Below, in pieces: positions 1-64,000 of a stretch of DNA of 64,000 nt. The translations under genes were made by a program, and so were the position numbers. Origin of the DNA: Oribacterium sp. NK2B42 (GTDB lineage Bacteria > Bacillota > Clostridia > Lachnospirales > Lachnospiraceae). The DNA is taken from positions 62,001 through 126,000 of the forward strand of contig NZ_AUJX01000004.1 of the NCBI RefSeq assembly GCF_000424445.1, given 5' to 3'. The notes under the pieces are model-generated. The model saw only the letters and a program-made list of their open reading frames with translations. It was not told the DNA's origin and ran no database searches. Position 1 is the stretch's first letter, and every line of letters starts with the position of its first letter.

Positions 1-617
1 TGGTTCTCCGCACGGTTTCCGAGGATAACGATATCGTGCTTTTCTATATAGTAGGACATCATCTCGGGATTTGCGGCTGCGATGATAACCTTGCCCTTTT
101 CACAGCATCTTGAAACATCACCGGTTACAGTGGTTGCTTCCAGGGTGTCTTCTATATTGGAAAACTTTGTGTGAGCTTTTGAGATAATATGGCTGTCGTA
201 TACATTGAAATAAGATTTCGCGATGTCTCCGATGGTTATGACACCCTCAAGGGAATTCCTGGAGGTAACAACGGGAAGTGTTACGACATTTCCCTCGTTC
301 ATCATGGTCCAGGCTTTTTTCAGGGACATATCCCTGGTTACTCCCGGGGTCTTACGGTACTCGATATCCGTCACCTGTGTTTTAACGGTTGTTATGAGTC
401 TCGGCTTCTCAACCTTGAAATGATCAAGGACAAACTGAGTCTCTCTCGAAGGCTCACCTGCTCTGCAGGGGACATATTTCTCTGTTTTTGTGATCTTGTT
501 TTTTAATCTTGCATAGGCAATGGCCGCACAGATGGAATCCGTATCCGGGTTTCTGTGGCCGGTAACCAGAACTTCACGTTCTGTATTATGTGGAATATTT
601 CTCTTTCCCTTAGTCAT
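1..617 (-). CDS. ppaC: Manganese-dependent inorganic pyrophosphatase with CBS/DRTGG regulatory region (5' part; runs off window edge)
   Basis: The gene starts at the ATG at 617, preceded by GGGAGGG, and about 205 residues are visible before the window ends. I translated it by hand. Residues 18-36 contain the DHH-family signature GHRNPDTDSICAAIAYA, whose His and Asp residues bind the metal ions of family II pyrophosphatases. These cytoplasmic enzymes hydrolyse pyrophosphate to two phosphates. After about residue 65 comes a CBS-like segment (MSLKKAWTMMNEGNVVTLPV, then GVITIGDIAKSYF). The following part (SHIISKAHTKFSNIEDTLEA onward) fits the DRTGG domain found between paired CBS domains. Such enzymes are nucleotide-regulated and usually about 540 residues long, so roughly the C-terminal 60 percent, with the second CBS and DHHA2 domains, lies outside the window. 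Confidence 0.85.
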   Translation of the reverse strand, partial: MTKGKRNIPHNTEREVLVTGHRNPDTDSICAAIAYARLKNKITKTEKYVPCRAGEPSRETQFVLDHFKVEKPRLITTVKTQVTDIEYRKTPGVTRDMSLKKAWTMMNEGNVVTLPVVTSRNSLEGVITIGDIAKSYFNVYDSHIISKAHTKFSNIEDTLEATTVTGDVSRCCEKGKVIIAAANPEMMSYYIEKHDIVILGNRAEN

Positions 618-821
618 GTACCCTCCCGATTTATTGATTCAAAATGATTTTTGTTATTTTTTCATATGTAAATCATAAATATAATGTTGTATACAGGATT
701 TTTTAATAAATGTTCATAAATTATTCATAATTCAATACTATATTTCTAGTCATAAACATGAAGTTTGTTTTTATGTTTCTTTTAACATTGGTTGATTTTC
801 CAAATTAGATTTTTCATAATT

Positions 822-850
822 ACCCCGGTTAGGCGAGAGCCTGCCGGGGT
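822..850. terminator. Strong GC-rich hairpin in the ppaC/PBP intergenic region
   Basis: ACCCCGG and AGGC pair with GCCT and CCGGGGT around a GAGA loop. There is no clear T-tract on either side, so it may be a weak terminator or a processing or stability hairpin. The rest of 618-1022 (405 bp) is AT-rich DNA with no convincing gene. Confidence 0.4.
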
Positions 851-964
851 CTCCTCATTTAAGAGCTCAGCACGCTGTTTTCATCAGCATACCTTCTCAT
901 GTATAAACCCTGTATCTTGATAAGAAAGCACCGATTATACCGGCACCCTCTGAAAATGTTTTTA

Positions 965-994
965 TCAAACCATAGCCAAAAAGGCAATGGTTTG
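965..994 (-). terminator. Hairpin downstream of the PBP gene
   Basis: TCAAACCATAGCC and GGCAATGGTTTGA form a stem around an A5 loop, 29 bp past the PBP stop codon on the minus strand. Only a short AT-rich tail follows, so termination strength is uncertain. Confidence 0.5.
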
Positions 995-1022
995 ACATAA
1001 ACTTATGTGATTGTACTTAACA

Positions 1023-3827
1023 TTAGCCAAAGACAGGTACGGGAGCATCCGGGAAGGTTTCCGAAGCTGAGGGTTCAACATAATACGCAGTGGCGTTTGT
1101 CTCATCGAGATGCTCAAGTGACTCCTGAAGATCCTTTATCCTGGTTTTTTCCGATTCCTCCCGGGACTCTTCTTCCTCAGCATATTCGCCATATAAAGGA
1201 AGCTTTCTTGCTCTCTTGATAGCATTCTGCAGCTCCTTTGCGTACATGGAGGCTTCTTCATAAGTATTGCAATACTGAAGTCTCATTATAGTTTCTGTTA
1301 TGAGGTTTTCCGTATTTTCATCCCTGTATTCAAGCTCTTCAAGTTCTGTAAGGGCGCTTAGGAATGACTCTTTATTGATGCGCTTTTCTTCCTCTGATCT
1401 TGAGCTCTCAGCCTCACTTTCGGCTCTCTGCTGCTCTCTGCTGGATTCTTCTTCACTTTGCTGAAGTGCACGTTCTATAACCTGCTCCCAGCTTTCCTCT
1501 ATCTCATCAAAATATGGCTTTCTGGTTTCCAGTCTCTTGAGAAGCTCTGCGCGTTTTTCATTATCATCGAGAGAATCAACCAAAGGCTTCACTTCTTCAT
1601 AGTATTTACGGGCTGTGAGTACATCATCAACGGTATTGGCCACAAGCCTCTCGTAATTTTCTACCAATGTCTCTGCCTCTTCATAGTTCCTCAGCTGTTC
1701 CTTTTCGTGAAGAGCCTGCTGTGCTCTCACTTCCGCTGTTGTGGAAACATAATCAGTAATTCCATTTTCATTTACTTTCAGATCTACGGTTGCGGGCTGT
1801 GTCCAGTCTGCAGGTTCAAGTCCCTCGTGAAGAACATTCATGGCATTTTGCCAGATTCGTCCCGCGTAGGTGGATCCGTATACTCCCGGCATGGCCCTCG
1901 GAGTGTCGTAACCTACCCAGACTGCCATAGTGTAGTATCTCGTGTATCCGCAGAACCATGTATCCTTTGATTCATTGGTGGTACCGGTCTTTCCTGCAGC
2001 GATCTGACCGTTGGCAAGATTAAGTCCGTAGCCTGTTCCGAAAGGCTGTTCAATGGTACCCTTCAGCATATCGGTCATCATCCACGCAGTATCTTCTCTG
2101 AATACCTTTGTTCCTGTTGATTTATAATCCTTTGTCAGGTCTCCTTCTTTTTCATGGACTATCTTGAGAATACAGGTGTTGTCATTGTACTGACCCATAT
2201 TTGCAAGAGTGCTGTAGCCCTTGGCCATATCCACGATTCTTACACCATAGGTGAAGCCACCGATTGAAACCGCCTTTGTTGTGCCATCTATCCAACTCAT
2301 CTGCATGAAGTGCATCTTTGAAAGATAGCTTATGCCAAATTTTGTTCCGATGTCTTCAAGTATCTGCCATGCAACGGTATTTAAGGATCTGTTCAGGGCT
2401 TCCCTCAGGGTGAGCACACCTCTGTAGCTTCCGCCGGAGTTGGAAGGTCCGTTCTCTATTCTGTGATCATCTATAAGAGTAGCCGGACTGTATTCTCCCG
2501 AATCAAGGGCAGGTGCATAATCAAGAAGCGGCTTGATGGCAGATCCCGGCTGACGGGCACTGAGATAAGCTCTGTTAAACTTATCCTCTGTTCCTCTGCC
2601 TCCCACTACAGCCACCACATAGCCGGTTCTGTTGTCAACAACTGCTGCTGCACCCTGAAGTGCATACTTTCCGTTGTTCTGGAGTTCCGTAAAGCTTGAA
2701 AGTTTTTCATCAAGCTCAGTCTGAACCTTTCCCTGGATATCGGGATTCAGGGAAGTATAGATATCATAGCCGCCGGATCTTATGAGATTTGTGTAATACT
2801 CATAGGACTCGCTGTATTTCTTTTCGTATTCCTGCTGCTCCTCTTCGCTGTCCCACATATACTCGAAGCTGAAGTGGTTGATATCCATAAGGGTAAGAGC
2901 CGCACAATGAAGCGCATAGGAAGTGAGGTAATCCTCATCCGTCTGCTTTTGTTTATCTGCTGTAACATCCAGGTCAGATGCTACAAATGCTTTATACTCT
3001 TCAGCGGTAATGTACCCCTGCTCTCTCATGGATTTAAGCACCTGGTTTCTCTTCTCGAGACAGGCTTCGGGATGTCCTATAGGCTCATAAATTGAAGGAG
3101 CATTGGAGATTCCTGCCAATGTTGCCGCCTCCACTATATTCAGATCCTTTGCGGCTTTTCCGAAATAGTAGCGGCTTGCAGCCTCAACACCATAGCAGCT
3201 GTTTCCATAGAAGTTTGTGTTGCAGTAAAACTCCATGATATCGGCCTTGGTGTACATCTTTTCCAGTTCCCGGGCAAGAAGTATCTCCACAAACTTTCTG
3301 GTGAAGGTTCTTTCGGAAGTGAGGTAGGTATTTTTAACCACCTGCTGGGTGATGGTGGAACCACCCTGGGTTATGACGCCCTTATTACGAACCAGCTCTA
3401 TTCCGGCTCTCAGGACAGCACTCCAGTCTACACCATGATGTATCTTGAAATTCTTATCCTCATGGGCAACGTAGGCATTCTGAAGATTTATGGAAATGTC
3501 ATTGATCTCCACATATTCGAAATGGCCTGCATTAACTATACCCAGAAGCTTTCCGTTGGTGTCAAACACCTGAGTATCCGAAAGCCGGGTCATGTCTGTA
3601 ACATCCACAGAGGCCAGCTTGTCATAGGCGGTGACTTTAAGTGATTCATACTCCGGCAGAATCACCAAAAAATACGCAGAAAGGCCTGCTATTGCCAAAA
3701 TGGCAAGCAGACCTACAAACATGCGTTTAAATATTTTTCTTATAAGATGTCTTCTGCGAGGTTTCCTGCTCTTTACGGGAGCGGAAACCTCAGACTTTTT
3801 TTCAATATTTTGCTCGTTATTATTCAT
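1023..3827 (-). CDS. Class A penicillin-binding protein (bifunctional transglycosylase/transpeptidase)
   Basis: This 934-residue membrane-anchored enzyme polymerises lipid II and cross-links peptidoglycan. A basic cytoplasmic tail (residues 1-35) precedes one transmembrane helix (about 36-57). The GT51 transglycosylase domain shows its catalytic Glu in EDKNF (E123) and GGSTITQQ (155-162). The transpeptidase domain carries the three expected motifs: SAIK with nucleophile S429, SLN at 481-483, and KTG at 613-615. After about residue 690 there is a roughly 240-residue Glu/Ser/Arg-rich tail that should be largely helical or coiled-coil. It is longer and more charged than the usual class A tail and may bind partners. 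The gene begins 9 bp after the rny stop on the same strand, so the two are probably co-transcribed. Which PBP1 subtype it is (PonA or PbpF-like) cannot be decided here. Confidence 0.93.
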   Translation of the reverse strand: MNNNEQNIEKKSEVSAPVKSRKPRRRHLIRKIFKRMFVGLLAILAIAGLSAYFLVILPEYESLKVTAYDKLASVDVTDMTRLSDTQVFDTNGKLLGIVNAGHFEYVEINDISINLQNAYVAHEDKNFKIHHGVDWSAVLRAGIELVRNKGVITQGGSTITQQVVKNTYLTSERTFTRKFVEILLARELEKMYTKADIMEFYCNTNFYGNSCYGVEAASRYYFGKAAKDLNIVEAATLAGISNAPSIYEPIGHPEACLEKRNQVLKSMREQGYITAEEYKAFVASDLDVTADKQKQTDEDYLTSYALHCAALTLMDINHFSFEYMWDSEEEQQEYEKKYSESYEYYTNLIRSGGYDIYTSLNPDIQGKVQTELDEKLSSFTELQNNGKYALQGAAAVVDNRTGYVVAVVGGRGTEDKFNRAYLSARQPGSAIKPLLDYAPALDSGEYSPATLIDDHRIENGPSNSGGSYRGVLTLREALNRSLNTVAWQILEDIGTKFGISYLSKMHFMQMSWIDGTTKAVSIGGFTYGVRIVDMAKGYSTLANMGQYNDNTCILKIVHEKEGDLTKDYKSTGTKVFREDTAWMMTDMLKGTIEQPFGTGYGLNLANGQIAAGKTGTTNESKDTWFCGYTRYYTMAVWVGYDTPRAMPGVYGSTYAGRIWQNAMNVLHEGLEPADWTQPATVDLKVNENGITDYVSTTAEVRAQQALHEKEQLRNYEEAETLVENYERLVANTVDDVLTARKYYEEVKPLVDSLDDNEKRAELLKRLETRKPYFDEIEESWEQVIERALQQSEEESSREQQRAESEAESSRSEEEKRINKESFLSALTELEELEYRDENTENLITETIMRLQYCNTYEEASMYAKELQNAIKRARKLPLYGEYAEEEESREESEKTRIKDLQESLEHLDETNATAYYVEPSASETFPDAPVPVFG

Positions 3828-3836
3828 TTGACTAAT

Positions 3837-5390
3837 TTACTTAGCGTAATCTACAGCTCTTGACTCACGAATGCTATTAACCTTGATGACACCCGGATAC
3901 TGCATCTGATCCTGGATCTGCTTAGCCATATCGTGTGCCATGATAGTCATATCATCATCTGATACCTGATCAGGTACAACCATGATACGGACTTCTCTTC
4001 CGGCCTGAACCGCAAAGGACTTTTCAACACCCTTGTATGAATTGGTTATATCCTCAAGCTCCTTAAGTCTGTTGGTATAGGTCTCAAGCGACTTACGTCT
4101 GGCACCCGGTCTTGCCGCAGAAATAGCATCGGCAGCAGCAACTACGCAGGCAATGAGTGATGTAGGCTCTGTACCGCCGTGGTGTGATGCCACAGTGTTA
4201 ATGACAATCTCCGGCTCATGATGCTTCTTGCAAAGCTCTACACCAAGCTGTACGTGTGTACCTTCCACATCGTGGTCAATGGCTTTTCCTATATCATGAA
4301 GAAGACCGGCCCTCTTTGCCATACGTACATCGAGTCCGAGCTCTTCAGCAAGAAGTCCCGAAATCTGGGCGACTTCCACTGAATGTCTGAGAGCGTTCTG
4401 TCCGTAAGAGGTTCTGAACTTCATACGTCCGAGGAGCTTAACCAGCTCGGGATGGATGCCATGAACACCAACTTCAAGTATTGCGGCATCTCCTTCCTCA
4501 CGGATAGTCTCATCAACTTCCTTCTGGGCTTTTTCAACTACCTCTTCAATTCTTGCAGGATGGATACGTCCATCAACTATAAGCTTCTCAAGGGCTATCC
4601 TTGCCACTTCACGACGGATAGGATCAAATCCGGAAAGAACAACCGCTTCCGGTGTATCATCTACAATAAGCTCAACACCTGTAAGCTGTTCCAGTGTTCG
4701 GATATTTCTTCCTTCACGTCCAATGATACGGCCCTTCATTTCATCATTCGGAAGCTGTACTACGGATACCGTTGACTCGGTAACCTGGTCAGCAGCGCAT
4801 CTCTGTATCGCATCAACGATATAATTGCGTGCGTTTTTCTCGGCATCTTCTTTTGCCTGATTGTCCATCTCACGGATCATCATGGCATAATCGTGCTTTG
4901 TATCTTCCTCAAGTGATTTCAAAAGTTCTGTCTTGGCCTGGTCTCTTGTGAGTCCTGAAATTCTCTCAAGCTCGGTAACCTTCTGGTTATGAAGTTCTTC
5001 AACTTCTGTTTCTCTTTTGCTGATCTTGTCCTGACGCTTCTGAAGCTCCTGCTCTTTCTGCTCAAGACTTGCAGCTTTCTTCTCGGAAGCTTCATCTCTC
5101 TTCAGCATTCTGTGCTCGAGGTCGGATACCTCTTTACGTCTGTCCTTGATTTCCTTATCAAGGTCGTTCTTTGCCTTTAATGCCTCTTCTTTTGTTTCGA
5201 GAAGGGCTTCTCTCTTTTTATTCTCGGCTGTTCTTATAGCATCATCTATAATCTCTCTGGACTTCTGTTCAGCGGATCCGACGGTTTTTTCGTAGTCGGA
5301 TTTTGCTTTGTTCTGTCCGGCTGCGAACATAATAGCACCTACGATGATGGCAGCAACAACCAAAAGAATAGCAATTCCTAATGGGGACAC
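3837..5390 (-). CDS. rny: Ribonuclease Y (membrane-anchored endoribonuclease)
   Basis: RNase Y starts bulk mRNA decay in Firmicutes from the inner face of the membrane. The protein has one N-terminal transmembrane helix ([19 protein letters not shown]), a long charged coiled coil to about residue 200, a KH domain with the [12 protein letters not shown] loop, and an HD domain with [12 protein letters not shown]. The open frame extends to an ATG at 5429. I prefer the GTG at 5390 because AAGGAGG lies 8 bases before it, and it gives 517 residues, the family's normal size, with the membrane helix at the very N-terminus. The gene sits upstream of the PBP gene with a 9-bp gap. In many Firmicutes recA, recX and rny are close together; here a thiol/peroxide gene block separates recX from rny. 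Confidence 0.95.
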
Positions 5391-5587
5391 TTTGTGTACC
5401 TCCTTCACTATTTTGTTGTTAATGTACAAACAGATATGTGAAAAAGCAAAAACTTTATGTCGGTTTTTACTCTGTCAAATTCCATTTATATATAAAATTA
5501 TATTGGTTTCAATATAAACATTAACTTAACTATTACATTTTATATAAAATAGAAGTCACTGTCAAATAGACAATTAGTATAACGGAC

Positions 5588-5944
5588 GGACAGAACCGGA
5601 GGGTATCCATTTTGAAGTGAGGTTTTTCGGTCGAAAAATCAAAGCAGGCCACTACGAGCTGGTGGGCATCCATCTAAAAACGAGTCGCTTCGACGGAAAA
5701 ATATAAAATCGGACCCCTAAGAGGCTCTAGACCCTCGCCAATGTCAGAGATTTTCTCTTATGAAAACTCTGACTTGGCGAGGGGGGCTAAGGAAAAGGGA
5801 TCAAGCGCCTCTAAGGGGTCCGATTTTTATTTTTCTCGTCTCAGCTCAACGTTTATAGATGGATGCCCACCAACTCTACGTGGCCTGCTTTGATTTTTCT
5901 CTGCCTGAGTTAGCGATCAAAATGGATGACCTCCGGCTCTGTCC
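5588..5944 (+). repeat. Large nested palindromic element, copy A (two layers)
   Basis: The 357-bp sequence folds end to end. The outer arms are 5588-5615 and 5917-5944, with two interior mismatched segments, and a second layer contains GGTGGGCATCCATCT paired with AGATGGATGCCCACC minus one base change. The core at about 5709-5822 contains GGACCCC/GGGGTCC, AGAGGC/GCCTCT, CCTCGCCAA/TTGGCGAGG and TCAGAG/CTCTGA stems. A one-sided unpaired segment, GGCTAAGGAAAAGGGATCAAG, lies at 5785-5805. The element fills the gap between the rny start and the marR stop, ending 11 bp from the latter. The core recurs at 20665-21013 and 63766-63995. No coding content is seen. Confidence 0.9.
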
Positions 5945-5955
5945 TGGTTTGTTTT

Positions 5956-6420
5956 TTACTTTTTATTTTTAGTATGGTCTTTTGAGTTTTCGACACATTC
6001 CAGTGTTCTGTAGAGGAGGTGGTAGAGGGTGCCGGCTTCTTCTTTTGTGAGTTTTATGCAGCTGCCCATTTCTTTAGGGACTTCAAGGGCTTCTTCTCTA
6101 AGCTGAACTCCCTTTTCTGTGATGGTGACATCAAGAGATCTTTCGTCTTCGTGGCAGCGTTCTCTTTTTATGAGACCTTTTGCTTCAAGGCGTTTAAGAA
6201 GGGGAGTCAGGGTGCCGGAGTCAAGGTAAAGGCATTCGCCCAGTTCTTTAACATTGACTCTTTTTTTCTCCCACAGAACCATCATAGCTATATACTGAGT
6301 GTATGTAAGATCGATCTTCTCCAAAAAGGGTGTATATCTTCTGACCAGTTCTTTCGCGCATACGTAAAGCGGGAAACAAAGCTGGTTCTCAATTTTCAGA
6401 GATTCATATTTATCTGACAT
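5956..6420 (-). CDS. MarR-family transcriptional regulator (OhrR-like)
   Basis: This 154-residue winged-helix repressor has the MarR core: YTQYIAMMVLWEKKRVNVKEL leads into the recognition region LDSGTLTPLLKRLEAKGLI, then the wing RCHEDERSLDVTITEKG. The closest described relatives by pattern are OhrR/MgrA-type sensors. One Cys at about residue 15 (ENQLCFPLYVCAKELV) is in the N-terminal position used by OhrR for peroxide sensing. It lies downstream of gpx, trxB and trxA on the same strand, which suits a redox-sensing role (inference). A separate extended -10 in the 105-bp gap before it suggests it can be expressed alone. Palindrome copy A begins 11 bp past its stop. Confidence 0.88.
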   Translation of the reverse strand: MSDKYESLKIENQLCFPLYVCAKELVRRYTPFLEKIDLTYTQYIAMMVLWEKKRVNVKELGECLYLDSGTLTPLLKRLEAKGLIKRERCHEDERSLDVTITEKGVQLREEALEVPKEMGSCIKLTKEEAGTLYHLLYRTLECVENSKDHTKNKK

Positions 6421-6484
6421 TTTAACCTCCGGATAAATGATTCATTTAGCACTCTGCCATGATGGCCTGTCTATCAGTTTCCTT

Positions 6485-6490
6485 ATTGTA
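6485..6490 (-). promoter_or_regulatory. Candidate extended -10 for marR
   Basis: On the minus strand the sequence reads TGCTACAAT, an extended -10, in the 105-bp gap between gpx and marR. There is no good -35 at the usual distance. Confidence 0.4.
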
Positions 6491-6525
6491 GCACAAAGCC
6501 AATAAAATTTTTAAACGTCTTTTCT

Positions 6526-7071
6526 TCAGAGAATTGCGGCTACCTTTTCTTCAACCAGAGCCATATCCATGGTAGGCTCGAAACGATCCACTACATTACC
6601 CTCTCTGTCGATCAGGAACTTTGTGAAATTCCACTTTATATCCGGTGTGCTTTCATAATCAGGATGCTGCTTTCCGATAAAATCCTTCATGAATTCCGCC
6701 GTTTTTCCTTCCCCAAGTCCCTTGAAGCCCTGCTGTGACTTGAGATACTTAAAGAGCTCTGTCTCATTTTCGCCGTTTACATCGATTTTTGCAAACATTG
6801 GGAACTTTACACCAAATCTGCTTGAGCAGAACTTTGCTATCTCCTGCTCGGTTCCCGGTGCCTGATGTCCAAACTGATCGCAGGGGAAGTCCAGTATAAC
6901 CAGTCCCTTATCCTTATACTTATCATACATAGACTGAAGCTGCTCATAATGTGGTGTAAATCCACACTCAGTAGCTGTATTAACAATAAGCATTACCTTG
7001 CCCTTGTACTCCTCAAGTGTTGTTTCATTCTTTTCTTTATCAAGAACCTTGATTTCATAAATATTAGCCAT
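6526..7071 (-). CDS. Glutathione peroxidase-family thiol peroxidase
   Basis: This cytoplasmic peroxidase of 181 residues reduces hydrogen and organic peroxides. In bacteria without abundant glutathione the electrons usually come from thioredoxin. The peroxidatic Cys is C36 in NTATECGFTPHYEQLQ, in the place of selenocysteine. FPCDQFGHQAPGT (62-74) carries the Gln of the active site and a second Cys that could be the resolving thiol, and KWNFTKFLID carries the conserved Trp and Asn. PCDQ replaces the more usual PCNQ. It follows trxB by about 55 bp and trxA lies just beyond, so the donor system and the peroxidase appear to be in one operon. Confidence 0.92.
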   Translation of the reverse strand: MANIYEIKVLDKEKNETTLEEYKGKVMLIVNTATECGFTPHYEQLQSMYDKYKDKGLVILDFPCDQFGHQAPGTEQEIAKFCSSRFGVKFPMFAKIDVNGENETELFKYLKSQQGFKGLGEGKTAEFMKDFIGKQHPDYESTPDIKWNFTKFLIDREGNVVDRFEPTMDMALVEEKVAAIL

Positions 7072-7125
7072 AATTATCTCCTTTCAGATATTTATAAAGA
7101 ATTAGGATTAACAATGAATAAAAAA

Positions 7126-8037
7126 TTACATTGCATCAATATATCCGCATGCTGCCAATGCTGCCACCGCACCATCTGAAGCTGCGGTTGTAAGCTGTCT
7201 CACAGTTTTGGTCCGGCAATCTCCGGCTGTGAAGATGCCTTCAGTGCCGGTTTTCAGGTCTTCGCCGGCTTTTATATAGCCTTTTTCGTCAAGGGAAGCC
7301 ACATTTTCAAATGCTGTATTGTCGGGAGCCTGACCTATGGCTACGAACAGCCCTGAAACTTCTATGGTTCTTGTATCACCTGTATTTTTATTTGTCACTT
7401 CAAGTGATACGAGACCTGATGCATCTTCATTAAGCTTTGTGATGGTGCTGTCCAGAACGAACTCTACGTTATCTTTTGCTTTTAAACGTTCAACTTCCTT
7501 CTGATCCGCGCGGAATTTATCTCTTCTGTGGATCACATATACCTTCTCACAGTAATTGGAAAGGAACTGTGCATCCTCAAGGGCGGTGTTTCCGCCGCCG
7601 TTTACAGCTACCACTTTATTTCTATAGAACATTCCGTCGCAGGTTGCGCAGTATGAAACACCTTTTCCCACAAGTTCCTGCTCATTGGGAAGTCCCAGAG
7701 GACGGTTCTTTGCTCCTGTGGCGAGGATTACAGCTTTACACTCATATTCATTTTGTGAGGTAATGACCTTTTTGACATTGCCTTCGGTTATTATCCCTGT
7801 TACCCTTTCAAATCTGATGTCTGCACCCAGATCCTTTGCCTGATTGTAAAGTCCTGTTGCAAAATCAAATCCTGAAATATGTGCTATTCCCGGATAGTTT
7901 TCGATGTCCGGAGTATTGATTATCTGTCCTCCGTAGGATGAGGCTTCAAGCACCAATGCACTTTTTCCGGCTCTTACGGTATAGATTGCTGCGGAAAGTC
8001 CCGCTGTACCGGCTCCGATTATTATTACATCTACCAT
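7126..8037 (-). CDS. trxB: Thioredoxin-disulfide reductase
   Basis: This FAD- and NADPH-dependent flavoenzyme of 303 residues keeps thioredoxin reduced. Visible are the N-terminal FAD dinucleotide fold GAGTAGLSAA (8-17), the redox-active CATC at 130-133, the NADPH fold GGGNTALEDA shortly after it, and the C-terminal FAD signature GIFTAGDCR. The length is typical of low-molecular-weight bacterial TrxB. It starts 23 bp after the trxA stop, and gpx follows, giving a trxA-trxB-gpx transcription unit. Confidence 0.96.
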   Translation of the reverse strand: MVDVIIIGAGTAGLSAAIYTVRAGKSALVLEASSYGGQIINTPDIENYPGIAHISGFDFATGLYNQAKDLGADIRFERVTGIITEGNVKKVITSQNEYECKAVILATGAKNRPLGLPNEQELVGKGVSYCATCDGMFYRNKVVAVNGGGNTALEDAQFLSNYCEKVYVIHRRDKFRADQKEVERLKAKDNVEFVLDSTITKLNEDASGLVSLEVTNKNTGDTRTIEVSGLFVAIGQAPDNTAFENVASLDEKGYIKAGEDLKTGTEGIFTAGDCRTKTVRQLTTAASDGAVAALAACGYIDAM

Positions 8038-8060
8038 AAAACTATTCCTCTCAATATATA

Positions 8061-8369
8061 TTACTTCAGAAGCTCAAGAACCTGTTCCTTAGGAACAAAT
8101 CCTACTGACTGCTTATAGATTTCACCGTTCTTAAAAACAATAAGTGTAGGAATGGATCTGATACCGTATCTGTCAAGAAGCTCCGGATTTTCATCGGCAT
8201 CCACACTCATAACCTTGAAGCCGTCTGCGGAATCAGCGATCTCAGCGATGATGGGTGAGAGCATCTTGCAGGGTCCGCACCAGCTTGCCCAAAAATCCAC
8301 CAGTACCGGAACATCACTCTTAAGTACCTTCTCATCAAACTCTGCTACATTAATTGCCTGTGCTGCCAT
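8061..8369 (-). CDS. trxA: Thioredoxin
   Basis: This small cytoplasmic dithiol oxidoreductase of 102 residues has the classical active site WASWCGPCKM (C31 and C34) and the cis-proline region GIRSIPTLIVFKNG. It is the first gene of the unit trxA-trxB-gpx and has a near-consensus promoter upstream, overlapped by an inverted repeat. It delivers electrons to proteins such as the neighbouring peroxidase (inference from context). Confidence 0.97.
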   Translation of the reverse strand: MAAQAINVAEFDEKVLKSDVPVLVDFWASWCGPCKMLSPIIAEIADSADGFKVMSVDADENPELLDRYGIRSIPTLIVFKNGEIYKQSVGFVPKEQVLELLK

Positions 8370-8435
8370 ATTTGTTACCTCCGTTATATTATATGAATTT
8401 CATTTGGTTAAAAACTATTGTTAACTTGTGATTAG

Positions 8436-8470
8436 ATTGTACACAACCAATATTAAATTGTCAACAATTT
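8436..8470 (-). promoter_or_regulatory. trxA promoter with an overlapping inverted repeat
   Basis: On the minus strand TTGACA (8459-8464) and TACAAT (8436-8441) are separated by 17 bp, a near-ideal vegetative promoter. A perfect inverted repeat, AAATTGT-CA-ACAATTT (8455-8470), covers the -35. A shorter TTGT-AC-ACAA lies at the -10. These are plausible operators for the MarR protein at the end of the operon, but that link is only inferred. Confidence 0.7.
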
Positions 8471-8510
8471 AATTCTAAAAAATAATTTATAATCTTTGTG
8501 TAATCCTAAA

Positions 8511-8542
8511 AAAGGGGAACACCGATATCGGCGTTCCCCTTT
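8511..8542 (-). terminator. Rho-independent terminator after recX
   Basis: AAAGGGGAACGCCGAT pairs with ATCGGTGTTCCCCTTT on the minus strand and runs into six Ts. It begins a few bases past the recX stop codon. Confidence 0.9.
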
Positions 8543-8545
8543 AGG

Positions 8546-9103
8546 TCAATAATCTTCTTCTATTGAAAGTGCTTTTCTTACTGTGGAATAGGAGAATCCT
8601 TTTCTCATGAGAGATGCGTAAAGTTTTCTTTTCTGTTCTGCATCCAATAGGGAAGGATCTTTGCACTTTTTATTGATGGCAGCTTTAACTGCTCTCATTT
8701 CAGAGTCTTCCGACAGTTCTTCATCATCTTTGAATTCAGCCAAAGCTTCCTTTAAGTCTTTTTGATTCACGCCTCTCTGATAAAGCTTCTGTTCTATTTC
8801 CCGCAGGGATTTTGAACCAGAATAATGCTTTATCAATTGCTTTGCAAATCTCAGATCATTTATATAATCGTATTTTTTCAGGAAGTCTATGGTCTCTTCT
8901 ATGATATCTTCACTGTACCTTCCGGATTTAACCAGTTTGTCTCTGAGCTTTGATTCGGTTTTTGCAGCCTGCTCTATAAGGTAGAGACTGCGTTCCTTGC
9001 ATCGGTTTAAAAGCTTATCATGTTCGGACATCTTGCCGGGATCAAGATTGTAACCCGACACTTCCTCACCATGCTCTTTCAATAAATCGTCTATTGTTTT
9101 CAC
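8546..9103 (-). CDS. recX: Regulatory protein RecX
   Basis: RecX binds RecA filaments and limits recombinase activity. The 185-residue protein has the three-helix tandem repeats of the family: AAKTESKLRDKLVKSGRYSE, then FLKKYDYINDLRFAKQLI, then SLREIEQKLYQRGVNQKDL, and a fourth repeat near the C-terminus (KRKLYASLMRKGFSYSTVRKAL). It lies 135 bp downstream of recA on the same strand, the normal arrangement, and is followed directly by a strong terminator. Confidence 0.93.
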   Translation of the reverse strand: MKTIDDLLKEHGEEVSGYNLDPGKMSEHDKLLNRCKERSLYLIEQAAKTESKLRDKLVKSGRYSEDIIEETIDFLKKYDYINDLRFAKQLIKHYSGSKSLREIEQKLYQRGVNQKDLKEALAEFKDDEELSEDSEMRAVKAAINKKCKDPSLLDAEQKRKLYASLMRKGFSYSTVRKALSIEEDY

Positions 9104-9238
9104 TTTAAAATCTCATCTGTTTAAGCTGTTTCGACTGTTATATTTATCAAAAATATCGGCCGGTTAAGAATCGGTATTTCACATCAACATAATCTTTCTC
9201 AGCATAACGGCGTAGAACATCCTTATTGAATTTCAGTC

Positions 9239-10330
9239 TTATGCTTCATCCTCCGACTCCGAAGCTGCCTTTGCGGCTTCTGCCTCGGCGAATTCATCCT
9301 TCGGAAGTCCGTACTTCTCACGAACCTTGCCTTCAACCTCTGCCATGATTGCCGGATTTGCCTTAAGATATTCCTTGGCGTTCTCACGGCCCTGTCCTAT
9401 CTTTTCACCGTTATAGGCAAACCATGCGCCTGACTTTTCTACGATGTTTTCTTCAACCGCAAGGTCAAGTACATCTCCTGACTTTGAAATACCTTCGCCA
9501 AACATGATATCAAACTCGCACTGTTTAAACGGCGGAGCAATCTTGTTCTTAACTACCTTTACTCTTACACGGTTACCTGCCGCATCACCGTTCTGCTTCA
9601 GGGTCTCAACTCTTCTGATATCAAGTCTTACAGATGCATAGAACTTAAGAGCACGGCCTCCGGTAGTGGTCTCTGGACTTCCGAACATAACTCCGACCTT
9701 CTCACGGAGCTGGTTGATAAATATAAGTATGCAGTTTGATTTTGCGATAATTGAGGTAAGCTTACGTAATGCCTGGGACATGAGTCTTGCCTGAAGGCCC
9801 ACGTGGGAATCTCCCATCTCTCCGTCTATCTCTGCCTTTGGTACAAGTGCTGCTACCGAGTCGATTACAAGGATGTCCATGGCGCCTGATCTTACCATGG
9901 TCTCGGCAATCTCAAGGGCCTGTTCTCCTGAATCTGGCTGTGAAATATAAAGGTTATCAATATCTACTCCGATATCCTGGGCATACTTCGGATCCAGAGC
10001 ATGCTCTGCATCGATGAAGCCTGCAATTCCGCCTCTCTTCTGTACTTCCGACACTGCATGAAGTGCAAGTGTTGTCTTACCTGAGGATTCAGGTCCGTAG
10101 ATCTCTATGATCCTTCCTTTAGGGAATCCGCCGGCTCCCAGAGCTATATCAAGAGAAAGGGATCCGGTAGGTACTGTTTCTATATTGAGGTTCGCTGCTG
10201 AATCTCCAAGCTTCATAATGGAGCCTTTTCCGAAATTCTTCTCTATCTGTGTTAAAGCAACATCCAGTGCTTTTAATTTTTCTTCGTGATCCTGGTTAAA
10301 GTTAACCGGGGTTTTTGTGGTCTTTGCCAT
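9239..10330 (-). CDS. recA: Recombinase RecA
   Basis: This ATP-dependent strand-exchange protein of 363 residues acts in recombinational repair and triggers the SOS response. The Walker A motif GPESSGKT is at 79-86. Other landmarks are the RecA signature [13 protein letters not shown], the Walker B-type stretch [12 protein letters not shown] and the L1/L2 region [23 protein letters not shown]. The C-terminus is Glu/Ala-rich and acidic, as usual. GGAGGG lies 6-7 bases before the ATG. A consensus-like promoter and a short palindrome lie upstream. Confidence 0.98.
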
Positions 10331-10343
10331 GTTTGCCCTCCGT

Positions 10344-10398
10344 AAAACATATGTTTTGTGTTATTTTGTATTTTAATCTTATTTAGATTCGATGTCAA
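10344..10398 (-). promoter_or_regulatory. recA promoter and leader palindrome
   Basis: On the minus strand TTGACA (10393-10398) and TAAAAT (10370-10375) have a 17-bp spacer. Between the promoter and the ribosome binding site is a perfect 14-bp palindrome, AAAACATATGTTTT (10344-10357). It does not match the Bacillus LexA box GAAC-N4-GTTC, so calling it an SOS operator would be a guess. Confidence 0.7.
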
Positions 10399-10471
10399 GG
10401 AGTATAACACAAGGTTTTGCTCAATAATATACTCTAAATTCAGACTATATGTAGTTTACTCTAGGCTATGA

Positions 10472-10633
10472 GCAAAAAAATGCAAGGGACGTGTGCCGGC
10501 CCACGAGATTGAAAGAACAGCCTGACCGGAATGTCCGTGCCCGATCACACTTACGTGTGTCGTTCACGGACATTCCGGTCAGGCTGTTCTTTCAACTCGC
10601 AAGCCTAGGCACCCATCCCTTGCATTTTTTTGC
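10472..10633. repeat. Large two-layer palindrome of a second type
   Basis: The outer arms GCAAAAAAATGCAAGGGA (10472-10489) and its exact complement (10616-10633) enclose mismatched segments of about 20 bases. Inside are perfect 31-bp inner arms (10509-10539 and 10565-10595) around a loop with a small CACAC/GTGTG stem. It shares the nested plan of the 5588-5944 element but no clear sequence. The outer arms carry T7 runs in both directions, so it could terminate transcription from either side. It lies between recA and the TolC-like gene. Confidence 0.85.
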
Positions 10634-10678
10634 AATTTACTTTTACTAATTCCCTGATGCATCCCGATAAGCTATTAT

Positions 10679-10726
10679 AACCCCACCGAAGATGATTCTC
10701 GAAGACGAGAACCATCCCGATGGGTT
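10679..10726 (-). terminator. Hairpin after the second TolC-like gene
   Basis: AACCCCACCGAAGATGATTCTCG pairs imperfectly with the complementary run ending at 10726 around a four-base loop. The tail on the minus strand (TTATAATAG) is not a strong T-tract. It is the first stable structure after the efflux operon. Confidence 0.45.
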
Positions 10727-10757
10727 TATGGAAATATTATTTCGCATTTTAAAAAGA

Positions 10758-12041
10758 TCACACAAAACCTTTCAGGGCGGCCTGGTAATTTAGGACGGCG
10801 GCGGAGGCGGTGATTTGGGACATGTTGGCCTTTGCTTCGGAGGCGATGTACTGGACCAGGGCGGCGGAGTACTCGCTGTTTCCGACTGTTCCTACGGCGT
10901 AGCTTCTTTCGGCCTGGCCTTTTTGTCTGGCCGCGAGGGCATAACCTGCCTGGGCGGCTGCATTATCGGCTTCTGCTTTGATAACGGTGTTGTAGAGGTC
11001 GGACATGGAGACATTGAGGTTTTCACGGGCTTCGTTTCGGCTGATGTCTGTTTTTGTGTAGCCTGTGATGTTTTTGTCTTCTGTGCTCTGGGCTGTACCA
11101 TAGGCAACGTTATGAAGTCGGGCCTCGGCTATGTCGTTATCCAGATTTCTGGTGTAGATGTATCCCTGATCGTAAGGGGGCATGGCACCGATGGAGACAT
11201 TGGCACAGTTGGAGGAATTCCAGCCGAGGATCAGGGCCATCTTATCTCGTATGCTCCGCATATTTTCCTTATTCTTGTTAAGTTTTATCGTGAAGGATTT
11301 GAGATCGGCCTCAGCTTTTTTCACCTGAAGATCCGTAGCCATGCCGACAGCCCGGGACCTGAGTGTTGCATCATAAACTGTCTGGTACATGTCCACCTGC
11401 TTCTGATACATTTTTTCAAGTTCGGCAAGTGACTGATATCCGATAAATGCCGCGTTCATGCCGGTAATAACGGATACTTTGCTGCCATGCATATTCATTT
11501 TTATCTTGTTTACGGTGCTTGTCAGACCGCTTTCGGCGCTGGATTTTGCCACATGCAGGGTGTCTGTGGATTTACTGCTGCTGATCATAGCACTGACCAT
11601 CTTTATGGACTGATCATAGGCTTCCTTTTCGGCTGCATTGCTTGTGTTGTTTTTTTTGTCTTTAAGATCAGCTATAACGCCGTTTAAATCCTCTATGGAG
11701 CCGGTCAGACTGTCCACTATGGTGTTCATGTCAACGGCAATATTGTCTATGGCGGCATACTGCTGCTGTGCAACTACGCTTCTGTACTCCACCAGATTTA
11801 CAATCTCATCGTAATCGATGACATCGTCCTGAAGTCTTGCCCAGGTGTCGTCGTCCATACCGTTGGGGCGTCCCTGGGAGTCCACTCCGGTGAGACTCTG
11901 CTGCTCGGTATATGGGTCATGCACCGGCACCAGGGTTCTGGTTCCGGGCTTAGGGTCTGATGCCGCCAATGTTGCATTGCAGGACATCATAACCAGAGTC
12001 AACGCAATGCCTGCTGCAAACCCAATATTGTTTCTCTTCAT
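10758..12041 (-). CDS. TolC-like secreted protein, second copy
   Basis: I start this at the ATG at 12041 (MKRNNIGFAAG), which has GAGGTG six bases upstream, rather than at the longer frame from 12071. It gives 427 residues with a cleavable signal peptide ending near NATLAASDP. The body is alpha-helical with heptad-rich stretches (SIEDLNGVIADLKDKKNN, and later LRSRAVGMATDLQVKKAEADLKS). It has the outer-membrane-efflux-type motif in which a helix restarts after a short turn, and the C-terminal QKGQAERSYAVGTVGNSEYSAAL is typical of that family. It is the last gene of the efflux operon and a distant paralogue of the gene at 12185. In a lineage without an outer membrane its site of action is unclear. 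Confidence 0.72.
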   Translation of the reverse strand: MKRNNIGFAAGIALTLVMMSCNATLAASDPKPGTRTLVPVHDPYTEQQSLTGVDSQGRPNGMDDDTWARLQDDVIDYDEIVNLVEYRSVVAQQQYAAIDNIAVDMNTIVDSLTGSIEDLNGVIADLKDKKNNTSNAAEKEAYDQSIKMVSAMISSSKSTDTLHVAKSSAESGLTSTVNKIKMNMHGSKVSVITGMNAAFIGYQSLAELEKMYQKQVDMYQTVYDATLRSRAVGMATDLQVKKAEADLKSFTIKLNKNKENMRSIRDKMALILGWNSSNCANVSIGAMPPYDQGYIYTRNLDNDIAEARLHNVAYGTAQSTEDKNITGYTKTDISRNEARENLNVSMSDLYNTVIKAEADNAAAQAGYALAARQKGQAERSYAVGTVGNSEYSAALVQYIASEAKANMSQITASAAVLNYQAALKGFV

Positions 12042-12184
12042 AAATTCACCTCTATAGAAGCCTTTTTGCATCTGTCACATAAACTTGAATCAAATCGGCT
12101 CAATGAAATAGGACAATATTACCTTTCAACATCCCCTATCTATCTTAGGAGATTAAAGGTCACCACATATGTCAACTCAGCTTT

Positions 12185-13390
12185 TTATGATGTCTGGTTG
12201 GTTCCGGTTCCGGCGAGACCGTCTCTGTAAGATATGTAAGTAAAGTAAGCTGACTGAAGTGCATACTTCTTAAGCTCAGTGTTTAATTTGGAGGCTTCCA
12301 GATTAAACTGTGCTTTCTCAAGCTCTCTTGCACTGTTGGAGCCGGTAGCGTAGCCTCTTGTCACCTGATTCAGGGTCTCTGTCAGGTTCATCTCATCCAG
12401 CTGCTGCTTCAGAAGTTCGTTCTGGGCTGTCAGGAGTGAATTATAAACTGAAGTCATGTCTGACTGCACCTGGTTCTGATCGCTGCTCAGAGTAATGGTA
12501 GCGCTGCTGGCGGTACCGTCCCCTTCTGCCAATGCAAGCTTCTTCTCGTCTATGGCGAGGACGTAGCTGTTTCCGTAGGCCTTGGAGATGTCTTCCTGAA
12601 GGTTGATGGAATTAACCATTTCATCCGTAACTTCCGGAACCGCACAGATAAGGGGCTCCGCATCATACCTCCAGCCAAGGTTTACAAGTACTGTCTGTTT
12701 GTTCTTTATCTGGTCGGATAATGCCTTCTGAAGTGCTGTTTCATCATCCTTCAGAGTCTTCTCTGCCTTAAGAACATCAAGCTCGGTTCCGGTTCCGACC
12801 TGGAGCTTACGCTGTGCCTGTTCAAGAAGGTTCTTATCATTATTAACAGTGATTTCATAAAGCTTTGAGTTAAGCTCTGAGGTATAAATGCCGATTATCT
12901 TCTGCTTAATGGCTTCGGCTGTCTGAACCTCGGTTTTCTGATAGCCTTTTGTAACTATCTCTCTATCGGAATTCTGAATTGTTGTATCAACGCTTGCAAG
13001 TGCAGTTTTTCTTGTAAGCTCGGCAGAAGCATCCTGTGCGTCACTGATTCCGATTGAATTCGAGTAAGTAGTCTCTATGTTGTTGATAACATCATCGTAG
13101 GTAAGGTCATAGGTTCCGCCGTTGTCATTGTCCCTGTAGTTTATCCATAAGGAAGAAACGGTAGGATTGTATTCATGCACAAGATCTCTTATCTCATCCC
13201 AGGTCAGCACGTTATCTCTTAACTTAGCCCATTCTTCCTCAGATCTTTCCCTTTCGTAGGAGGTCTGCTTGGGGGCCTTGTCAACCTTAGCCTTTGGGGC
13301 TGCCAATGCTGTCATCGCAGCCGGAGCAATTGACTCCATAAGCATTACCCCCACCAGGACTACAGCCAGTTTTTTTCCACTCAGTTTCAT
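12185..13390 (-). CDS. TolC-like secreted protein, first copy
   Basis: This 401-residue protein has a signal peptide (MKLSGKKLAVVLVGVMLMESIAPAAMTALA). A domain of long helices follows. The family pattern is visible twice: EQAQRKLQVGTGTELDVLKAEKTLKDDE near the middle and NQVTRGYATGSNSARELEKAQFNLEASKL near the end. The start is supported by AGGAG before the ATG. It follows the RND pump gene with a 160-bp gap that contains a terminator-like hairpin, so it may be expressed at a lower level than the pump. The likely role is an extracytoplasmic extension of the pump (inference from operon context). Confidence 0.78.
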   Translation of the reverse strand: MKLSGKKLAVVLVGVMLMESIAPAAMTALAAPKAKVDKAPKQTSYERERSEEEWAKLRDNVLTWDEIRDLVHEYNPTVSSLWINYRDNDNGGTYDLTYDDVINNIETTYSNSIGISDAQDASAELTRKTALASVDTTIQNSDREIVTKGYQKTEVQTAEAIKQKIIGIYTSELNSKLYEITVNNDKNLLEQAQRKLQVGTGTELDVLKAEKTLKDDETALQKALSDQIKNKQTVLVNLGWRYDAEPLICAVPEVTDEMVNSINLQEDISKAYGNSYVLAIDEKKLALAEGDGTASSATITLSSDQNQVQSDMTSVYNSLLTAQNELLKQQLDEMNLTETLNQVTRGYATGSNSARELEKAQFNLEASKLNTELKKYALQSAYFTYISYRDGLAGTGTNQTS

Positions 13391-13406
13391 TTAAAATCTC
13401 CTCTTC

Positions 13407-13444
13407 AAAAATATCCCGAAAAAGCTGCTTTTCCGGGATATTTT
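13407..13444 (-). terminator. Terminator-like hairpin between the RND pump and TolC-like genes
   Basis: AAAATATCCCG with AAAAGC pairs with a near-complementary run and ends in TTTTTG on the minus strand. It lies between the pump stop and the ribosome binding site of the next gene. It is probably a partial terminator or attenuator inside the operon. Confidence 0.65.
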
Positions 13445-13550
13445 CATTTCTGAATCAATGTTTCCTGCCCGATTTTTGAATCGCAGCATCATTTTCTTTA
13501 AAAATCTGTACCATTCTTAAAACCAATGGTGGAAACAGTGCTTTTTCAAA

Positions 13551-16500
13551 TCAGTCCGGGAAGCCTTCGGTAAAATCACCTTTATCTTCCAGCTTCTCTT
13601 CCAAATCTTCATCACCTGTAGGGTCATCGTCAGGTGTGCCGTAGCGTTCCCATTCCGCCGCTGCTTTCTTCTGGTAGTATTCCGCCGGATTCTTACCTTC
13701 CATGTATCCTGCGCTCGGAACCTCCATATCTACATTCTTTTTCTTCTTATCCATTACGGTGTAGTAAATAGGAAGTACCAGGAGAGCCAGGATGGTGGAA
13801 GCCGTAAGACCGCCTATATCTACTATTGCAAGACCTCTCATCATTTCACCGTTATCACCGATACCCAAAGCCATAGGTATCATGGAAAGAACAGTGGTGA
13901 GGGTTGTCATAAGGATAGGTCTCAGTCTCGTTGCACCGGCTTCTATAAGGGCACGACGCCTCGGCATACCCATCCTGTACTGGTTTACGGTGTCTACATA
14001 AAGGATACCGTTGTTAACAACCGTACCTACCAGCATCATAAATCCAAGGAGGGATACCATGGAAATTGATGCATCCGTCAGCCACAAAAGTGCAAAGGAA
14101 CCGATAAGGGCAAGAGGAAGTGTAGTCATGACCATGAATGAGAATCTCATGGACTCGAACTGCGCTGCCATTACTACCCAGATAAGGAAAACCGCGATAA
14201 CCAGCGCTCCTCCAAAGGACGCAAACTCTTCCTGCTGTGACTGATCGGAAGAATTTATGGCCATAGTAACACCATTCGTAAGATACTTGGAGATAACCTC
14301 CTTATTGATACGCATTCTGGAACCGTTGTCTGCATTAGTGGTATAGTTTGCTGTTATGGTTGCCCTATACTTTTTGTTTTCTCTTGAAATTGAAGCAGGT
14401 GAATCCTCAAATACAACATCACTGATATCCTTAAGCTGTACCTCCGCACCTTTCGGAGTTGTCAGGAATACATCCTTGATCTTTTCAACATCATCAAACT
14501 CATCCTTAGGATATTCAACCGTGACATCGGTGTTCTGTCCGTCTATACGCATGGTCATGGCTTTTTTACCGGAAACCATATTGTAAAGCAGATTTCCGAC
14601 GGTCTGCGGTGTCAGGCCTTCTGCGTTAGCCTTTATAGGATCCACATGGATCTTGACAAGGGGAGCCGCATTCTCCAGAGACGAGTGTACTGACGTAACA
14701 TCATTCCTTGTCTGAAGCTCTTCCACTATTTCCTTGGAGGCCTGTTTCAGATTTTTGTAGTTTGAAGACTGGATGATGACTTCATAGGTATCCTTTGCCG
14801 TCGACATGCTGGACATGGAATTATCGGCCTTTACAGAAACCACCGCATCCGGAAAACCGTCGAAAAGCTTCCTATAGTAGGTTGCCTTATCCTTTGTCTT
14901 CATGCTCCTGTTCTTGATAAGCTCCACATTGACGTTAGAACTGCTTCCGTAATACATGGACTGGATGCCTGAACCGCCTGAGGATACTCTGTAGCTTTTG
15001 GTATCGGGATCCTGAGAAACCACATCCTCTATCTGATGCAGCATCTTATCTATCTCATCTATCTTGAGACCGGATCTTGTTTTCAGGGTGATGGTCAGCT
15101 TACCGTTATCGGTTGCCGGCATCATCTCAACCTTGATGTATTTCAATAATCCCAGTGAAGCGATGAAAATGGCTATTGAAATGATAAGCACCAAAACTCT
15201 ATGGTTAAGGAACTTATCGATTATAACGCGATAGGCTACCTGCATTCTCTGTATAATATTATGTACCGGAGCATGATTATTCTCCTTCGGCCTATACATA
15301 ACAAAGCAGAGAGGCACAATTGAAACCGCCGAAATAAGGGATGAAAGCATACAGAACACGATGGTAAAACCCAGGGGTCCGAAGAACTGTCCCATGAGTC
15401 CCTTCATGAAACCAAGCGGAAGGAAAACCACGCAGGTAGTAAGAGTTGAACCAAGAACCGACTCACCTACAGTTTGTATAGACTCAATGGCTGCAGTCTG
15501 TCTTGTTTTTAAACCTACTGTACTATACTTATCCATGGCCCTGAAGCAGGCTTCAAGTACAACGATGGAGTTATCAACCATCATACCTACACCGAGAACC
15601 AGGGCTGACATAGTTACCATATTAAGGGAATATCCCATTGCCCACATGGATACAAGCGCAGTAAGAATGGACAGAGGGATGGAAGTTCCTACAATAAGAG
15701 AAGCCTTCAGATCTCCAAAGAACAAAATGATTATGATCATGGAGATGATAACGGCTGCGACCATGGTCTCAAAAACGGAGGTAAGAGAGCTCCTGATGCT
15801 GTCGGCATCATCATCGATTATACGGATTTTCAGGTTCTCATCTCTTGATTCCAGCTCTTTGATAAGATTTTTAGCCTGATTAGACATGGAAACCGCAGAC
15901 TCACTCTGTTTCTTGGTGAGATCCAGCATGATGGTATCCTGTCCATTGTATCTTCCGATAGCTTCCCTATCCTTCAGGCTTAAGTTTATCCTTGCAATAT
16001 CACTGAGATATACCGTATTTCCATTTCCTGTTGTGATGGGGATGCTCTCAAGTGCTTTTACCATATCATAGGTTTCACCTGTGGAAACAGAAAGCTTCTG
16101 TGTTCCTACGTAAGTAGTTCCGGCAGGCATCGAGAAATCCGCCGCTGCAACGGTAGATGCCACGGTAGACATGCTGAGGTTATACTGCCTGAGCTTATCC
16201 GGCTTTATCTCAATGCTTACATACTGCTTTTGTCCGCCGGAAAGGGATACACTGGCTACAGTTCCAAGGCTTTCAAATTCAGGAGAAATATCATTTTCAA
16301 CATAGTTATACATATTATCCTGAGCAGGATTCTCTATAGAAAGGCTGAGGGAGGGCTGCTCGTTGATATTCATGGTAAGGACATCAGGATCCTTGGCACC
16401 CTCCGGAAAATCCACCTTTACCCGGTCTATTTTCTTTTTCAGCTCATCATAAGCCTTGTCTATATTAGTACCATACTCATACTGGACTATGGTGAAACCA

Positions 16501-16766
16501 TAGTTTTCCGAGGATCTGGACTGAACAGTTTTTACATCTGAAAGAACTGAAACTCCCTCTTCTATAGGGGTTGATATAAGCTCATCGATATCTTCAGGAG
16601 ACGCTCCATTAAAGGTTGTGGTGATGATGATTACCGGAACATCGATGTTTGACATAAGCTCCATCTTTTGATTAATAAGGGACATTATGCCGAAAAATAT
16701 GAGACTGATAACTACCAGGAGGGTGGTAACCGGTCTTCTGATGACAAATTCGGTTATTTTTTGCAT
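13551..16766 (-). CDS. RND-family efflux transporter (AcrB-like permease)
   Basis: This 1071-residue inner-membrane pump is driven by the proton gradient. The architecture is that of AcrB: one N-terminal helix, a large extracytoplasmic loop, a block of helices, a second large loop after about residue 550 and a final block of helices. The fourth-helix motif reads GVGMMVDNSIVVLEA, so the first of the two acidic proton-relay residues is present and the second is Asn. The C-terminal tail is hydrophilic and acidic. I choose the ATG at 16766 because AAGGAG is seven bases away, while the ATG at 16772 is too close to it. It follows the adaptor gene by about 20 bp. The substrate cannot be inferred. 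Confidence 0.93.
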   Translation of the reverse strand: MQKITEFVIRRPVTTLLVVISLIFFGIMSLINQKMELMSNIDVPVIIITTTFNGASPEDIDELISTPIEEGVSVLSDVKTVQSRSSENYGFTIVQYEYGTNIDKAYDELKKKIDRVKVDFPEGAKDPDVLTMNINEQPSLSLSIENPAQDNMYNYVENDISPEFESLGTVASVSLSGGQKQYVSIEIKPDKLRQYNLSMSTVASTVAAADFSMPAGTTYVGTQKLSVSTGETYDMVKALESIPITTGNGNTVYLSDIARINLSLKDREAIGRYNGQDTIMLDLTKKQSESAVSMSNQAKNLIKELESRDENLKIRIIDDDADSIRSSLTSVFETMVAAVIISMIIIILFFGDLKASLIVGTSIPLSILTALVSMWAMGYSLNMVTMSALVLGVGMMVDNSIVVLEACFRAMDKYSTVGLKTRQTAAIESIQTVGESVLGSTLTTCVVFLPLGFMKGLMGQFFGPLGFTIVFCMLSSLISAVSIVPLCFVMYRPKENNHAPVHNIIQRMQVAYRVIIDKFLNHRVLVLIISIAIFIASLGLLKYIKVEMMPATDNGKLTITLKTRSGLKIDEIDKMLHQIEDVVSQDPDTKSYRVSSGGSGIQSMYYGSSSNVNVELIKNRSMKTKDKATYYRKLFDGFPDAVVSVKADNSMSSMSTAKDTYEVIIQSSNYKNLKQASKEIVEELQTRNDVTSVHSSLENAAPLVKIHVDPIKANAEGLTPQTVGNLLYNMVSGKKAMTMRIDGQNTDVTVEYPKDEFDDVEKIKDVFLTTPKGAEVQLKDISDVVFEDSPASISRENKKYRATITANYTTNADNGSRMRINKEVISKYLTNGVTMAINSSDQSQQEEFASFGGALVIAVFLIWVVMAAQFESMRFSFMVMTTLPLALIGSFALLWLTDASISMVSLLGFMMLVGTVVNNGILYVDTVNQYRMGMPRRRALIEAGATRLRPILMTTLTTVLSMIPMALGIGDNGEMMRGLAIVDIGGLTASTILALLVLPIYYTVMDKKKKNVDMEVPSAGYMEGKNPAEYYQKKAAAEWERYGTPDDDPTGDEDLEEKLEDKGDFTEGFPD

Positions 16767-16786
16767 TATCATGCTCCTTCCTGATA

Positions 16787-17908
16787 TCAGTTAGCTGCTA
16801 TATTTCCATTTTCATCTATGATACGAACGCTGGCTCCGTCATAGATATCTTCTGTCCAGCTGGAAACCAGCTTATCAGTGGTTGTGATGCCGTCCAGTAC
16901 CTGGTACTCTGATTCATTGGTGATCCCCAGAGTGATGAAGGCTCTTTTAGCTACTCCGTCCTTATATACGTATACATAAGGATTTCCTGCTGAATAGTAA
17001 ACATAGTCCGCCGGGATGATCATTGCATTTTCAGCTGTTGCCGATGTAAGCTTTACCTTTGCGGCAACACCGTCTGCAAGGGCTTCAGCATTTTTGAGAT
17101 CAGCCTCAACCGCAAAAAGACCTGTGGAGTTATCTACCAGTCTGCTCATTTTGGTTATGCTTCCCTCATATTCGGAGCTGTTCTTTTCAACAGTCACCTT
17201 CTGCCCCATGAAAAGGTTATTAAGTATTTCCTCGGTTACGCTGAAGGTAACCTTTCTCTGACCGGAGCCTGTTATGACACAGAGCACCGATGACTGCGAA
17301 ACAGTTCCGTTTAATGTCATGTTCTGGTTCTGTATGGTTCCATCGGAGGGAGCCGTAACAGTTGAGTACTCAACCTGGGTGTCATAGTTCAGCTTTGCAG
17401 ACTCTGCCTGAGCCTTTGCGGAAGCAACCTGAGCCTGGGCAGCATTGGCGGAATTCTGTGTTGACTTAAAGGTCTGGGGCGCCACATCACCTGCCTGATA
17501 GAGCGGTGTCATACGGTTTAATGCATCCATTGCTGTGTCGGCCTGCTGCTGAGCTGCACGGACAGAGGCATTGGCAGCTTCAAGACTTGCCTTTGCGGAA
17601 TCTATTGCCTTCTGGTTATCGATCTTTGCAATTGGATCTCCCTGCTTTACGATGTCTCCGTTCTGTACGTAGATTTCAATGATCTCGCCGGAAACCTTCG
17701 GAGATACGCTGTAAGTATCGGAAGGCTGGATCTTTCCCATTATGGAAGTATCATGTTTGATAGAACCAAGGGTGGCGTTTGATATGGTAACCGCCGGAAG
17801 TTCCTTTGTCTGGATCTCCTCCTTCGGCTTCATGATCCTGGCTGCGATTGCCCAGCCAATAACGCCTATTATTCCAACAACGATTAATATAGCTACCGGT
17901 TTTTTCAT
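16787..17908 (-). CDS. HlyD/AcrA-type efflux adaptor protein
   Basis: This 373-residue membrane-fusion protein starts at the ATG at 17908 with GGAG upstream; the open frame also contains an upstream TTG that overlaps the ribosome binding site. One N-terminal membrane helix (AILIVVGIIGVIGWAIA) anchors it outside the cell membrane. The lipoyl/biotinyl half-motifs flank a helical hairpin: GEIIEIYVQNGDIVKQGDPIAKID before it and YSTVTAPSDGTIQNQNMTLNG after it. A beta-barrel domain follows. It connects the RND pump encoded next to the TolC-like proteins. It is the first structural gene after the TetR regulator on the same strand. Confidence 0.93.
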   Translation of the reverse strand: MKKPVAILIVVGIIGVIGWAIAARIMKPKEEIQTKELPAVTISNATLGSIKHDTSIMGKIQPSDTYSVSPKVSGEIIEIYVQNGDIVKQGDPIAKIDNQKAIDSAKASLEAANASVRAAQQQADTAMDALNRMTPLYQAGDVAPQTFKSTQNSANAAQAQVASAKAQAESAKLNYDTQVEYSTVTAPSDGTIQNQNMTLNGTVSQSSVLCVITGSGQRKVTFSVTEEILNNLFMGQKVTVEKNSSEYEGSITKMSRLVDNSTGLFAVEADLKNAEALADGVAAKVKLTSATAENAMIIPADYVYYSAGNPYVYVYKDGVAKRAFITLGITNESEYQVLDGITTTDKLVSSWTEDIYDGASVRIIDENGNIAAN

Positions 17909-17996
17909 ACTGTTCTCCAATCTTTATTATGGAAATATTATTTAAGTCAATTACCGATCTGACTGTTTTGTCTATGTTTCAAAATTCTTTCTTTGA

Positions 17997-18650
17997 TCAG
18001 GAAGCTTCGGTAAGTTTCTGAACCTCCCTGCCTGCTCCGTATCTCAAAATATCAAGCTGTGTATTGAATTCCTGAAGGATAATGTCTTCATCCTTGTCAG
18101 GATGTATAAGCATGTTAAACAGCGCCATGAAGGAAATAATGTGTGCCGACTTAAGTATGGCAGCCAGTCTTTCCTTACTCCCTCTTACATCCAAAAGGCT
18201 CAGATCCAGATGCTCCATCATCCAGTCCAGCTGTTCCTTCTCGGTTTCTTCCCTGTTCTGAAGATCAACTTCCACCCAGTCCACAAGACGCCTCATCATA
18301 TTGCTTTGGGTGAAAATGTTGATACTCTGCTGTATGGAACCTTTTTTCATGTATCCCGCAACCCTTAAGGTGTATTCTCTAATGGATTTCCAGAAGTCAC
18401 CCCGGTTTTCCAGCACTATCTCTCTCATAAAATGACTGTTTTTTTCTCCTTCGTCCTTAAGTATATATTTAAGAAGATCTTTCTTGTCCTCAAAATAGGT
18501 ATAGAAACTGCCTCTGGAGATACCTGCATTTTTGATTATCTGATTAATGGATGCTTCCTCGTAGGGAACTCTGGCGAATTCTTCTCTTGCCGCATCCAGG
18601 ATTCGCTGCCGTTTGTCTTTCGACAACTTTTCAAACCTTTCCGTTGACAC
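17997..18650 (-). CDS. TetR/AcrR-family transcriptional regulator
   Basis: This 217-residue repressor has an N-terminal helix-turn-helix (RILDAAREEFARVPYEEASINQIIKNAGISRGSFYTYFEDKKDLLKYIL) and a ligand-binding C-terminal domain with no recognised fold-specific motif. It is the first gene of the same-strand run tetR-adaptor-pump-TolC-TolC, so it probably controls its own efflux operon. Several TGACA/TGTCA half-sites in the region upstream of it are good operator candidates. Confidence 0.92.
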   Translation of the reverse strand: MSTERFEKLSKDKRQRILDAAREEFARVPYEEASINQIIKNAGISRGSFYTYFEDKKDLLKYILKDEGEKNSHFMREIVLENRGDFWKSIREYTLRVAGYMKKGSIQQSINIFTQSNMMRRLVDWVEVDLQNREETEKEQLDWMMEHLDLSLLDVRGSKERLAAILKSAHIISFMALFNMLIHPDKDEDIILQEFNTQLDILRYGAGREVQKLTEAS

Positions 18651-18771
18651 TTATATCCTCCGATTTCTTTTTACACTCATTCCGATGCAACCATAGCAGG
18701 GTGCATTATTTCCCTTCTGACTGTCTCCCGCTTTATTTGAATATCAGGCATGATGCGAAAGCATGAAGGAC

Positions 18772-18838
18772 TGTCATTAATAGTGACAATATGTCACCTC
18801 GTGATACCTGAGTATAGTGACAAGGTGTCATTCTGTCA
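18772..18838. promoter_or_regulatory. Cluster of TGACA/TGTCA operator-like inverted repeats
   Basis: Two 13-bp inverted repeats, TGACA-ATA-TGTCA (18784-18796) and TGACA-AGG-TGTCA (18818-18830), have centres 34 bp apart. Extra TGTCA half-sites lie at 18772-18776 and 18834-18838. They are in the divergent region between tetR and ispE, the usual place for TetR operators. The remainder of 18651-19017 is AT-rich and shows no gene. Confidence 0.65.
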
Positions 18839-19017
18839 ATTATTTATTCTGCATTATTTTACTTTTTCATAAAAACTATATTGCTTTTTTATATTATTTT
18901 TAGAATATTGTATTAATCCAAGTACACAACTCCTTGCTTAAACGACATATTTGCATTACAATAATGGAGTATTGTATACAAAGAACGATTTATATATGAA
19001 TTTCGGAGATTTAATTT

Positions 19018-19896
19018 ATGGACAGTGTTAAACTGCAGGCCTACGGAAAGATCAACCTGTCTTTGGACGTTTTGCGGCAAAGAGAGGATGGATATCATGA
19101 CGTAAGAATGATCATGCAGACCGTAAAGCTCCATGACAATATAGACATGCAAAAAACAAAGGAGCCCGACATAAAGCTCACAACAAATCTTTCTTTTTTG
19201 CCTGTCAATGAAAACAATCTCATGTATCGCGCGGCTAAGATGATCATTGACGAGTTCGATATCAAAGAGGGAGTTTCCATGCAGCTTAAAAAGGTGATTC
19301 CCGTTTCTGCCGGAATGGCGGGAGGATCAACCGATGCGGCTTCTGTTCTTTACGGAATGAACAAGCTCTTTAATCTGAGATTATCCACAGAAGATCTTAT
19401 GTTACGTGGAGTTAAGCTTGGAGCGGATGTACCTTTCTGCCTTACAAGAGGTACTGCCTTATCAGAGGGAATAGGCGAAATACTGACTCCTCTCAGGAAG
19501 CTGCCGTCCTGCCCCATAGTGCTTGCGAAACCGGCGATTTCCGTATCAACTAAGTTTGTATATCAGAATCTTCATGTTAATGACCTGCCTAAAGAAGCAC
19601 ATCCGGACGTTGATTCCGTGATAGCCGCCCTTGAAAAGCAGGATGTTAATGAAGTTGCCGTAAATATGGGAAATATCCTGGAGACAGTTACGTGCAAAAA
19701 GTACCCGGAAATAGAGCTTATAAAAGATGCCATGAAGGAGCTTGGAGCCGTAAATGCGATCATGTCCGGCTCAGGTCCTACGGTATTCGGTATTTTCAGT
19801 GATGTTGCCGAAGCCAAAAAATGCTATGAAGCTTTGAGATTCGGAAAATACAGAAATCTCGCCAAGCAGGTCTATCTTACGGAGCCATGGCGCTGA
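19018..19896 (+). CDS. ispE: 4-diphosphocytidyl-2-C-methyl-D-erythritol kinase
   Basis: This GHMP-family kinase of 292 residues phosphorylates the 2-hydroxyl of CDP-methylerythritol, the fourth step of the non-mevalonate isoprenoid pathway. The substrate-side motif KINLSLDVLRQREDGYHDV is near the N-terminus. The ATP-binding glycine-rich loop PVSAGMAGGSTDAASVL is at about residues 96-112, and the C-terminal motif MSGSGPTVFGIF closes the GHMP fold. A CGGAG ribosome binding site precedes the ATG. A GntR regulator follows 62 bp later on the same strand, a pairing often seen in clostridia. Confidence 0.96.
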   Translation: MDSVKLQAYGKINLSLDVLRQREDGYHDVRMIMQTVKLHDNIDMQKTKEPDIKLTTNLSFLPVNENNLMYRAAKMIIDEFDIKEGVSMQLKKVIPVSAGMAGGSTDAASVLYGMNKLFNLRLSTEDLMLRGVKLGADVPFCLTRGTALSEGIGEILTPLRKLPSCPIVLAKPAISVSTKFVYQNLHVNDLPKEAHPDVDSVIAALEKQDVNEVAVNMGNILETVTCKKYPEIELIKDAMKELGAVNAIMSGSGPTVFGIFSDVAEAKKCYEALRFGKYRNLAKQVYLTEPWR

Positions 19897-19958
19897 TATG
19901 ACGATTTTTTTATTCCGGAGATAATCTAACCTATTAAATATTGGAGGACAAAACCTTG

Positions 19959-20663
19959 ATGAGTGAATTCACAGTTAACATGAACGAGTATCTTCCTCTC
20001 AGAGATCTCGTTTTCAATACTTTGAGACAGGCAATTCTTAAGGGGGAACTGAAGCCCGGTGAGCGTCTTATGGAGATTCAGCTTGCGGAAAAGCTTGGGG
20101 TTTCCCGCACACCCATAAGAGAGGCGATTCGTAAGCTGGAGCTTGAGGGTCTTGTTATCATGATTCCGAGACGTGGTGCCGAGGTTGCCAAGATTTCCCA
20201 CAAGAGTTTACAGGATGTTCTTGAGGTTCGCGGGGCTCTTGAGGAGCTTGCCACAGATTTAGCCTGTCAGCGTATCAATGACGAGGAATTAAAGGAGCTT
20301 GCAGATGCGGAGGACCGTTTCAAAAAGGTTGTTGAGAATAATGGCTCTGAAATGGAGATTGCGGAGGCTGATGAGGCCTATCACGACATTATTTACAAGG
20401 CTACCCGCAATGATAAGCTTGTTCAGATGATCAATAATCTTCGTGAGCAGATGTACAGATATCGTCTTGAATACATCAAGGATGAAGCTCAGAGGGGTAC
20501 TCTCATCAATGAGCATGAGAAGATTCTTGAGGCTATCAGGATCCGTGACATCATCCGTGCCAAGACTCTCATGAAGGAGCATATCGACAATCAGGAGTCT
20601 ACGGTTTCCCAGAACCTTGAGTGGGAAGCAGAGGCGGAAAGCAAAAAGCAGCGGAAGAAGTGA
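19959..20663 (+). CDS. GntR-family regulator, FadR (FCD) subfamily
   Basis: The protein has 234 residues from the ATG at 19959; an in-frame TTG just before it, at better spacing from TTGGAGG, is an alternative start. The N-terminal winged helix is clear (LRQAILKGELKPGERLMEIQ, then LAEKLGVSRTPIREAIRKLE). The C-terminal all-helical FCD domain has the expected Asp and His positions (AYHDIIYKATRN, then EHEKILEAIRIRD) that bind a metal and an organic acid in this subfamily. The ligand is unknown. Palindrome copy B begins one base past the stop codon. Confidence 0.9.
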   Translation: MSEFTVNMNEYLPLRDLVFNTLRQAILKGELKPGERLMEIQLAEKLGVSRTPIREAIRKLELEGLVIMIPRRGAEVAKISHKSLQDVLEVRGALEELATDLACQRINDEELKELADAEDRFKKVVENNGSEMEIAEADEAYHDIIYKATRNDKLVQMINNLREQMYRYRLEYIKDEAQRGTLINEHEKILEAIRIRDIIRAKTLMKEHIDNQESTVSQNLEWEAEAESKKQRKK

Positions 20664-20664
20664 C

Positions 20665-21013
20665 GAGTCAGAGGACATCAATTTAAAAACGGGTCGCTGT
20701 GAAGAAAATCCAGAATTGGAGACCTACGAACCGGCGGGCATCCATCTAAAAACGAGTCGCTGTGAAGAGAAAAATCTAAAATCAGACTCCTAAGAGGCTC
20801 TAGACCCTCGCCAATGTCTGAGTTTACTTTTATGAAAACTCAGACTTGGCGAGGGGGCTAAGGAAAAGGGATCAAGAGCCTCTAAGGAGTCCGATTTTGA
20901 TTTTTCTCGTCACAGCTCAACGTTTTTAGATGGATGCCCGCCGGCTCTAAGGTCTCCAATTCTGGATTTTTCATGTACTTTCTCAAAGTTTTTAAATTGA
21001 TGTCCTCTGACTC
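20665..21013 (+). repeat. Large nested palindromic element, copy B (two layers)
   Basis: This 349-bp element lies between two convergent gene ends. The outer arms (20665-20690 and 20988-21013) are an exact 26-bp inverted repeat. Inside are TCCAGAATTGGAGACCT with its complement, and GGCGGGCATCCATCT with its complement. The core has the same plan as copies A and C, including CCTCGCCAA/TTGGCGAGG and the one-sided segment at 20856-20876. The central stem here is TCTGAG/CTCAGA rather than TCAGAG/CTCTGA, a compensating change. It starts one base after the GntR stop and ends 32 bp before the next stop codon. Confidence 0.92.
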
Positions 21014-21045
21014 TGTTCTATCTATACCTGTTGAGTTTTTGCTTT

Positions 21046-23193
21046 TTATTGTCTGCTTTCATGACAAGTGAAGTAAATTACCTGGTAGGACCGGGCGATT
21101 TCATCGAGGAATTGCATTGCGCCGGGGATTTTGTAATCGTCCAGGTTTACGAAGGGATCATCCAGTAGGATGAAGGGTTTTTCTTTTTGATACATGGCTT
21201 CAATGAAGGCCATTCTACGGGCAAGTTCCACCATGTTGCGGAAGCCAGCGGAGAGGAGCTGGGTGCTGTGCTCACGACCGTCTGCTATGAAATTCACGTT
21301 AAAATGGGCATCCATGCGATATGGTATTTCTCTGAGACCGTTGGTATTGATGAGGATACGGTAAAACTTTTCAAAGGCAGACATAAGGGGCGCCATATAT
21401 TCTTTTGTGAAATTGTTATGGGCTTCTTCTATATGGTCTCTTGTCAGTATCAGAAGGTTGTACCTTTGTTCCAGCTCCCGGAGTTCATCCAGGCCGAGAA
21501 CATACTGTCTTTCCTTTTCATAAACCTTTTCAAGTTCTTTTTCTATGTTCTGTGAATGCAGCTTTAATCTGTTGATGGTTTCAACTGCTTCATTGTATTC
21601 CTCTGTGGTTTCCTGAAGCTTACGGCTAAGGGTTTCAAAGCTTTCACCATCTTCTCCGGGTCTCATGGCATTTCTTAGTTTCTCTATATCATGTGTCTGT
21701 TCAAATTCTGCTTTCTCCCGTCTCTTTAAAGCCAGTTCTTCGGCAAAGCCTTTTAAATCACATAATCTGCTGTATCTCAGGATATCGTTTCCCAGACTTC
21801 CGAAGGCTTCGAAATCAACATTGTCGGGATCCGAAAAGTCAGCTTTTGGGTAATATCTCTTGAGATACATAACTACTTCAGAGGTCAGTTTGTCTATCTC
21901 TTCGTAAACTTCGTCTATAGTCTGGCGGTGTCTCTCTTTTCCACCTGAGCTTTTATGGCCGCTGTTTCCGGAGACTGCCCGGGAGATAAGCATTATGATC
22001 AGCATGGATAGTCCTGCTGCCAGTATGCATGCTCCTATCACGAGGCTGAGATCCGTGAATATCATGTAGGCTCCGATGATGATCAGGATCACCGAAAGGA
22101 TATATACCATGATTCCGGTCAGATTTGAAATCTCTCCGCCATAGCCTTTTCCACGTGCCCGGAGGCCGGCCTGCTCCATAAGGTCAAGCTTTTCATGGAG
22201 GAACTGTATACGTGAAATCCTTTTTTCGATTCCTCTTAGCTCAGTTTCTCCCGGTACACCGTTCCGGAATCGGACATCCAACTCCCTCATGTCGTGATTA
22301 AGCCGGGAACTTCTTTCTTCCGGAGTAAGGGTGTCGGCTTCAGCCCCGAAATGTCTTCTCTGTATCTCCATCAGTCTCTTTTCGCATTCTGAAATATCCT
22401 CTATGAGGTCTTCATATTTCATTTTGTCTTTAAGTGTATCCTGATACTGACTGAGGGACATGGCACGGCTGTTTAGTATCTCTATGTTTTTTGCTCTGGT
22501 TCTCTGTTCATCTCCGAGAATTTTTAGCCGCTCCGCACTGCCGGTAAGTTCCTTCTCCAGGGCTTCCTTGTTTTTAAATTCAGACTGAAGGACCTCCAGC
22601 TCCATTCTTTTTTTGAAGATGGCTCCGGTTCTTCTGTTGGGGGAAAGGTTATTTACCTCATCCTTTATGGATTCCATGACCGTTTCGTAGCGGTTCATGT
22701 CTTCCGGGTCTTCGGAAACATTACCGATCTTTGCATTGATCTGGGAGGTCATGCCGGTTTCCAGCTCCTGCTGCCCTATGAAAACGGTTCTTCTGAAGGA
22801 TCTTTCATCGATCTTCAGTATCTCTTCACCGATATTTTCACTGAAGTCCGTTGACGGGAGGTTTGTTTCGGCATCATACAACGTAAAGGTATCCTGAGCC
22901 TTTCTTTCTCCGAAGGTCCGCACTATACGATAGCTTCTTCCTTCCGATAGTTCAAATACCAGTTCTCCTCCGAAGGTGCCTCCCTGCCAGGGGCTGAACT
23001 TCTTACGGTCATTATCCTCGTCCTGGGATTTTCTGTCGCCGGAGAGTCCGTAAAACATAACTCTTATGAAGGAGGCCAATGTTGTCTTCCCGAAGCCATT
23101 CTCCCTCAGGAAAACATTGAGACCTTCACTAAAATCTATACTCCGGTCCCGGAGCTTCCCGAAATTTTCTATTTTTGCACTGATTAGTTTCAT
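21046..23193 (-). CDS. yhaN: YhaN-like SbcC/Rad50-type ATPase
   Basis: This 715-residue AAA/SMC-like protein has an N-terminal Walker A in ENFGKLRDRSIDFSEG...RENGFGKTTLASF, a Q-loop region EELKIDERSFRRTVFIGQQELETG, and a C-terminal Walker B, PFILLDDPFVNLDD. Between them are coiled coils, interrupted near residues 360-410 by two adjacent hydrophobic helices. Such membrane segments in the coiled-coil region are characteristic of YhaN rather than SbcC. It is shorter than the roughly 960 residues of the Bacillus protein, mostly in the coils. The partner nuclease yhaO lies 137 bp upstream. The pair is thought to act in DNA double-strand-break processing. Confidence 0.85.
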   Translation of the reverse strand: MKLISAKIENFGKLRDRSIDFSEGLNVFLRENGFGKTTLASFIRVMFYGLSGDRKSQDEDNDRKKFSPWQGGTFGGELVFELSEGRSYRIVRTFGERKAQDTFTLYDAETNLPSTDFSENIGEEILKIDERSFRRTVFIGQQELETGMTSQINAKIGNVSEDPEDMNRYETVMESIKDEVNNLSPNRRTGAIFKKRMELEVLQSEFKNKEALEKELTGSAERLKILGDEQRTRAKNIEILNSRAMSLSQYQDTLKDKMKYEDLIEDISECEKRLMEIQRRHFGAEADTLTPEERSSRLNHDMRELDVRFRNGVPGETELRGIEKRISRIQFLHEKLDLMEQAGLRARGKGYGGEISNLTGIMVYILSVILIIIGAYMIFTDLSLVIGACILAAGLSMLIIMLISRAVSGNSGHKSSGGKERHRQTIDEVYEEIDKLTSEVVMYLKRYYPKADFSDPDNVDFEAFGSLGNDILRYSRLCDLKGFAEELALKRREKAEFEQTHDIEKLRNAMRPGEDGESFETLSRKLQETTEEYNEAVETINRLKLHSQNIEKELEKVYEKERQYVLGLDELRELEQRYNLLILTRDHIEEAHNNFTKEYMAPLMSAFEKFYRILINTNGLREIPYRMDAHFNVNFIADGREHSTQLLSAGFRNMVELARRMAFIEAMYQKEKPFILLDDPFVNLDDYKIPGAMQFLDEIARSYQVIYFTCHESRQ

Positions 23194-23330
23194 TTATTTT
23201 TTCCTATACGCGGAAACCTCAACCTTTTCGGGTCCTGTTCCCGAAGGACTGACACTACATTTAAATTTCTCATAAACACCGGACGCATCTTCTCTGACAA
23301 CATCCGGTCTCTGTCAAATCCTGAGCTTCC

Positions 23331-24533
23331 TTAATTCCCCATCAGCAGCTTTATGCCGCATTCTATGATCTCGGCCTTTAACTCATCTCCGAGCTCTGTA
23401 TCTTCACGAACGGATCTTATGAATTCTCCCTTAAGGGATCTGTCATTCTCAAATATCCGGTAGTCGACAGTGCGCCGGCTCTCATCTTCTGTTTCTATAT
23501 AATAGAACATGGACTCAAGCTGATTTTTTATGAAGCTCATGTTTTTTTCGGCTGTGATATCAAGCTCTCCCTTAAAGATAACCCTTACCATATCTTCAGG
23601 TTTCAGGCGGCCGCCGCCTGCTTCCTCAAGGATTCCTTTTACCGTATCGTCATCTATATTCCTGATTTCCTCTGAAGAAGTGGGTACACCTCCAAGTAAT
23701 GAAAGCTGAGCCTTTGTTCTGTTTACTATATCAATGGAGGTTTCCAGTCCCGTTATATCCACAGGCACCAGCCAGAGATGTCTTTTACTTATATCGATGA
23801 TCTGGCGCTTAAGTTCATGGGTCTCTTCATTTATATCAAGAAGTATGAAGCCATGCTTTGAACACTCATCAAACCCCCGTCCTTCCAGGCAGCCTGGGTA
23901 ACACCACATGCCTCTTCCGTCGATCCGGCCTTCGCTGAACCTGTGTATATGTCCGAGAGCCATATAATCTATATTATGCTCCGCGTAATCCGAAACATAT
24001 ATCTCTTCTTCTGTTTCCGTCTGTTTTCCGGTATTGTATCCCGTCATAACCTGACCATGGAGCATGACTATATTGAAGTCTTCTTCCTTTAGGTTCAGGG
24101 TTCTGGCCGCCCAGTTCTCGGGAAGCTGTGCTCCCCCAAAGCTTGTACTGAGCTCTCTTCCGGATACGACTATATTCCCGGACAGTCTGAACATCCGCCA
24201 GGAATCATTGAAGGTATAGAGGTTTTCCGGTAATGTTTCCGCCCGGTTCAAAAATGTATCTGTGTCGTGATTTCCTTTAAGATAGAAGAACACTATTTCA
24301 GGGTGGTTTCTGATGCTTCCGATGACAGCATTGGCAGTTGTCCCGCTGACAGCTGCCGTATCGAACATATCGCCGGATATAAGAATGGCTGAAACCTGCT
24401 GCTTTGAGGCGTATTCAAGGAGCCTGAGCCACGTACCCAGGAGCTCCTGTCTCCGCTCCTGTGCCCGCTTTTCATCCAAATGTGTATTTAATCTGCTGTC
24501 CAGATGCAGATCCGCGCAATGTATAATCTTCAT
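23331..24533 (-). CDS. yhaO: YhaO-like DNA repair exonuclease (SbcD/Mre11-type)
   Basis: This 400-residue calcineurin-type metallophosphoesterase has all the metal-binding blocks: HCADLHLDS at the N-terminus, ISGDMFD, LKGNHD and MALGHIH. The order and length match YhaO/SbcD, the nuclease half of Rad50-Mre11-type complexes. The downstream gene encodes the ATPase half. The ATG at 24533 follows an AT-rich leader with only a weak ribosome binding site. Confidence 0.9.
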   Translation of the reverse strand: MKIIHCADLHLDSRLNTHLDEKRAQERRQELLGTWLRLLEYASKQQVSAILISGDMFDTAAVSGTTANAVIGSIRNHPEIVFFYLKGNHDTDTFLNRAETLPENLYTFNDSWRMFRLSGNIVVSGRELSTSFGGAQLPENWAARTLNLKEEDFNIVMLHGQVMTGYNTGKQTETEEEIYVSDYAEHNIDYMALGHIHRFSEGRIDGRGMWCYPGCLEGRGFDECSKHGFILLDINEETHELKRQIIDISKRHLWLVPVDITGLETSIDIVNRTKAQLSLLGGVPTSSEEIRNIDDDTVKGILEEAGGGRLKPEDMVRVIFKGELDITAEKNMSFIKNQLESMFYYIETEDESRRTVDYRIFENDRSLKGEFIRSVREDTELGDELKAEIIECGIKLLMGN

Positions 24534-24621
24534 TAAAAACCAAGCCTTTATTTTTCAAACAAATGTACGTTGTTATTTTATCATTTAAATCCTTACAACT
24601 CAACTGTTTTATCGATAGAAT

Positions 24622-26100
24622 TTATTCGATATATCCGCCGACCTTCATTTCCCTGAGACGTATATGATGTCTTCTCAGGAACAGGAAGAAGATGCCGAAT
24701 ACAAATACTACTGTTGTAAGTGCACCTACAGCCTGATTATATCCGAATATAAGCATCAACCCGGTGTATGCCGCAAGAATCAGGAATATCTTCGCCATGG
24801 AATCAAATCCAAACTTAAAATGTTCCTTTGCATACCTCTCTATGGAAAGAATGCAGATGTAGTAGATGGTCATGGTGATGACCATCCATATGGTCTTCGG
24901 AAACAGTGGCACCAGAGGTCTTGACATCAGTTCAAGGGCAATGGTGGTGGAGTTGATGGCCAGGATCATGATGACATGGATTACCAGGAAGCCAAGACCA
25001 GAGGTCCTTTTATGATGGTCAAGGACGTTGTCATAAAAGAAACCGTAGCTCAGGAACATGCCTATGACTACAAGGAAGGAGGAAACATTGAACCAGATGC
25101 CGGTTTCTTCCTTAAAGAAGCCGGAGATACCGATGATCATTTCTCCGAAGGTCAGGATGACCAGCAGCAGGTTTCTTTCCGCAAAATGAGGGAAATCACA
25201 GGGTCTTTTGTCATAAGCCGTGTGCTCCTTTAGCTTTCCGATGTATCCTACTATCAGCGCAATCGGTGAAATCACTATTCCCGTCAAATGATAAACCGGG
25301 ATTGAAATAATGATCAGTGCAAACTCAAAGGTCAGGATGGTAACATTATTCCTGAGGATTTCCTTATCGATTTCATCCAGTCTCGGAGCAAATCGCAGCT
25401 TATCCCAGCTTCTGTAGGCAATATTCAGCATTATCAGTGCCCAGGCAATGTGGTAGCGATTATAATGATCAAGAAAGTGAAGGTTGGAACCGCTGGCCAT
25501 GTAGTACAGAAGGTACATGTTGGTCAAAATACTGATGTAATCTCTCAGTGCCTTCCTTCCGTATCTGTTGAAAAACATGGTGGTGAACATCCAGATCTGC
25601 ATGACTACCGCGGTAAGGAATATAAATGTCAGTATGGCTTCCGCAGGCGGGAAGGATTCTTCATAGCTATGGAACATGGCATTGATGGTTCTCAGGCTGT
25701 ATACAAATATCAGATCATAGAAAAGCTCAATGTACTCAACCTTTTTCTCAACGTGATCTTCCGGTGCGGGACTCTCCTTATTTACCATGGACCAGATACG
25801 ATAGAGGATTGAGCCTTCCGCTTCCTTTACCGGTCTATCCTCATCTATTTTTGTTTCTCCCGCAGCCTTTTCAACTATTTTGTTGAAATACTCTCTCTTC
25901 TTATGCTCTTCTTCATCTATGTCCTTTCCTTCGGTACGGACATGTATTTCCATTAACTCCTGTATCATGGGCTTAATGGCGTAGTCTTCCTTTTTAAGAC
26001 TGCTTCCGTCGGAATCCAGGCCAGGAATGTCTACATCTTCCGTATATCCACTGTGCTCAGAGCCTTTTTTCTTTAAATCGATATCATCTTTTGAACTCAT
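24622..26100 (-). CDS. ltrA: Low temperature requirement A (LtrA) family membrane protein
   Basis: The N-terminal 120 residues are hydrophilic and acidic, an extension longer than usual. The LtrA motif KKVEYIELFYDLIFVYSLRTIN begins at about residue 127, and at least ten hydrophobic helices follow to the C-terminus. The family was named from a Listeria mutant unable to grow in the cold; its biochemical role is unknown. The gene is alone between yhaO and purC, with GGAG-type translation signals just upstream. Confidence 0.87.
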   Translation of the reverse strand: MSSKDDIDLKKKGSEHSGYTEDVDIPGLDSDGSSLKKEDYAIKPMIQELMEIHVRTEGKDIDEEEHKKREYFNKIVEKAAGETKIDEDRPVKEAEGSILYRIWSMVNKESPAPEDHVEKKVEYIELFYDLIFVYSLRTINAMFHSYEESFPPAEAILTFIFLTAVVMQIWMFTTMFFNRYGRKALRDYISILTNMYLLYYMASGSNLHFLDHYNRYHIAWALIMLNIAYRSWDKLRFAPRLDEIDKEILRNNVTILTFEFALIIISIPVYHLTGIVISPIALIVGYIGKLKEHTAYDKRPCDFPHFAERNLLLVILTFGEMIIGISGFFKEETGIWFNVSSFLVVIGMFLSYGFFYDNVLDHHKRTSGLGFLVIHVIMILAINSTTIALELMSRPLVPLFPKTIWMVITMTIYYICILSIERYAKEHFKFGFDSMAKIFLILAAYTGLMLIFGYNQAVGALTTVVFVFGIFFLFLRRHHIRLREMKVGGYIE

Positions 26101-26279
26101 GGTATCTCTCCTTTAAACCCCGGTCTTTTATCCCTGACATACTATGCCCTTATGACCGACCTCTTTATAAATCATTCCCCTTAACCCATATCTTGTATAC
26201 AATAATGCACAAAAAGTTGGAGAATACTGTTAAATTAATATTCAAACTAACTATATTTACGTGATTTTACCATACAGAA

Positions 26280-26315
26280 AAAGAGCGGCACAAGACATCT
26301 CCTGTACCGCTCTTT
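26280..26315 (-). terminator. Rho-independent terminator after purC
   Basis: AAAGAGCGGTACAGG pairs with the run ending TGTGCCGCTCTTT on the minus strand and is followed by TTTTCTGTATGG. It is 72 bp past the purC stop. Confidence 0.85.
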
Positions 26316-26386
26316 GTATTTATTTAGATACTTTACAGAAGAACATCCGTCCCCATGATCCACCGGCTGTTCTTGTTACAATTCTT

Positions 26387-27256
26387 TTACAGAGTCTTAC
26401 CTGTAAGCATGGTATATGCTTCCTTGTAGAGGTCAACTGTCTTATCAACAATATCCTGAGGGAGGGTAGCATTGTTATCAGGATTTGCTTTTAGCCAGTT
26501 ACGAACAAACTGCTTATCAAAGGATGACTGTCCCTGACCTTCCTTATACTGATCAAGTCTCCAGAATCTTGAGCTGTCAGGTGTGAGAACCTCGTCAGCG
26601 AGAACAACCTCGCCATTCTCATCGAGACCGAACTCAAACTTTGTATCAGCAATGATGATTCCCTTTGAAAGAGCGTAGTCTGCACACTTTTTATAAACTG
26701 CAAGTGTGGCATCCTTGATCTTTGTGGCAATCTCTTTTCCCTTTCCGGGGAATGCCTTTTCAAGGACTTCTATGGACTGCTCGAAGTTGATATTCTCATC
26801 GTGGTCTCCGAGATCAGCCTTTGTTGAAGGTGTGTAAAGCGGCTCGGGAAGCTTCTGGCACTCAACCAGTCCCTCAGGAAGCTTTAATCCGCAGATGGTG
26901 CCGTCCTTCTTGTAGTTCTCCCATCCTGATCCTGTGATGTATCCGCGCACGATACACTCGATAGGGATCATCTCAAGCTTCTTGCAAAGTGTTGCTCTGC
27001 CATCAAATTCAGGCTTCTGAAAATACTCCGGCATATCCTTGTTATCAACTGAGATCAGATCGTTTGGAATAACATCCTTTGTGAGATCGAACCAGAACTT
27101 TGACATCTGAGTAAGAACTCTTCCCTTATCCGTGATCTGGTTATGAAGAATCACGTCAAATGCTGAAATTCTGTCGGTAGCCACCATGATAAGCTTGTCA
27201 CCGAGATCATATATCTCACGTACTTTACCTTCCTTGACCGGTTTAAAATCTGCCAT
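26387..27256 (-). CDS. purC: Phosphoribosylaminoimidazole-succinocarboxamide synthase
   Basis: This cytoplasmic SAICAR synthetase of 289 residues joins CAIR and aspartate using ATP in purine synthesis. The N-terminal GKVREIYDLGDKLIMVATDRISAFD is the family signature 1, and the second signature, DHDENINFE with STKADLG before it, is present. The 289-residue length matches the longer form of the family. GGAGGG lies before the ATG. No other purine gene is near, so it is a single-gene unit with its own promoter and terminator. Confidence 0.97.
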   Translation of the reverse strand: MADFKPVKEGKVREIYDLGDKLIMVATDRISAFDVILHNQITDKGRVLTQMSKFWFDLTKDVIPNDLISVDNKDMPEYFQKPEFDGRATLCKKLEMIPIECIVRGYITGSGWENYKKDGTICGLKLPEGLVECQKLPEPLYTPSTKADLGDHDENINFEQSIEVLEKAFPGKGKEIATKIKDATLAVYKKCADYALSKGIIIADTKFEFGLDENGEVVLADEVLTPDSSRFWRLDQYKEGQGQSSFDKQFVRNWLKANPDNNATLPQDIVDKTVDLYKEAYTMLTGKTL

Positions 27257-27313
27257 CTTTACCCTCCATATTTAATTTTGGATCCTCGCGTCCGAATTGT
27301 ATTACCGAAATTT

Positions 27314-27341
27314 AGTATAATTCATTTGGCTTAAATCACAA
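27314..27341 (-). promoter_or_regulatory. Candidate purC promoter
   Basis: On the minus strand TTGTGA (27336-27341) and TATACT (27314-27319) have a 16-bp spacer. The start codon is about 58 bp downstream. Confidence 0.5.
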
Positions 27342-27360
27342 GTCCAAATATTTATACAAG

Positions 27361-27386
27361 AACGGCAGGCCCTTCAGCCTGCCGTT
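27361..27386 (-). terminator. Terminator-like hairpin after the PfkB kinase gene
   Basis: AACGGCAGGC and GCCTGCCGTT form a perfect 10-bp stem with a six-base loop, 57 bp past the kinase stop. The T-tract on the minus strand is weak. Confidence 0.65.
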
Positions 27387-27443
27387 CCTGTTTTAGGTTA
27401 TTTATAGAAAAGAGTTTATCGAGTCAGTAAATTTAAAAGAACA

Positions 27444-28541
27444 TTATCTCTGTACACGAGCTCCTGCACCACCCATAACGGCTTCAACTTCCTTCTTTGT
27501 AGCCATTGTGGTATCACCCGGAGTTGTCATGGCAAGAGCGCCGTGAGCTGCACCGTAGTTAACAGCCTTCTCTGCATCACCGGTTGTCATAAGTCCGTAG
27601 ATAAGTCCTGAAGCGAAGGAGTCTCCTCCACCTACACGGTCCATGATCTCAAGACCCTTGTAATCAGCTGCCTTGTAGATCTCACCGTTTGCCCAGCAAA
27701 GAGCTGACCAGTCATTAACTGTTGCAGTATGAACAGTACGAAGTGTTGTGGCAACAGCCTTGAAGTTAGGATATGTCTTAACAGCCTCGTTGATCATCTT
27801 CTTGTAGCCGTCAACATTAAGCTCCTTAAGAGACTCATCCTGTCCCTCGATCTTGAAGCCAAGGCAGGCTGTGAAGTCTTCCTCGTTACCGATCATAACA
27901 TCAACATACTTTGCGATCTCTTTGTTTACTTCCTGAGCCTTTGCCTGTCCGCCGATAGCTGACCACATTGAAGGACGGTAGTTAAGATCATAAGAAACCA
28001 TTGTGCCGTACTTCTTTGCTGTCTTGATGGCTGCGATAACAGTCTCTGAAGCCTGCTCTGAAAGAGCTGCATAGATTCCGCCTGTATGGAGCCAGCGAAC
28101 ACCGAGCTCGCCAAAGATATAGTCAAAATCGAAATCTTCAGGCTTTGCCTTTGAGATAGCGGTATTTGCTCTGTCTGAGCAACCCTTTGCTCCACGGATA
28201 CCGAATCCTCTCTCTGTGAAGTTAAGTCCATTTCTGCAAACTCTGCCGATTCCGTCTGTATCCATCCACTTAACAAGTGATGTATCAACACCGCCCTGCA
28301 TCATGAAATCCTCTACAAGGTGACCTACCTCATTGTCTGCAAGAGCTGTGATAACTGCAGTCTTAAGTCCGAAACACTTGCGAAGTCCGCGGATAACATT
28401 GTACTCTCCGCCGCCTTCCCATGCACGGAAGGATCTTGCTGTTCTGATCCTGCCTTCGCCCGGATCAAGACGGAGCATAACCTCTCCCAAAGAAGCTGCA
28501 TCAAATGTACACTCATTTGCCGGTCTTAAATTTAAATCCAT
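27444..28541 (-). CDS. PfkB-family sugar kinase, probably 2-keto-3-deoxygluconate kinase
   Basis: I start this at the ATG at 28541, after AAATGGAGGAAGAT, giving 365 residues. The ribokinase-type fold has the substrate motif EGGGEYNVIRGLRKCFGLKTA and the C-terminal ATP/anion-hole motif VGGGDSFASGLIYG with the catalytic Asp. This size and the GEVMLRLDPGEGRIRTA start resemble clostridial KDG kinases, which phosphorylate 2-dehydro-3-deoxygluconate from pectin and uronate breakdown. No aldolase or isomerase is next to it, so the substrate is inferred. A catabolite-repression site lies in its leader, fitting a carbohydrate role. Confidence 0.8.
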   Translation of the reverse strand: MDLNLRPANECTFDAASLGEVMLRLDPGEGRIRTARSFRAWEGGGEYNVIRGLRKCFGLKTAVITALADNEVGHLVEDFMMQGGVDTSLVKWMDTDGIGRVCRNGLNFTERGFGIRGAKGCSDRANTAISKAKPEDFDFDYIFGELGVRWLHTGGIYAALSEQASETVIAAIKTAKKYGTMVSYDLNYRPSMWSAIGGQAKAQEVNKEIAKYVDVMIGNEEDFTACLGFKIEGQDESLKELNVDGYKKMINEAVKTYPNFKAVATTLRTVHTATVNDWSALCWANGEIYKAADYKGLEIMDRVGGGDSFASGLIYGLMTTGDAEKAVNYGAAHGALAMTTPGDTTMATKKEVEAVMGGAGARVQR

Positions 28542-28619
28542 ATCTTCCTCCATTTTAAAATGAAAATCATACTGTTCATCAGCTTGTTAAACTCATTTTA
28601 TCTGCGACACGCTTATATT

Positions 28620-28635
28620 TTGTAAGCGCTTTCAA
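28620..28635 (-). promoter_or_regulatory. Catabolite-responsive element upstream of the sugar kinase
   Basis: TTGTAAGCGCTTTCAA matches the Firmicute cre consensus (WTGNAANCGNWNNCW) in full and is nearly palindromic. It lies about 12 bp downstream of the candidate -10, a position suited to road-block repression by CcpA. Confidence 0.75.
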
Positions 28636-28646
28636 AAACAATTAGA

Positions 28647-28676
28647 AGTATAGCACAAGACTTCTGAAATCTTCAA
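28647..28676 (-). promoter_or_regulatory. Candidate promoter of the sugar kinase gene
   Basis: On the minus strand TTGAAG (28671-28676), an 18-bp spacer and TATACT (28647-28652) preceded by TGC. The region also forms a hairpin with perfect 11-bp arms, TAGCACAAGAC at 28651-28661 and its complement at 28680-28690, which may end transcripts from the chemoreceptor gene. Confidence 0.5.
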
Positions 28677-28704
28677 GATGTCTTGTGCTAATTTTTCAAA
28701 AATT

Positions 28705-28770
28705 TTATACCTCAACGCAACAGTTCAGCCGGTGGGCCAGGGGGACGGGGTTGAACTGTTATACCTCAAC
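28705..28770. repeat. 12-bp direct repeat bracketing a small inverted repeat at the chemoreceptor 3' end
   Basis: TTATACCTCAAC occurs at 28705-28716 and 28759-28770; the second copy contains the chemoreceptor stop codon. Between them AACAGTTCA and TGAACTGTT (28719-28727, 28752-28760) form an inverted repeat around a G-rich centre. It resembles a small insertion with a target duplication. Confidence 0.6.
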
Positions 28771-30564
28771 AAACTTTCTGGTTGCGGCATTAAGTTTTCC
28801 TGTTACTTCAACATTGTGATCCATAGCCTCTGAGATTCCACTCATATCGCCTACGATCTCCATGGTATTCTGAGCGGAAAGGGTGATGGCCTGTGAGCTC
28901 TCGGATACGGAATTTGTGATGGAAGATACGGAATTTGCCATATCCGACATTATTCCATTAAGATAATCAGCCTTATCCTTAAATGTGATAAGCATTGTAT
29001 TCATGGTATCTGCCGTATTTTCGTACTTATTTCCGGTCTCAACGAAGCTGTCGTAATCCTTTGTTACATCAGTCTTGATGAAATCCAGTACCATCCGGGC
29101 ATTATCGGCAAGCTCCTCAACCGCGTTTGTAACATCCTTACTTATACTCTGGATGTCATTGGCAGTCTTCTTGGAGTTGGCCGCAAGATTGCTGACCTCG
29201 GAAGCAACTACCGCAAAGCTCTTTCCTGCCTGTCCGGCACGGGCTGCCTCGATGGAAGCATTAACAGCGATAAGGTTGGTCTTTTCCGCAATATCAAGTA
29301 TGTTCTTGGTAAGGGTATCGATCTCCTTAACCTTCTTTGAATCTTCAAGAGACTTTGCAAGCACCTCGCTGAGTTCGCTGACCTTCATGCTCATACCCTG
29401 CTTTCTCTCCGTAACATGCTGCTTTATCTCATCAGCTTCCAGCTTGATACCTGAAGCGGTTTCTCTTCCGCCGGTTGCCTCGCGGTTTATCTCATCCGTT
29501 GATGCCTTTACCTCCATTACCTGGTTATTGATAGAAGATACCATCTCCGATACCGACTGCATGCTGGCACTGAGCTCTTCCATGGCAGCGGAGGTACTCT
29601 GTACATTTCCGTTTGACTTGTTGAGCTTCTGTGTGACGGTCTCGGTGGAAGAATTAAGTACCTCAACACCGGACTTAACCTCCTTCATGACATTCTGCAG
29701 AGTCTCTATGAAGAGGTTTATACCATTGATGATATAAACAAGTTCCGATGCACTTCTGGTGTAGATTCTTGTGGTCAGATCCCCTTCACCCTTTTCTATC
29801 TTTCCTATGATATCGCTGACTTCTCTTGAGATACTCTTTATCTTCTTCACTATACCGAAATAGTTGAGAAAGAAGTTAAATACTATAAGGAGGATAAAAA
29901 GTCCTGTACCCTTGATAGCTGCCTCAATTCCGTTTTTCAGCATCAGCATCATTTCCACATTACTCTTGTCAGCCTCAGCTGTAACGGCTTCATCGATAAC
30001 CTTGCAGGCGTGGAATATAGCCACCTTCTGGAGCTCCGCCCTGTTAAAAAGTATGTCATAGGCTGTATCCCGGTTTCCCTGATCGATCTCTGCCACAGAC
30101 TCATCGATCATTACATTAAGCCGGTCATACTGCTTCTGTATCTCCTGAAGGGAGGCTAATGCTTCTGCCTGGGAATCTGCATCAAGCTGCTTTTTAAGCT
30201 CGCTGATGTCTTCTTCTATGGTCTTTCTTGTAGACTGTATCTCCGGAAGCAGCGCCACACGGGTCTCATCGGCTTTTGCCGATACGTAGCCTATGGCCTG
30301 ATCATACAGGGACATGACATCCGATTTAAGCTCTGCTTCCTCTGTGCTCAGGGACAGTACATACTGAGACATTGACCTGCTGTTCAGGGTCTGCTGCTGC
30401 ATCTGTCCTATGAGCATCCGCATCACAAGCATAAATGCTATAAGCATTATGATGTTTATAGCACTTATCTGAAACATTACAGTGCAGAAAAACAAAGGAT
30501 GCTTTCTTACTTTTAGTTCTTTTCCTCTGACTCCGGCTTTTTTAGCCACCATAAAGTTATCCAT
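28759..30564 (-). CDS. Methyl-accepting chemotaxis protein
   Basis: The ATG at 30564 follows CGGAGG, giving 601 residues. A first membrane helix (about 27-52) is followed by a roughly 160-residue helical sensor domain and a second helix (about 216-237). A HAMP region ([19 protein letters not shown]) comes next, then the long helical signalling domain with the highly conserved tip [32 protein letters not shown]. It therefore senses an external signal and controls CheA. The upstream gene encodes a sugar-binding lipoprotein whose stop codon lies only 13 bp before this start, so the two are co-expressed and the lipoprotein is a likely signal partner. Confidence 0.93.
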
Positions 30565-30577
30565 TTTGTTCCTCCGT

Positions 30578-31942
30578 TCATCCCTCATAGTAACTCTTGA
30601 CAGCTCTTGCTATCTGTGAAGTAAAGCCTTCGGCATCCATTTCTCCACGGGCATACTCATTAAATATCTTTCCGAACGCATTGGCTGCAATACCTTCCTT
30701 CATATCCATCCAGTGCCAGTTTGAAGTCTTTCCGGAAGCAATATATGCGGATACTACCGGTGCAAAAGGATCCGATGCCACATACTTGCAGGATGTGAAA
30801 GGACTCACAAATCCGGCATTCTCCACCAGTATCTTTTGGCCTGAGTCTCCTGCGCACCACTGTAGGAATGCCTTTGCTTCCTCTGCATTGCCTTCCTTCA
30901 GAACTGCCCACCAGGAAGGAGGATTCGTAAGTATCGTGTCAACTCCCTTGTCAAAAACATACGGAAGCATTCCTACCTTGAAATTTCCTGCCTTATTATA
31001 TTCTGCGGCATCATTTCCCGTCATAACGGCTCCGATCCAGGAACCCTGGGTAACAAATGCATATTTACCGGAAGCAAAATTCTTTACCTGATCATCATAG
31101 GTTCCGGTAACCAGGAGATCCGGATCACTGTATTTCTGAAGGAGCTCAATAAATTCCGCAAATTTCAGGAATCTGTTACGGTCTATGGCATGTTCATTGT
31201 TGATCTTATCGATATAGGTGGTGTCGGATCTGTCGAGACCTGCATCGATATAGTTTCCGAATATGTGGTTTCCGGTTGACCAGCTTAGATTTTCATCTTC
31301 CGCACAGTAACCCACAACCGCAGTAAGCCCCAGCTGATCCTTTTTACTGTCCAGTGTTTCAAATGCTTTCTCCATAAGCTCCGGACCGGTAAGAGTTTCC
31401 GGGTCTATTCCGGCCTTCGAAAGAAGGTCTGCATTATAAATGAGCCCTATTGCTTCTGTGGCATATGGGAATCCAATGGTTCCGTAGTTCTTGTCAACAT
31501 ACTCCGCCTCTGTATCCTTCGCCCAGGCCTGGTCGCTGAGATCCACAAGAAGACCTTCCCAGTTTGCAAAGCCGGAAGACTCGCACACGAAGATATCCGG
31601 CATCTTATCTGAAAGATAATAAGCTTTTAATGTTGCCTGGACATCTACTCCGCTTTGTGCGGACTCAACTTCTACATTCACACCTGTTTCTGCTTTATAT
31701 TTTTGGGCGAGTTCTTTGATCTGAGCATCAACCTCACCTTTACCGTTAAACAGTTTAAGAGTTTTCTGCTGACCGGCTGCCGCAGCCTCTTCCTTTTCCG
31801 CAGCATTATCTTCAGCGATATTGTTAAGCTCTTTCATGTCAACATTAAAAGCTTTTTCCACCACCTCATCTTTGAGGCCACAAGCGGAAAGCATCGATGC
31901 AGCTGACAGTACAAACATGATTCCGAATAAATATTTTTTCAT
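30578..31942 (-). CDS. Extracellular solute-binding lipoprotein (family 1, sugar type)
   Basis: The ATG at 31942, with GGAG upstream, gives 454 residues. A lipoprotein signal peptide ends with the lipobox LSAC ([18 protein letters not shown]). The mature protein has the two-lobed fold of carbohydrate-binding proteins: [14 protein letters not shown]-type start, [45 protein letters not shown] and, near the end, [23 protein letters not shown]. There is an extra Glu/Ala-rich stretch (about 25-55) after the lipid anchor. No permease or ATPase gene is beside it. It is followed by a chemoreceptor and faces a divergent AraC regulator, so it may serve sensing rather than uptake. Confidence 0.9.
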
Positions 31943-32129
31943 ATAGTTTCGCTCCCTGTTAAGCTTTAAACCTAAACCCATGCCAAAATAAGGGTCACTT
32001 ATTATTTATCTCGGAACTTTATTTAGTTTTATAAGTTATATGGAAACAAGTATCCACCGTGGGACACACACAAAAAAAAGAACCAAAACCACTATAATGA
32101 TTTCAGTCCATAGGAATAGAACCTGATTC

Positions 32130-32183
32130 TCAGGATTTTGAGAGGCCCGACTTGAGTGAGGGGTAATCGGGTCTCAATCCTGA
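32130..32183. promoter_or_regulatory. Imperfect hairpin in the divergent solute-binding protein/AraC region
   Basis: TCAGGATT-GAGA-CCCGA on one side (with TT and GG bulges) pairs with TCGGGTCTCAATCCTGA. The region 31943-32380 holds the promoters of both divergent genes and no gene. The hairpin may be an operator or leader structure; no binding site is recognised. Confidence 0.4.
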
Positions 32184-32380
32184 TAGTATAGAGTATAGAA
32201 TAGTTAGACTCATTGAAGTCCTTTAATATCTTATTCTATTTTAGAAAATGATTCAATTAATTTTTTGTTTAAAATGCATTAAAATACTGAAAAATTATCT
32301 TATCCAAGTTTCTTTTTGATATTATCAATTTGTAATACTAAGCACTATAATATAGTTATCCAATTATTTCGAGGTTTGAA

Positions 32381-33310
32381 ATGGCTATTATAGGGTATTC
32401 AATTAACAGAATTTTTATCGACACCAAGTCAAGAGACCGGAGCTTCGAGATGAACGAGCCTCATGTACATAATCATTATGAGCTGTTTTATCTCAATAAG
32501 GGAAGCTGCAATTTTTTTATAAAATCCCACTTCTATAATCTGGTTCCGGGAAGCGTTCTTATCATACCGCCCAATACCCCACACAGCGTGCACTACACTT
32601 CGAAACAGCAGTCAGTGCGCACCTTGGTATTGTTCCGTGAAAAGGATGTATTTTTCCCAAATATGCAGTTTATATACGATACTCTTGCTGAGAAAAATAC
32701 CTATATTTTGCAGATACCGGCCATGTATCAGGTGCATGTGGAGCAGCTTATACAGAACATGGAGGCGGAACAGCGTTTCAACGATGAAAGAGTGAGTCCT
32801 GCCATGCTCTCACTATGCCTCATACAGCTTCTGGTTATCATCAGGAGATTCTCCACAGATATAGACACAAGTCTTTTGGATGAACTCCATACAACTAACC
32901 GTCAGCTTAGCCTGGCTGCCACTTTCATCAAGAAAAATTACAATCAAAAGATAAGCCTTAATGATATTGCGGAGGCCAGCGGTTTCAGTCCGAATTATCT
33001 CTCAAGAAAGTTTAAGGAAGACACCGGTATCGGAGTACATGAATATCTTACCTTTATCCGTCTCAATAAGGCTGCCATCGAGCTTGCCCATACGGATCAT
33101 ACCATTACGGAGGTTGCCCTCAATAACGGCTTTAGTGATGCCAACTATTTTAAGGATGCCTTTCACAAGTCTTTCGGTTTATCTCCCAGGGAATATAGAA
33201 AGCAGGATGCGACATCCTTTACGGATCCTGTCGTAACTTTCTCAGATTTTGCCCCTGTTGCAGCCCCTGTCTATTTAAAAACGGAAGACAGTCCGGCAAC
33301 AATAAAATAA
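32381..33310 (+). CDS. AraC-family transcriptional regulator with cupin sensor domain
   Basis: The 309-residue protein has an N-terminal cupin-like sensor (EPHVHNHYELFYLNKGSCNFFI, then LVPGSVLIIPPNTPHSVHY) and a C-terminal AraC/XylS DNA-binding domain with two helix-turn-helix motifs (ISLNDIAEASGFSPNYLSRKFKE and ITEVALNNGFSDANYFKDAFHK). This kind of regulator usually responds to a sugar. It is divergent from the sugar-binding lipoprotein/chemoreceptor pair, the likely target (inference). A strong hairpin with T-rich tail follows its stop. Confidence 0.92.
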   Translation: MAIIGYSINRIFIDTKSRDRSFEMNEPHVHNHYELFYLNKGSCNFFIKSHFYNLVPGSVLIIPPNTPHSVHYTSKQQSVRTLVLFREKDVFFPNMQFIYDTLAEKNTYILQIPAMYQVHVEQLIQNMEAEQRFNDERVSPAMLSLCLIQLLVIIRRFSTDIDTSLLDELHTTNRQLSLAATFIKKNYNQKISLNDIAEASGFSPNYLSRKFKEDTGIGVHEYLTFIRLNKAAIELAHTDHTITEVALNNGFSDANYFKDAFHKSFGLSPREYRKQDATSFTDPVVTFSDFAPVAAPVYLKTEDSPATIK

Positions 33311-33320
33311 ATTAAAAATA

Positions 33321-33394
33321 AAATAAAAAACGTCATAAAGTCTCACCCGACCGCCAAGGATCGGGATATGAACTTCATGACGTTTTATTTTTTC
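33321..33394 (+). terminator. Terminator after the AraC gene
   Basis: AAATAAAAAACGTCATAAAGT pairs with ACTTCATGACGTTTTATTT, with an inner CCCGA/TCGGG stem, and a T-rich tail follows. The A-rich left side makes it usable from both directions. Confidence 0.75.
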
Positions 33395-33408
33395 TATAAA
33401 AGGGAGGA

Positions 33409-33434
33409 GGGCAGGTGACCATTGGTCCCTGCCC
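33409..33434. repeat. Small hairpin with GGGCAGG/CCTGCCC arms
   Basis: The arms extend inward with GACC/GGTC. It lies in the 349-bp gap between the AraC and DUF624 gene ends, with no T-tract. Nothing else but the palindrome at 33583 is seen in this gap. Confidence 0.55.
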
Positions 33435-33582
33435 GAGTATTATGAAAAAAATCTTATTAACTATTGATAACCCATTTCGTTATCATGTCTTTACTATAAA
33501 AATCATCAATGAACAAACTATGTTAATCTTTTGAATAATTTGTAAACAATTGTGAACGGGATATGAACGATGTAATCCGGTC

Positions 33583-33652
33583 GAGCGGTCGGGCATCCAT
33601 TTAAAATCGAGGCGGCTCGGCTTTACGATTTTAAATGGATGCCCGACCGCTC
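33583..33652. repeat. Minimal palindrome related to the nested element family
   Basis: Perfect 27-bp arms (33583-33609 and 33626-33652) enclose a 16-base loop that contains GCGGCTCGG. The arms include GGGCATCCAT-TTAAAA, shared with the arms of the 5588-5944 and 20665-21013 elements, but the core is missing. It ends seven bases from the DUF624 stop codon. Confidence 0.8.
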
Positions 33653-33659
33653 TACTCTA

Positions 33660-34424
33660 CTATTCATCCTTGTTTTTTAAATTCTCCAAATCACGTTCTG
33701 TTTCAGAAGAAGAACCTTCTTTCAGGGTGCCGTCGAGGTTCAGGTCCTGTAGGATGGGGCGGACTTCTTTATCCCTCGAGGGATCTTGTTTCGGCATGTA
33801 TTTTTCGAAGATGTGGTCAAGCATGGTGGAATTTATCCAGGCGAGGAGTGGGTAGCCCATAAGTACCATGAAGGCGGTTATCCAGGCCATGTAGAAGAGA
33901 GCCACGTAGCCGATGGCGATGATGATGACATCACTAATCAGCATTGACAGGGTGGATCCCAGGTATCGTATGGACATGTAGGCTGCATTTGTGACGGTGT
34001 TTTTTACAGTGTTGTCAAATCTGCTGAGGAGGGGCCATACATAGGTGAATACAAATATCCAGATGACCATCATGGCTATGGTGATTCCCTGCAGCAGTAT
34101 TCTTGTGACTCCTGCACCGGCAAGAACACTTCCGAAGAAGTTAAAGTCAAAGACAAGAAGCATGATGAGCAGAAGCATTGGAATCCATATGATTGTGGCC
34201 TGCTTGAAATTCAGCTTGAAGGATCTGAAAAACATTTTAATGTCTCCGTCATCCTCGTTTCTCACTATCTTTAATGTACAGTAATACAATGCTGTTGTTG
34301 ATGCCCCTATGGTTACTATGGGGAGTGAACATAAAATCCACAGTATATTAAGTAATATCATATCTCCCAGTCTTCCGACGAAGCGCCAGATGGGATTATC
34401 GTAATTAAAAAAGCCCTGAAGCAT
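33660..34424 (-). CDS. DUF624 (YesL-type) membrane protein
   Basis: This 254-residue protein has about five to six hydrophobic helices. The N-terminal motif NYDNPIWRFVGRLGDMILLNILWILCSLPIVTIGASTTALYYCTLKI is the hallmark of the family. The C-terminal 45 residues are hydrophilic. YesL relatives occur with sugar transporters and YesM/YesN sensors; the function is unknown. The neighbours here are a BCCT transporter upstream and a palindrome downstream, with the YesM/YesN pair about 6 kb away. Confidence 0.88.
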   Translation of the reverse strand: MLQGFFNYDNPIWRFVGRLGDMILLNILWILCSLPIVTIGASTTALYYCTLKIVRNEDDGDIKMFFRSFKLNFKQATIIWIPMLLLIMLLVFDFNFFGSVLAGAGVTRILLQGITIAMMVIWIFVFTYVWPLLSRFDNTVKNTVTNAAYMSIRYLGSTLSMLISDVIIIAIGYVALFYMAWITAFMVLMGYPLLAWINSTMLDHIFEKYMPKQDPSRDKEVRPILQDLNLDGTLKEGSSSETERDLENLKNKDE

Positions 34425-34500
34425 AATCCTTCTCCTATTAAACTTACCATAAAAAACCCGTGCCGCGGTGGTCGCAACACGAGCATTCTATCACATATAT

Positions 34501-36171
34501 TTATCTATCACCATAGATATATTCCCAGTTACCGATGATTTCTTCAATTTTCTCATCTGATAAATCGTCATCATCCTTTTGTGCAAATGCTTTCTCAGTG
34601 GGCACTGTCTGTTCGGTAGTTTCCACCGGCTCTACGCATTCTCCTCTGAGTTCCCTTATAAATACTCTTGCATCTTTCATAAATGCTGCAGTTATGAGTA
34701 CGATCACAAGTCCTATGGGGAATGCCGCAATGATACTTACCGACTGTATATTGGCCATGGAGCTTTCCGAAAACACCAGTGCAACCGGAAGAAGTATCAG
34801 CATTACCGACCAGAAGGCTTTGATGATATCCTTTGGTTCTTCATCTTCCTTCAGATCTTTGTAGCTGTACTGTGCGGCTACAAGAGTTATGGAGTCAAAG
34901 GAGGTTGCGTAAAATGCTATCATGGCCACAACCAGAACCACCATTACCAAAGCTGACAACGGAAGCTGCTTAAGTATTTCTATGATAGTGATGTAAAGGT
35001 CACCGGTTGCTTCATAGACAGCCACAGAATCAAGCTTTCCCGTTACCTGAAGTCCCAGCCCGTAGTTTCCGAGTATTATAAAGCTCACAAAGGTACTGCC
35101 CATTCCGAAAACATATCCACCGAGAATTGTCTGGCGGACTGTCCGTCCTCTTGAGATGCTTCCGATAAAGAAGGGAGCCGCAACGCACCATACCATCCAG
35201 TAAGCCCAGTAGAAAATGGTCCAGTTTTCGGCAAAACCTGTGGTCCTGAGTGGATCCGTGTAGGTTGAAAGACCTATAAAGTTCTGGGTAAGTCTTCCCA
35301 TTGCCGCAAATCCTGTCTCGATGATGAATTTGCTCTGACCTCCGAAGAGAAGAACGTAAACCAGCAGGCCATAAAAAAGGTAGGTGCAGACATTGGCAAG
35401 TATCGATATGCCAAGCATTCCTTTCATTACCGAGTAGGTGTAGATGATACAGGTCACAACAAGTATGAATATGGTTATGGATCTTTCCGAGATATTAAGG
35501 CCTGTAAGTGATTTTATAACCTGACTGAGTAACGGAGTGGCAACGGAAAAGGTTGTTGCTGTTCCCGCAAGGAGGGCAAATACCGCGAGAAGATCGATGA
35601 GCTTTCCCGGTAATCTGTCAGTATAGCTTCCGAGCAATGATCTGCATGCTTCTGAATATTTCTGTCTCTTACGCTTACGTACATGAAGCATAAAACCAAA
35701 GGACACGGCAAGTACCAGATAGAAAGCCCAGGGGATGGGACCCCAGTGGAAAAGTGTAAAGGTACTTGACCAGTCCATAAGGTCACCCATTTCTTTAGTA
35801 TGAGGATCCACCCAGTAAAGTATCCACTCACAGAGCGAATAAAACAGTATATCTGCCGCAAGACCACAGGTGAACATCATTGAGCCCCAGACAAAAAAGC
35901 TGTATTTGGGCTTCTCATCCTGCTCACCCAGTACTATATTTCCTATATCCGAGCAGGCGATATAGATGGATATCACCGCAAAGGCAAGTCCTATGAAAAG
36001 ATAATAAACTCCGAAGCTGTCACCAAGAAAACTTCTTATATTGTTAATGATGACATTGGACTCCTGAGGCACCACAAAGAAGAACACGCACATCATTCCG
36101 ATAAGAAGGAACGGAACCAATGTTATAAACCAGTCTATTCTGTTTTTGTCAAAAGAAGATTTCTTGTTCAT
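34501..36171 (-). CDS. BCCT-family betaine/carnitine/choline transporter
   Basis: Starting at the ATG at 36171, the 556-residue protein has about 12 membrane helices. The BCCT signature region is present (FYWAYWMVWCVAAPFFIGSISRGRTVRQTILGGY), with the aromatic-rich substrate-box tryptophans and the ERSITIFILVVTCIIYTYSVMKGMLGIS stretch. Such carriers take up trimethylammonium compounds using sodium or proton gradients. The substrate here could be glycine betaine, choline or carnitine. The C-terminal 70 residues are charged, as in osmosensing members. It is the next gene upstream of DUF624, 76 bp away. Confidence 0.92.
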   Translation of the reverse strand: MNKKSSFDKNRIDWFITLVPFLLIGMMCVFFFVVPQESNVIINNIRSFLGDSFGVYYLFIGLAFAVISIYIACSDIGNIVLGEQDEKPKYSFFVWGSMMFTCGLAADILFYSLCEWILYWVDPHTKEMGDLMDWSSTFTLFHWGPIPWAFYLVLAVSFGFMLHVRKRKRQKYSEACRSLLGSYTDRLPGKLIDLLAVFALLAGTATTFSVATPLLSQVIKSLTGLNISERSITIFILVVTCIIYTYSVMKGMLGISILANVCTYLFYGLLVYVLLFGGQSKFIIETGFAAMGRLTQNFIGLSTYTDPLRTTGFAENWTIFYWAYWMVWCVAAPFFIGSISRGRTVRQTILGGYVFGMGSTFVSFIILGNYGLGLQVTGKLDSVAVYEATGDLYITIIEILKQLPLSALVMVVLVVAMIAFYATSFDSITLVAAQYSYKDLKEDEEPKDIIKAFWSVMLILLPVALVFSESSMANIQSVSIIAAFPIGLVIVLITAAFMKDARVFIRELRGECVEPVETTEQTVPTEKAFAQKDDDDLSDEKIEEIIGNWEYIYGDR

Positions 36172-36266
36172 TTTTATACGCCCTTTCCTAAGTTTTGAAC
36201 ATGATAGCATCAGAGTCCCTATTCGTCAAGTTTGTTTTTCTTACAAAAATCATCCGAAAATGGACC

Positions 36267-36321
36267 GTGGGACGGAGTTAGTGGTTCATTTTTAAAAAAT
36301 GAAACACTAACTCCGTCCCAC
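36267..36321. terminator. Long palindrome after the second galactose-binding-type gene
   Basis: GTGGGACGGAGTTAGTG pairs with its exact complement; further A/T pairing around the centre gives a stem of about 25 bp. It is 12 bp from the stop at 36334 and has only a weak T-tract. It may act in termination or transcript protection. Confidence 0.65.
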
Positions 36322-36333
36322 CAGGTTCTCCGA

Positions 36334-37374
36334 CTAATCAAAGTCGTCAACATTTTCCTTTGTGATCTTCTGATATGGGAGTCTGATATATTTGTCTCCC
36401 TGAAGTCCCAGACCTTCGAGGTTCTCACCGGCAGCAAGTCTTTTCGAAAGGTTAAAGATGGCGTCGGCCTGACCACGGGCATCATTATAGACCGTTGCAG
36501 CCATGCTGCCTTCCTTAACGGCTGCTCTTCCCGGTTCCGTTCCGTCTATACCTATGACATAGGGCCACTTGTACTCGGGAATATCCGAAACATTATAGGC
36601 ATCTATAACCCCAAGGGCCATATCGTCATTATTGGCGAATACAAACTCTATTTTATCTCCATGGTTTTTTATAAGCTTTTCCATCTGGTTTGAAGCCTGA
36701 GCCCGATTCCAGTTGGCAATGGCATATCCCAGCTTATCAAGCTTCACTCCCAGCTCCCGTATCCGGTTTACACAGTTCTCTGAGCGGACTATGGCGTCCT
36801 GATGACCTGCCTCGCCTTCCAGGATAACGTACTGGATCTCGCCGTCATTGTTTCTGTCAACGTTTTCGTTCTTTATAATGTCAACCGCCAGCTCTCCCTG
36901 CATGATTCCGGATTCAAATGCATCCGCCCCCACATAATAGAGCTTATTCCACCTCAGCATATCCTCATCCACCAGCTCCCGGTTAAAGAATACTATGGGG
37001 ATATCGGCATTTCTTGCCGCATCTATGATATTGGAAGGTGCCGTGCGGTCAACAAGATTTACACATATAACATCGCAGCCGTGTTTTATCATTTCCTCAA
37101 CCTGATCATCCTGTGCGGACTGGCTCTGGGAAGAGTTATATATTTCCAATGTTATCTCCTGCCCTGCTTCGGCCCTTGCCGAAAGGACATCTTCATTCAG
37201 ATCCTTGAGGATCTCAGCGATAAAGGTATCATACCTGTCATAAACTGTGATGCCGATCTTTATTTCATTGTCCGGCTTTTCAGGCACAGCTCCGACTCCG
37301 CAACCCGGCAGAGTCAGGAGTGCCACCGCCATAAGCATTATGATTTGCTTTTTTATACGCTTCTTCCTGAACAT
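36334..37374 (-). CDS. Galactose-type periplasmic-binding lipoprotein (MglB-like), second copy
   Basis: The ATG at 37374 (MFRKKRIKK), preceded by GGGAGG, gives 346 residues. The signal peptide carries a lipobox-like LPGCG. The mature protein has the ribose/galactose-binding fold: KIGITVYDRYDTFIAEILKDL, then VICVNLVDRTAPSNIIDAARNADIPIVFFNRELV, and VFANNDDMALGVIDAYN with VIGIDGTEPGRAAVKEGSM. It resembles the protein at 45622 but has no Ala/Thr linker. It is the last gene of the YesN-YesM-binding protein run, so it may feed the sensor rather than the transporter, or be a second receptor for the MglAC transporter. Confidence 0.85.
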   Translation of the reverse strand: MFRKKRIKKQIIMLMAVALLTLPGCGVGAVPEKPDNEIKIGITVYDRYDTFIAEILKDLNEDVLSARAEAGQEITLEIYNSSQSQSAQDDQVEEMIKHGCDVICVNLVDRTAPSNIIDAARNADIPIVFFNRELVDEDMLRWNKLYYVGADAFESGIMQGELAVDIIKNENVDRNNDGEIQYVILEGEAGHQDAIVRSENCVNRIRELGVKLDKLGYAIANWNRAQASNQMEKLIKNHGDKIEFVFANNDDMALGVIDAYNVSDIPEYKWPYVIGIDGTEPGRAAVKEGSMAATVYNDARGQADAIFNLSKRLAAGENLEGLGLQGDKYIRLPYQKITKENVDDFD

Positions 37375-37508
37375 CGGAATAACAACCTCCCATCTATTAA
37401 CGAAGCTTTTTAGAGCCTTAATCTTACACAGCTGCATATCTAACGGGCTCTATATTCACAAAGGAGCAACAATGCTTTTTTTCAGTCATCCAACCCCGGT
37501 CTTTGATT

Positions 37509-38492
37509 TCAACGGACTATAGGGAACAGTATCTGCTGGTTATCCTCTCCGAAAAGATTCTCTTTGTTCACAACACCGAAACCGATCTCCCTGTCCTCAA
37601 GAACCGAGGTTCGGTTCTGAAGCTTTAATGCAAGGTCTGACAGGCTTTGATACCCCATACTGAAATCGTTGGTAAGTATCATGGAGTCGATCAGCCCGGA
37701 ATCGATATAGTACACAAGCTTTTCGCTGCACCCCGATCCGTAGAGCCTTTTGTCACCCGAATCTCCCTTTGTGCAGTAATCTACCGCTTTCTCCATGCTG
37801 TTATTATCAAGGCATACGATTATCTCTGCCGGATTTTTTGTATCCGCCTTTTCCAAATCCTCGCTGGTGTAACGGGATTCTGAAACACTCCAGACTATCT
37901 CCGGATCAAGATTCTCCGTTGCATCCATAAATCCCCGGAGCCTCTGCTGCATCCCGGACTGTTTCTGATTACCTGAAACTATTCCTATTTTAACTCTTCC
38001 CTCTTCTGTCCTGCCCTTTAAATCTATGGCAAGCTCATTACCTATGGCTCTTCCCACGGCATAATTGTTGGGGGCAACGGTTGCATGATTGCCTCTGACA
38101 TCCACATCCGCGTCAACGTTTGTAACCACAAATTCAACCGGTACCCTGGCACTTATGGAAGAAACCATTTCATGTATTCCCTCACTAAGGCAGAATTCCA
38201 CTATGACACCGTCAGCTCCCTGAGAGATCCTTGAATTGATCATGGATGCTTCTTCCTGGATATTGTCTATATAATCTGTATACACATAGTCAAGCTCGAT
38301 GCCGTTATCCTTTGCAGCCTGTTCAAGACCTGCCTTAAAAGGTACCCATCTTCCTTCGGAGGAGTTGCTGACTATCACGGAAATCTTATAGTTCTCCGAG
38401 TTTATGCCCTTTGTGAGCATAACAAGGCAGAACATAATAACTATAAGGGTCGCCACCACCACAGGCAGCAGAAATTCTTTATCTTCGTTCAT
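37509..38492 (-). CDS. Membrane-anchored periplasmic-binding-protein-like sensor component
   Basis: The 327-residue protein has one N-terminal membrane helix (LLPVVVATLIVIMFCLVML) and no lipobox. The remainder is a type 1 periplasmic-binding fold (KISVIVSNSSEGRWVPFKAGLEQAAKDNGIEL, then ISQGADGVIVEF, KIGIVSGNQKQSGMQQRLRGF, EIIVCLDNNSMEKAVDY). It starts 79 bp after the YesM kinase stop. Similar proteins beside LytS/YesM-type kinases pass the ligand-bound state to the sensor. I therefore infer an accessory sensor; it could also be a simple uptake receptor. Confidence 0.82.
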   Translation of the reverse strand: MNEDKEFLLPVVVATLIVIMFCLVMLTKGINSENYKISVIVSNSSEGRWVPFKAGLEQAAKDNGIELDYVYTDYIDNIQEEASMINSRISQGADGVIVEFCLSEGIHEMVSSISARVPVEFVVTNVDADVDVRGNHATVAPNNYAVGRAIGNELAIDLKGRTEEGRVKIGIVSGNQKQSGMQQRLRGFMDATENLDPEIVWSVSESRYTSEDLEKADTKNPAEIIVCLDNNSMEKAVDYCTKGDSGDKRLYGSGCSEKLVYYIDSGLIDSMILTNDFSMGYQSLSDLALKLQNRTSVLEDREIGFGVVNKENLFGEDNQQILFPIVR

Positions 38493-38571
38493 TATTTCTA
38501 ACCATTACCTGTTTAAAGATAGAATCCTTACGGATTCTTTTGAACTGCCCGAAGCCGCATGGCTCCCGGGA

Positions 38572-40647
38572 TTAAAAACCATGGACAGATTTATTTCTCA
38601 GGGATTTATAATGTCCGCTTTCCAGCAGCTTCTGATTTTCCTCATTAAACAGTACCGCCGGAAGGTGTATGGTAATGCAGGTTCCCTCGTCGGGTTCCGA
38701 TTCCACCTTTAAACCATACTGCTCACCGAATCTGAGCTTGATTCTCTTATGAACATTAACAAGTCCTACCCCGGATCCGTGCTTTGGAGCACGTTTTACC
38801 CCTTCCTGATCGTTTAGGAGATTTTCCAGAACCTCCGGAGGCATACCAAATCCGTTATCTCTCACCTCAATGTAAATATCTCCCATTGAAATATCATTCT
38901 CCATTCCGGCTTCACCAACCCTGCCGGAATTTCGCAAATTTGTTTCATCCGGTTTTTTCGATATATCATCGATCCCCTTCGATATGGCCATGTCATCACC
39001 ATAAGGCTCAAATTTTGCAATGATTTTTATCTCTCCCTCATCATCAGGATCCATATCACCAACTCCGTAATATATGGCATTTTCCAGGATGGGCTGAATG
39101 ATAAGCTTTACGGTTGCAAATTTTTTCACCTCCTCCTGAACGTCGAAGGTCACCTTGAAATTATTCTTATACCTTACCTTCTGAATATTCATATAGTTCT
39201 CTGCGTGGCGTATCTCCTGCTCCACAGGAATGATGTTTTTTCCCCTGCTGAGACTTATTCTGAAGAGGCTGGCAAGCTGTGTCACCATGAACACTGCATC
39301 TTTATTTTTCTCACCCTCTATCATCCATACAATGGAATCCAGGGTATTGTAAAGAAAGTGTGGATTTATCTGAGACTGGAGGGCGTCCATCTCAGTCTTT
39401 CGTTTTTCCTCCTGCTCTATAACGATATCATCCATAAGCTGATTGATACGTCCCAGGGAATGTCTCAGAGTCTTTCCCAGATGCTCAACCTCCCGGGTTC
39501 CCCCAACATAAATATCTTCAGGATAAATATCTCCGTTTTCCATATTTCTTATGGATCTGTTCAGAAGATTAAGAGGTCTTGAGATGAGGCTTGAGATCAT
39601 TTTGTTTATGAAGATCATGATGAGAAGTCCGCAGGCTATAAGAAGTATTACCAGTAAACGCATATTGCTGATGTCTATCTGGTAAGCTTTTTCCGGAAGT
39701 ACAGCTATCATTTTCCAGCCCGTATAGGAAATGCTGTCAACTATGACCTGTCTTTTTTCACCCCCGAAGATCTCATCATGTATACCATCCGCATAATGGG
39801 CATTGTTGACATTATTCTCTTTGATGATCTCATAGTTTATCTGCATCTGCTTCGGATGATATATGATATTTCCGCTGGAATCCGTAAGATAGATATACTG
39901 ACCGGTGCTGTCCGTATTGATACGCTCCATCATCTGCTTGATGGTGGAGTAGTTCATATCTACCAGAAGGACTCCGAGAGACGGGCTTCCGTTTTCGGTA
40001 AGCTCCACCACCCGGCTAAGGGATATGACCCAGCTGTACTTGTAAGCGGGATCCAGAAACAGGTTTTCCACATGAGGGGTTGAGAAATGAAGGTTCTCCA
40101 TTTTATCAAAGGCCGAGGTGAACCACTTCTGGGTTGTTACCTGAAGATCGGTCTTTAGGCTTGAGATGGGGGATGCCGAAACCAGGGTGCCATCCTGCAT
40201 AAACAAGGAAAGACTCACCAGATTATCCTTGTGAGCCTCATATATGATATTCATCTCATTATCAACCGAATCTCTTTCAAAATCAGCATTTTTGATGACA
40301 TCATAGTACATGGCATCAGAGATACGCCGCATACTCACAAGATAGTCCTCAAGGTTTACAACCGACTGCTCCATGAGCTGCTGCGTGGCCTCTATGGTAC
40401 CGCTTCTCATACGGCGGGCAAACAGGGTGTACAGCATTAACCCGAGGATCAAAAGAAGGGTAAAGGATACCACCGTAAAAGCCATAAGAATGGTACTCTG
40501 TATGGTGTGGGGCAAATATTTCCTGATTCTTTCATTAACCTCGGAAACCATTTTGTTCAGAAGCTCCTCTCCGGACTCTCTTGCTTCAACAATCTTTTCT
40601 ACCCCTGAAGCCTTATTCAATTCCTTTTTATTTCCCTGATCATCCAT
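38572..40647 (-). CDS. YesM-type sensor histidine kinase
   Basis: I start at the ATG at 40647, which overlaps the YesN stop by eight bases, giving 691 residues and suggesting translational coupling. A first membrane helix (ILMAFTVVSFTLLLILGLMLYTLF) is followed by a roughly 270-residue extracytoplasmic Cache-like domain and a second helix (LLVILLIACGLLIMIFI). A HAMP linker precedes the His_kinase domain with its phospho-acceptor in QINPHFLYNTLDSIVW. The C-terminal ATPase has NAIYYGVG and DNGFGMPPEVL, then HGSGVGLVNVHKRI. It should phosphorylate the YesN regulator encoded just upstream in response to a sugar. Confidence 0.93.
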   Translation of the reverse strand: MDDQGNKKELNKASGVEKIVEARESGEELLNKMVSEVNERIRKYLPHTIQSTILMAFTVVSFTLLLILGLMLYTLFARRMRSGTIEATQQLMEQSVVNLEDYLVSMRRISDAMYYDVIKNADFERDSVDNEMNIIYEAHKDNLVSLSLFMQDGTLVSASPISSLKTDLQVTTQKWFTSAFDKMENLHFSTPHVENLFLDPAYKYSWVISLSRVVELTENGSPSLGVLLVDMNYSTIKQMMERINTDSTGQYIYLTDSSGNIIYHPKQMQINYEIIKENNVNNAHYADGIHDEIFGGEKRQVIVDSISYTGWKMIAVLPEKAYQIDISNMRLLVILLIACGLLIMIFINKMISSLISRPLNLLNRSIRNMENGDIYPEDIYVGGTREVEHLGKTLRHSLGRINQLMDDIVIEQEEKRKTEMDALQSQINPHFLYNTLDSIVWMIEGEKNKDAVFMVTQLASLFRISLSRGKNIIPVEQEIRHAENYMNIQKVRYKNNFKVTFDVQEEVKKFATVKLIIQPILENAIYYGVGDMDPDDEGEIKIIAKFEPYGDDMAISKGIDDISKKPDETNLRNSGRVGEAGMENDISMGDIYIEVRDNGFGMPPEVLENLLNDQEGVKRAPKHGSGVGLVNVHKRIKLRFGEQYGLKVESEPDEGTCITIHLPAVLFNEENQKLLESGHYKSLRNKSVHGF

Positions 40648-42259
40648 TTTGCTGAGATTTATATCTTGATGGCGAAACGCCAAACTTCTTTTTGAATGCA
40701 TAACTGAAATAGTTCGGGTCACTGTAGCCCACAGCCTCAGCTATAACATAGGTTTTCTCATTCTCATCCAAAAGCATACGCACAGCCATTTCCATACGCA
40801 TGTCAGTAAGATAGTTTATAAAGGTTTTTCCCGTCTCCTTCTTAAATACCGTGGAAAAATACGCTGAGCTGATGCCAAGGTAGGAACACATGCTTTCTAC
40901 AGTAAGGTCCTTATTGCTGTAATTATCCCTTACATAATCAATGGCCTTTGACACGAAGCCCTTTGTTGTATCCTGACGGCTTGTGCGAAGTATCTCCCTT
41001 ATTTCATGAGTAACAGACCTGAGCCATTCTGTAAGCTCCTGCTTATCCATGTGTTGAACCTTTTCATAAGGATCCTCATCCCTTTCAAAGATCTCTGTTG
41101 TATCGATATGATTGGACTTGATAAAGCGATATATTTCGGACACCATATCCATAACAAAGAATCTGTAATCCTGTATGGAAGGATTCACCGGCATTTCTTC
41201 CGAAATATACCTTTCCACTTCCATATCAAGATTATCCACGGAATCCATTTTGATTGCCTTAAATACAGCATAAAGCTTCTGATCCACAGGCTCAGCCTTC
41301 AGGTTATCCGGGGTCTTGTTTCTTTCGGGAGCTATCTCGGAAATGTTTATGGCCTGGCCTCTTCCATAGATGACTCTATAGGAGATGGCCTCTCTGGCTC
41401 CTTCGTAGGCCTTCGGCAGAGACATTATACCTGAAACAGGCTTGCCGATACCGGCGGTTATGGTAGCATTGGACACACGCTTACTGAGTCTGCAAAGGAC
41501 CTGGCAGGCATCCGTTAGCTGAGTAACATCGCTCTCTCTTTCCATCTGAACAATGATCACAATGTTTCCGAGGTAGGAAAAAAACTTTGCCTTCCATCTT
41601 TCTTCCATCTGCTCTTCCCAAAGCTTTCTTACTGACATGGTGATAAGCACGGGGTTAATTCCTTCGGGCGCAAGGGAAATGCTGTTATGAAGTATGACAA
41701 CATCATAAACCGGACCATCCAGACTTACCTGATAATCCATCATGTCTCTCAAAAGGTTTTCCTCTGCCACACGGCCTTCGATAAGGGAGGTATAAAAATT
41801 CTCCTGAAGTATGGGAAGACTTTCCTGATAGTAGGTTTTAAGCATGTTGATGTTCTGCTTTTCATCAAACTCTTTATCAAGGGCGGATTTTATGCGCTTA
41901 AAGACCTCGCTCAGCTCTGTTGCATCGATGGGCTTAAGTATATACTCTTCAGCTTCAAGCCTGATGGCTTCCTTTGCATATTCAAATTCATCAAAGCCGG
42001 AAAAAATGATGATCTTTATGGTTGGATACTGCTGCTTAAGTCTTTTGGCAAGCTCCAATCCGTCCATATAGGGCATCTTTATGTCTGTCATGACCACATC
42101 CGGCTGTTCCTCTTCCGCCATCTCCAGGGCTTCAAGACCGTTATGAGCATATCCCTGTACCGAAAAGCCCAGGGCTTCCCAATCTATCTTATGGATTATG
42201 ACATTGATAACATCCTCTTCGTCATCTACCAGCATTACCGAATAATTCTTCAAATTCAC
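40640..42259 (-). CDS. YesN-type response regulator with AraC DNA-binding domain
   Basis: The 539-residue protein has an N-terminal receiver with acidic residues VDDEED (11-16), the phospho-acceptor D59 in VVMTDIKMPYMDG and the conserved Lys in EYILKPID. A central domain of about 280 residues has no named motif. The C-terminal AraC-type domain has both helix-turn-helix units (LTVESMCSYLGISSAYFSTVFKKE and VIAEAVGYSDPNYFSYAFKKKF). It shares eight bases with the start of the partner kinase gene. The genomic context makes the mgl transporter genes immediately upstream its likely targets. Confidence 0.94.
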   Translation of the reverse strand: MNLKNYSVMLVDDEEDVINVIIHKIDWEALGFSVQGYAHNGLEALEMAEEEQPDVVMTDIKMPYMDGLELAKRLKQQYPTIKIIIFSGFDEFEYAKEAIRLEAEEYILKPIDATELSEVFKRIKSALDKEFDEKQNINMLKTYYQESLPILQENFYTSLIEGRVAEENLLRDMMDYQVSLDGPVYDVVILHNSISLAPEGINPVLITMSVRKLWEEQMEERWKAKFFSYLGNIVIIVQMERESDVTQLTDACQVLCRLSKRVSNATITAGIGKPVSGIMSLPKAYEGAREAISYRVIYGRGQAINISEIAPERNKTPDNLKAEPVDQKLYAVFKAIKMDSVDNLDMEVERYISEEMPVNPSIQDYRFFVMDMVSEIYRFIKSNHIDTTEIFERDEDPYEKVQHMDKQELTEWLRSVTHEIREILRTSRQDTTKGFVSKAIDYVRDNYSNKDLTVESMCSYLGISSAYFSTVFKKETGKTFINYLTDMRMEMAVRMLLDENEKTYVIAEAVGYSDPNYFSYAFKKKFGVSPSRYKSQQNG

Positions 42260-42337
42260 TGCTCCTTATAGCTACGTCTAAAGTTATTTCTTTTATTCAT
42301 GAAATCCTGTTTGTCTAAGCTTCTTATTTTGGAATCT

Positions 42338-42721
42338 TTATTTTGGATTCTTTTCTCCGTACTTCTCTTCAATCTTCTTGAATCTGAAAAACATCAGAGA
42401 AACGGCAAGTATCATAAAAAGTAAAGCCATGAACCCATCATACATAGAGACTATCTCCATAAAGATAAGGCAGGCAGCGAATCCCAGTGCAAGGATTCCC
42501 GCTTCCCTTGCATAGGGCTCAACATTTTCTTCTTTAAGCTTTTTCCACTCCTTCGGTCTTACGGAATCCACATCCTTAAAAACCAAAAGCTTCACAGCAT
42601 AGTAAATCGTCATTACCGCAAGCACCACCTGTATGCCATGCTGGGCAAAAAACACGGTAACCGGACTCTGAGTTTCTGTCAGAAGTACCATGCCTGAAAA
42701 TGCAATATTTGAAAATCCCAT
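42338..42721 (-). CDS. Small membrane protein downstream of the mgl permease
   Basis: The ATG at 42721 has AAGGAG seven bases upstream and gives 127 residues; the frame upstream of it is not needed. Three hydrophobic helices (QHGIQVVLAVMTIYYAVKLLVF, AGILALGFAACLIFMEIV, GFMALLFMILAVSLMFFRF) alternate with charged loops. I do not recognise a family. It lies between the mglC terminator and the YesN gene, so it may be an accessory or regulatory membrane component of this sugar locus. Confidence 0.7.
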   Translation of the reverse strand: MGFSNIAFSGMVLLTETQSPVTVFFAQHGIQVVLAVMTIYYAVKLLVFKDVDSVRPKEWKKLKEENVEPYAREAGILALGFAACLIFMEIVSMYDGFMALLFMILAVSLMFFRFKKIEEKYGEKNPK

Positions 42722-42835
42722 TATTTTCTCCTTTTGTTCTTTTATATCAGATAGAGATATTATATTTTCTGTACCTGTCCTCCGGATCACGGGTCCTGAA
42801 AGAAGACTTTTTCCGGTAGTCTGCGATATCAAAAA

Positions 42836-42860
42836 GGGTCTGTGGAAAAACCACAGACCC
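42836..42860 (-). terminator. Rho-independent terminator after mglC
   Basis: GGGTCTGTGG and CCACAGACCC form a perfect 10-bp stem with an A5/T5 loop, followed by TTTTTTGAT on the minus strand. It separates the transporter genes from the small membrane protein and sensor genes. Confidence 0.9.
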
Positions 42861-42890
42861 CATTATAATCGATTGAATTATTTCGCTCAA

Positions 42891-43895
42891 TTACTTCTTC
42901 TGAACGTACTTTCTGATATCGAGAGAAATAGCTACGAAGATAACGATACCGATGGCGATGTACTGAGAGTTTGCATCTACTCCGAGGAACTGGAGAGCAA
43001 CCTTCAAAAGCTCAAGTACGGCAACACCGATGATAGCAGATGAAACCTTACCACGTCCACCTGTTACGGATACACCGCCAAGTGCACAGGCTGCGATACC
43101 TTCCATCTCATATGAAAGACCGGTATTGATAGAAGCACCGCCTGCCTTTGCTCCGAGCATGAAACCTGCCATTGCGAAGAATGCTGACGCCTTGGCATAG
43201 ATAAGAATCATTGTAAGCTTTACAGGAACACCGGCAACCTCTGCTGCCTGCTTGTTTCCGCCGATGGCATACATGTACTTTCCGTGACGGGTCATGTTGT
43301 AAATGAACCAGGTGATACCTGCCATCAAAAGTGCCATCCAAACCAGCCAGTTGATACCAAGGAGACCGGGCTTAGCGAAGTTTGTGTATCCTTCGATATA
43401 TCCGCCGAGAGGTGTAGCTCCTGTATAGATAAGACCAAGGCCATAGATGATTTCCATCATTGCAAGTGTTGAAATGAATGGAGGCACATGAAGGAATGCG
43501 ATAAACCATCCGGTTACGGCACCAAAGCAGCCGCAGATGATCATAACAAGGATAAGAACCACAAACGGGTTAAGCGGTGTGATGCTTGCCATGAAGCCTT
43601 CCTTGAAGAAACGTCCGCCGTACTCTACCTTCTGTAAAAGTGTACCTGCGATACAGGCACCAAATCCAACCATACGTCCACCGGAGAGATCGCATCCGCC
43701 GGTGATAACTGCACCTGAGATACCAAGAGCGATAACCAGTCTGTATGACATATTGGCAAGAAGGTTCATAAAGTTATTTTTTGTCAGGAAGTTATTGGTT
43801 GTAAGTCCTGTATAAATAACGAGGATGAACATTACGATGATAACACCGTTATTGATAAGAAAATCTATGATTTTCTGTTTCTGTGTTTTTTGCAT
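42891..43895 (-). CDS. mglC: Galactose/methylgalactoside ABC transporter permease
   Basis: This 334-residue membrane subunit has about ten hydrophobic helices in the pattern of the ribose/galactose permease family. Landmarks are NFMNLLANMSYRLVIALGISGAVITGGCDLSGGRMVGF, GKYMYAIGGNKQAAEVAGVPV (the coupling-loop region) and the C-terminal GGVSVTGGRGKVSSAIIGV. It pairs with the ATPase whose stop is 29 bp upstream. AAAGGGGA precedes the ATG. It forms the channel for the sugar delivered by the lipoprotein at 45622. Confidence 0.93.
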   Translation of the reverse strand: MQKTQKQKIIDFLINNGVIIVMFILVIYTGLTTNNFLTKNNFMNLLANMSYRLVIALGISGAVITGGCDLSGGRMVGFGACIAGTLLQKVEYGGRFFKEGFMASITPLNPFVVLILVMIICGCFGAVTGWFIAFLHVPPFISTLAMMEIIYGLGLIYTGATPLGGYIEGYTNFAKPGLLGINWLVWMALLMAGITWFIYNMTRHGKYMYAIGGNKQAAEVAGVPVKLTMILIYAKASAFFAMAGFMLGAKAGGASINTGLSYEMEGIAACALGGVSVTGGRGKVSSAIIGVAVLELLKVALQFLGVDANSQYIAIGIVIFVAISLDIRKYVQKK

Positions 43896-43924
43896 TTTTC
43901 TTTCCCCTTTAAATCTTTAATCGA

Positions 43925-45433
43925 TCAGAACTGTGTTGCATATCTCATGACATTTTCCTGTGTCATTTCTTCTCTCTGATCTATCTCTCCTGTGATTTTT
44001 CCGTTACACATAACATAAACCCGATCCGCCATACCGAGAAGTTCAGGCATTTCGGAAGAGATCATGATGATGGCCTTACCCTGCTTTGCAAGGTTTTCCA
44101 TAATTTCATAAATCTCATGCTTGGCTCCGATATCTATACCTCTTGTAGGCTCATCCATGATAAGGATGTCAGGATCGTTTGCAAGCCATCTTGAAACTAT
44201 AACCTTCTGCTGATTTCCACCCGAAAGGTTAGCGATGTGCTGATTCATGCTTGGTGTTTTTATAGAAAGCTGTGTGATGCTATCATCAACTATCTTATTA
44301 ATTGTCGGATGATCCAGAACAAAACCACCCTTCAGGTGTTTGTTGTAGATAGAAATACCTACGTTATCCTTGATGGAAAGGCATCCGAAAATACCGTTTC
44401 CACGACGATCTTCCGTGATCATTCCAAGCTTTGCGTCCATGGCGTCCTTTGATTTTGTTATCTTAACTTCTTTTCCATGGATCTTTATGGTTCCTTCTGC
44501 CAGATGTCTGATTCCGAAGAGACCTTCCATAAGCTCTGTTCTCTGGGCTCCTACAAGTCCTCCGAATCCAAGGATCTCTCCCTTTCGTACATTGAAGGTA
44601 CAATCTCTGAAGGATTTCTCATGTATGGAGCTTAAATGCTCTGCTTCAAGAATAACCTCACCTATCTCATGGTCATGCTCAGGATAGATCTGGGTAAGCT
44701 CACGTCCTACCATCTTGGAAATGATATCTTCTGTTGACAACTCTGCTGCGGGCCAGGTACCGACATAGGTTCCGTCTCGCATTACCTGGATATCATCTGC
44801 TATTCTCTTGATCTCATCCATCTTATGGGAGATATAGATCATGGCAACGCCTCTGTCACGAAGCTGGTTCATGATCTTGAAGAGGAATTCTACCTCATTA
44901 TCGGAAAGAGAAGATGTAGGCTCATCGAAAATGATAACCTTTGCTTCGTGGGAAACCGCCTTTGCGATCTCAACCAGCTGCATCTGTCCGATGGACAGGG
45001 TGCTGAGAAGAGCCCTCGGATTATATTCAAGACCAAGTTCCTTCAACCACTTTTCTGTCTCGTCGTACATGGTCTTGTGGTCTATAATCTTGATGGGACC
45101 ATACTCTTTTAACGGGAAACGTCCCAGATACATGTTTTCACCGATGCTTCTGGCCGGTATGGGCTGAAGCTCCTGATGCACCATGGCTATGCCACGCTTT
45201 GCAGCCTCATCAGGGTTATCGATAACTACTTTCTTTCCATCCAGATATATCTCACCTTCGTCCATGTGGTAAATTCCGAAAAGACACTTCATAAGTGTGG
45301 ACTTTCCGGCACCGTTTTCACCCATGAGAGCGAGAACCGAACCCGGACGAACAGCAAGATTGACTTTATCCAGCGCTTTTACACCTGGAAATGACTTAGA
45401 TACTCCTCTAAGTTCCAGCTTATACTCCGCCAT
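43925..45433 (-). CDS. mglA: Galactose/methylgalactoside ABC transporter ATPase (two-domain)
   Basis: The 502-residue protein has two fused ABC domains, as in all MglA/RbsA proteins. Domain one has Walker A GENGAGKST, signature LSIGQMQLVEIAKA and Walker B KVIIFDEPTSSLSD. Domain two has a degenerate Walker A region (GLVGAQRTELMEGLFG) but an intact signature (LSGGNQQKVIVSRWL) and Walker B (PDILIMDEPTRGID). The loss of the canonical second P-loop is normal for this family. TGGAGG stands before the ATG. It follows the binding-protein gene after a terminator-like hairpin and precedes the permease by 29 bp. Confidence 0.95.
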   Translation of the reverse strand: MAEYKLELRGVSKSFPGVKALDKVNLAVRPGSVLALMGENGAGKSTLMKCLFGIYHMDEGEIYLDGKKVVIDNPDEAAKRGIAMVHQELQPIPARSIGENMYLGRFPLKEYGPIKIIDHKTMYDETEKWLKELGLEYNPRALLSTLSIGQMQLVEIAKAVSHEAKVIIFDEPTSSLSDNEVEFLFKIMNQLRDRGVAMIYISHKMDEIKRIADDIQVMRDGTYVGTWPAAELSTEDIISKMVGRELTQIYPEHDHEIGEVILEAEHLSSIHEKSFRDCTFNVRKGEILGFGGLVGAQRTELMEGLFGIRHLAEGTIKIHGKEVKITKSKDAMDAKLGMITEDRRGNGIFGCLSIKDNVGISIYNKHLKGGFVLDHPTINKIVDDSITQLSIKTPSMNQHIANLSGGNQQKVIVSRWLANDPDILIMDEPTRGIDIGAKHEIYEIMENLAKQGKAIIMISSEMPELLGMADRVYVMCNGKITGEIDQREEMTQENVMRYATQF

Positions 45434-45547
45434 TTTGTCCTCCAGTAAATTTTCTTTATCGTGCAGGATGGAGAATCTTCTCCCATTCGCTGCCCAGGTG
45501 CATCGGTCAAAACAAAACCTTTATTATACACCTAATCTGATGTTAAA

Positions 45548-45584
45548 GAAAGAGTACAGGTGCGATGTCGCACCCGCACTCTTT
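45548..45584 (-). terminator. Intercistronic terminator between mglB and mglA
   Basis: On the minus strand AAGAGTGCGGGTGCGA pairs with TCGCACCTGTACTCTT (two internal mismatches) and runs into TTCTTTAAC. Its position, between the binding-protein stop and the ATPase start, suits high expression of the binding protein and partial read-through into the transporter genes. Confidence 0.8.
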
Positions 45585-45621
45585 TGATGTTTCTGATTTA
45601 ATTTGTCTGATTCCTTATGAA

Positions 45622-46767
45622 TTAGCCAAGAGATGCAAGGATGTCATCTACATTTGCAGTTGTAACCTTAACGTAATCGCATCCGATGTAGTGCTCATTG
45701 CCCTCACCTGTGAGATATCTTACAGCTGCATCTGCTGCTGAGTGAGACTGTGAGATGTGATCGTTAAATACTGTACCTGTCTGCTTTCCGGACTTAACGT
45801 TGTCGCAAGCCTCCTGAAGAGCATCTACACCAAGAAGGTATACATCTGTTCCAACTGTCTCGCCTGCTGCCTCGATAGCCTGAAGAGCACCAAGAGCCAT
45901 AGCGTCGTTGTTACAGAATACAACTTCGATATCCTTGCCGTGCTGTGCAAGAGAGTTAGCTACAAGTGACTGTGCCTGAGCCTGATCCCAGTTACCTACC
46001 TGATCATCGAGGCACTCAACCTCAACACCTGCATCTGTAAGAGCCTTAACTGAGAACTCTGTTCTGTACTGAGCATCAACGTTCTCAGGGTCACCCTCGA
46101 TCATGATGTAAGAAACCTTACCATCGCCGTTGATATCGCCCTTGTTCTCAAGATCTAATACGATCTCGCCCTGCATTGTACCTGACTGACGGGCATCACA
46201 TCCAACGTATGTTACGTTCATGTTCTCTGTCTTCCATCTTTCCTCTTCCTGAGCATCCGGCTCACGGTTGATGTAAACGAGAGGAATGTTAGCCTCAGTT
46301 ACCATATCTGTGATTGTAGCTGCTGATGAAGAGTTAACAGGGTTGATGATGAGAACGTCTACACCTGATGTGATGAAGTTCTGGATCTGGTTTGTCTGAG
46401 TAGCCTGGTCATTAGCACCGTCTACGATAGAAATATTCTCAGGTTTGAATCCGAGAGACTCGAGATATGACTGTAACTCATTTCTGAAGAGTGTCATGAA
46501 GTTATCAGAGAACTGATAGATACATACACCAACCTTCTTGTCAGCAAGGTCTGCTGAGCCGGCTTCTGCTGCGGCCTCTGTAGCTGCCTCTGTTGCGGCT
46601 GCGGCTGCCTCTGTTGCGGCTGCTGTTGTCTCTGCAGGAGCTGCTGCCTCTGTTGCGGCTGCTGTTGTAGCTGCTGCTGTTGTAGCTGCTGTGTTAGATG
46701 ATCCACAACCTGCAAGCATTGATACTGCCATTGCTGATACTGTAAGTAAGCTAAGTGCTTTCTTCAT
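45622..46767 (-). CDS. mglB: Galactose/methylgalactoside-binding lipoprotein
   Basis: The 381-residue protein begins with a lipoprotein signal peptide (LTVSAMAVSMLAGC, lipid-bearing Cys at 22). Residues 23-72 are a low-complexity Ala/Thr/Glu linker that probably spans the cell wall. The binding fold follows: KKVGVCIYQFSDNFMTLFRNEL, VDVLIINPVNSSSAATITDMVTEANIPLVYINREPD, then VVFCNNDAMALGALQAIEAAG and YLLGVDALQEACDNVKSG. This matches the galactose-binding protein with its sugar-stacking aromatic and calcium-loop acidic residues in the expected places. AGGAGG precedes the ATG. It is the first gene of the mglB-mglA-mglC unit. Confidence 0.93.
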   Translation of the reverse strand: MKKALSLLTVSAMAVSMLAGCGSSNTAATTAAATTAAATEAAAPAETTAAATEAAAAATEAATEAAAEAGSADLADKKVGVCIYQFSDNFMTLFRNELQSYLESLGFKPENISIVDGANDQATQTNQIQNFITSGVDVLIINPVNSSSAATITDMVTEANIPLVYINREPDAQEEERWKTENMNVTYVGCDARQSGTMQGEIVLDLENKGDINGDGKVSYIMIEGDPENVDAQYRTEFSVKALTDAGVEVECLDDQVGNWDQAQAQSLVANSLAQHGKDIEVVFCNNDAMALGALQAIEAAGETVGTDVYLLGVDALQEACDNVKSGKQTGTVFNDHISQSHSAADAAVRYLTGEGNEHYIGCDYVKVTTANVDDILASLG

Positions 46768-46801
46768 AATAATCCAATCCTCCTAGATTTTGTTGTGTTT
46801 T

Positions 46802-46815
46802 GCGGTGTTCACCGC
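46802..46815. promoter_or_regulatory. Palindrome in the mglB leader
   Basis: GCGGTGTTCACCGC is a 14-bp inverted repeat (6-bp arms, TT centre) about 35 bp upstream of the mglB start. Upstream on the minus strand is an extended -10 (TGTTATTAT). It may be an operator or a leader hairpin; no regulator is assigned. Confidence 0.45.
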
Positions 46816-46873
46816 GATTTGTTGTTTAAATAATAACAAGCAACATCTTTTGAAAGAATAGATTATTCTTCTT

Positions 46874-47812
46874 TTAATCTTGAAAATTCTTCTTATCTTC
46901 GATAATGTACAGAGGCCTGTCTTTAAGCTCTTCGAAAAGCACGGCTATATACTCTCCGATGATGCCGATTACTATAAAAAGAACCGCAAACATAAAGCAC
47001 AGAAGAACAACAATTGTGGCATATCCGGATGGTGCCCCGTCATGGGTGCACAGGGTATATATAAGAAGTACAAGCCCCAGGAATCCGCTGCTTAAGCCTG
47101 CGAAGATGCCGAGCTTCAGCGGAACATTGGAAAAGCACATGATAGTATTCATGGCAAAGGTAAAGAGCTTTTTTATGGAATAATGACTCTTTCCCGCAAT
47201 TCTCGGAGCCGCCTTATACTCTATGGTGGTTTTTCTGAATCCCACATTCTGTACATAGCCACGAAGGAATCTTACCTTCTCCCGGTAGTTTTTCATAAGT
47301 ACCTTCTGAACCGTACTTGTGATGGCAAAGAAATCCGAAGCATTCGGTTCAAGATAGATATCAGACAGCTTATTGATGAGCCAGTAAAAGCCTCCGGAGG
47401 TTATCTTTTTGATAAGTCCCGCTGTTTCATTGCTGGTTCTTACCATTGAGATAACCTGGTATCCATCATCAAAAGCCCGCGTTATGGCATCGAGATATTC
47501 AGGGGGATGCTGAAGATCTGCATCCATAAACACCAGTCCGTCTCCCGATGCATAGTCAAGACCTGCTATCATCGCCGCTTCATGACCGAAATTTCTGGAA
47601 AAGCTTATAAGCTTAATGTGCTCTTTGTCGGTATCAGCCAGCTCCGAAAGTATCTCACCGGTTCTGTCCTTTGAGCCGTCATTTACAAATATAAACTCGT
47701 AATTCCAGCCCTTTTCACGGAGCTTCTCACCATATTCCTTTGTGACTCTGTAGAATTCCTTTACTCCTGCCTCTTCATTGTAGGCGGAAACGACGATGCT
47801 AAGCAGTTTCAT
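46874..47812 (-). CDS. GT2-family polyprenyl-phosphate glycosyltransferase (GtrB/DPM1-like)
   Basis: The 312-residue protein has an N-terminal GT-A domain with the nucleotide-binding FVNDGSKDRTGEIL, the catalytic-metal motif FMDADLQHPPEY and a C-terminal pair of membrane helices (IFAGLSSGFLGLVLLIY and IVVLLCFMFAVLFIVIGIIGEYIAVL). This layout is that of enzymes that move a sugar from UDP to a polyprenyl phosphate. The flipped lipid-sugar is then used outside the membrane by GT-C enzymes such as the two large membrane proteins of this cluster (inference). It is the last gene of the glycan cluster, 8 bp after licD. Confidence 0.9.
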   Translation of the reverse strand: MKLLSIVVSAYNEEAGVKEFYRVTKEYGEKLREKGWNYEFIFVNDGSKDRTGEILSELADTDKEHIKLISFSRNFGHEAAMIAGLDYASGDGLVFMDADLQHPPEYLDAITRAFDDGYQVISMVRTSNETAGLIKKITSGGFYWLINKLSDIYLEPNASDFFAITSTVQKVLMKNYREKVRFLRGYVQNVGFRKTTIEYKAAPRIAGKSHYSIKKLFTFAMNTIMCFSNVPLKLGIFAGLSSGFLGLVLLIYTLCTHDGAPSGYATIVVLLCFMFAVLFIVIGIIGEYIAVLFEELKDRPLYIIEDKKNFQD

Positions 47813-47820
47813 TGTATCTC

Positions 47821-48702
47821 CTATAGTATCTCAAGCTCTCTTCCGCTGTGGGAGGGCTGACGCTTCTCAACAGGCGGAAGCTTCATATAATTTCCGTAAA
47901 GCATTTTGAGAACCTTGTCCCACTCTCTGGGACCTGTAAATCTTTCACCTTCAAATTCAAAGGAAACCGGTTCCTCCCAGCTGTCCTTCACCACGCAGTA
48001 CTGAAAATCCGGCTGATAGTTTGAGAAAAAGGATTCTCCGGCAGAAACATTTTTATCCTTTTTATAAAGCTCTGTGTATTTTCCTGCGCTGTTATCCTGC
48101 CACCTGAATATGGTCTTCATGGGAACCAGTTTCCCAAGACCGACAAGTACCGATACCTCAAGTTTCTGGAAACCTTTGTATTTTGACCAGTCAAGCTTTC
48201 GTCTGTGGGCCATGCCCATACCGAAAAATATCTGCTGCTTTAAACGCATAAGCTTAGATGAAAGCTTTCCCTTGGGCAGTCTGTCGATAATGAAAAGATC
48301 CACCCAAAGGTGATTAAGCTTTCCTTCGTAAAACTCCATATCCGCGTCATCCTCTGAGTGCCTGCGGGAATTCTTATATATTACCCTGGGGACGAAATCG
48401 TAGAAGGCTTCACCTTTCCGGTACTCATCCGGCATTATCAGTTCCATGTTTTTCGGAAGCTCAAGATTTGCTATAACCTTGAACTTTTCAAACTCCTCCC
48501 GTCTGAAGCAGAGATCCACATCATCATCCCAGGGAATGAAGCCTCGGTGTCTTACAGCTCCCAGAAGGGTCCCGGAATCGATAAGATAGGTAATGTTATG
48601 TCTTATGCAGATTTCTCTTACTGCTTTTAATATTTCAAGATTTGCCTTATGGATTTTTTCGAGGTCAAATTCAAAGTCAGTATTTTTACTAGTGTTTTCC
48701 AT
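47821..48702 (-). CDS. LicD-family phosphotransferase
   Basis: Starting at the ATG at 48702 with GGGAG upstream, the protein has 293 residues. The LicD motif is complete: RHNITYLIDSGTLLGAVRHRGFIPWDDDVDLCFRREEFEKF, where the paired Asp residues of DDDVD bind metal in this nucleotidyltransferase-fold family. Known members attach phosphocholine, phosphoribitol or other phospho-groups to surface glycans or teichoic acids. The donor here is not predictable. It follows the rfbH gene after a hairpin and is 8 bp from the next glycosyltransferase. Confidence 0.88.
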   Translation of the reverse strand: MENTSKNTDFEFDLEKIHKANLEILKAVREICIRHNITYLIDSGTLLGAVRHRGFIPWDDDVDLCFRREEFEKFKVIANLELPKNMELIMPDEYRKGEAFYDFVPRVIYKNSRRHSEDDADMEFYEGKLNHLWVDLFIIDRLPKGKLSSKLMRLKQQIFFGMGMAHRRKLDWSKYKGFQKLEVSVLVGLGKLVPMKTIFRWQDNSAGKYTELYKKDKNVSAGESFFSNYQPDFQYCVVKDSWEEPVSFEFEGERFTGPREWDKVLKMLYGNYMKLPPVEKRQPSHSGRELEIL

Positions 48703-48713
48703 TATTACTCCCA

Positions 48714-48758
48714 TGAGTCAGGCATAAACCGGATTTATCCGGATCCGCACCTGACTCA
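48714..48758. terminator. Hairpin between rfbH and licD
   Basis: TGAGTCAGG and CCTGACTCA form the outer 9-bp stem; CCGGAT/ATCCGG forms an inner stem. It ends 12 bases upstream of the licD start and has no T-tract, so mRNA processing or attenuation is more likely than full termination. Confidence 0.55.
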
Positions 48759-48789
48759 CCAATAAAGTAAGAAGCTTTACTTTCAAACT

Positions 48790-50127
48790 TTATCTTAATG
48801 CTTCCAGCAGGATTTTTGCCATGTAGCTGAGCTTTTCGTCAGTCATACCGGGATATAAGCCTACCCAGAAGGTATCCTTCATGATCCTGTCTGTAATTTC
48901 CAGGCTTCCAACAACGCGGTATCCTTCGCCGGTTTTTCTCATTTCATCAAAGCATGGATGCTTTATGAGATTTCCCGCAAAAAGCATTCTGGTCTGAACC
49001 CCGTGATCCTCCACATATCTCACAACCTGCTCTCTTTCAACACCTTCTTTACAGGTCATAAGGAAACCGAACCAGCTTGGATCCGAATCCGGCTCTGCCT
49101 CAGGAAGTATCAGCTTTTCTTCAGCACCGCCCTTTATGAGAAGCTCCTTTAAATAAGTAAAATTATGCTTTCTCTTCTCAACAAATCCCGGGAACTTTTC
49201 AAGCTGTGCAACTCCCACAGCAGCCTGCATGTCTGTTGCCTTCAGGTTATATCCGAAATGAGAGTAAACGTACTTATGGTCATATCCCTTTGGAAGCTCG
49301 CCGTACTGTCCGTCGAAACGATGGCCGCAGGTATTGTCCTTTCCGGGCGCACACCAGCAGTCTCTTCCCCAGTCTCTGATGCTTCTCATGATACGATGAA
49401 GCAGCGGGTTGTTGGTGTAGCAGGCTCCGCCCTCACCCATTGTCATATGATGAGGAGGGTAGAAGCTGGAGGTTCCGATATCACCGATGGTGCCGGTAAG
49501 CTTTGTCTCTCCGTCAATTGTGTAGGTGGAGCCCAGTGCATCGCAGTTGTCCTCCACAAGCCAGAGATCATGCTTATCACAAAATTCCTTTACAGCCTTT
49601 AGATTAAAAGGATTTCCCAGAGTGTGGGCTATCATAACCGCTTTGGTTTTTTTGCTTAAGGCATCCTCAAGCTTTGTAACATCTATGTCACAGGTGGGTA
49701 ATGTCACGTCCACAAAAACAGGCACTGCCCCGTACTGGATTACAGGGGTTACGGTTGTGGGGAATCCCGCCGCAACTGTGATGACTTCATCTCCGCGTCT
49801 CACCTGTCTCTCCTTAAGAAGAGGACTTGTTAATGTACTGAAGGCGAGAAGATTGGCACTGGAACCGGAGTTCACGAGACTCACATACTTAACTCCCAGG
49901 TACTTTCCGAATTCATGCTCAAACTTATCCGTGAATCTTCCTGCCGTGAGCCAGAACTCCAAAGCACTGTCCACAAGGTTAACCATTTCTTTGTCATCAT
50001 ATACACGGCTTGCGTAAGGGATTCGGTCCCCCTCCTCATAGGGCTTTGCCGGTACTTTATATTTTTTTGCATATTCAGATACAAGATCCAGTATCTCCTG
50101 TCTTGCCTGCTGCTCTGTTTTTTCCAT
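48790..50127 (-). CDS. rfbH: CDP-6-deoxy-4-hexulose-3-dehydrase (RfbH/DdhC-type)
   Basis: This PMP- and iron-sulfur-dependent dehydratase of 445 residues removes the 3-hydroxyl of CDP-6-deoxy-4-keto-glucose on the way to 3,6-dideoxyhexoses. The aminotransferase fold is shown by NSGSSANLLAFSTLTS and VEDNCDALGSTY. The usual PLP-binding Lys is replaced by His in SFYPPHHMTMGEGGA, the defining change of this enzyme. The Cys residues of DCWCAPGKDNTCGHRF are consistent with its 2Fe-2S cluster. The genes for the two earlier enzymes, rfbG and rfbF, lie upstream on the same strand. Confidence 0.94.
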   Translation of the reverse strand: MEKTEQQARQEILDLVSEYAKKYKVPAKPYEEGDRIPYASRVYDDKEMVNLVDSALEFWLTAGRFTDKFEHEFGKYLGVKYVSLVNSGSSANLLAFSTLTSPLLKERQVRRGDEVITVAAGFPTTVTPVIQYGAVPVFVDVTLPTCDIDVTKLEDALSKKTKAVMIAHTLGNPFNLKAVKEFCDKHDLWLVEDNCDALGSTYTIDGETKLTGTIGDIGTSSFYPPHHMTMGEGGACYTNNPLLHRIMRSIRDWGRDCWCAPGKDNTCGHRFDGQYGELPKGYDHKYVYSHFGYNLKATDMQAAVGVAQLEKFPGFVEKRKHNFTYLKELLIKGGAEEKLILPEAEPDSDPSWFGFLMTCKEGVEREQVVRYVEDHGVQTRMLFAGNLIKHPCFDEMRKTGEGYRVVGSLEITDRIMKDTFWVGLYPGMTDEKLSYMAKILLEALR

Positions 50128-50277
50128 AATAATTCTCTTTCTAAATGTTATATTTACCTGATTCAGGCTTTAAATTCGTGTTAGTCTCATTCCGACTTTT
50201 TTCTTTTCAAATGATCATAGATAATGCAATATCATATAGCATATTTTATGAAATCATGAATCAAGTTAATAATTTTA

Positions 50278-51369
50278 TTAATCCGCCAGAAATCCTTTAA
50301 TCTGCTCTTCAGTATATTTCAGCATGTCCTCTTTGTCATGCCATGCCCGGTACCACTTAACGGTTTCACGGACAGCTTCATCCACGTGCCATACGGGAGC
50401 CCAGCCCAAGGTCTTCTTGATCTTCCCGGTATCAAGCATCAGGAATGATGCTTCGTGGGGAGCGTTGCTCTCTGCTTCTGTATGCCACCTTGCGCCCTCA
50501 CCCCAGGAGGCCACAAATTTATCCGCCAAATTTCCTGTTGTGATGGCATCCGACTCGTCGGGACCAACATTATAACAATCGGAAACCTCCGGGTTCTCAG
50601 CCTGTCTCATGGCGATGAGCAGGTATACGTAAAGGGGCTCCAGGACATGCTGATAGGGTCTCGTGCTGTAGGGATTTCTCACATGAATGCTGTTTCCCGA
50701 AACTGTATCTCTTACGCAGTCGGGGATGATACGGTCTCTTGCAAAATCACCTCCGCCGATAACATTACCGGCACGGGCTGTGGAGATAGGGGTAACCGGA
50801 TCCTTATCACCGAAAAATGATTTTGTGTAGCTGTGGGTCACAAGCTCGGAACAGGACTTTGAATTACTGTAGGGATCGTAACCGTCAAGCTTTTCTTCTT
50901 CCTTAAATGGATGATCCATGAGGTCGCTGTTTTCATAAACCTTATCGGTGGTGACATTCAGGAAGGTCTTTACCCTGTCATCCCCAAATTCACGGCTTTT
51001 TCTCACACACTCAAGTATGTTGACGGTACCCATAACATTTATCTCATAGGTTTCTCTCGGTATCTCATAGGAAGTTCTCACTATGGGCTGGGCCGCAAGG
51101 TGAAGAACCACCTGAGGTTTTACCTTCTCAAAGAAGGAGCTTAAATGCTGATAATCCCTGATATCTCCGGTCTCAGAGGCCATAATTTTTTCGAGACCGA
51201 GTATCCTGAAAAGGGATGGCTCGGTAGGGGGCTCCAATGCATAGCCGCAGACCTCTGCACCAAGCATCCTCAGCATCAGGGACAGCCAGCTGCCCTTAAA
51301 CCCGGTATGCCCGGTGACCAGCACCCTTTTTCCGCTGTAATAGTTTTTTAATTCTGTAAATTTCGACAT
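50278..51369 (-). CDS. rfbG: CDP-glucose 4,6-dehydratase
   Basis: This extended short-chain dehydrogenase of 363 residues converts CDP-glucose to CDP-4-keto-6-deoxyglucose. The NAD-binding motif GHTGFKGSWLSLML is close to the N-terminus. The catalytic Tyr-Lys pair is in YDPYSNSKSCSE, and TTDKVYEN provides the catalytic Thr and Asp. It lies between rfbF and rfbH, in pathway order. The gaps on either side are 150-170 bp and contain only small hairpins. Confidence 0.95.
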   Translation of the reverse strand: MSKFTELKNYYSGKRVLVTGHTGFKGSWLSLMLRMLGAEVCGYALEPPTEPSLFRILGLEKIMASETGDIRDYQHLSSFFEKVKPQVVLHLAAQPIVRTSYEIPRETYEINVMGTVNILECVRKSREFGDDRVKTFLNVTTDKVYENSDLMDHPFKEEEKLDGYDPYSNSKSCSELVTHSYTKSFFGDKDPVTPISTARAGNVIGGGDFARDRIIPDCVRDTVSGNSIHVRNPYSTRPYQHVLEPLYVYLLIAMRQAENPEVSDCYNVGPDESDAITTGNLADKFVASWGEGARWHTEAESNAPHEASFLMLDTGKIKKTLGWAPVWHVDEAVRETVKWYRAWHDKEDMLKYTEEQIKGFLAD

Positions 51370-51538
51370 TTATTCTTCTCCAAAGCGATCTCATAAATCC
51401 CGGGGAAATTTGGGACCCTTCAATACTCACAGCTCACCCTGAATCAAATAGGGGTTTTTACCCTACCCGCTTATGGGTTTCCGGTATGCGAAGCCGGTAT
51501 ATCGCTATCGACGAACCAGCAATACAATTCGGGATGTT

Positions 51539-52312
51539 TTACTTCCATCTTTTCCAGGGAGCTCTGTCCTCTTCCCAAAGGGTTTCAAGGAGCTTCTTTT
51601 CTCTCTGGGTATCCATGCACTGCCAGAAGCCCGGGTGATAGAAGCTCATAAGCTCTCCATCAGCTGCAAGCTTATGCATTGGCTCCCGCTCAAGGACACA
51701 TTTGTCACCGGTCAGATAATCAAAGACCTTTGGATTAAAGATCATGAAACCTCCGTTTATGATGGCTCCGTCTTCATTCTGTTTTTCCCTGAAGGACTTT
51801 ATCCTGTTGTTGTCATCTATATCCAGAACGCCCTTCTGCTGGGCGAGAGATACTGTAGTAATGGTTGCGATCTTTCCGTGGCTTCTATGGAACTTTTCAA
51901 GAGCGCTAATGTCTACATCGGACACTCCGTCACCATAGGTAAGCATGAAGGGCTCATCCCCCACATACTTCTGCACTCTCTTGATACGTCCTCCGGTCAT
52001 GGTATTGAGTCCCGTATCAACTATGGTAACCTTCCAGGGCTCATTCATGTTGTTATGGACTTCCATACTGTTATTACTGAGATCAAAGGTGACATCCGAG
52101 TTATGCAGGAAGTAATTCGCAAAAAACTCTTTTATGACATACTGCTTATAGCCCGCCAGTATGATGAAATCATTATAGCCGTAGCTTGAATAGTATTTCA
52201 TGATATGCCAGAGTATGGGCATCTCGCCTATCTCTATCATGGGCTTTGGCTTTAAATGTGATTCCTCTGAAATACGTGTTCCGAATCCACCTGCTAAAAT
52301 CAATACTTTCAT
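51539..52312 (-). CDS. rfbF: Glucose-1-phosphate cytidylyltransferase
   Basis: This 257-residue nucleotidyltransferase makes CDP-glucose from CTP and glucose-1-phosphate. The signature LAGGFGTRISEESHLKPKPMIEIGEMPILWHIMKYYSSYG gives the phosphate-binding loop and the catalytic Lys. FMLTYGDGVSDVDI holds the metal-binding Asp, and GGFMIFNPKVFDYL follows. It is the first step of the RfbF-RfbG-RfbH route. It starts only 3 bp after the stop of the upstream membrane protein, so it is translated from the same message. Confidence 0.96.
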   Translation of the reverse strand: MKVLILAGGFGTRISEESHLKPKPMIEIGEMPILWHIMKYYSSYGYNDFIILAGYKQYVIKEFFANYFLHNSDVTFDLSNNSMEVHNNMNEPWKVTIVDTGLNTMTGGRIKRVQKYVGDEPFMLTYGDGVSDVDISALEKFHRSHGKIATITTVSLAQQKGVLDIDDNNRIKSFREKQNEDGAIINGGFMIFNPKVFDYLTGDKCVLEREPMHKLAADGELMSFYHPGFWQCMDTQREKKLLETLWEEDRAPWKRWK

Positions 52313-52315
52313 TTT

Positions 52316-53869
52316 CTATCTCCCACTAAAGACATTAAGCTTATTATCCTGAAGAACGGATATGGCGTGTCTAACCTTATTGGCACCATGATTATACTCA
52401 AAAATCGCATTAAGTTCATCATCGGTGTAATCGTCAGCATTTAATGCAGCTTCCCTTATGGATTCAAAGTATATCTTCCTATAGGGCATATTGTTTATCT
52501 CTACCCTGTTGGTGACAAGGGTTCCTGCTATAAACAAAACCGGGATTGCCAATGCAAAAAACAGGGACACAAGCGAAAGGATTCCGGGATTACTTCTCCG
52601 TCTCTTTCTGCTTCCGGGCTCCAGTCTTTTCTCTTTATGCCTGTATATAAGATATTTTTCATACCAGTCCGTAAACAGAAGGCCATAGATCATTATGAGC
52701 CCAAGGACTCCCGGCATATACTGGAGCGAATATCTGCTCTGCCAGGCATAAATTTCTGTAAGAAAAATATACCTCGATAAAAATACCAGTGCATGGCTGC
52801 TAAGTCCGCTGACCATAAGTATAAGGGGAAATACTGTTTTTCTGTAAATGCCTTTCCTGAAGAACAGTATAAATGCTATTAAATAGGTTGCAACCACAAG
52901 TGCACCGGTGAGATATATCTCACTGTAGTCTATGGCTCCGAGTCCCAGCATTGACTCAAGACATGAACCATCCATCACTTCAGATGCAAAACCGTTAAGT
53001 ATAAAGTGAACCGTGAATCCGGTCTGCTCTGTCAGCACTTCCATAAGTGTCACATCAGCTGCTCCTGCGTATTCATATCTTGCCATGGAATTGCTCCACA
53101 GAAACATCAGCACCGGTATGGCTGTGGTTATAACATATATAGGGATACGGCTTCTGTCCACATTCCGGTTTTTTATCATAAGCATGTAGAAAGCTGCTGT
53201 AATAAGGGCTGCACAATACTGTACAATATAGGGGCCCGAAACCAGAAGTGCTATATAGGGAAGCACAGTCAGAAGCACATCGTCATATTTCTTTTTGGTA
53301 CCTGTAAAAACTCTTTCCAGAATATAGTAGTTATAAAAGAAGAGTCCGTAGCTCAGGAAATGTGGGTAGCCCGAACCATTAAGGAGAAGCTCCCACTTGT
53401 TAAGGCTGAAGCCCACTGCCATAAGTGCAAGTACGGAAAACACATTGAGCCGCGTTCTTCTAATATAGAGGTTCACGGAAATCATCATAAGGAGCACTCC
53501 CAATATGCCCAGCACTCTGTCAAAGTCCACAGAATAAGATAAAAAGGTGACATTAAACCATCTTATCAGGTAGGTGACCGGGATACGGGTAAGTATGTCC
53601 GGCACCATAAAGCTTTCTCTTGCCAGAGTATCCGGGAGATAGCTGTTTATAAGCCTAATATAATCAGAGTACACCACATCGATGGATGCTCCTTTTATAT
53701 ACCATAAAAGAAAGACTGTCCCCAAAAACGGGAGGAGCATCACTGTGCTGCTCCATACTTTATAGACAGGGCTTTGTGTCCTCGCTTCATTCACTGCCTC
53801 ATGGTAGTTAAGGGCTTTTCCCTCTGAACCGTAATTTAATTTTATGCTATCCCTTTTGTGTGATGGCAT
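52316..53869 (-). CDS. Multi-pass membrane protein, probable GT-C-type glycosyltransferase
   Basis: The 517-residue protein has about 11 hydrophobic segments and a large loop after the first helix containing YSDYIRLINSYLPDTLARESFM. It has no close recognised family, but the topology resembles lipid-sugar-dependent GT-C transferases (GtrII-like). Its start overlaps the preceding gene by 23 bases. Together with the polyprenyl-phosphate transferase at 46874 it would add side-chain sugars outside the membrane (inference). A flippase or a ligase are alternatives. Confidence 0.65.
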   Translation of the reverse strand: MPSHKRDSIKLNYGSEGKALNYHEAVNEARTQSPVYKVWSSTVMLLPFLGTVFLLWYIKGASIDVVYSDYIRLINSYLPDTLARESFMVPDILTRIPVTYLIRWFNVTFLSYSVDFDRVLGILGVLLMMISVNLYIRRTRLNVFSVLALMAVGFSLNKWELLLNGSGYPHFLSYGLFFYNYYILERVFTGTKKKYDDVLLTVLPYIALLVSGPYIVQYCAALITAAFYMLMIKNRNVDRSRIPIYVITTAIPVLMFLWSNSMARYEYAGAADVTLMEVLTEQTGFTVHFILNGFASEVMDGSCLESMLGLGAIDYSEIYLTGALVVATYLIAFILFFRKGIYRKTVFPLILMVSGLSSHALVFLSRYIFLTEIYAWQSRYSLQYMPGVLGLIMIYGLLFTDWYEKYLIYRHKEKRLEPGSRKRRRSNPGILSLVSLFFALAIPVLFIAGTLVTNRVEINNMPYRKIYFESIREAALNADDYTDDELNAIFEYNHGANKVRHAISVLQDNKLNVFSGR

Positions 53870-55664
53870 CCCAATCTGCCTTTCCGAATATCTGATCTGT
53901 TATATCTATATATTCCCTTTGATCTGAGCTTTCAAGCAGTATAACGGAATTATCATAGCTTGCATGCTCCGGAAGCTCTGACACATCATTGATAAAATGT
54001 ACTTCCGATCCCTGACCGGTTTTCTCCGGATCGTAGGGTTTATAGAAATACTCCCCGTAAAAATCAGTCATACCATAATTATTGTAAAAAATATAGGTCT
54101 GACGGACTCCCAGAAAATTCTGATACTTTCCTATGGTCTGATCCGCAAGAGAGTTCACTCTGTCAAGCTCGGTGAAGAAGAATATATTTCTGAAATTACT
54201 TCTGTAAAGCTGCTCCACCGGGATCATGAGACCACAGTAGAGAATAAACATTACCGCAAAACATATAACATTACCGGCCGGAAAATTCTCTGTTTTCCTC
54301 CGTCGGGAGCGGTTATCCACATGGGCTTCCGGGTTGTCCACTGCCTGGGAACGGCCTGATTTCGCGGTTTTTGCCTCTGCCAGCTTCCCGAACATATAAC
54401 AAATATAGAGAAGTGCTGCAGTGTAGCTTACATAAATCCACCGTGTTTCGAGTCTTACGGTTATGGAGCTGCAGCCGATACATAAGGCTATGAAGCTTAT
54501 GAACAACAGGTTTTGTAAAATATCATATAGCGGATCCTTTGTTTTTATAATCTCGCTTATGTAGTAAAAAATCATAACAAAGAGTACGATCCAGCTTCCG
54601 TATACGAGTAAGTGCGCCCACAGAGACATTTCCCTCCAATTGATTCCGCAGAGATAAGCTGCCCCCGCATTAACTCCGAAGATGTACTGCACCTGCTGCA
54701 GGGCATACATAAATGCCTGTCCGAGCTCGAAGGTTTCGGAAACCTTTGTTCCCGCCGTACCCACCGGCATCGCCTGCCCGGCGATGATCCGCCTGATTCC
54801 GAAGAAAAACATAACTTCAAGAAGAGGAATGGCTGCTTTCAGAACATCATCTGAATTAGATTTTTTTCCTGAACCTGATTTTGATCCCTTCAGTTCTTTT
54901 GCTTCTCCAAAATCCATATTTCCAAAAGCTACGGATGTTTGCTGTTTCTCAAAACCTTTCTCATTTAAACTTTCATCACTATAAAGCTTGTTTTTCGAGA
55001 CGCTCCCTGTACTTCTGCTTTTTACCCGAATTCTGTTTAAGAGCAGTGAAAGATAAAACAGCGGAAACAATGCCAGGAACCTCTCGTGGGTGAACAACAC
55101 AAGAAAATAGCAAATGCAGGCAAGTCCATAATAAATACTCTGTCCACTCTCCGAAAACCTGTAAAGAAGGTAAAGTATGGAAAGTGCAAGGCTGAGGGCC
55201 ATAGTCTCCAGAAGTCCCAGAACCTGTCCTATCTGGTATCCGGCAAAATGGGAACAGAGATACATGGCCGCAGTAAAAAACGATACCAGCTGTCCCGCTG
55301 CCATTTCCCTCCCTTTAAGCTTTAAGGTCTTTGTGAATCCCAGGGAAAAGAAATATATCATAAAGGCTACAGCTATGTTTATCACCGTATTGAACAAGGC
55401 ATAGTAGTTTACATGCCGCCCCACGATGACAAACTCAAGGTAACTGAGAGCCCAGTAAAAAGGCCTGAAATTACCCTTTGTTTTCATAGGGAAGGTGTAC
55501 TCCCAGAAGTTTTCCTCTCCGTAATAGGACCAGAGATAAAGATCATCTCCGTAGAGTCCCCTTATCTGAATGTTACGGTTCACAAACAAGCCAATTAAAA
55601 TAAGTGCAAAAAGTGCAGGAAGCACCATTCGCACTTGTTGTTTAGTTATCTTTTTTATTTTCAT
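53847..55664 (-). CDS. Large multi-pass membrane protein, probable GT-C-type glycosyltransferase
   Basis: The 605-residue protein has about 11-12 helices. The first extracytoplasmic loop contains GLYGDDLYLWSYYG, matching the acidic pair that GT-C enzymes place just after helix one. Between helices lies a roughly 80-residue hydrophilic insertion rich in Ser, Lys and Glu (about 215-275). The C-terminal region after the last helix is a soluble domain. It overlaps the genes on both sides by 23 bases, so translation is tightly coupled. The donor and acceptor cannot be named. Confidence 0.68.
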   Translation of the reverse strand: MKIKKITKQQVRMVLPALFALILIGLFVNRNIQIRGLYGDDLYLWSYYGEENFWEYTFPMKTKGNFRPFYWALSYLEFVIVGRHVNYYALFNTVINIAVAFMIYFFSLGFTKTLKLKGREMAAGQLVSFFTAAMYLCSHFAGYQIGQVLGLLETMALSLALSILYLLYRFSESGQSIYYGLACICYFLVLFTHERFLALFPLFYLSLLLNRIRVKSRSTGSVSKNKLYSDESLNEKGFEKQQTSVAFGNMDFGEAKELKGSKSGSGKKSNSDDVLKAAIPLLEVMFFFGIRRIIAGQAMPVGTAGTKVSETFELGQAFMYALQQVQYIFGVNAGAAYLCGINWREMSLWAHLLVYGSWIVLFVMIFYYISEIIKTKDPLYDILQNLLFISFIALCIGCSSITVRLETRWIYVSYTAALLYICYMFGKLAEAKTAKSGRSQAVDNPEAHVDNRSRRRKTENFPAGNVICFAVMFILYCGLMIPVEQLYRSNFRNIFFFTELDRVNSLADQTIGKYQNFLGVRQTYIFYNNYGMTDFYGEYFYKPYDPEKTGQGSEVHFINDVSELPEHASYDNSVILLESSDQREYIDITDQIFGKADWDAITQKG

Positions 55665-56451
55665 ATGCTCCGTATGCTTTCTTATAGAAATGCATGAGTA
55701 ATGCCGCTATGGGTGCAGGATGCAGCTTTTTGAACATCTCCTCTTCCTCCAGCTCACGGTTATGGTTCTCGATATTACGCATGGTCTCAGCTCCCGGATG
55801 GATGCGGTAAGCCATAAGGGATTTCTCGATAACTATGAACCTTCCCGGCTCTTTTGCAAGTCTTACCAGAGTCTCCCAGTCTATCACAAACTTATAATCG
55901 TTTCTGAAAAGAGGCGCAGGACAGTAGGAAACATTGTAGGTGCAGGTTGGGCAACCTATGCCGTTTCCGTATTTTAATGCTGACAGCTTTACACCTTTCT
56001 TATGGGCTTTACAATGATCCCTTAAGCGCCATCTGAGGATTCTCTTTACCCACTCCGAAGTTCCGGGGATAGTATTTCCCTCGCCGTCTATAGTATCGTA
56101 ACGGCAGCAGAAAAGAGACATATCCGGAAATACATGGTAAGCATTTAAAAGAGCTTTGGTATAGTCCGGAAAATACAGGTCATCCTGGTGGGCTATGGTT
56201 ACGAGAGGAGCCAGACGGCTCCCCTCTTCATATGCAAAATTCCAGTCTTCCTTAAGTCCGTGATGCCCGTTTCTTACATAAACGGGATACCCGAACCTGG
56301 CACTGCATTCAGTGATAAACTTATTGGGAGTGGAGGTGCAGATGATAACCTTACTCTCCACACTCTGGTTTTTCAGAGAGTTAAGAAGGTAAGGAAGATA
56401 TTCGGATTCACCATATGCAGCTACCGCAAAGCAATGCTTATACTTTTTCAC
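55642..56451 (-). CDS. GT2-family glycosyltransferase
   Basis: The 269-residue protein has a GT-A-type N-terminus (HCFAVAAYGESEYLPYLLNSLKNQSV), a metal-binding DXD-like motif in TIAHQDDLYFPDY and a later acidic site FVIDWETLVRLAKEPG, with a Cys-rich stretch CPTCTYNVSYCP between. It lacks membrane helices, so it acts on the inner face using a nucleotide sugar. It lies between the giant fusion protein gene and the large membrane protein gene on the same strand. Confidence 0.82.
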   Translation of the reverse strand: MKKYKHCFAVAAYGESEYLPYLLNSLKNQSVESKVIICTSTPNKFITECSARFGYPVYVRNGHHGLKEDWNFAYEEGSRLAPLVTIAHQDDLYFPDYTKALLNAYHVFPDMSLFCCRYDTIDGEGNTIPGTSEWVKRILRWRLRDHCKAHKKGVKLSALKYGNGIGCPTCTYNVSYCPAPLFRNDYKFVIDWETLVRLAKEPGRFIVIEKSLMAYRIHPGAETMRNIENHNRELEEEEMFKKLHPAPIAALLMHFYKKAYGAYENKKDN

Positions 56452-56525
56452 ACTCTGTATCCTCCCACAGATACCGTTTTTCTTTAATATCTGTCACGAA
56501 GCCTTAAATCTGATCCAAAAGCTTC

Positions 56526-59500
56526 TCACTTCCTGTAATCTGATTCAAAATCATCACGGATCTTGTTCCATGCTCCCTCAGGGGAGTAATAATCCTTTAT
56601 GAACTGTACTGCCCTCCTGGACATATTCTCAATATCATAGCTGTTGTTATAAAGCTTTATAACATCTTCGGCAAAGCCATCTTCAGTGTCCTGAATGTGG
56701 AGAGCGGTTTCTGCCTCAGGTATTCCCTCTGCTCCGCAGGAGGTGGTAACCACTGCAGCCCCTGCATGAAGAGCTTCGACAACCTTGCCCTTTACACCTG
56801 CTCCGTAACGGAGAGGTACCACTACAACCCGGTTCTTACGGTAAAGCTCATCCAGCTGTTCGATGGTAACAAAGCCGAGAACATTGATATCCGGACGGTT
56901 GTTAAGAGCGAGCACCTCTTCATCAGCCTTTGATCCGGCAACATTAAGCACTACATCCGGAATACGGGCTCTGATTTTCGGAAGGATCTCGTTTGCAAAC
57001 CAGAGAAGACCATCCTTGTTTGGCGGATGTCCGAAACCACCCACAAACAGAAGTCCCTGCTTGTTTGCATAATCCTCATCCAGCACCGCCGGCTCATCAT
57101 ATACATAGGCGGTAATGCCTTTGACATTGATGGTAGGATCCTCTTTACGCACGATCTCAGCCTCAACCTCTGACGGGAAGTAGCTTGCGTCAGCCTTACG
57201 CATAACACCATACTCGATGTTGTGCCAGTACTCTGCATCCTCCCTGGTATTCTCGTCATGATTAAGCTCATACTCTCTCATGAGACGGAGAGAATGAAGG
57301 TCATGACCGAAGTAGATAACCTTTACATCGGTGTTATCACGGAAATAATCAATATATTTCGTTGCAATGTGCGGTCTGTTGAGATATGCGATATTAAGGA
57401 ACTTCTTATTCTTATCTATCCACTCCCAGATGCCGGCCTGCATGGTATTTCCGTACAGTACCTCGATGCCCATCTGCTGAAGCTCTGAAGTGTAAGGCTC
57501 TTCATGAGCAAAATTGTCTCCGAGGAATTTAACCTTGTAGCCAACGCTCTTGAAAAGCTTCATATACTGATAGTCAAGCTTGGAGCCCGCATCCTTATCC
57601 CAGGTAGGCACATAGTGATCCACCACCAGGATATACTTACTGTTCTGTCCTCTTTCACGGGCAGCAAAAGGATTGGGATTTCCATCATTAACAGACTGGT
57701 TTTTCAGTTCCTCAGCCCACTTCTCCTTAAACTTCTCCTGGTTAACAACCTGATAATGCTTAAGTCCCGAAGTATCCTGGGTATCCGTTCCGTTGGACAC
57801 TCCCTCAAAGTGAGTGATAACGGATTTCGGCTGGAACACAACCTTCTTTCCATGCTTACGCACTTCAAAAGCAAGGTCCGTATCCTCATAATAAGCCGGA
57901 GCGAATCTCTCATCAAATCCGCCGATTTCCTTCCAGAGATCGGTACGGATCATGATGGCTGCACCGGAAATGTAGTCAACTTCCTTTACATAATTGTATT
58001 CCGGCTCCTCCGGATCCTGGAGTCTTCCGTAATTCCAGCCTGAGCCGTCTGACCAGATTATGCCGCCGGCCTCCTGGAGACGTCCGTCGGGATATACCAG
58101 TTTGGAGCCCACCATACCGATGGAATCATCGCTTTCTATAAGCGAAACCAACGAATCAAGCCAGCCTGCATTAACCTTGGTATCATTGTTAAGGAAGAAA
58201 ATGTACTTACCTTTGGCAATCTCGGCTGCCTGGTTACAGTTCTTAAGGAAGCCCATATTCTCACGGTTTCTTGCGATAACCAGATTGTCTGCATAAAAAC
58301 CGATCTCTCTTGTGGCATCCGTTGACACGTCATCTGCTATGATGACCTCGTAAGGAGTCTTCTGAAAATCCGTGTTTTCCTTGATGCTTATGAGACACTG
58401 ATAAGTATAGTTAATCTGGTTGTAGCAGGGTATAACGATGCTTACCAGAGGAGTATCTGTTTTTTCAAAGCTTACCTTTCCGTACTCACTGTAGGCAGAT
58501 CCTATATTGAAGTCGCCTCTTATACGGTTCTTGCCCTCCGCAGTGAAAAACAGCGGTAATGTTTTAACCGGGTGTCTGAAGCTCTGCCCGATATAGTAAA
58601 GCACCTTACGTTTGCGGGAGCCCACCGGGAATCTTCTGTTATAGGCATTGCTTATCTTTTGAGACAGCTTTCCCCTGATTCCCATACGAAGTCTATAGTA
58701 TTCCCGTTCTTTTATGAGAGTTTCAATGTCTCTCTCATGGATCTCGATGACCTTTGTAAGGTTCGCTACGTGAACAGCAGTCAGCCGGTTAACCTCACGC
58801 TCCTTTTTAAGAGCGATCTTATTCTCTTCGTTTCTCTGACCTAGTACTATAAGGTCATTCTCTGCTACCGCAAGTCTTCCCTTAAGCTCATTGAATCTGT
58901 GGACAGTCACCTTGTTCTCGTAGTAAGCATTGATATTGCTGTCCCGGCCGTCTCCGTGGACATAAACCTGGAATTCCTGCTCTTTATCAAGAAGCTCATT
59001 GCATTCCGGCGTAGTGAATCCAAAGTTACGCATAAATCCGAAGAGATCATCATAACTGAGCTCATTTCTGTAGGAAAGATACCAGTAATAAAGTATTCTG
59101 AACTGTAAAAATCTTACATCCACAGCCTCGGTCAGTACCCACTCACAGTCTATGAGGGTGGGCTTACCGTTAACCATGATAACATTATCAAAGAGGCAGT
59201 CGAGATTTGCCGGTTTTATCTCACCGTCTCTCTTGCCTATAACCATATCAACGGATTCCACAAGCTCCTTTACCGGAGCAACTCCGTCTTTTATGAGATC
59301 CGCAAGGAGTCTTCCGAGATTCTTTCCTTCAAGATAGGGATAAATCTGGTAGCTTAATCGCTGGAAATCTCCCAGAGCATGACTTGTCTCCTCAGCCTTT
59401 AGTACCTCCAGCGTAGGATTAACCTCACGCTGCTCCTTAGCCTTTGCTGTCAGAGAATCGATGTGAGCATTGGCTTCAGGTGTAATGCCTGACTTTGCCA

Positions 59501-60227
59501 CATGCTTTATATCCCTGCTGTCCTTATAAATAAGTGTCTTTATGGCGTACTCCGGCTTACGGCTTGAATTGTATTTAATGTATATGGGGCGATACTTTCT
59601 GTAATCCTTCGCCCGGCTTTTGTGTGAACCCCGGGGCTGGAAAATGTAGAAGTAAGAAGGCGCGAACTCCTGGAATTCGTTTTCCTTTACCAGAAGACCT
59701 ATCTTCTCGGTTTCGTCAGAGGGTCCCGGCAAACGCTCATCAGTATAGAAATTAAGGGGCATCTTTAATTCGGGAACGGGATAATACATCCACTCCTTTG
59801 AATCGGGCTCACTCTCCTTTAACCTTTCCCGAAGCGACTTAACCTCTGACCAGCGCATATATACGGTGTCTCCATCTTTTTCTCCGGAGGAGAGACGGTC
59901 GATGTCCAGGGCATTCTGCATACCAAGCATGATGCAGCCACCCTCTTTAAGCCAGGTGCCGGAGAGAGACCTGAACATACCTTCGAGATCACCCTTGAAT
60001 ATCTTAAGTACTCTTTCTGTGAGAACAGGTATGATAATGTAATCATATACCGTCTCATCAAGTCTTCTTGAGACATTACGGACTCTCTTTTCAAGAAGTT
60101 CTCTGAAGGGAGCAGTATACTCCTTGTCTCCCAGTACCAGAACTGAGGCATCTCTCTCCATGCCTGTGGTCATATCGTCAAAATAGAACCACTCTATCAA
60201 ATTGGTCATATGGTGTGTGAAACTCAT
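56526..60227 (-). CDS. Giant fusion: methyltransferase-like, kinase-like, coiled coil, GT2 and GT4 domains
   Basis: The 1233-residue protein is not a known single family. Residues 30-170 look like a shortened class I methyltransferase (VLVLG, DYIIIPVL, WLKEGGCIMLGMQN, MYYPVPELKMP and FYTDERLP) that lacks the glycine-rich cofactor loop. Residues 180-390 fit a protein-kinase-like fold: AIK (K230), D343 and N348 in the catalytic loop, and D360 in TLIDCEW. Residues 440-515 are a coiled coil. A GT2 domain (593-830) has VIPCYNQ, IIADDVSTD, FFLNNDTKVNAGW and YYEDTDLAFEV. The rest (865-1225) is a GT4-like domain with GHDLHSLR, FVGGFGHPPNKDG and PLRYGAGVKGKVVEALHAG. It overlaps the ABC ATPase gene by four bases. 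The layout resembles O9a WbdD (methyltransferase-kinase-coiled coil) joined to two glycosyltransferases. Confidence 0.82.
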   Translation of the reverse strand: MSFTHHMTNLIEWFYFDDMTTGMERDASVLVLGDKEYTAPFRELLEKRVRNVSRRLDETVYDYIIIPVLTERVLKIFKGDLEGMFRSLSGTWLKEGGCIMLGMQNALDIDRLSSGEKDGDTVYMRWSEVKSLRERLKESEPDSKEWMYYPVPELKMPLNFYTDERLPGPSDETEKIGLLVKENEFQEFAPSYFYIFQPRGSHKSRAKDYRKYRPIYIKYNSSRKPEYAIKTLIYKDSRDIKHVAKSGITPEANAHIDSLTAKAKEQREVNPTLEVLKAEETSHALGDFQRLSYQIYPYLEGKNLGRLLADLIKDGVAPVKELVESVDMVIGKRDGEIKPANLDCLFDNVIMVNGKPTLIDCEWVLTEAVDVRFLQFRILYYWYLSYRNELSYDDLFGFMRNFGFTTPECNELLDKEQEFQVYVHGDGRDSNINAYYENKVTVHRFNELKGRLAVAENDLIVLGQRNEENKIALKKEREVNRLTAVHVANLTKVIEIHERDIETLIKEREYYRLRMGIRGKLSQKISNAYNRRFPVGSRKRKVLYYIGQSFRHPVKTLPLFFTAEGKNRIRGDFNIGSAYSEYGKVSFEKTDTPLVSIVIPCYNQINYTYQCLISIKENTDFQKTPYEVIIADDVSTDATREIGFYADNLVIARNRENMGFLKNCNQAAEIAKGKYIFFLNNDTKVNAGWLDSLVSLIESDDSIGMVGSKLVYPDGRLQEAGGIIWSDGSGWNYGRLQDPEEPEYNYVKEVDYISGAAIMIRTDLWKEIGGFDERFAPAYYEDTDLAFEVRKHGKKVVFQPKSVITHFEGVSNGTDTQDTSGLKHYQVVNQEKFKEKWAEELKNQSVNDGNPNPFAARERGQNSKYILVVDHYVPTWDKDAGSKLDYQYMKLFKSVGYKVKFLGDNFAHEEPYTSELQQMGIEVLYGNTMQAGIWEWIDKNKKFLNIAYLNRPHIATKYIDYFRDNTDVKVIYFGHDLHSLRLMREYELNHDENTREDAEYWHNIEYGVMRKADASYFPSEVEAEIVRKEDPTINVKGITAYVYDEPAVLDEDYANKQGLLFVGGFGHPPNKDGLLWFANEILPKIRARIPDVVLNVAGSKADEEVLALNNRPDINVLGFVTIEQLDELYRKNRVVVVPLRYGAGVKGKVVEALHAGAAVVTTSCGAEGIPEAETALHIQDTEDGFAEDVIKLYNNSYDIENMSRRAVQFIKDYYSPEGAWNKIRDDFESDYRK

Positions 60228-61693
60228 TGTTTGTTATGCCTTTCCAGAGTCACCTTCGACTCCATGTCGTAAACACCGACTGTGTTTTTGTTTGAGAGCA
60301 CCGTAATGGATGCTACATCATATTTTCTGTCATAGACTACGTGCTCTCCCTGCTCAAAACCTGTGCAGGACATGCTTAGAAGGTACTCGCCTCCCTGCAG
60401 CGTCATCCGCTGTGTGAAGGTGCAGACATATTCGTCCCCTTCCTTTACGGGATCTATGCTGCACTCCTCGATCATTGTATTGGTGCCTGTCAGATCCGCA
60501 CCCCTCTTGTCTTTTATTGTGAATGTAAAAATCGGAGCTTCCAAAGGCGCATTGAAACGTATCTTTTCCTTTATGGAGAAGGTCTCCCCCTTAACTATAA
60601 CGTTTGTCACCTTGCCTCTTTGATCAAGGATTCCGAGATCATAAATTGAAGCTCTTCCGTCACCATAATGCTGAAGATTAGGGTTCAGATTAAGTTCATC
60701 CTGCATCAGATGTCCGTTGTTATGATGGATATCATCCTTTGGATCGTTACGACCTTCTTCCGGTCCGAATGATTCTTCCGCATCCCTCATAGCGGCTCCG
60801 CCAATGCTGTCCACTCCGAAATCCTGACCCTCTATAAAAGAAACAGCGGCCTCTGCATCCCGTTTCTTCTCAATATTCTTTTTATCCTCTTCCGTAAATC
60901 TTCCTGCAAGGATCTTTTTATAAAGATCCACCATTTCTCCGGGCTTTCCCTCAGCGATTTTTTCACCTTTATTTATAAGGACAACTCTGTCACAGTATTT
61001 CATTACGGATCCGAGATCATGAGTAACCATCAGAATGGTGGTTCCGTTCCTGCGAAGCTCATCCATGCGGTGATAGCACTTGGCCTGGAAGAAAACATCT
61101 CCTACGGACAGAGCCTCATCCACAATGAGTATCTCAGGATCCATGGCCACATACATGGCGAAAGCAAGTCTTACGAACATACCGCTGGAATAGCTTTTTA
61201 CAGGCTGGTTCACAAAGTCCCCGATATCTGCAAAGTCCAGGATTTCCTGAAGCTTCTCATCCATCTGCTCCTTTGTGAAGCCCATCATGGTTCCGTTCAT
61301 GTAGACATTCTCAATACCGGTATAATCCGGATTAAACCCGGCACCAAGCTCAAGAAGGGCACATATTATACCCTTTATGTTCACCTCACCATCTGACGGG
61401 GTAAGGACTCCGGTTATGATCTTAAGGATAGTGGATTTACCGGAACCGTTTGTTCCGATGATTCCCACAGACTCACCTTTACCGACCTTGAAATTTATAT
61501 GATTAAGAGCATAAAAATCACGATGATAATTCTTATGGGTCAGGCTGACAGCCTCTTTAAGTCTGTCTATAGGCTGATCGTAGAGCCTGTAGATCTTTGT
61601 CACATCCTTTACGTCTATGACAAAGTCGCTGTCCACCATACTTTCATTATCACCGGCTTTTTCGCTTGTGTTTTTTATTTCATTATCTGCCAT
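60224..61693 (-). CDS. wzt: ABC polysaccharide exporter ATPase with Wzt-like C-terminal domain
   Basis: I start at the ATG at 61693, giving 489 residues. The nucleotide-binding domain has Walker A GTNGSGKST, signature SYSSGMFVRLAF and Walker B ILIVDEALSVGD, as in TagH/Wzt proteins. After about residue 290 there is an acidic linker, then a beta-rich domain (345-480; DLGILDQRGKVTNVIVKGETF, FTFTIKDKRGADLTGTNT, GGEYLLSMSCTG) of the Wzt_C type. In Gram-negatives this domain recognises the capped end of the glycan to be exported. The ATGA overlap with the giant transferase gene implies coupled synthesis. No matching permease (Wzm/TagG) is in the window. A hairpin and T8 run directly precede the start. 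Confidence 0.9.
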   Translation of the reverse strand: MADNEIKNTSEKAGDNESMVDSDFVIDVKDVTKIYRLYDQPIDRLKEAVSLTHKNYHRDFYALNHINFKVGKGESVGIIGTNGSGKSTILKIITGVLTPSDGEVNIKGIICALLELGAGFNPDYTGIENVYMNGTMMGFTKEQMDEKLQEILDFADIGDFVNQPVKSYSSGMFVRLAFAMYVAMDPEILIVDEALSVGDVFFQAKCYHRMDELRRNGTTILMVTHDLGSVMKYCDRVVLINKGEKIAEGKPGEMVDLYKKILAGRFTEEDKKNIEKKRDAEAAVSFIEGQDFGVDSIGGAAMRDAEESFGPEEGRNDPKDDIHHNNGHLMQDELNLNPNLQHYGDGRASIYDLGILDQRGKVTNVIVKGETFSIKEKIRFNAPLEAPIFTFTIKDKRGADLTGTNTMIEECSIDPVKEGDEYVCTFTQRMTLQGGEYLLSMSCTGFEQGEHVVYDRKYDVASITVLSNKNTVGVYDMESKVTLERHNKQ

Positions 61694-61701
61694 AAAAAAA
61701 A

Positions 61702-61733
61702 TTCTCCAGATGTGCGTATGCACATTTGGAGAA
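61702..61733 (-). promoter_or_regulatory. Attenuator-like leader hairpin at the start of the ABC exporter gene
   Basis: On the minus strand TTCTCCAAATGTGC, an ATAC loop and GCACATCTGGAGAA form a 14-bp stem (one mismatch), followed by eight Ts and then the ATG. The stem holds the only ribosome binding site, CTGGAG. It can work as a terminator, as a site that hides the ribosome binding site, or as a protein operator. A weak -35/-10 pair (TGGCAA, 17 bp, TATTAT) lies just upstream. Confidence 0.7.
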
Positions 61734-61794
61734 TATAATAACATATTTCTTCATGTTTTGCCACACCGGTCACAGTTCGGACTAGACATATGCA

Positions 61795-61874
61795 GTCCAG
61801 ATCCGGAGGACATCCATTTTAAAACGGGTCGCTACGGCAGAAAAAACTTAAACAGCCCACTAAGCGGCTCTAGG
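61795..61874 (+). repeat. Half copy of the nested palindrome family
   Basis: CCGGAGGACATCCATTTT, AAAACGGGTCGCTACGGCAG, AACAGCCCACTAAGCGGCTC and TAGG appear in the same order as the left half of the 5588 and 63766 elements. The centre and right half are missing. The left half runs straight into the 3' end of the secreted protein gene and supplies its stop codon (61870-61872). Confidence 0.8.
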
Positions 61875-62664
61875 CTCCCGGTGTCTGGTATGTAGCTATG
61901 TTACTGCTGCCGGTGGATGGAAGTGTTCCGTTGTAACCAACGGCTGAGCTGTTAGTGGTTGCCGGTGCGGAGGATGTTGTATTCTGGGTTGTGGCAGCTT
62001 TAGTGCTTGTGTTTGCTGCCGCTGTAGTTCCCGTGGAAAGTGACTTTCCTACTTCCGGGCTTGCTGCATTGGTTACCAGATGACCTTCGCTGACTCTGTA
62101 GCTGTAGGTTCCGGTCTGTACGCCCTGAGTTCCGGATATCTTTGCTGTTACGCTGTTTCCGGGACCGACATAGGTTCCATCAGCTATTCCGGTGGAGTTT
62201 GCCAGTGTCTGATCAGAGGTCTGTATCGTAGGAAGCTGGCTGTTGGTAAGGGAGCTTGCCTTACTGTTGGAAATAACGTGATCCACAACAGTTACCATAT
62301 TGGTGTTCATACCGATATTGGCTGCTGCGGTTGCCGCTGCATTAAGAGCAGCAGTACTTTCACTGGTGGTATTGCCTCCCCTTGCCGCTTTTGCTGCATC
62401 TGCAGCCGCATTGGCTGCCTCTATGGCTGCAGCCGTATCAGTTTTTGTCACTGCCTGTGTTGTAAGAGTAAGATTTGGAGCAGGTGTTCCGTCGGGAGCC
62501 GGCTGTCCTGCATAAACAGTGGTCTGCACTCCGGTTGCTGTATCGGTCCAAACGGCTATGGGACCATACAAAGTATACTGCCAGTCGGAAAGACCTGTCA
62601 TACTCATAGAAATTGAAAGAGCCATAACGGCAATGGCAGTGTTTCTTATTTTATTAAGCTTCAT
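61870..62664 (-). CDS. Secreted Ala/Thr/Ser-rich protein of unknown function
   Basis: The ATG at 62664, with CAGGAG upstream, gives 264 residues. An N-terminal signal peptide (RNTAIAVMALSISMSMTG) is followed by a short region with two Trp (SDWQYTLYGPIAVWTD) and long Ala/Thr/Ser-rich low-complexity stretches. The segment GIADGTYVGPGNSVTAKISGTQGVQTGTYSYRV near the C-terminus could be a small beta-domain. No known family is recognised. There is no LPXTG motif or membrane helix at the C-terminus. The 3' end merges with the half palindrome, so the reading frame may once have been longer. Confidence 0.72.
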   Translation of the reverse strand: MKLNKIRNTAIAVMALSISMSMTGLSDWQYTLYGPIAVWTDTATGVQTTVYAGQPAPDGTPAPNLTLTTQAVTKTDTAAAIEAANAAADAAKAARGGNTTSESTAALNAAATAAANIGMNTNMVTVVDHVISNSKASSLTNSQLPTIQTSDQTLANSTGIADGTYVGPGNSVTAKISGTQGVQTGTYSYRVSEGHLVTNAASPEVGKSLSTGTTAAANTSTKAATTQNTTSSAPATTNSSAVGYNGTLPSTGSSNIATYQTPGA

Positions 62665-62711
62665 TACTGTCTCCTGAAATACTCTGTGATTTTTTGAGTA
62701 TATCACAGGGT

Positions 62712-63011
62712 TTATTCAATGGTCAGAATGTCTGAAAAACCTGTTACATTGAATATCTCATCGATTTCCTCGGAAACATTTCTGATAACCATTTTTCCCT
62801 GCTTATTCATCTTCTTCTGAGCTGAAAGAAGAACACGAAGTCCGGCACTGGAGATATACTCAAGTGCTGCAAAGTCAAATGTAAGCTCAGTTACGTCCTG
62901 GATTTCTGCATTGATCTCCTGCTCAAGCTGAGGTGCTGTTGTTGTATCAAGGCGTCCCTCAAGTACGAGATCTAATTTGCTGTCCTCTTTTTTCTTTGTG
63001 ATGTTAAACAT
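62712..63011 (-). CDS. STAS-domain anti-anti-sigma factor-like protein
   Basis: This 99-residue protein is a single STAS domain, like SpoIIAA/RsbV: LVLEGRLDTTTAPQLEQEI, ELTFDFAALEYISSAGLRVLL and the closing MVIRNVSEEIDEIFNVTGF. The conserved phosphorylatable Ser is one of S54/S55 in YISSAG. Such proteins bind an ATPase kinase partner and release a sigma factor or other target. A likely partner is the gene starting at 63663, 34 bp upstream. Confidence 0.92.
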   Translation of the reverse strand: MFNITKKKEDSKLDLVLEGRLDTTTAPQLEQEINAEIQDVTELTFDFAALEYISSAGLRVLLSAQKKMNKQGKMVIRNVSEEIDEIFNVTGFSDILTIE

Positions 63012-63045
63012 ACTATTTCTTCCTTTTCTGTTTTTATAGTTTTAA

Positions 63046-63663
63046 TTATTTACATATTATAGTCAGATCAACATGATCATTCTTTACACCAACTATAACA
63101 TCTTTTGCAAGACTTGCAACTATAGACTTTTCCAGTTCGTCACTGGCATCTTCCATTTCTTCTCCCTCAGAGTCCTGAATCGTACCTCTGTAGTTCTCAA
63201 GTGACCACATCATGGGGACTCCTGCTGCGGGGTACTCTCCCATGAGTCCCATGGACATAAAATCATATCCTACGCCGTACTCCTGCTGAAGCTTTGCGCT
63301 TTCATCAAAACTCAAAAGTCCGTTTTGGATGATATCGCTTATTTTTCCCATAAAGCCTTTTGCCGCTGCGTTTTCATGGCTTGTGGAAACGGAGAGCAAT
63401 GCTTCCTTTTTTCCTTTGTCCATGATGGTTTCTGCCTGAAGTCTTACCCTGAATTCTCCGTTTTCTTCTTCTATCCAGAACAGGGCCTCAAAGTCTCCGG
63501 TCATGGCACGCACCATACCTAAGGTTTCTTCACAAACAAGTCTCAAGTGAATGGCCTTTTTGTTTTCCAGTGCTCTGCTTCTGATGTATTTATCAACTGC
63601 GTTCAATGCTTCTTCGGTGCTTTCATCTCCGCCGTTGATCCTGATTTCACTCATTTTCTTCAT
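63046..63663 (-). CDS. Degenerate RsbW-like (HATPase-type) protein
   Basis: From the ATG at 63663, after AAAGGAG, the protein has 205 residues. The first third resembles the histidine-kinase-type ATPase of anti-sigma factors, with HLRLVCEETLGMVRAM in the place of the N-box, but the conserved Asn is replaced and no clear G-boxes follow. The final strand KNDHVDLTIICK fits the fold's end. The middle contains a loop with repeated Met/Gly (SMGLMGEYPAAGVPMMW). Its position beside a STAS protein suggests a switch pair. It may bind without kinase activity. Confidence 0.6.
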   Translation of the reverse strand: MKKMSEIRINGGDESTEEALNAVDKYIRSRALENKKAIHLRLVCEETLGMVRAMTGDFEALFWIEEENGEFRVRLQAETIMDKGKKEALLSVSTSHENAAAKGFMGKISDIIQNGLLSFDESAKLQQEYGVGYDFMSMGLMGEYPAAGVPMMWSLENYRGTIQDSEGEEMEDASDELEKSIVASLAKDVIVGVKNDHVDLTIICK

Positions 63664-63765
63664 GCCACGATCTCCTTTCATTCATACTTTTTCTATTTTA
63701 CACCCTAAGTGGCTGGATGTCTCAAAAATTTTTTAACTTTATCATACAATTCGGAGGAATGGGGC

Positions 63766-63995
63766 GGTCAGAGCATGGGGGCAGCCGGTTAAAAACGGGT
63801 CGCTGCGGCGGAAAAATCTGAAACAGCCCCCTAAGCGGCTCTAGGCCCTCGCCAATGTCAGAGATTTTCTCTTATGAAAACTCTGACTTGGCGAGGGGGC
63901 TAAGGAAAAGGGAACCAAGAGCCGCTAAGGGGGCTGTTTCTGATTTTTCTCGTCCTCGCTCAACGTTTTTAACCGGCTGCCCCCATGCTCTGACC
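63766..63995 (+). repeat. Palindromic element, copy C (single layer)
   Basis: This 230-bp element has perfect 25-bp arms (GGTCAGAGCATGGGGGCAGC and on) and the same core as copies A and B, including CCTCGCCAA/TTGGCGAGG, TCAGAG/CTCTGA and the one-sided segment at 63898-63919. It has one arm layer where A and B have two. The stems CAGCCCC/GGGGCTG and AGCGGC/GCCGCT differ from copy A in both strands, keeping the pairing. The next gene lies beyond the window. Confidence 0.9.
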
Positions 63996-64000
63996 TTACT

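Follow-up and report, generated by a model that had tools for sequence, protein, structure and literature searches.

A genus-restricted family of long palindromes in Oribacterium, probably a non-autonomous, MITE-like mobile element

Small non-autonomous intergenic repeats whose transcripts fold as long stem-loops, such as ERIC/IRU, YPAL, RPE and NEMIS/Correia, measure about 100-200 bp, and for YPAL empty and filled sites have been compared (PMC2229807). REP/REPIN sequences are described as dispersed palindromes whose stem changes are complementary and which sometimes lie inside other palindromes; in the same account REPs are 20-40 bp long, end in GTAG or CGTC and are often observed with G-T pairs in the stem (PMC3733652). 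Palindromic REP sequences in turn receive insertions of IS1397, ISKpn1 and IS621 (PMC1525189), and IS66 is given an inverted repeat starting GTAAGCG together with 8-bp direct repeats (PMC11946415). Structured single-stranded DNA elements of the attC type, with their RYYYAAC box, are reported as conserved hairpins that function as DNA and are also caught by RNA searches (PMC8632094), and templated repair has been reported for hairpins (PMC8794818).

The palindromes analysed here come from a window of 64,000 nucleotides, the whole stretch of DNA under study, of Oribacterium sp. NK2B42 (hereafter the host genome). They resemble the ERIC/YPAL-type repeats as small intergenic repeats that are probably non-autonomous, but belong to another taxon, are longer (210-283 bp, and 357 bp in the nested copy A) and combine a conserved unpaired motif with a covarying stem of almost pure Watson-Crick pairs. 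Dispersal, covarying stems and nesting in palindromes are shared with REP/REPIN, whereas the GTAG/CGTC foot, the 20-40 bp size and the frequent G-T pairs are missing and no examined RAYT locus carries the element. IS1397, ISKpn1 and IS621 bear a transposase, unlike the Oribacterium element, a short sequence that is itself a palindrome and whose copies nest within one another. The likeness to IS66 lies in an inverted repeat beginning GTAA and in the 8-bp duplications seen at two copies, but the Oribacterium repeat reads GTAACAG. The ends of attC sites carry paired RYYYAAC / GTTRRRY boxes, which are absent from the hairpin ends as read by eye. GCTCAAC or GCTTAAC, fitting RYYYAAC, occurs inside the 3' arm of the host copies, not at the end.

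Copies in the window and distribution of the family

Three palindromes (copies A, B and C, Table 1) occupy the positions assigned to them in an earlier sequence-only reading, and their folds are real, with minimum free energies of -214 (A), -223 (B) and -166 kcal/mol (C), where 100 dinucleotide shuffles of each average -103, -91 and -77 (z-scores -19.0, -22.1 and -19.7, or 19 to 22 SD below shuffles). That reading had counted three full copies; all three do fold, but in A and in B one copy is nested within another. The outer module of copy A is repeated, starting at 5589 (family D3). Copy B follows the stop of ORF 19941..20663 with one base between, and its ortholog in genome G012 (L061) is one un-nested copy; the site of copy C in G012 is without a full element. 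The compensating base changes quoted earlier for the three copies are present, but copy A additionally contains broken pairs, two of which (e.g. GCGCCTCT opposite AGAGGC) are intact in its orthologous copy L053, which has one broken pair of its own. The short form ends just before the stop of ORF 34424..33660 (-), and full copies stand at the orthologous site in KHPX15 (L081) and RUI013 (L095). In neither copy A nor copy B does a U-tract directly adjoin the foot of the stem.

Table 1. Palindrome features in the window, with the basis of each assignment and the matches to R1
Feature	Position	Strand	Description	Basis	R1 match
Copy A	5588..5944	+	Nested palindrome: full element at the apex of an older copy that is partly deleted	Folding, R1 match, outer module	5661-5871, 228 bits (cmsearch)
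Copy A, inner full element	5661..5871	+	Model core GGNGGGC to GCCCNCC	cmsearch	
Copy A, 5'-arm CTAAG	5717..5721	+	A.A mismatch against the 3' arm	Sequence	
Copy A, CTAAGG, unpaired 3' bulge	5787..5792	+	Conserved GCTAAGGAAAA		
Copy A, 3'-arm CTAAGG	5811..5816	+		Sequence	
Copy B	20665..21013	+	Nested palindrome, inner element centred in an older copy	Sequence, folding, R1 match	20733-20942, 225 bits
Short form	33580..33655	none	Outer arms retained, centre deleted, traces of both internal-loop sides		
5' half copy	61796..61881	+	Without the 3' half; contains the stop codon of ORF 62706..61870 (-)		
Copy C	63766..63995	+	Single element whose arms are 100% complementary over their outer 32 bp	Folding, R1 match	63776-63985, 224 bits

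The palindromes form a real family, as had been proposed, with further copies in the genome: of 22 BLAST matches, 15 are full or near-full copies, and the remainder are fragments, a further piece of L014 and hits to the same palindromes on the reverse strand. The core measures about 210 bp (210 positions); counting the outermost terminal repeats, the element can reach about 283 bp. Matches occur in 9 of 17 Oribacterium genomes, host included, and not in the other 8, and number 15-30 in each of G010-G013. An exact-pattern scan of 84,980 species genomes returned 46 stretches, all in Oribacterium or unnamed Lachnospiraceae records. A covariance model search across the bacterial family matched one of 299 genomes, the host, a weak negative with 8 candidates scored per genome; plasmids and phages were unmatched by a single 226-base query, and viral contigs gave 0 hits with a strict pattern. 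So far the family has been seen only in Oribacterium and close relatives.

Orthologous copies are tallied separately in the counts of 72, 75, 76 and 77, which are therefore not counts of independent events. Alignment A1 excludes L014, which carries an insert, and alignment A3 excludes L014, five loci that failed the E cut (L056, L060, L074, L082, L120) and 12 G-handle loci (L053, L054, L061, L062, L065, L067, L068, L072, L073, L075, L076, L077), six of which are identical to named loci.

Site polymorphism, termini and candidate enzymes

The family is probably a genus-restricted, non-autonomous, MITE-like mobile palindrome, its whole length forming one hairpin that is kept in Watson-Crick pairing. 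The copies are short and multicopy, are present or absent at the same sites in different genomes, and in a subset share their terminal repeat (TIR) with other mobile elements of the host genome, as is the case for MITEs; they also nest, and two of them carry 8-bp duplications (TSDs). When seven host sites were queried in six relatives, five (L004, L005, L009, L011, L015) were without the full element in at least one relative, L015 being occupied in G012, and L006 and L010 gave no resolved state. Relatives show compact or unrelated hairpins at the L004 and L015 sites. L099 in KHPX15 is filled, the matching L097 in RUI013 is a bare outer palindrome only, and just the left end remains at that site in the host genome; some 'empty' sites may be deletions instead of never-occupied sites. 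Nesting, in the element's own kind or in other palindromes, is seen in copies A and B and in L006, L010, L099 and L109.

Some copies end in the 14-nt repeat GTAACAGTTCAG(CC). The TIR GTAACAGTTCAGCC is matched at 10 or more of 14 positions in 31 of 153 flanks (controls: 1 farther out, 2 with the reversed motif), and matches of at least 9/14 cluster about 36 nt outside the core. It is found also on contig-end IS fragments and around other interiors, 5 of the 9 listed pairings of which have duplications of 7-8/8. A match to a known transposon end had been named in advance as counting against an undescribed element, and what we find is a weak form of this, a terminal repeat common to mobile elements that are themselves uncharacterised. 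Perfect 8-bp TSDs flank two S9M_St_59 copies, AAGTAAAC (L107, by script) and AAATAAAG (L084, by eye), both of which also carry the TIR. Across the 76 copies with two full flanks, TSDs are overall no commoner than in mixed-flank controls (8/8, 2 vs 0.4; 7/8, 14 vs 10.4); of the two 8/8 scores, that of L060 lies 58 nt out, away from any TIR, and where the TIRs are best preserved (L109, L099, L103, L010, L006) the score is only 3-5 of 8.

The search for a partner enzyme identified no transposase for the family, and the contig-end IS fragments with the TIR gave no Pfam match and no NCBIfam match above chance. IS66, suggested as a driver by the GTAA ends and 8-bp duplications, is not supported: the 24 IS66 loci of the genus are without the TIR (best score among the PF03050 loci 11/14, about the background rate, in loci reaching at most ~1500 bases past the match and in some cases cut by contig ends). 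IS66 matches occur in 10 of 17 genomes, partly following the element, and also without it in G009, G014 and G016. A RAYT-driven REP was also set aside: Y1 genes exist, yet searching the 8 Y1/RAYT loci examined with R1 gave 0 matches, even when E values up to 1 were allowed. Y1 was unmatched in G004, G006, G007 and G013, which hold 1, 2, 1 and 15 element matches.

Recognition by shape would be another route to mobility. We consider it rather improbable that the family is mobile DNA read by its shape, with a 79-bp stem, arm sequence free under Watson-Crick pairing, a fixed A.A mismatch and CTAAGG, and insertion into hairpins, those of its own kind among them, which would make palindromes grow from the inside. 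Also unlikely is an enzyme that binds the folded single strand or a cruciform through its conserved unpaired bases and inserts the element into other hairpins, like Y1 transposases or integron integrases in binding folded DNA. Such recognition would fit the nesting, the presence of all three CTAAG motifs in 61 of 72 copies and the conservation of the A.A mismatch and GCTAAGGAAAA (92-100% across 72 copies), which persist in S9M_St_59 (G011) while its outer arms diverge from those of the host genome. It is opposed by the distribution of Y1, which does not follow the element, by non-S9M flanks, in which no base exceeds 70% outside the paired ends, and by the two copies with 8-bp TSDs, which Y1 enzymes are not known to make.

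Covariation and the nature of the fold

Across 72 aligned copies, 70 of 79 base pairs show two-sided change, and stem cells with two-sided change outnumber one-sided ones by 956 to 39 (127 to 26 in RNase P of the same genus). The covariation between arms pointed out in the sequence-only reading is far above controls (0 of 500 shuffles, plus slid-partner controls), but that it marks a selected RNA fold is not supported: G-U pairs fill 68 of 5665 stem cells (1.2%; 6 of 1103, or 0.5%, in 14 host-genome copies) against 156 of 1359 (11.5%) in same-genus RNase P, about tenfold fewer, and structured RNA is therefore not favoured although the covariation is confirmed. Stem pairs change without restriction between the four Watson-Crick types, and this, together with rare G-U, is what one would expect of DNA hairpins, of two-strand folding or of templated repair of an arm. 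Where an RNA or a DNA hairpin element had been proposed, the DNA option fits and the RNA option is disfavoured by the scarcity of G-U.

Among the 75 copies with two neighbouring genes, 56 lie between tandem genes, 15 between convergent and 4 between divergent ones; 49 of the 56 tandem copies are closer to the stop of the upstream gene than to the downstream gene, with median distances of 29.5 and 105.5 nt, and 32 are on the gene strand vs 24 against it (p 0.35). Read-through would transcribe copies placed 3' of genes in this way, and this, with the very strong covariation and the conserved unpaired motifs, speaks for a structured non-coding RNA, a transcribed locus with a selected RNA fold acting as a dispersed RNA gene or 3'-UTR element. 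We nevertheless judge that quite unlikely given, besides the G-U deficit, the about random strand, the patchy presence inside one genus, the occurrence of centre-deleted forms and the results with Rfam 15, which agree with the earlier failure to recognise a known RNA class (0 matches at gathering score in the window, only 4 sub-threshold matches in six further loci).

Ten ortholog pairs (790 pair cells; one pair orthologous via one flank only) contain 75 double Watson-Crick changes vs 35 broken and 8 G-U single changes, the cores of L007 and L110 differ solely by one A:T to T:A swap, and certain ortholog differences resemble replacement by another copy, not point repair. The first two of these observations, and the templated hairpin repair described in PMC8794818, would agree with mutational palindromes that have no selected function, one arm being restored by template switching on the other so that both co-change and G-U pairs vanish. 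This reading is very unlikely in view of the replacement-like differences and of the internal loops, A.A mismatch and 3' bulge; templating would remove or invert these features, and nearly all 72 copies retain them in one relative orientation.

Proposed cycle of the element and its significance

As a MITE-like mobile palindrome, the element would be moved in trans by an enzyme recognising GTAACAGTTCAG-type ends, and would insert in most cases shortly past the end of a gene, where it would often enter or adjoin a terminator-like hairpin. Given the hairpins that relatives show at the L004 and L015 sites, its target could be terminators or merely tolerated 3' regions. Copies would then decay through central deletion to short hairpins, some of them resembling intrinsic terminators. 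Pairing would be maintained at the DNA or both-strand level, given that copies take either orientation to the upstream gene about at random. Selection acting on the hairpin, a templating process in which one arm corrects the other, or the two together would maintain it. The asymmetric loops and three CTAAG motifs are probably under selection, as a putative binding site.

Covariation is often taken as decisive for structured RNA, yet this Oribacterium family covaries overwhelmingly and resembles mobile DNA. The near absence of G-U pairs offers a simple, testable discriminator between DNA and RNA folds, and the filled, shortened and empty orthologous sites form a natural series in which to study how long palindromes originate, how their arms stay matched and how they collapse to terminator-like hairpins.

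Distribution in the window, the genome and the genus

The sequence-only reading had described three giant palindromes, A, B and C, with compensating changes in paired bases; its coordinates are correct, near end-to-end folding is seen for all three, and the changes it quoted are present in the sequences. Their folding energies lie 19.0, 22.1 and 19.7 SD under the shuffle mean, respectively (100 dinucleotide shuffles each). A and B are nested, each holding a full element at the apex of an older copy built from the same module; PMC10969869 describes insertion of one element into another for pneumococcal BOX, RUP and SPRITE.

Features of the palindrome family and of other elements (window positions unless a locus is named)
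Feature	Position	Observation
Palindrome A	5588-5944	nested
Palindrome B	20665-21013	nested
Palindrome C	63766-63995	
Short form	33580-33655	centre deleted
Half copy	61796-61881	5' half
Other long inverted repeat	10509-10595	36-nt arms, 94% complementary, TTGAAAGAACAGCCTGACC...; flank of L006 contains the similar TTGAAAGAACAGCC
L313		8-bp duplication offset by two bases
L315		8-bp duplication scores 7/8
L318	505-605	near-perfect palindrome of ~100 bp within the TIR family
L319	546-645	near-perfect palindrome of ~100 bp within the TIR family
L261 (G000:C1:190800-195600)	ORF 2135-2926	263-aa Y1-type (RAYT-like) gene

Across the host genome (3.79 Mb, 95 contigs), a 131-base core query gave 22 matches. 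Fifteen of these are full or near-full copies; the others are fragments, another piece of copy L014 and reverse-strand hits of the same palindromes. An outer-arm motif common to the copies occurs 50 times when one mismatch is allowed (27 on the forward strand and 23 on the reverse, with none for the control), and its smallest forms, in at least 12 places, are bare hairpins such as GGGCATCCATTTAAATGGATGCCC, one of which (L024) lies, by eye, directly 3' of a stop codon. Nine of 17 genus genomes, the host included, contain matches; four relatives have 15-30 each, and the other eight genomes lack them. The proposed covariance-model search of Lachnospiraceae, using 210 positions and 79 pairs built from 14 host copies, recovered the host genome but no other among 299 family genomes (eight candidates scored per genome). 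All 46 stretches from an exact-pattern scan of species genomes fall in Oribacterium or Lachnospiraceae records. Plasmids, phages and viral contigs gave no match.

With neighbouring genes taken as long ORFs by simple calling, the 75 copies with two neighbours lie between 56 tandem, 15 convergent and 4 divergent gene pairs. The upstream stop is the closer neighbour at 49 of the 56 tandem sites (medians 29.5 vs 105.5 nt), where copy strand is mixed (32 and 24).

Covariation and the scarcity of G-U pairs

In the 14 host copies, 98.2% of cells are paired and 37 of 79 pairs show two-sided change (108 two-sided cells), a covariation reached by none of 500 shuffles. A larger set, 72 copies from several species, is 96.3% paired, with both sides changed in 70/79 pairs, 956 two-sided against 39 one-sided cells, and a covariation score of 0.495 vs 0.125 for shuffled and 0.037-0.073 for slid partners; these copies were aligned by fitting them to the model, which tilts the result towards the structure.

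The earlier proposal of selection on a fold, of either a structured RNA or a DNA hairpin element, stands as to covariation, but the pairs themselves do not favour the RNA option. G-U pairs make up 68 of 5665 cells (1.2%; 6/1103 in host copies), against 156 of 1359 (11.5%) in RNase P RNA taken from 15 genus genomes, aligned and folded like the host copies, which has 26 one-sided and 127 two-sided cells. Two-sided Watson-Crick changes without a G-U path number 576/927 in the palindromes vs 46/122 in RNase P. For REP repeats, PMC3733652 takes G-T stem pairs as a sign of possible function as RNA; by the converse argument, the pattern of sequence change points to one of three things: a hairpin of DNA, a requirement that each strand be able to fold, or templated repair in which one arm is corrected from its partner. 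The last process is treated in PMC8794818.

In ten orthologous copy pairs (one matched by a single flank only), both bases changed to another Watson-Crick pair 75 times, pairing was broken 35 times and a single change gave G-U 8 times; the closest, L003/L119, differ by two single pair-breaking changes only. Some pairs look like replacement of one copy by another, so the changes may stem from repair or from conversion. Plain template switching would not keep asymmetric features in a single relative orientation, as is the case in all 72 copies, each of which aligns to the whole model. Those features include the 3' bulge GCTAAGGAAAA (conservation 92-100%) and an A.A mismatch (99-100%), and CTAAG in the 5' arm, the bulge and the 3' arm occur together in 61/72 copies; unpaired columns as a whole are no better conserved than paired ones (0.79 vs 0.80).

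Occupied sites, termini and candidate enzymes

When seven host sites were looked up in six relatives, the full element was absent from at least one relative at five (L004, L005, L009, L011, L015), and L006 and L010 gave no resolved occupancy. The relative G012 is occupied at the L015 site, bears a compact hairpin, AAAAAAGGAGGGTAAGCCCTCCTTTTTT, at that of L004, and has what may be a short remnant at that of C. One site is filled in KHPX15 (L099), holds only the outer palindrome GTAACAGTTCAGCCGGGGC...GCCCCGGCTGAACTGTTAC in RUI013 (L097), and only its left end in the host. Short and full copies also occupy orthologous sites at L045/L091 and at window position 33580 vs L081 and L095; the window form retains parts of both internal-loop sides, which identifies it as a deletion product. 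A structured repeat of 80-90 nt (hairpin, CGCTCAAAGCCGCGYGGCTCCC, variable hairpin, GGGCAG) was noted at L014, L095, L060, L074, L016 and L018, lying at differing positions inside the palindromes and also outside them, with 17 matches in the host.

A 14-nt terminal repeat (TIR), GTAACAGTTCAGCC, scores at least 10/14 in 31 of 153 palindrome flanks (controls: 1 farther out, 2 with the motif reversed), and matches of at least 9/14 concentrate ~36 nt outside the core; AACAGTTCAGCC has 154 genomic matches at up to one mismatch vs 11 for the reversed pattern. Two palindromes of S9M_St_59 combine the TIR with perfect 8-bp duplications (AAGTAAAC at L107; AAATAAAG at L084, by eye); in the remaining copies, those with the best TIRs included, such duplications are not above control. 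The TIR also flanks other interiors (minisatellites, 100-bp palindromes) and contig-end IS fragments, the latter without a family match above chance. Among nine TIR pairings (L295 and L312 being the same row, L325 the palindrome copy L109), five have 8-bp duplications of 7-8/8 (L313, L315, L316, L318, L320). Loci L313-L320 form a second mobile family with this TIR, 8-bp target duplications and interiors from short hairpins to minisatellites.

Neither candidate driver was supported: the 24 IS66 loci compared from the genus are without the TIR, and the palindrome is absent from the eight Y1 loci examined. The L261 Y1 gene has four copies of another palindrome, CCACCGGGGACGGTTCTCGCC/GGCGAGAACCGTCCCCGGTGG, in the surrounding 4.8 kb, apparently a separate REP/RAYT system; in three genus genomes (L260, L262, L263) a Y1-type gene of ~185-210 aa adjoins what we take to be a comM-like gene.

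A probable mobile hairpin of Oribacterium

Bacterial MITEs with long hairpins are already known (PMC2229807). The open-licence literature yielded no description of the Oribacterium family, only other elements or topics. To our knowledge, its size, its fixed unpaired motif and a covariation nearly free of G-U pairs are novel. The evidence best supports a MITE-like palindrome, restricted to the genus and kept as a Watson-Crick hairpin, which would insert behind genes and then decay to short hairpins, some of them terminator-like.
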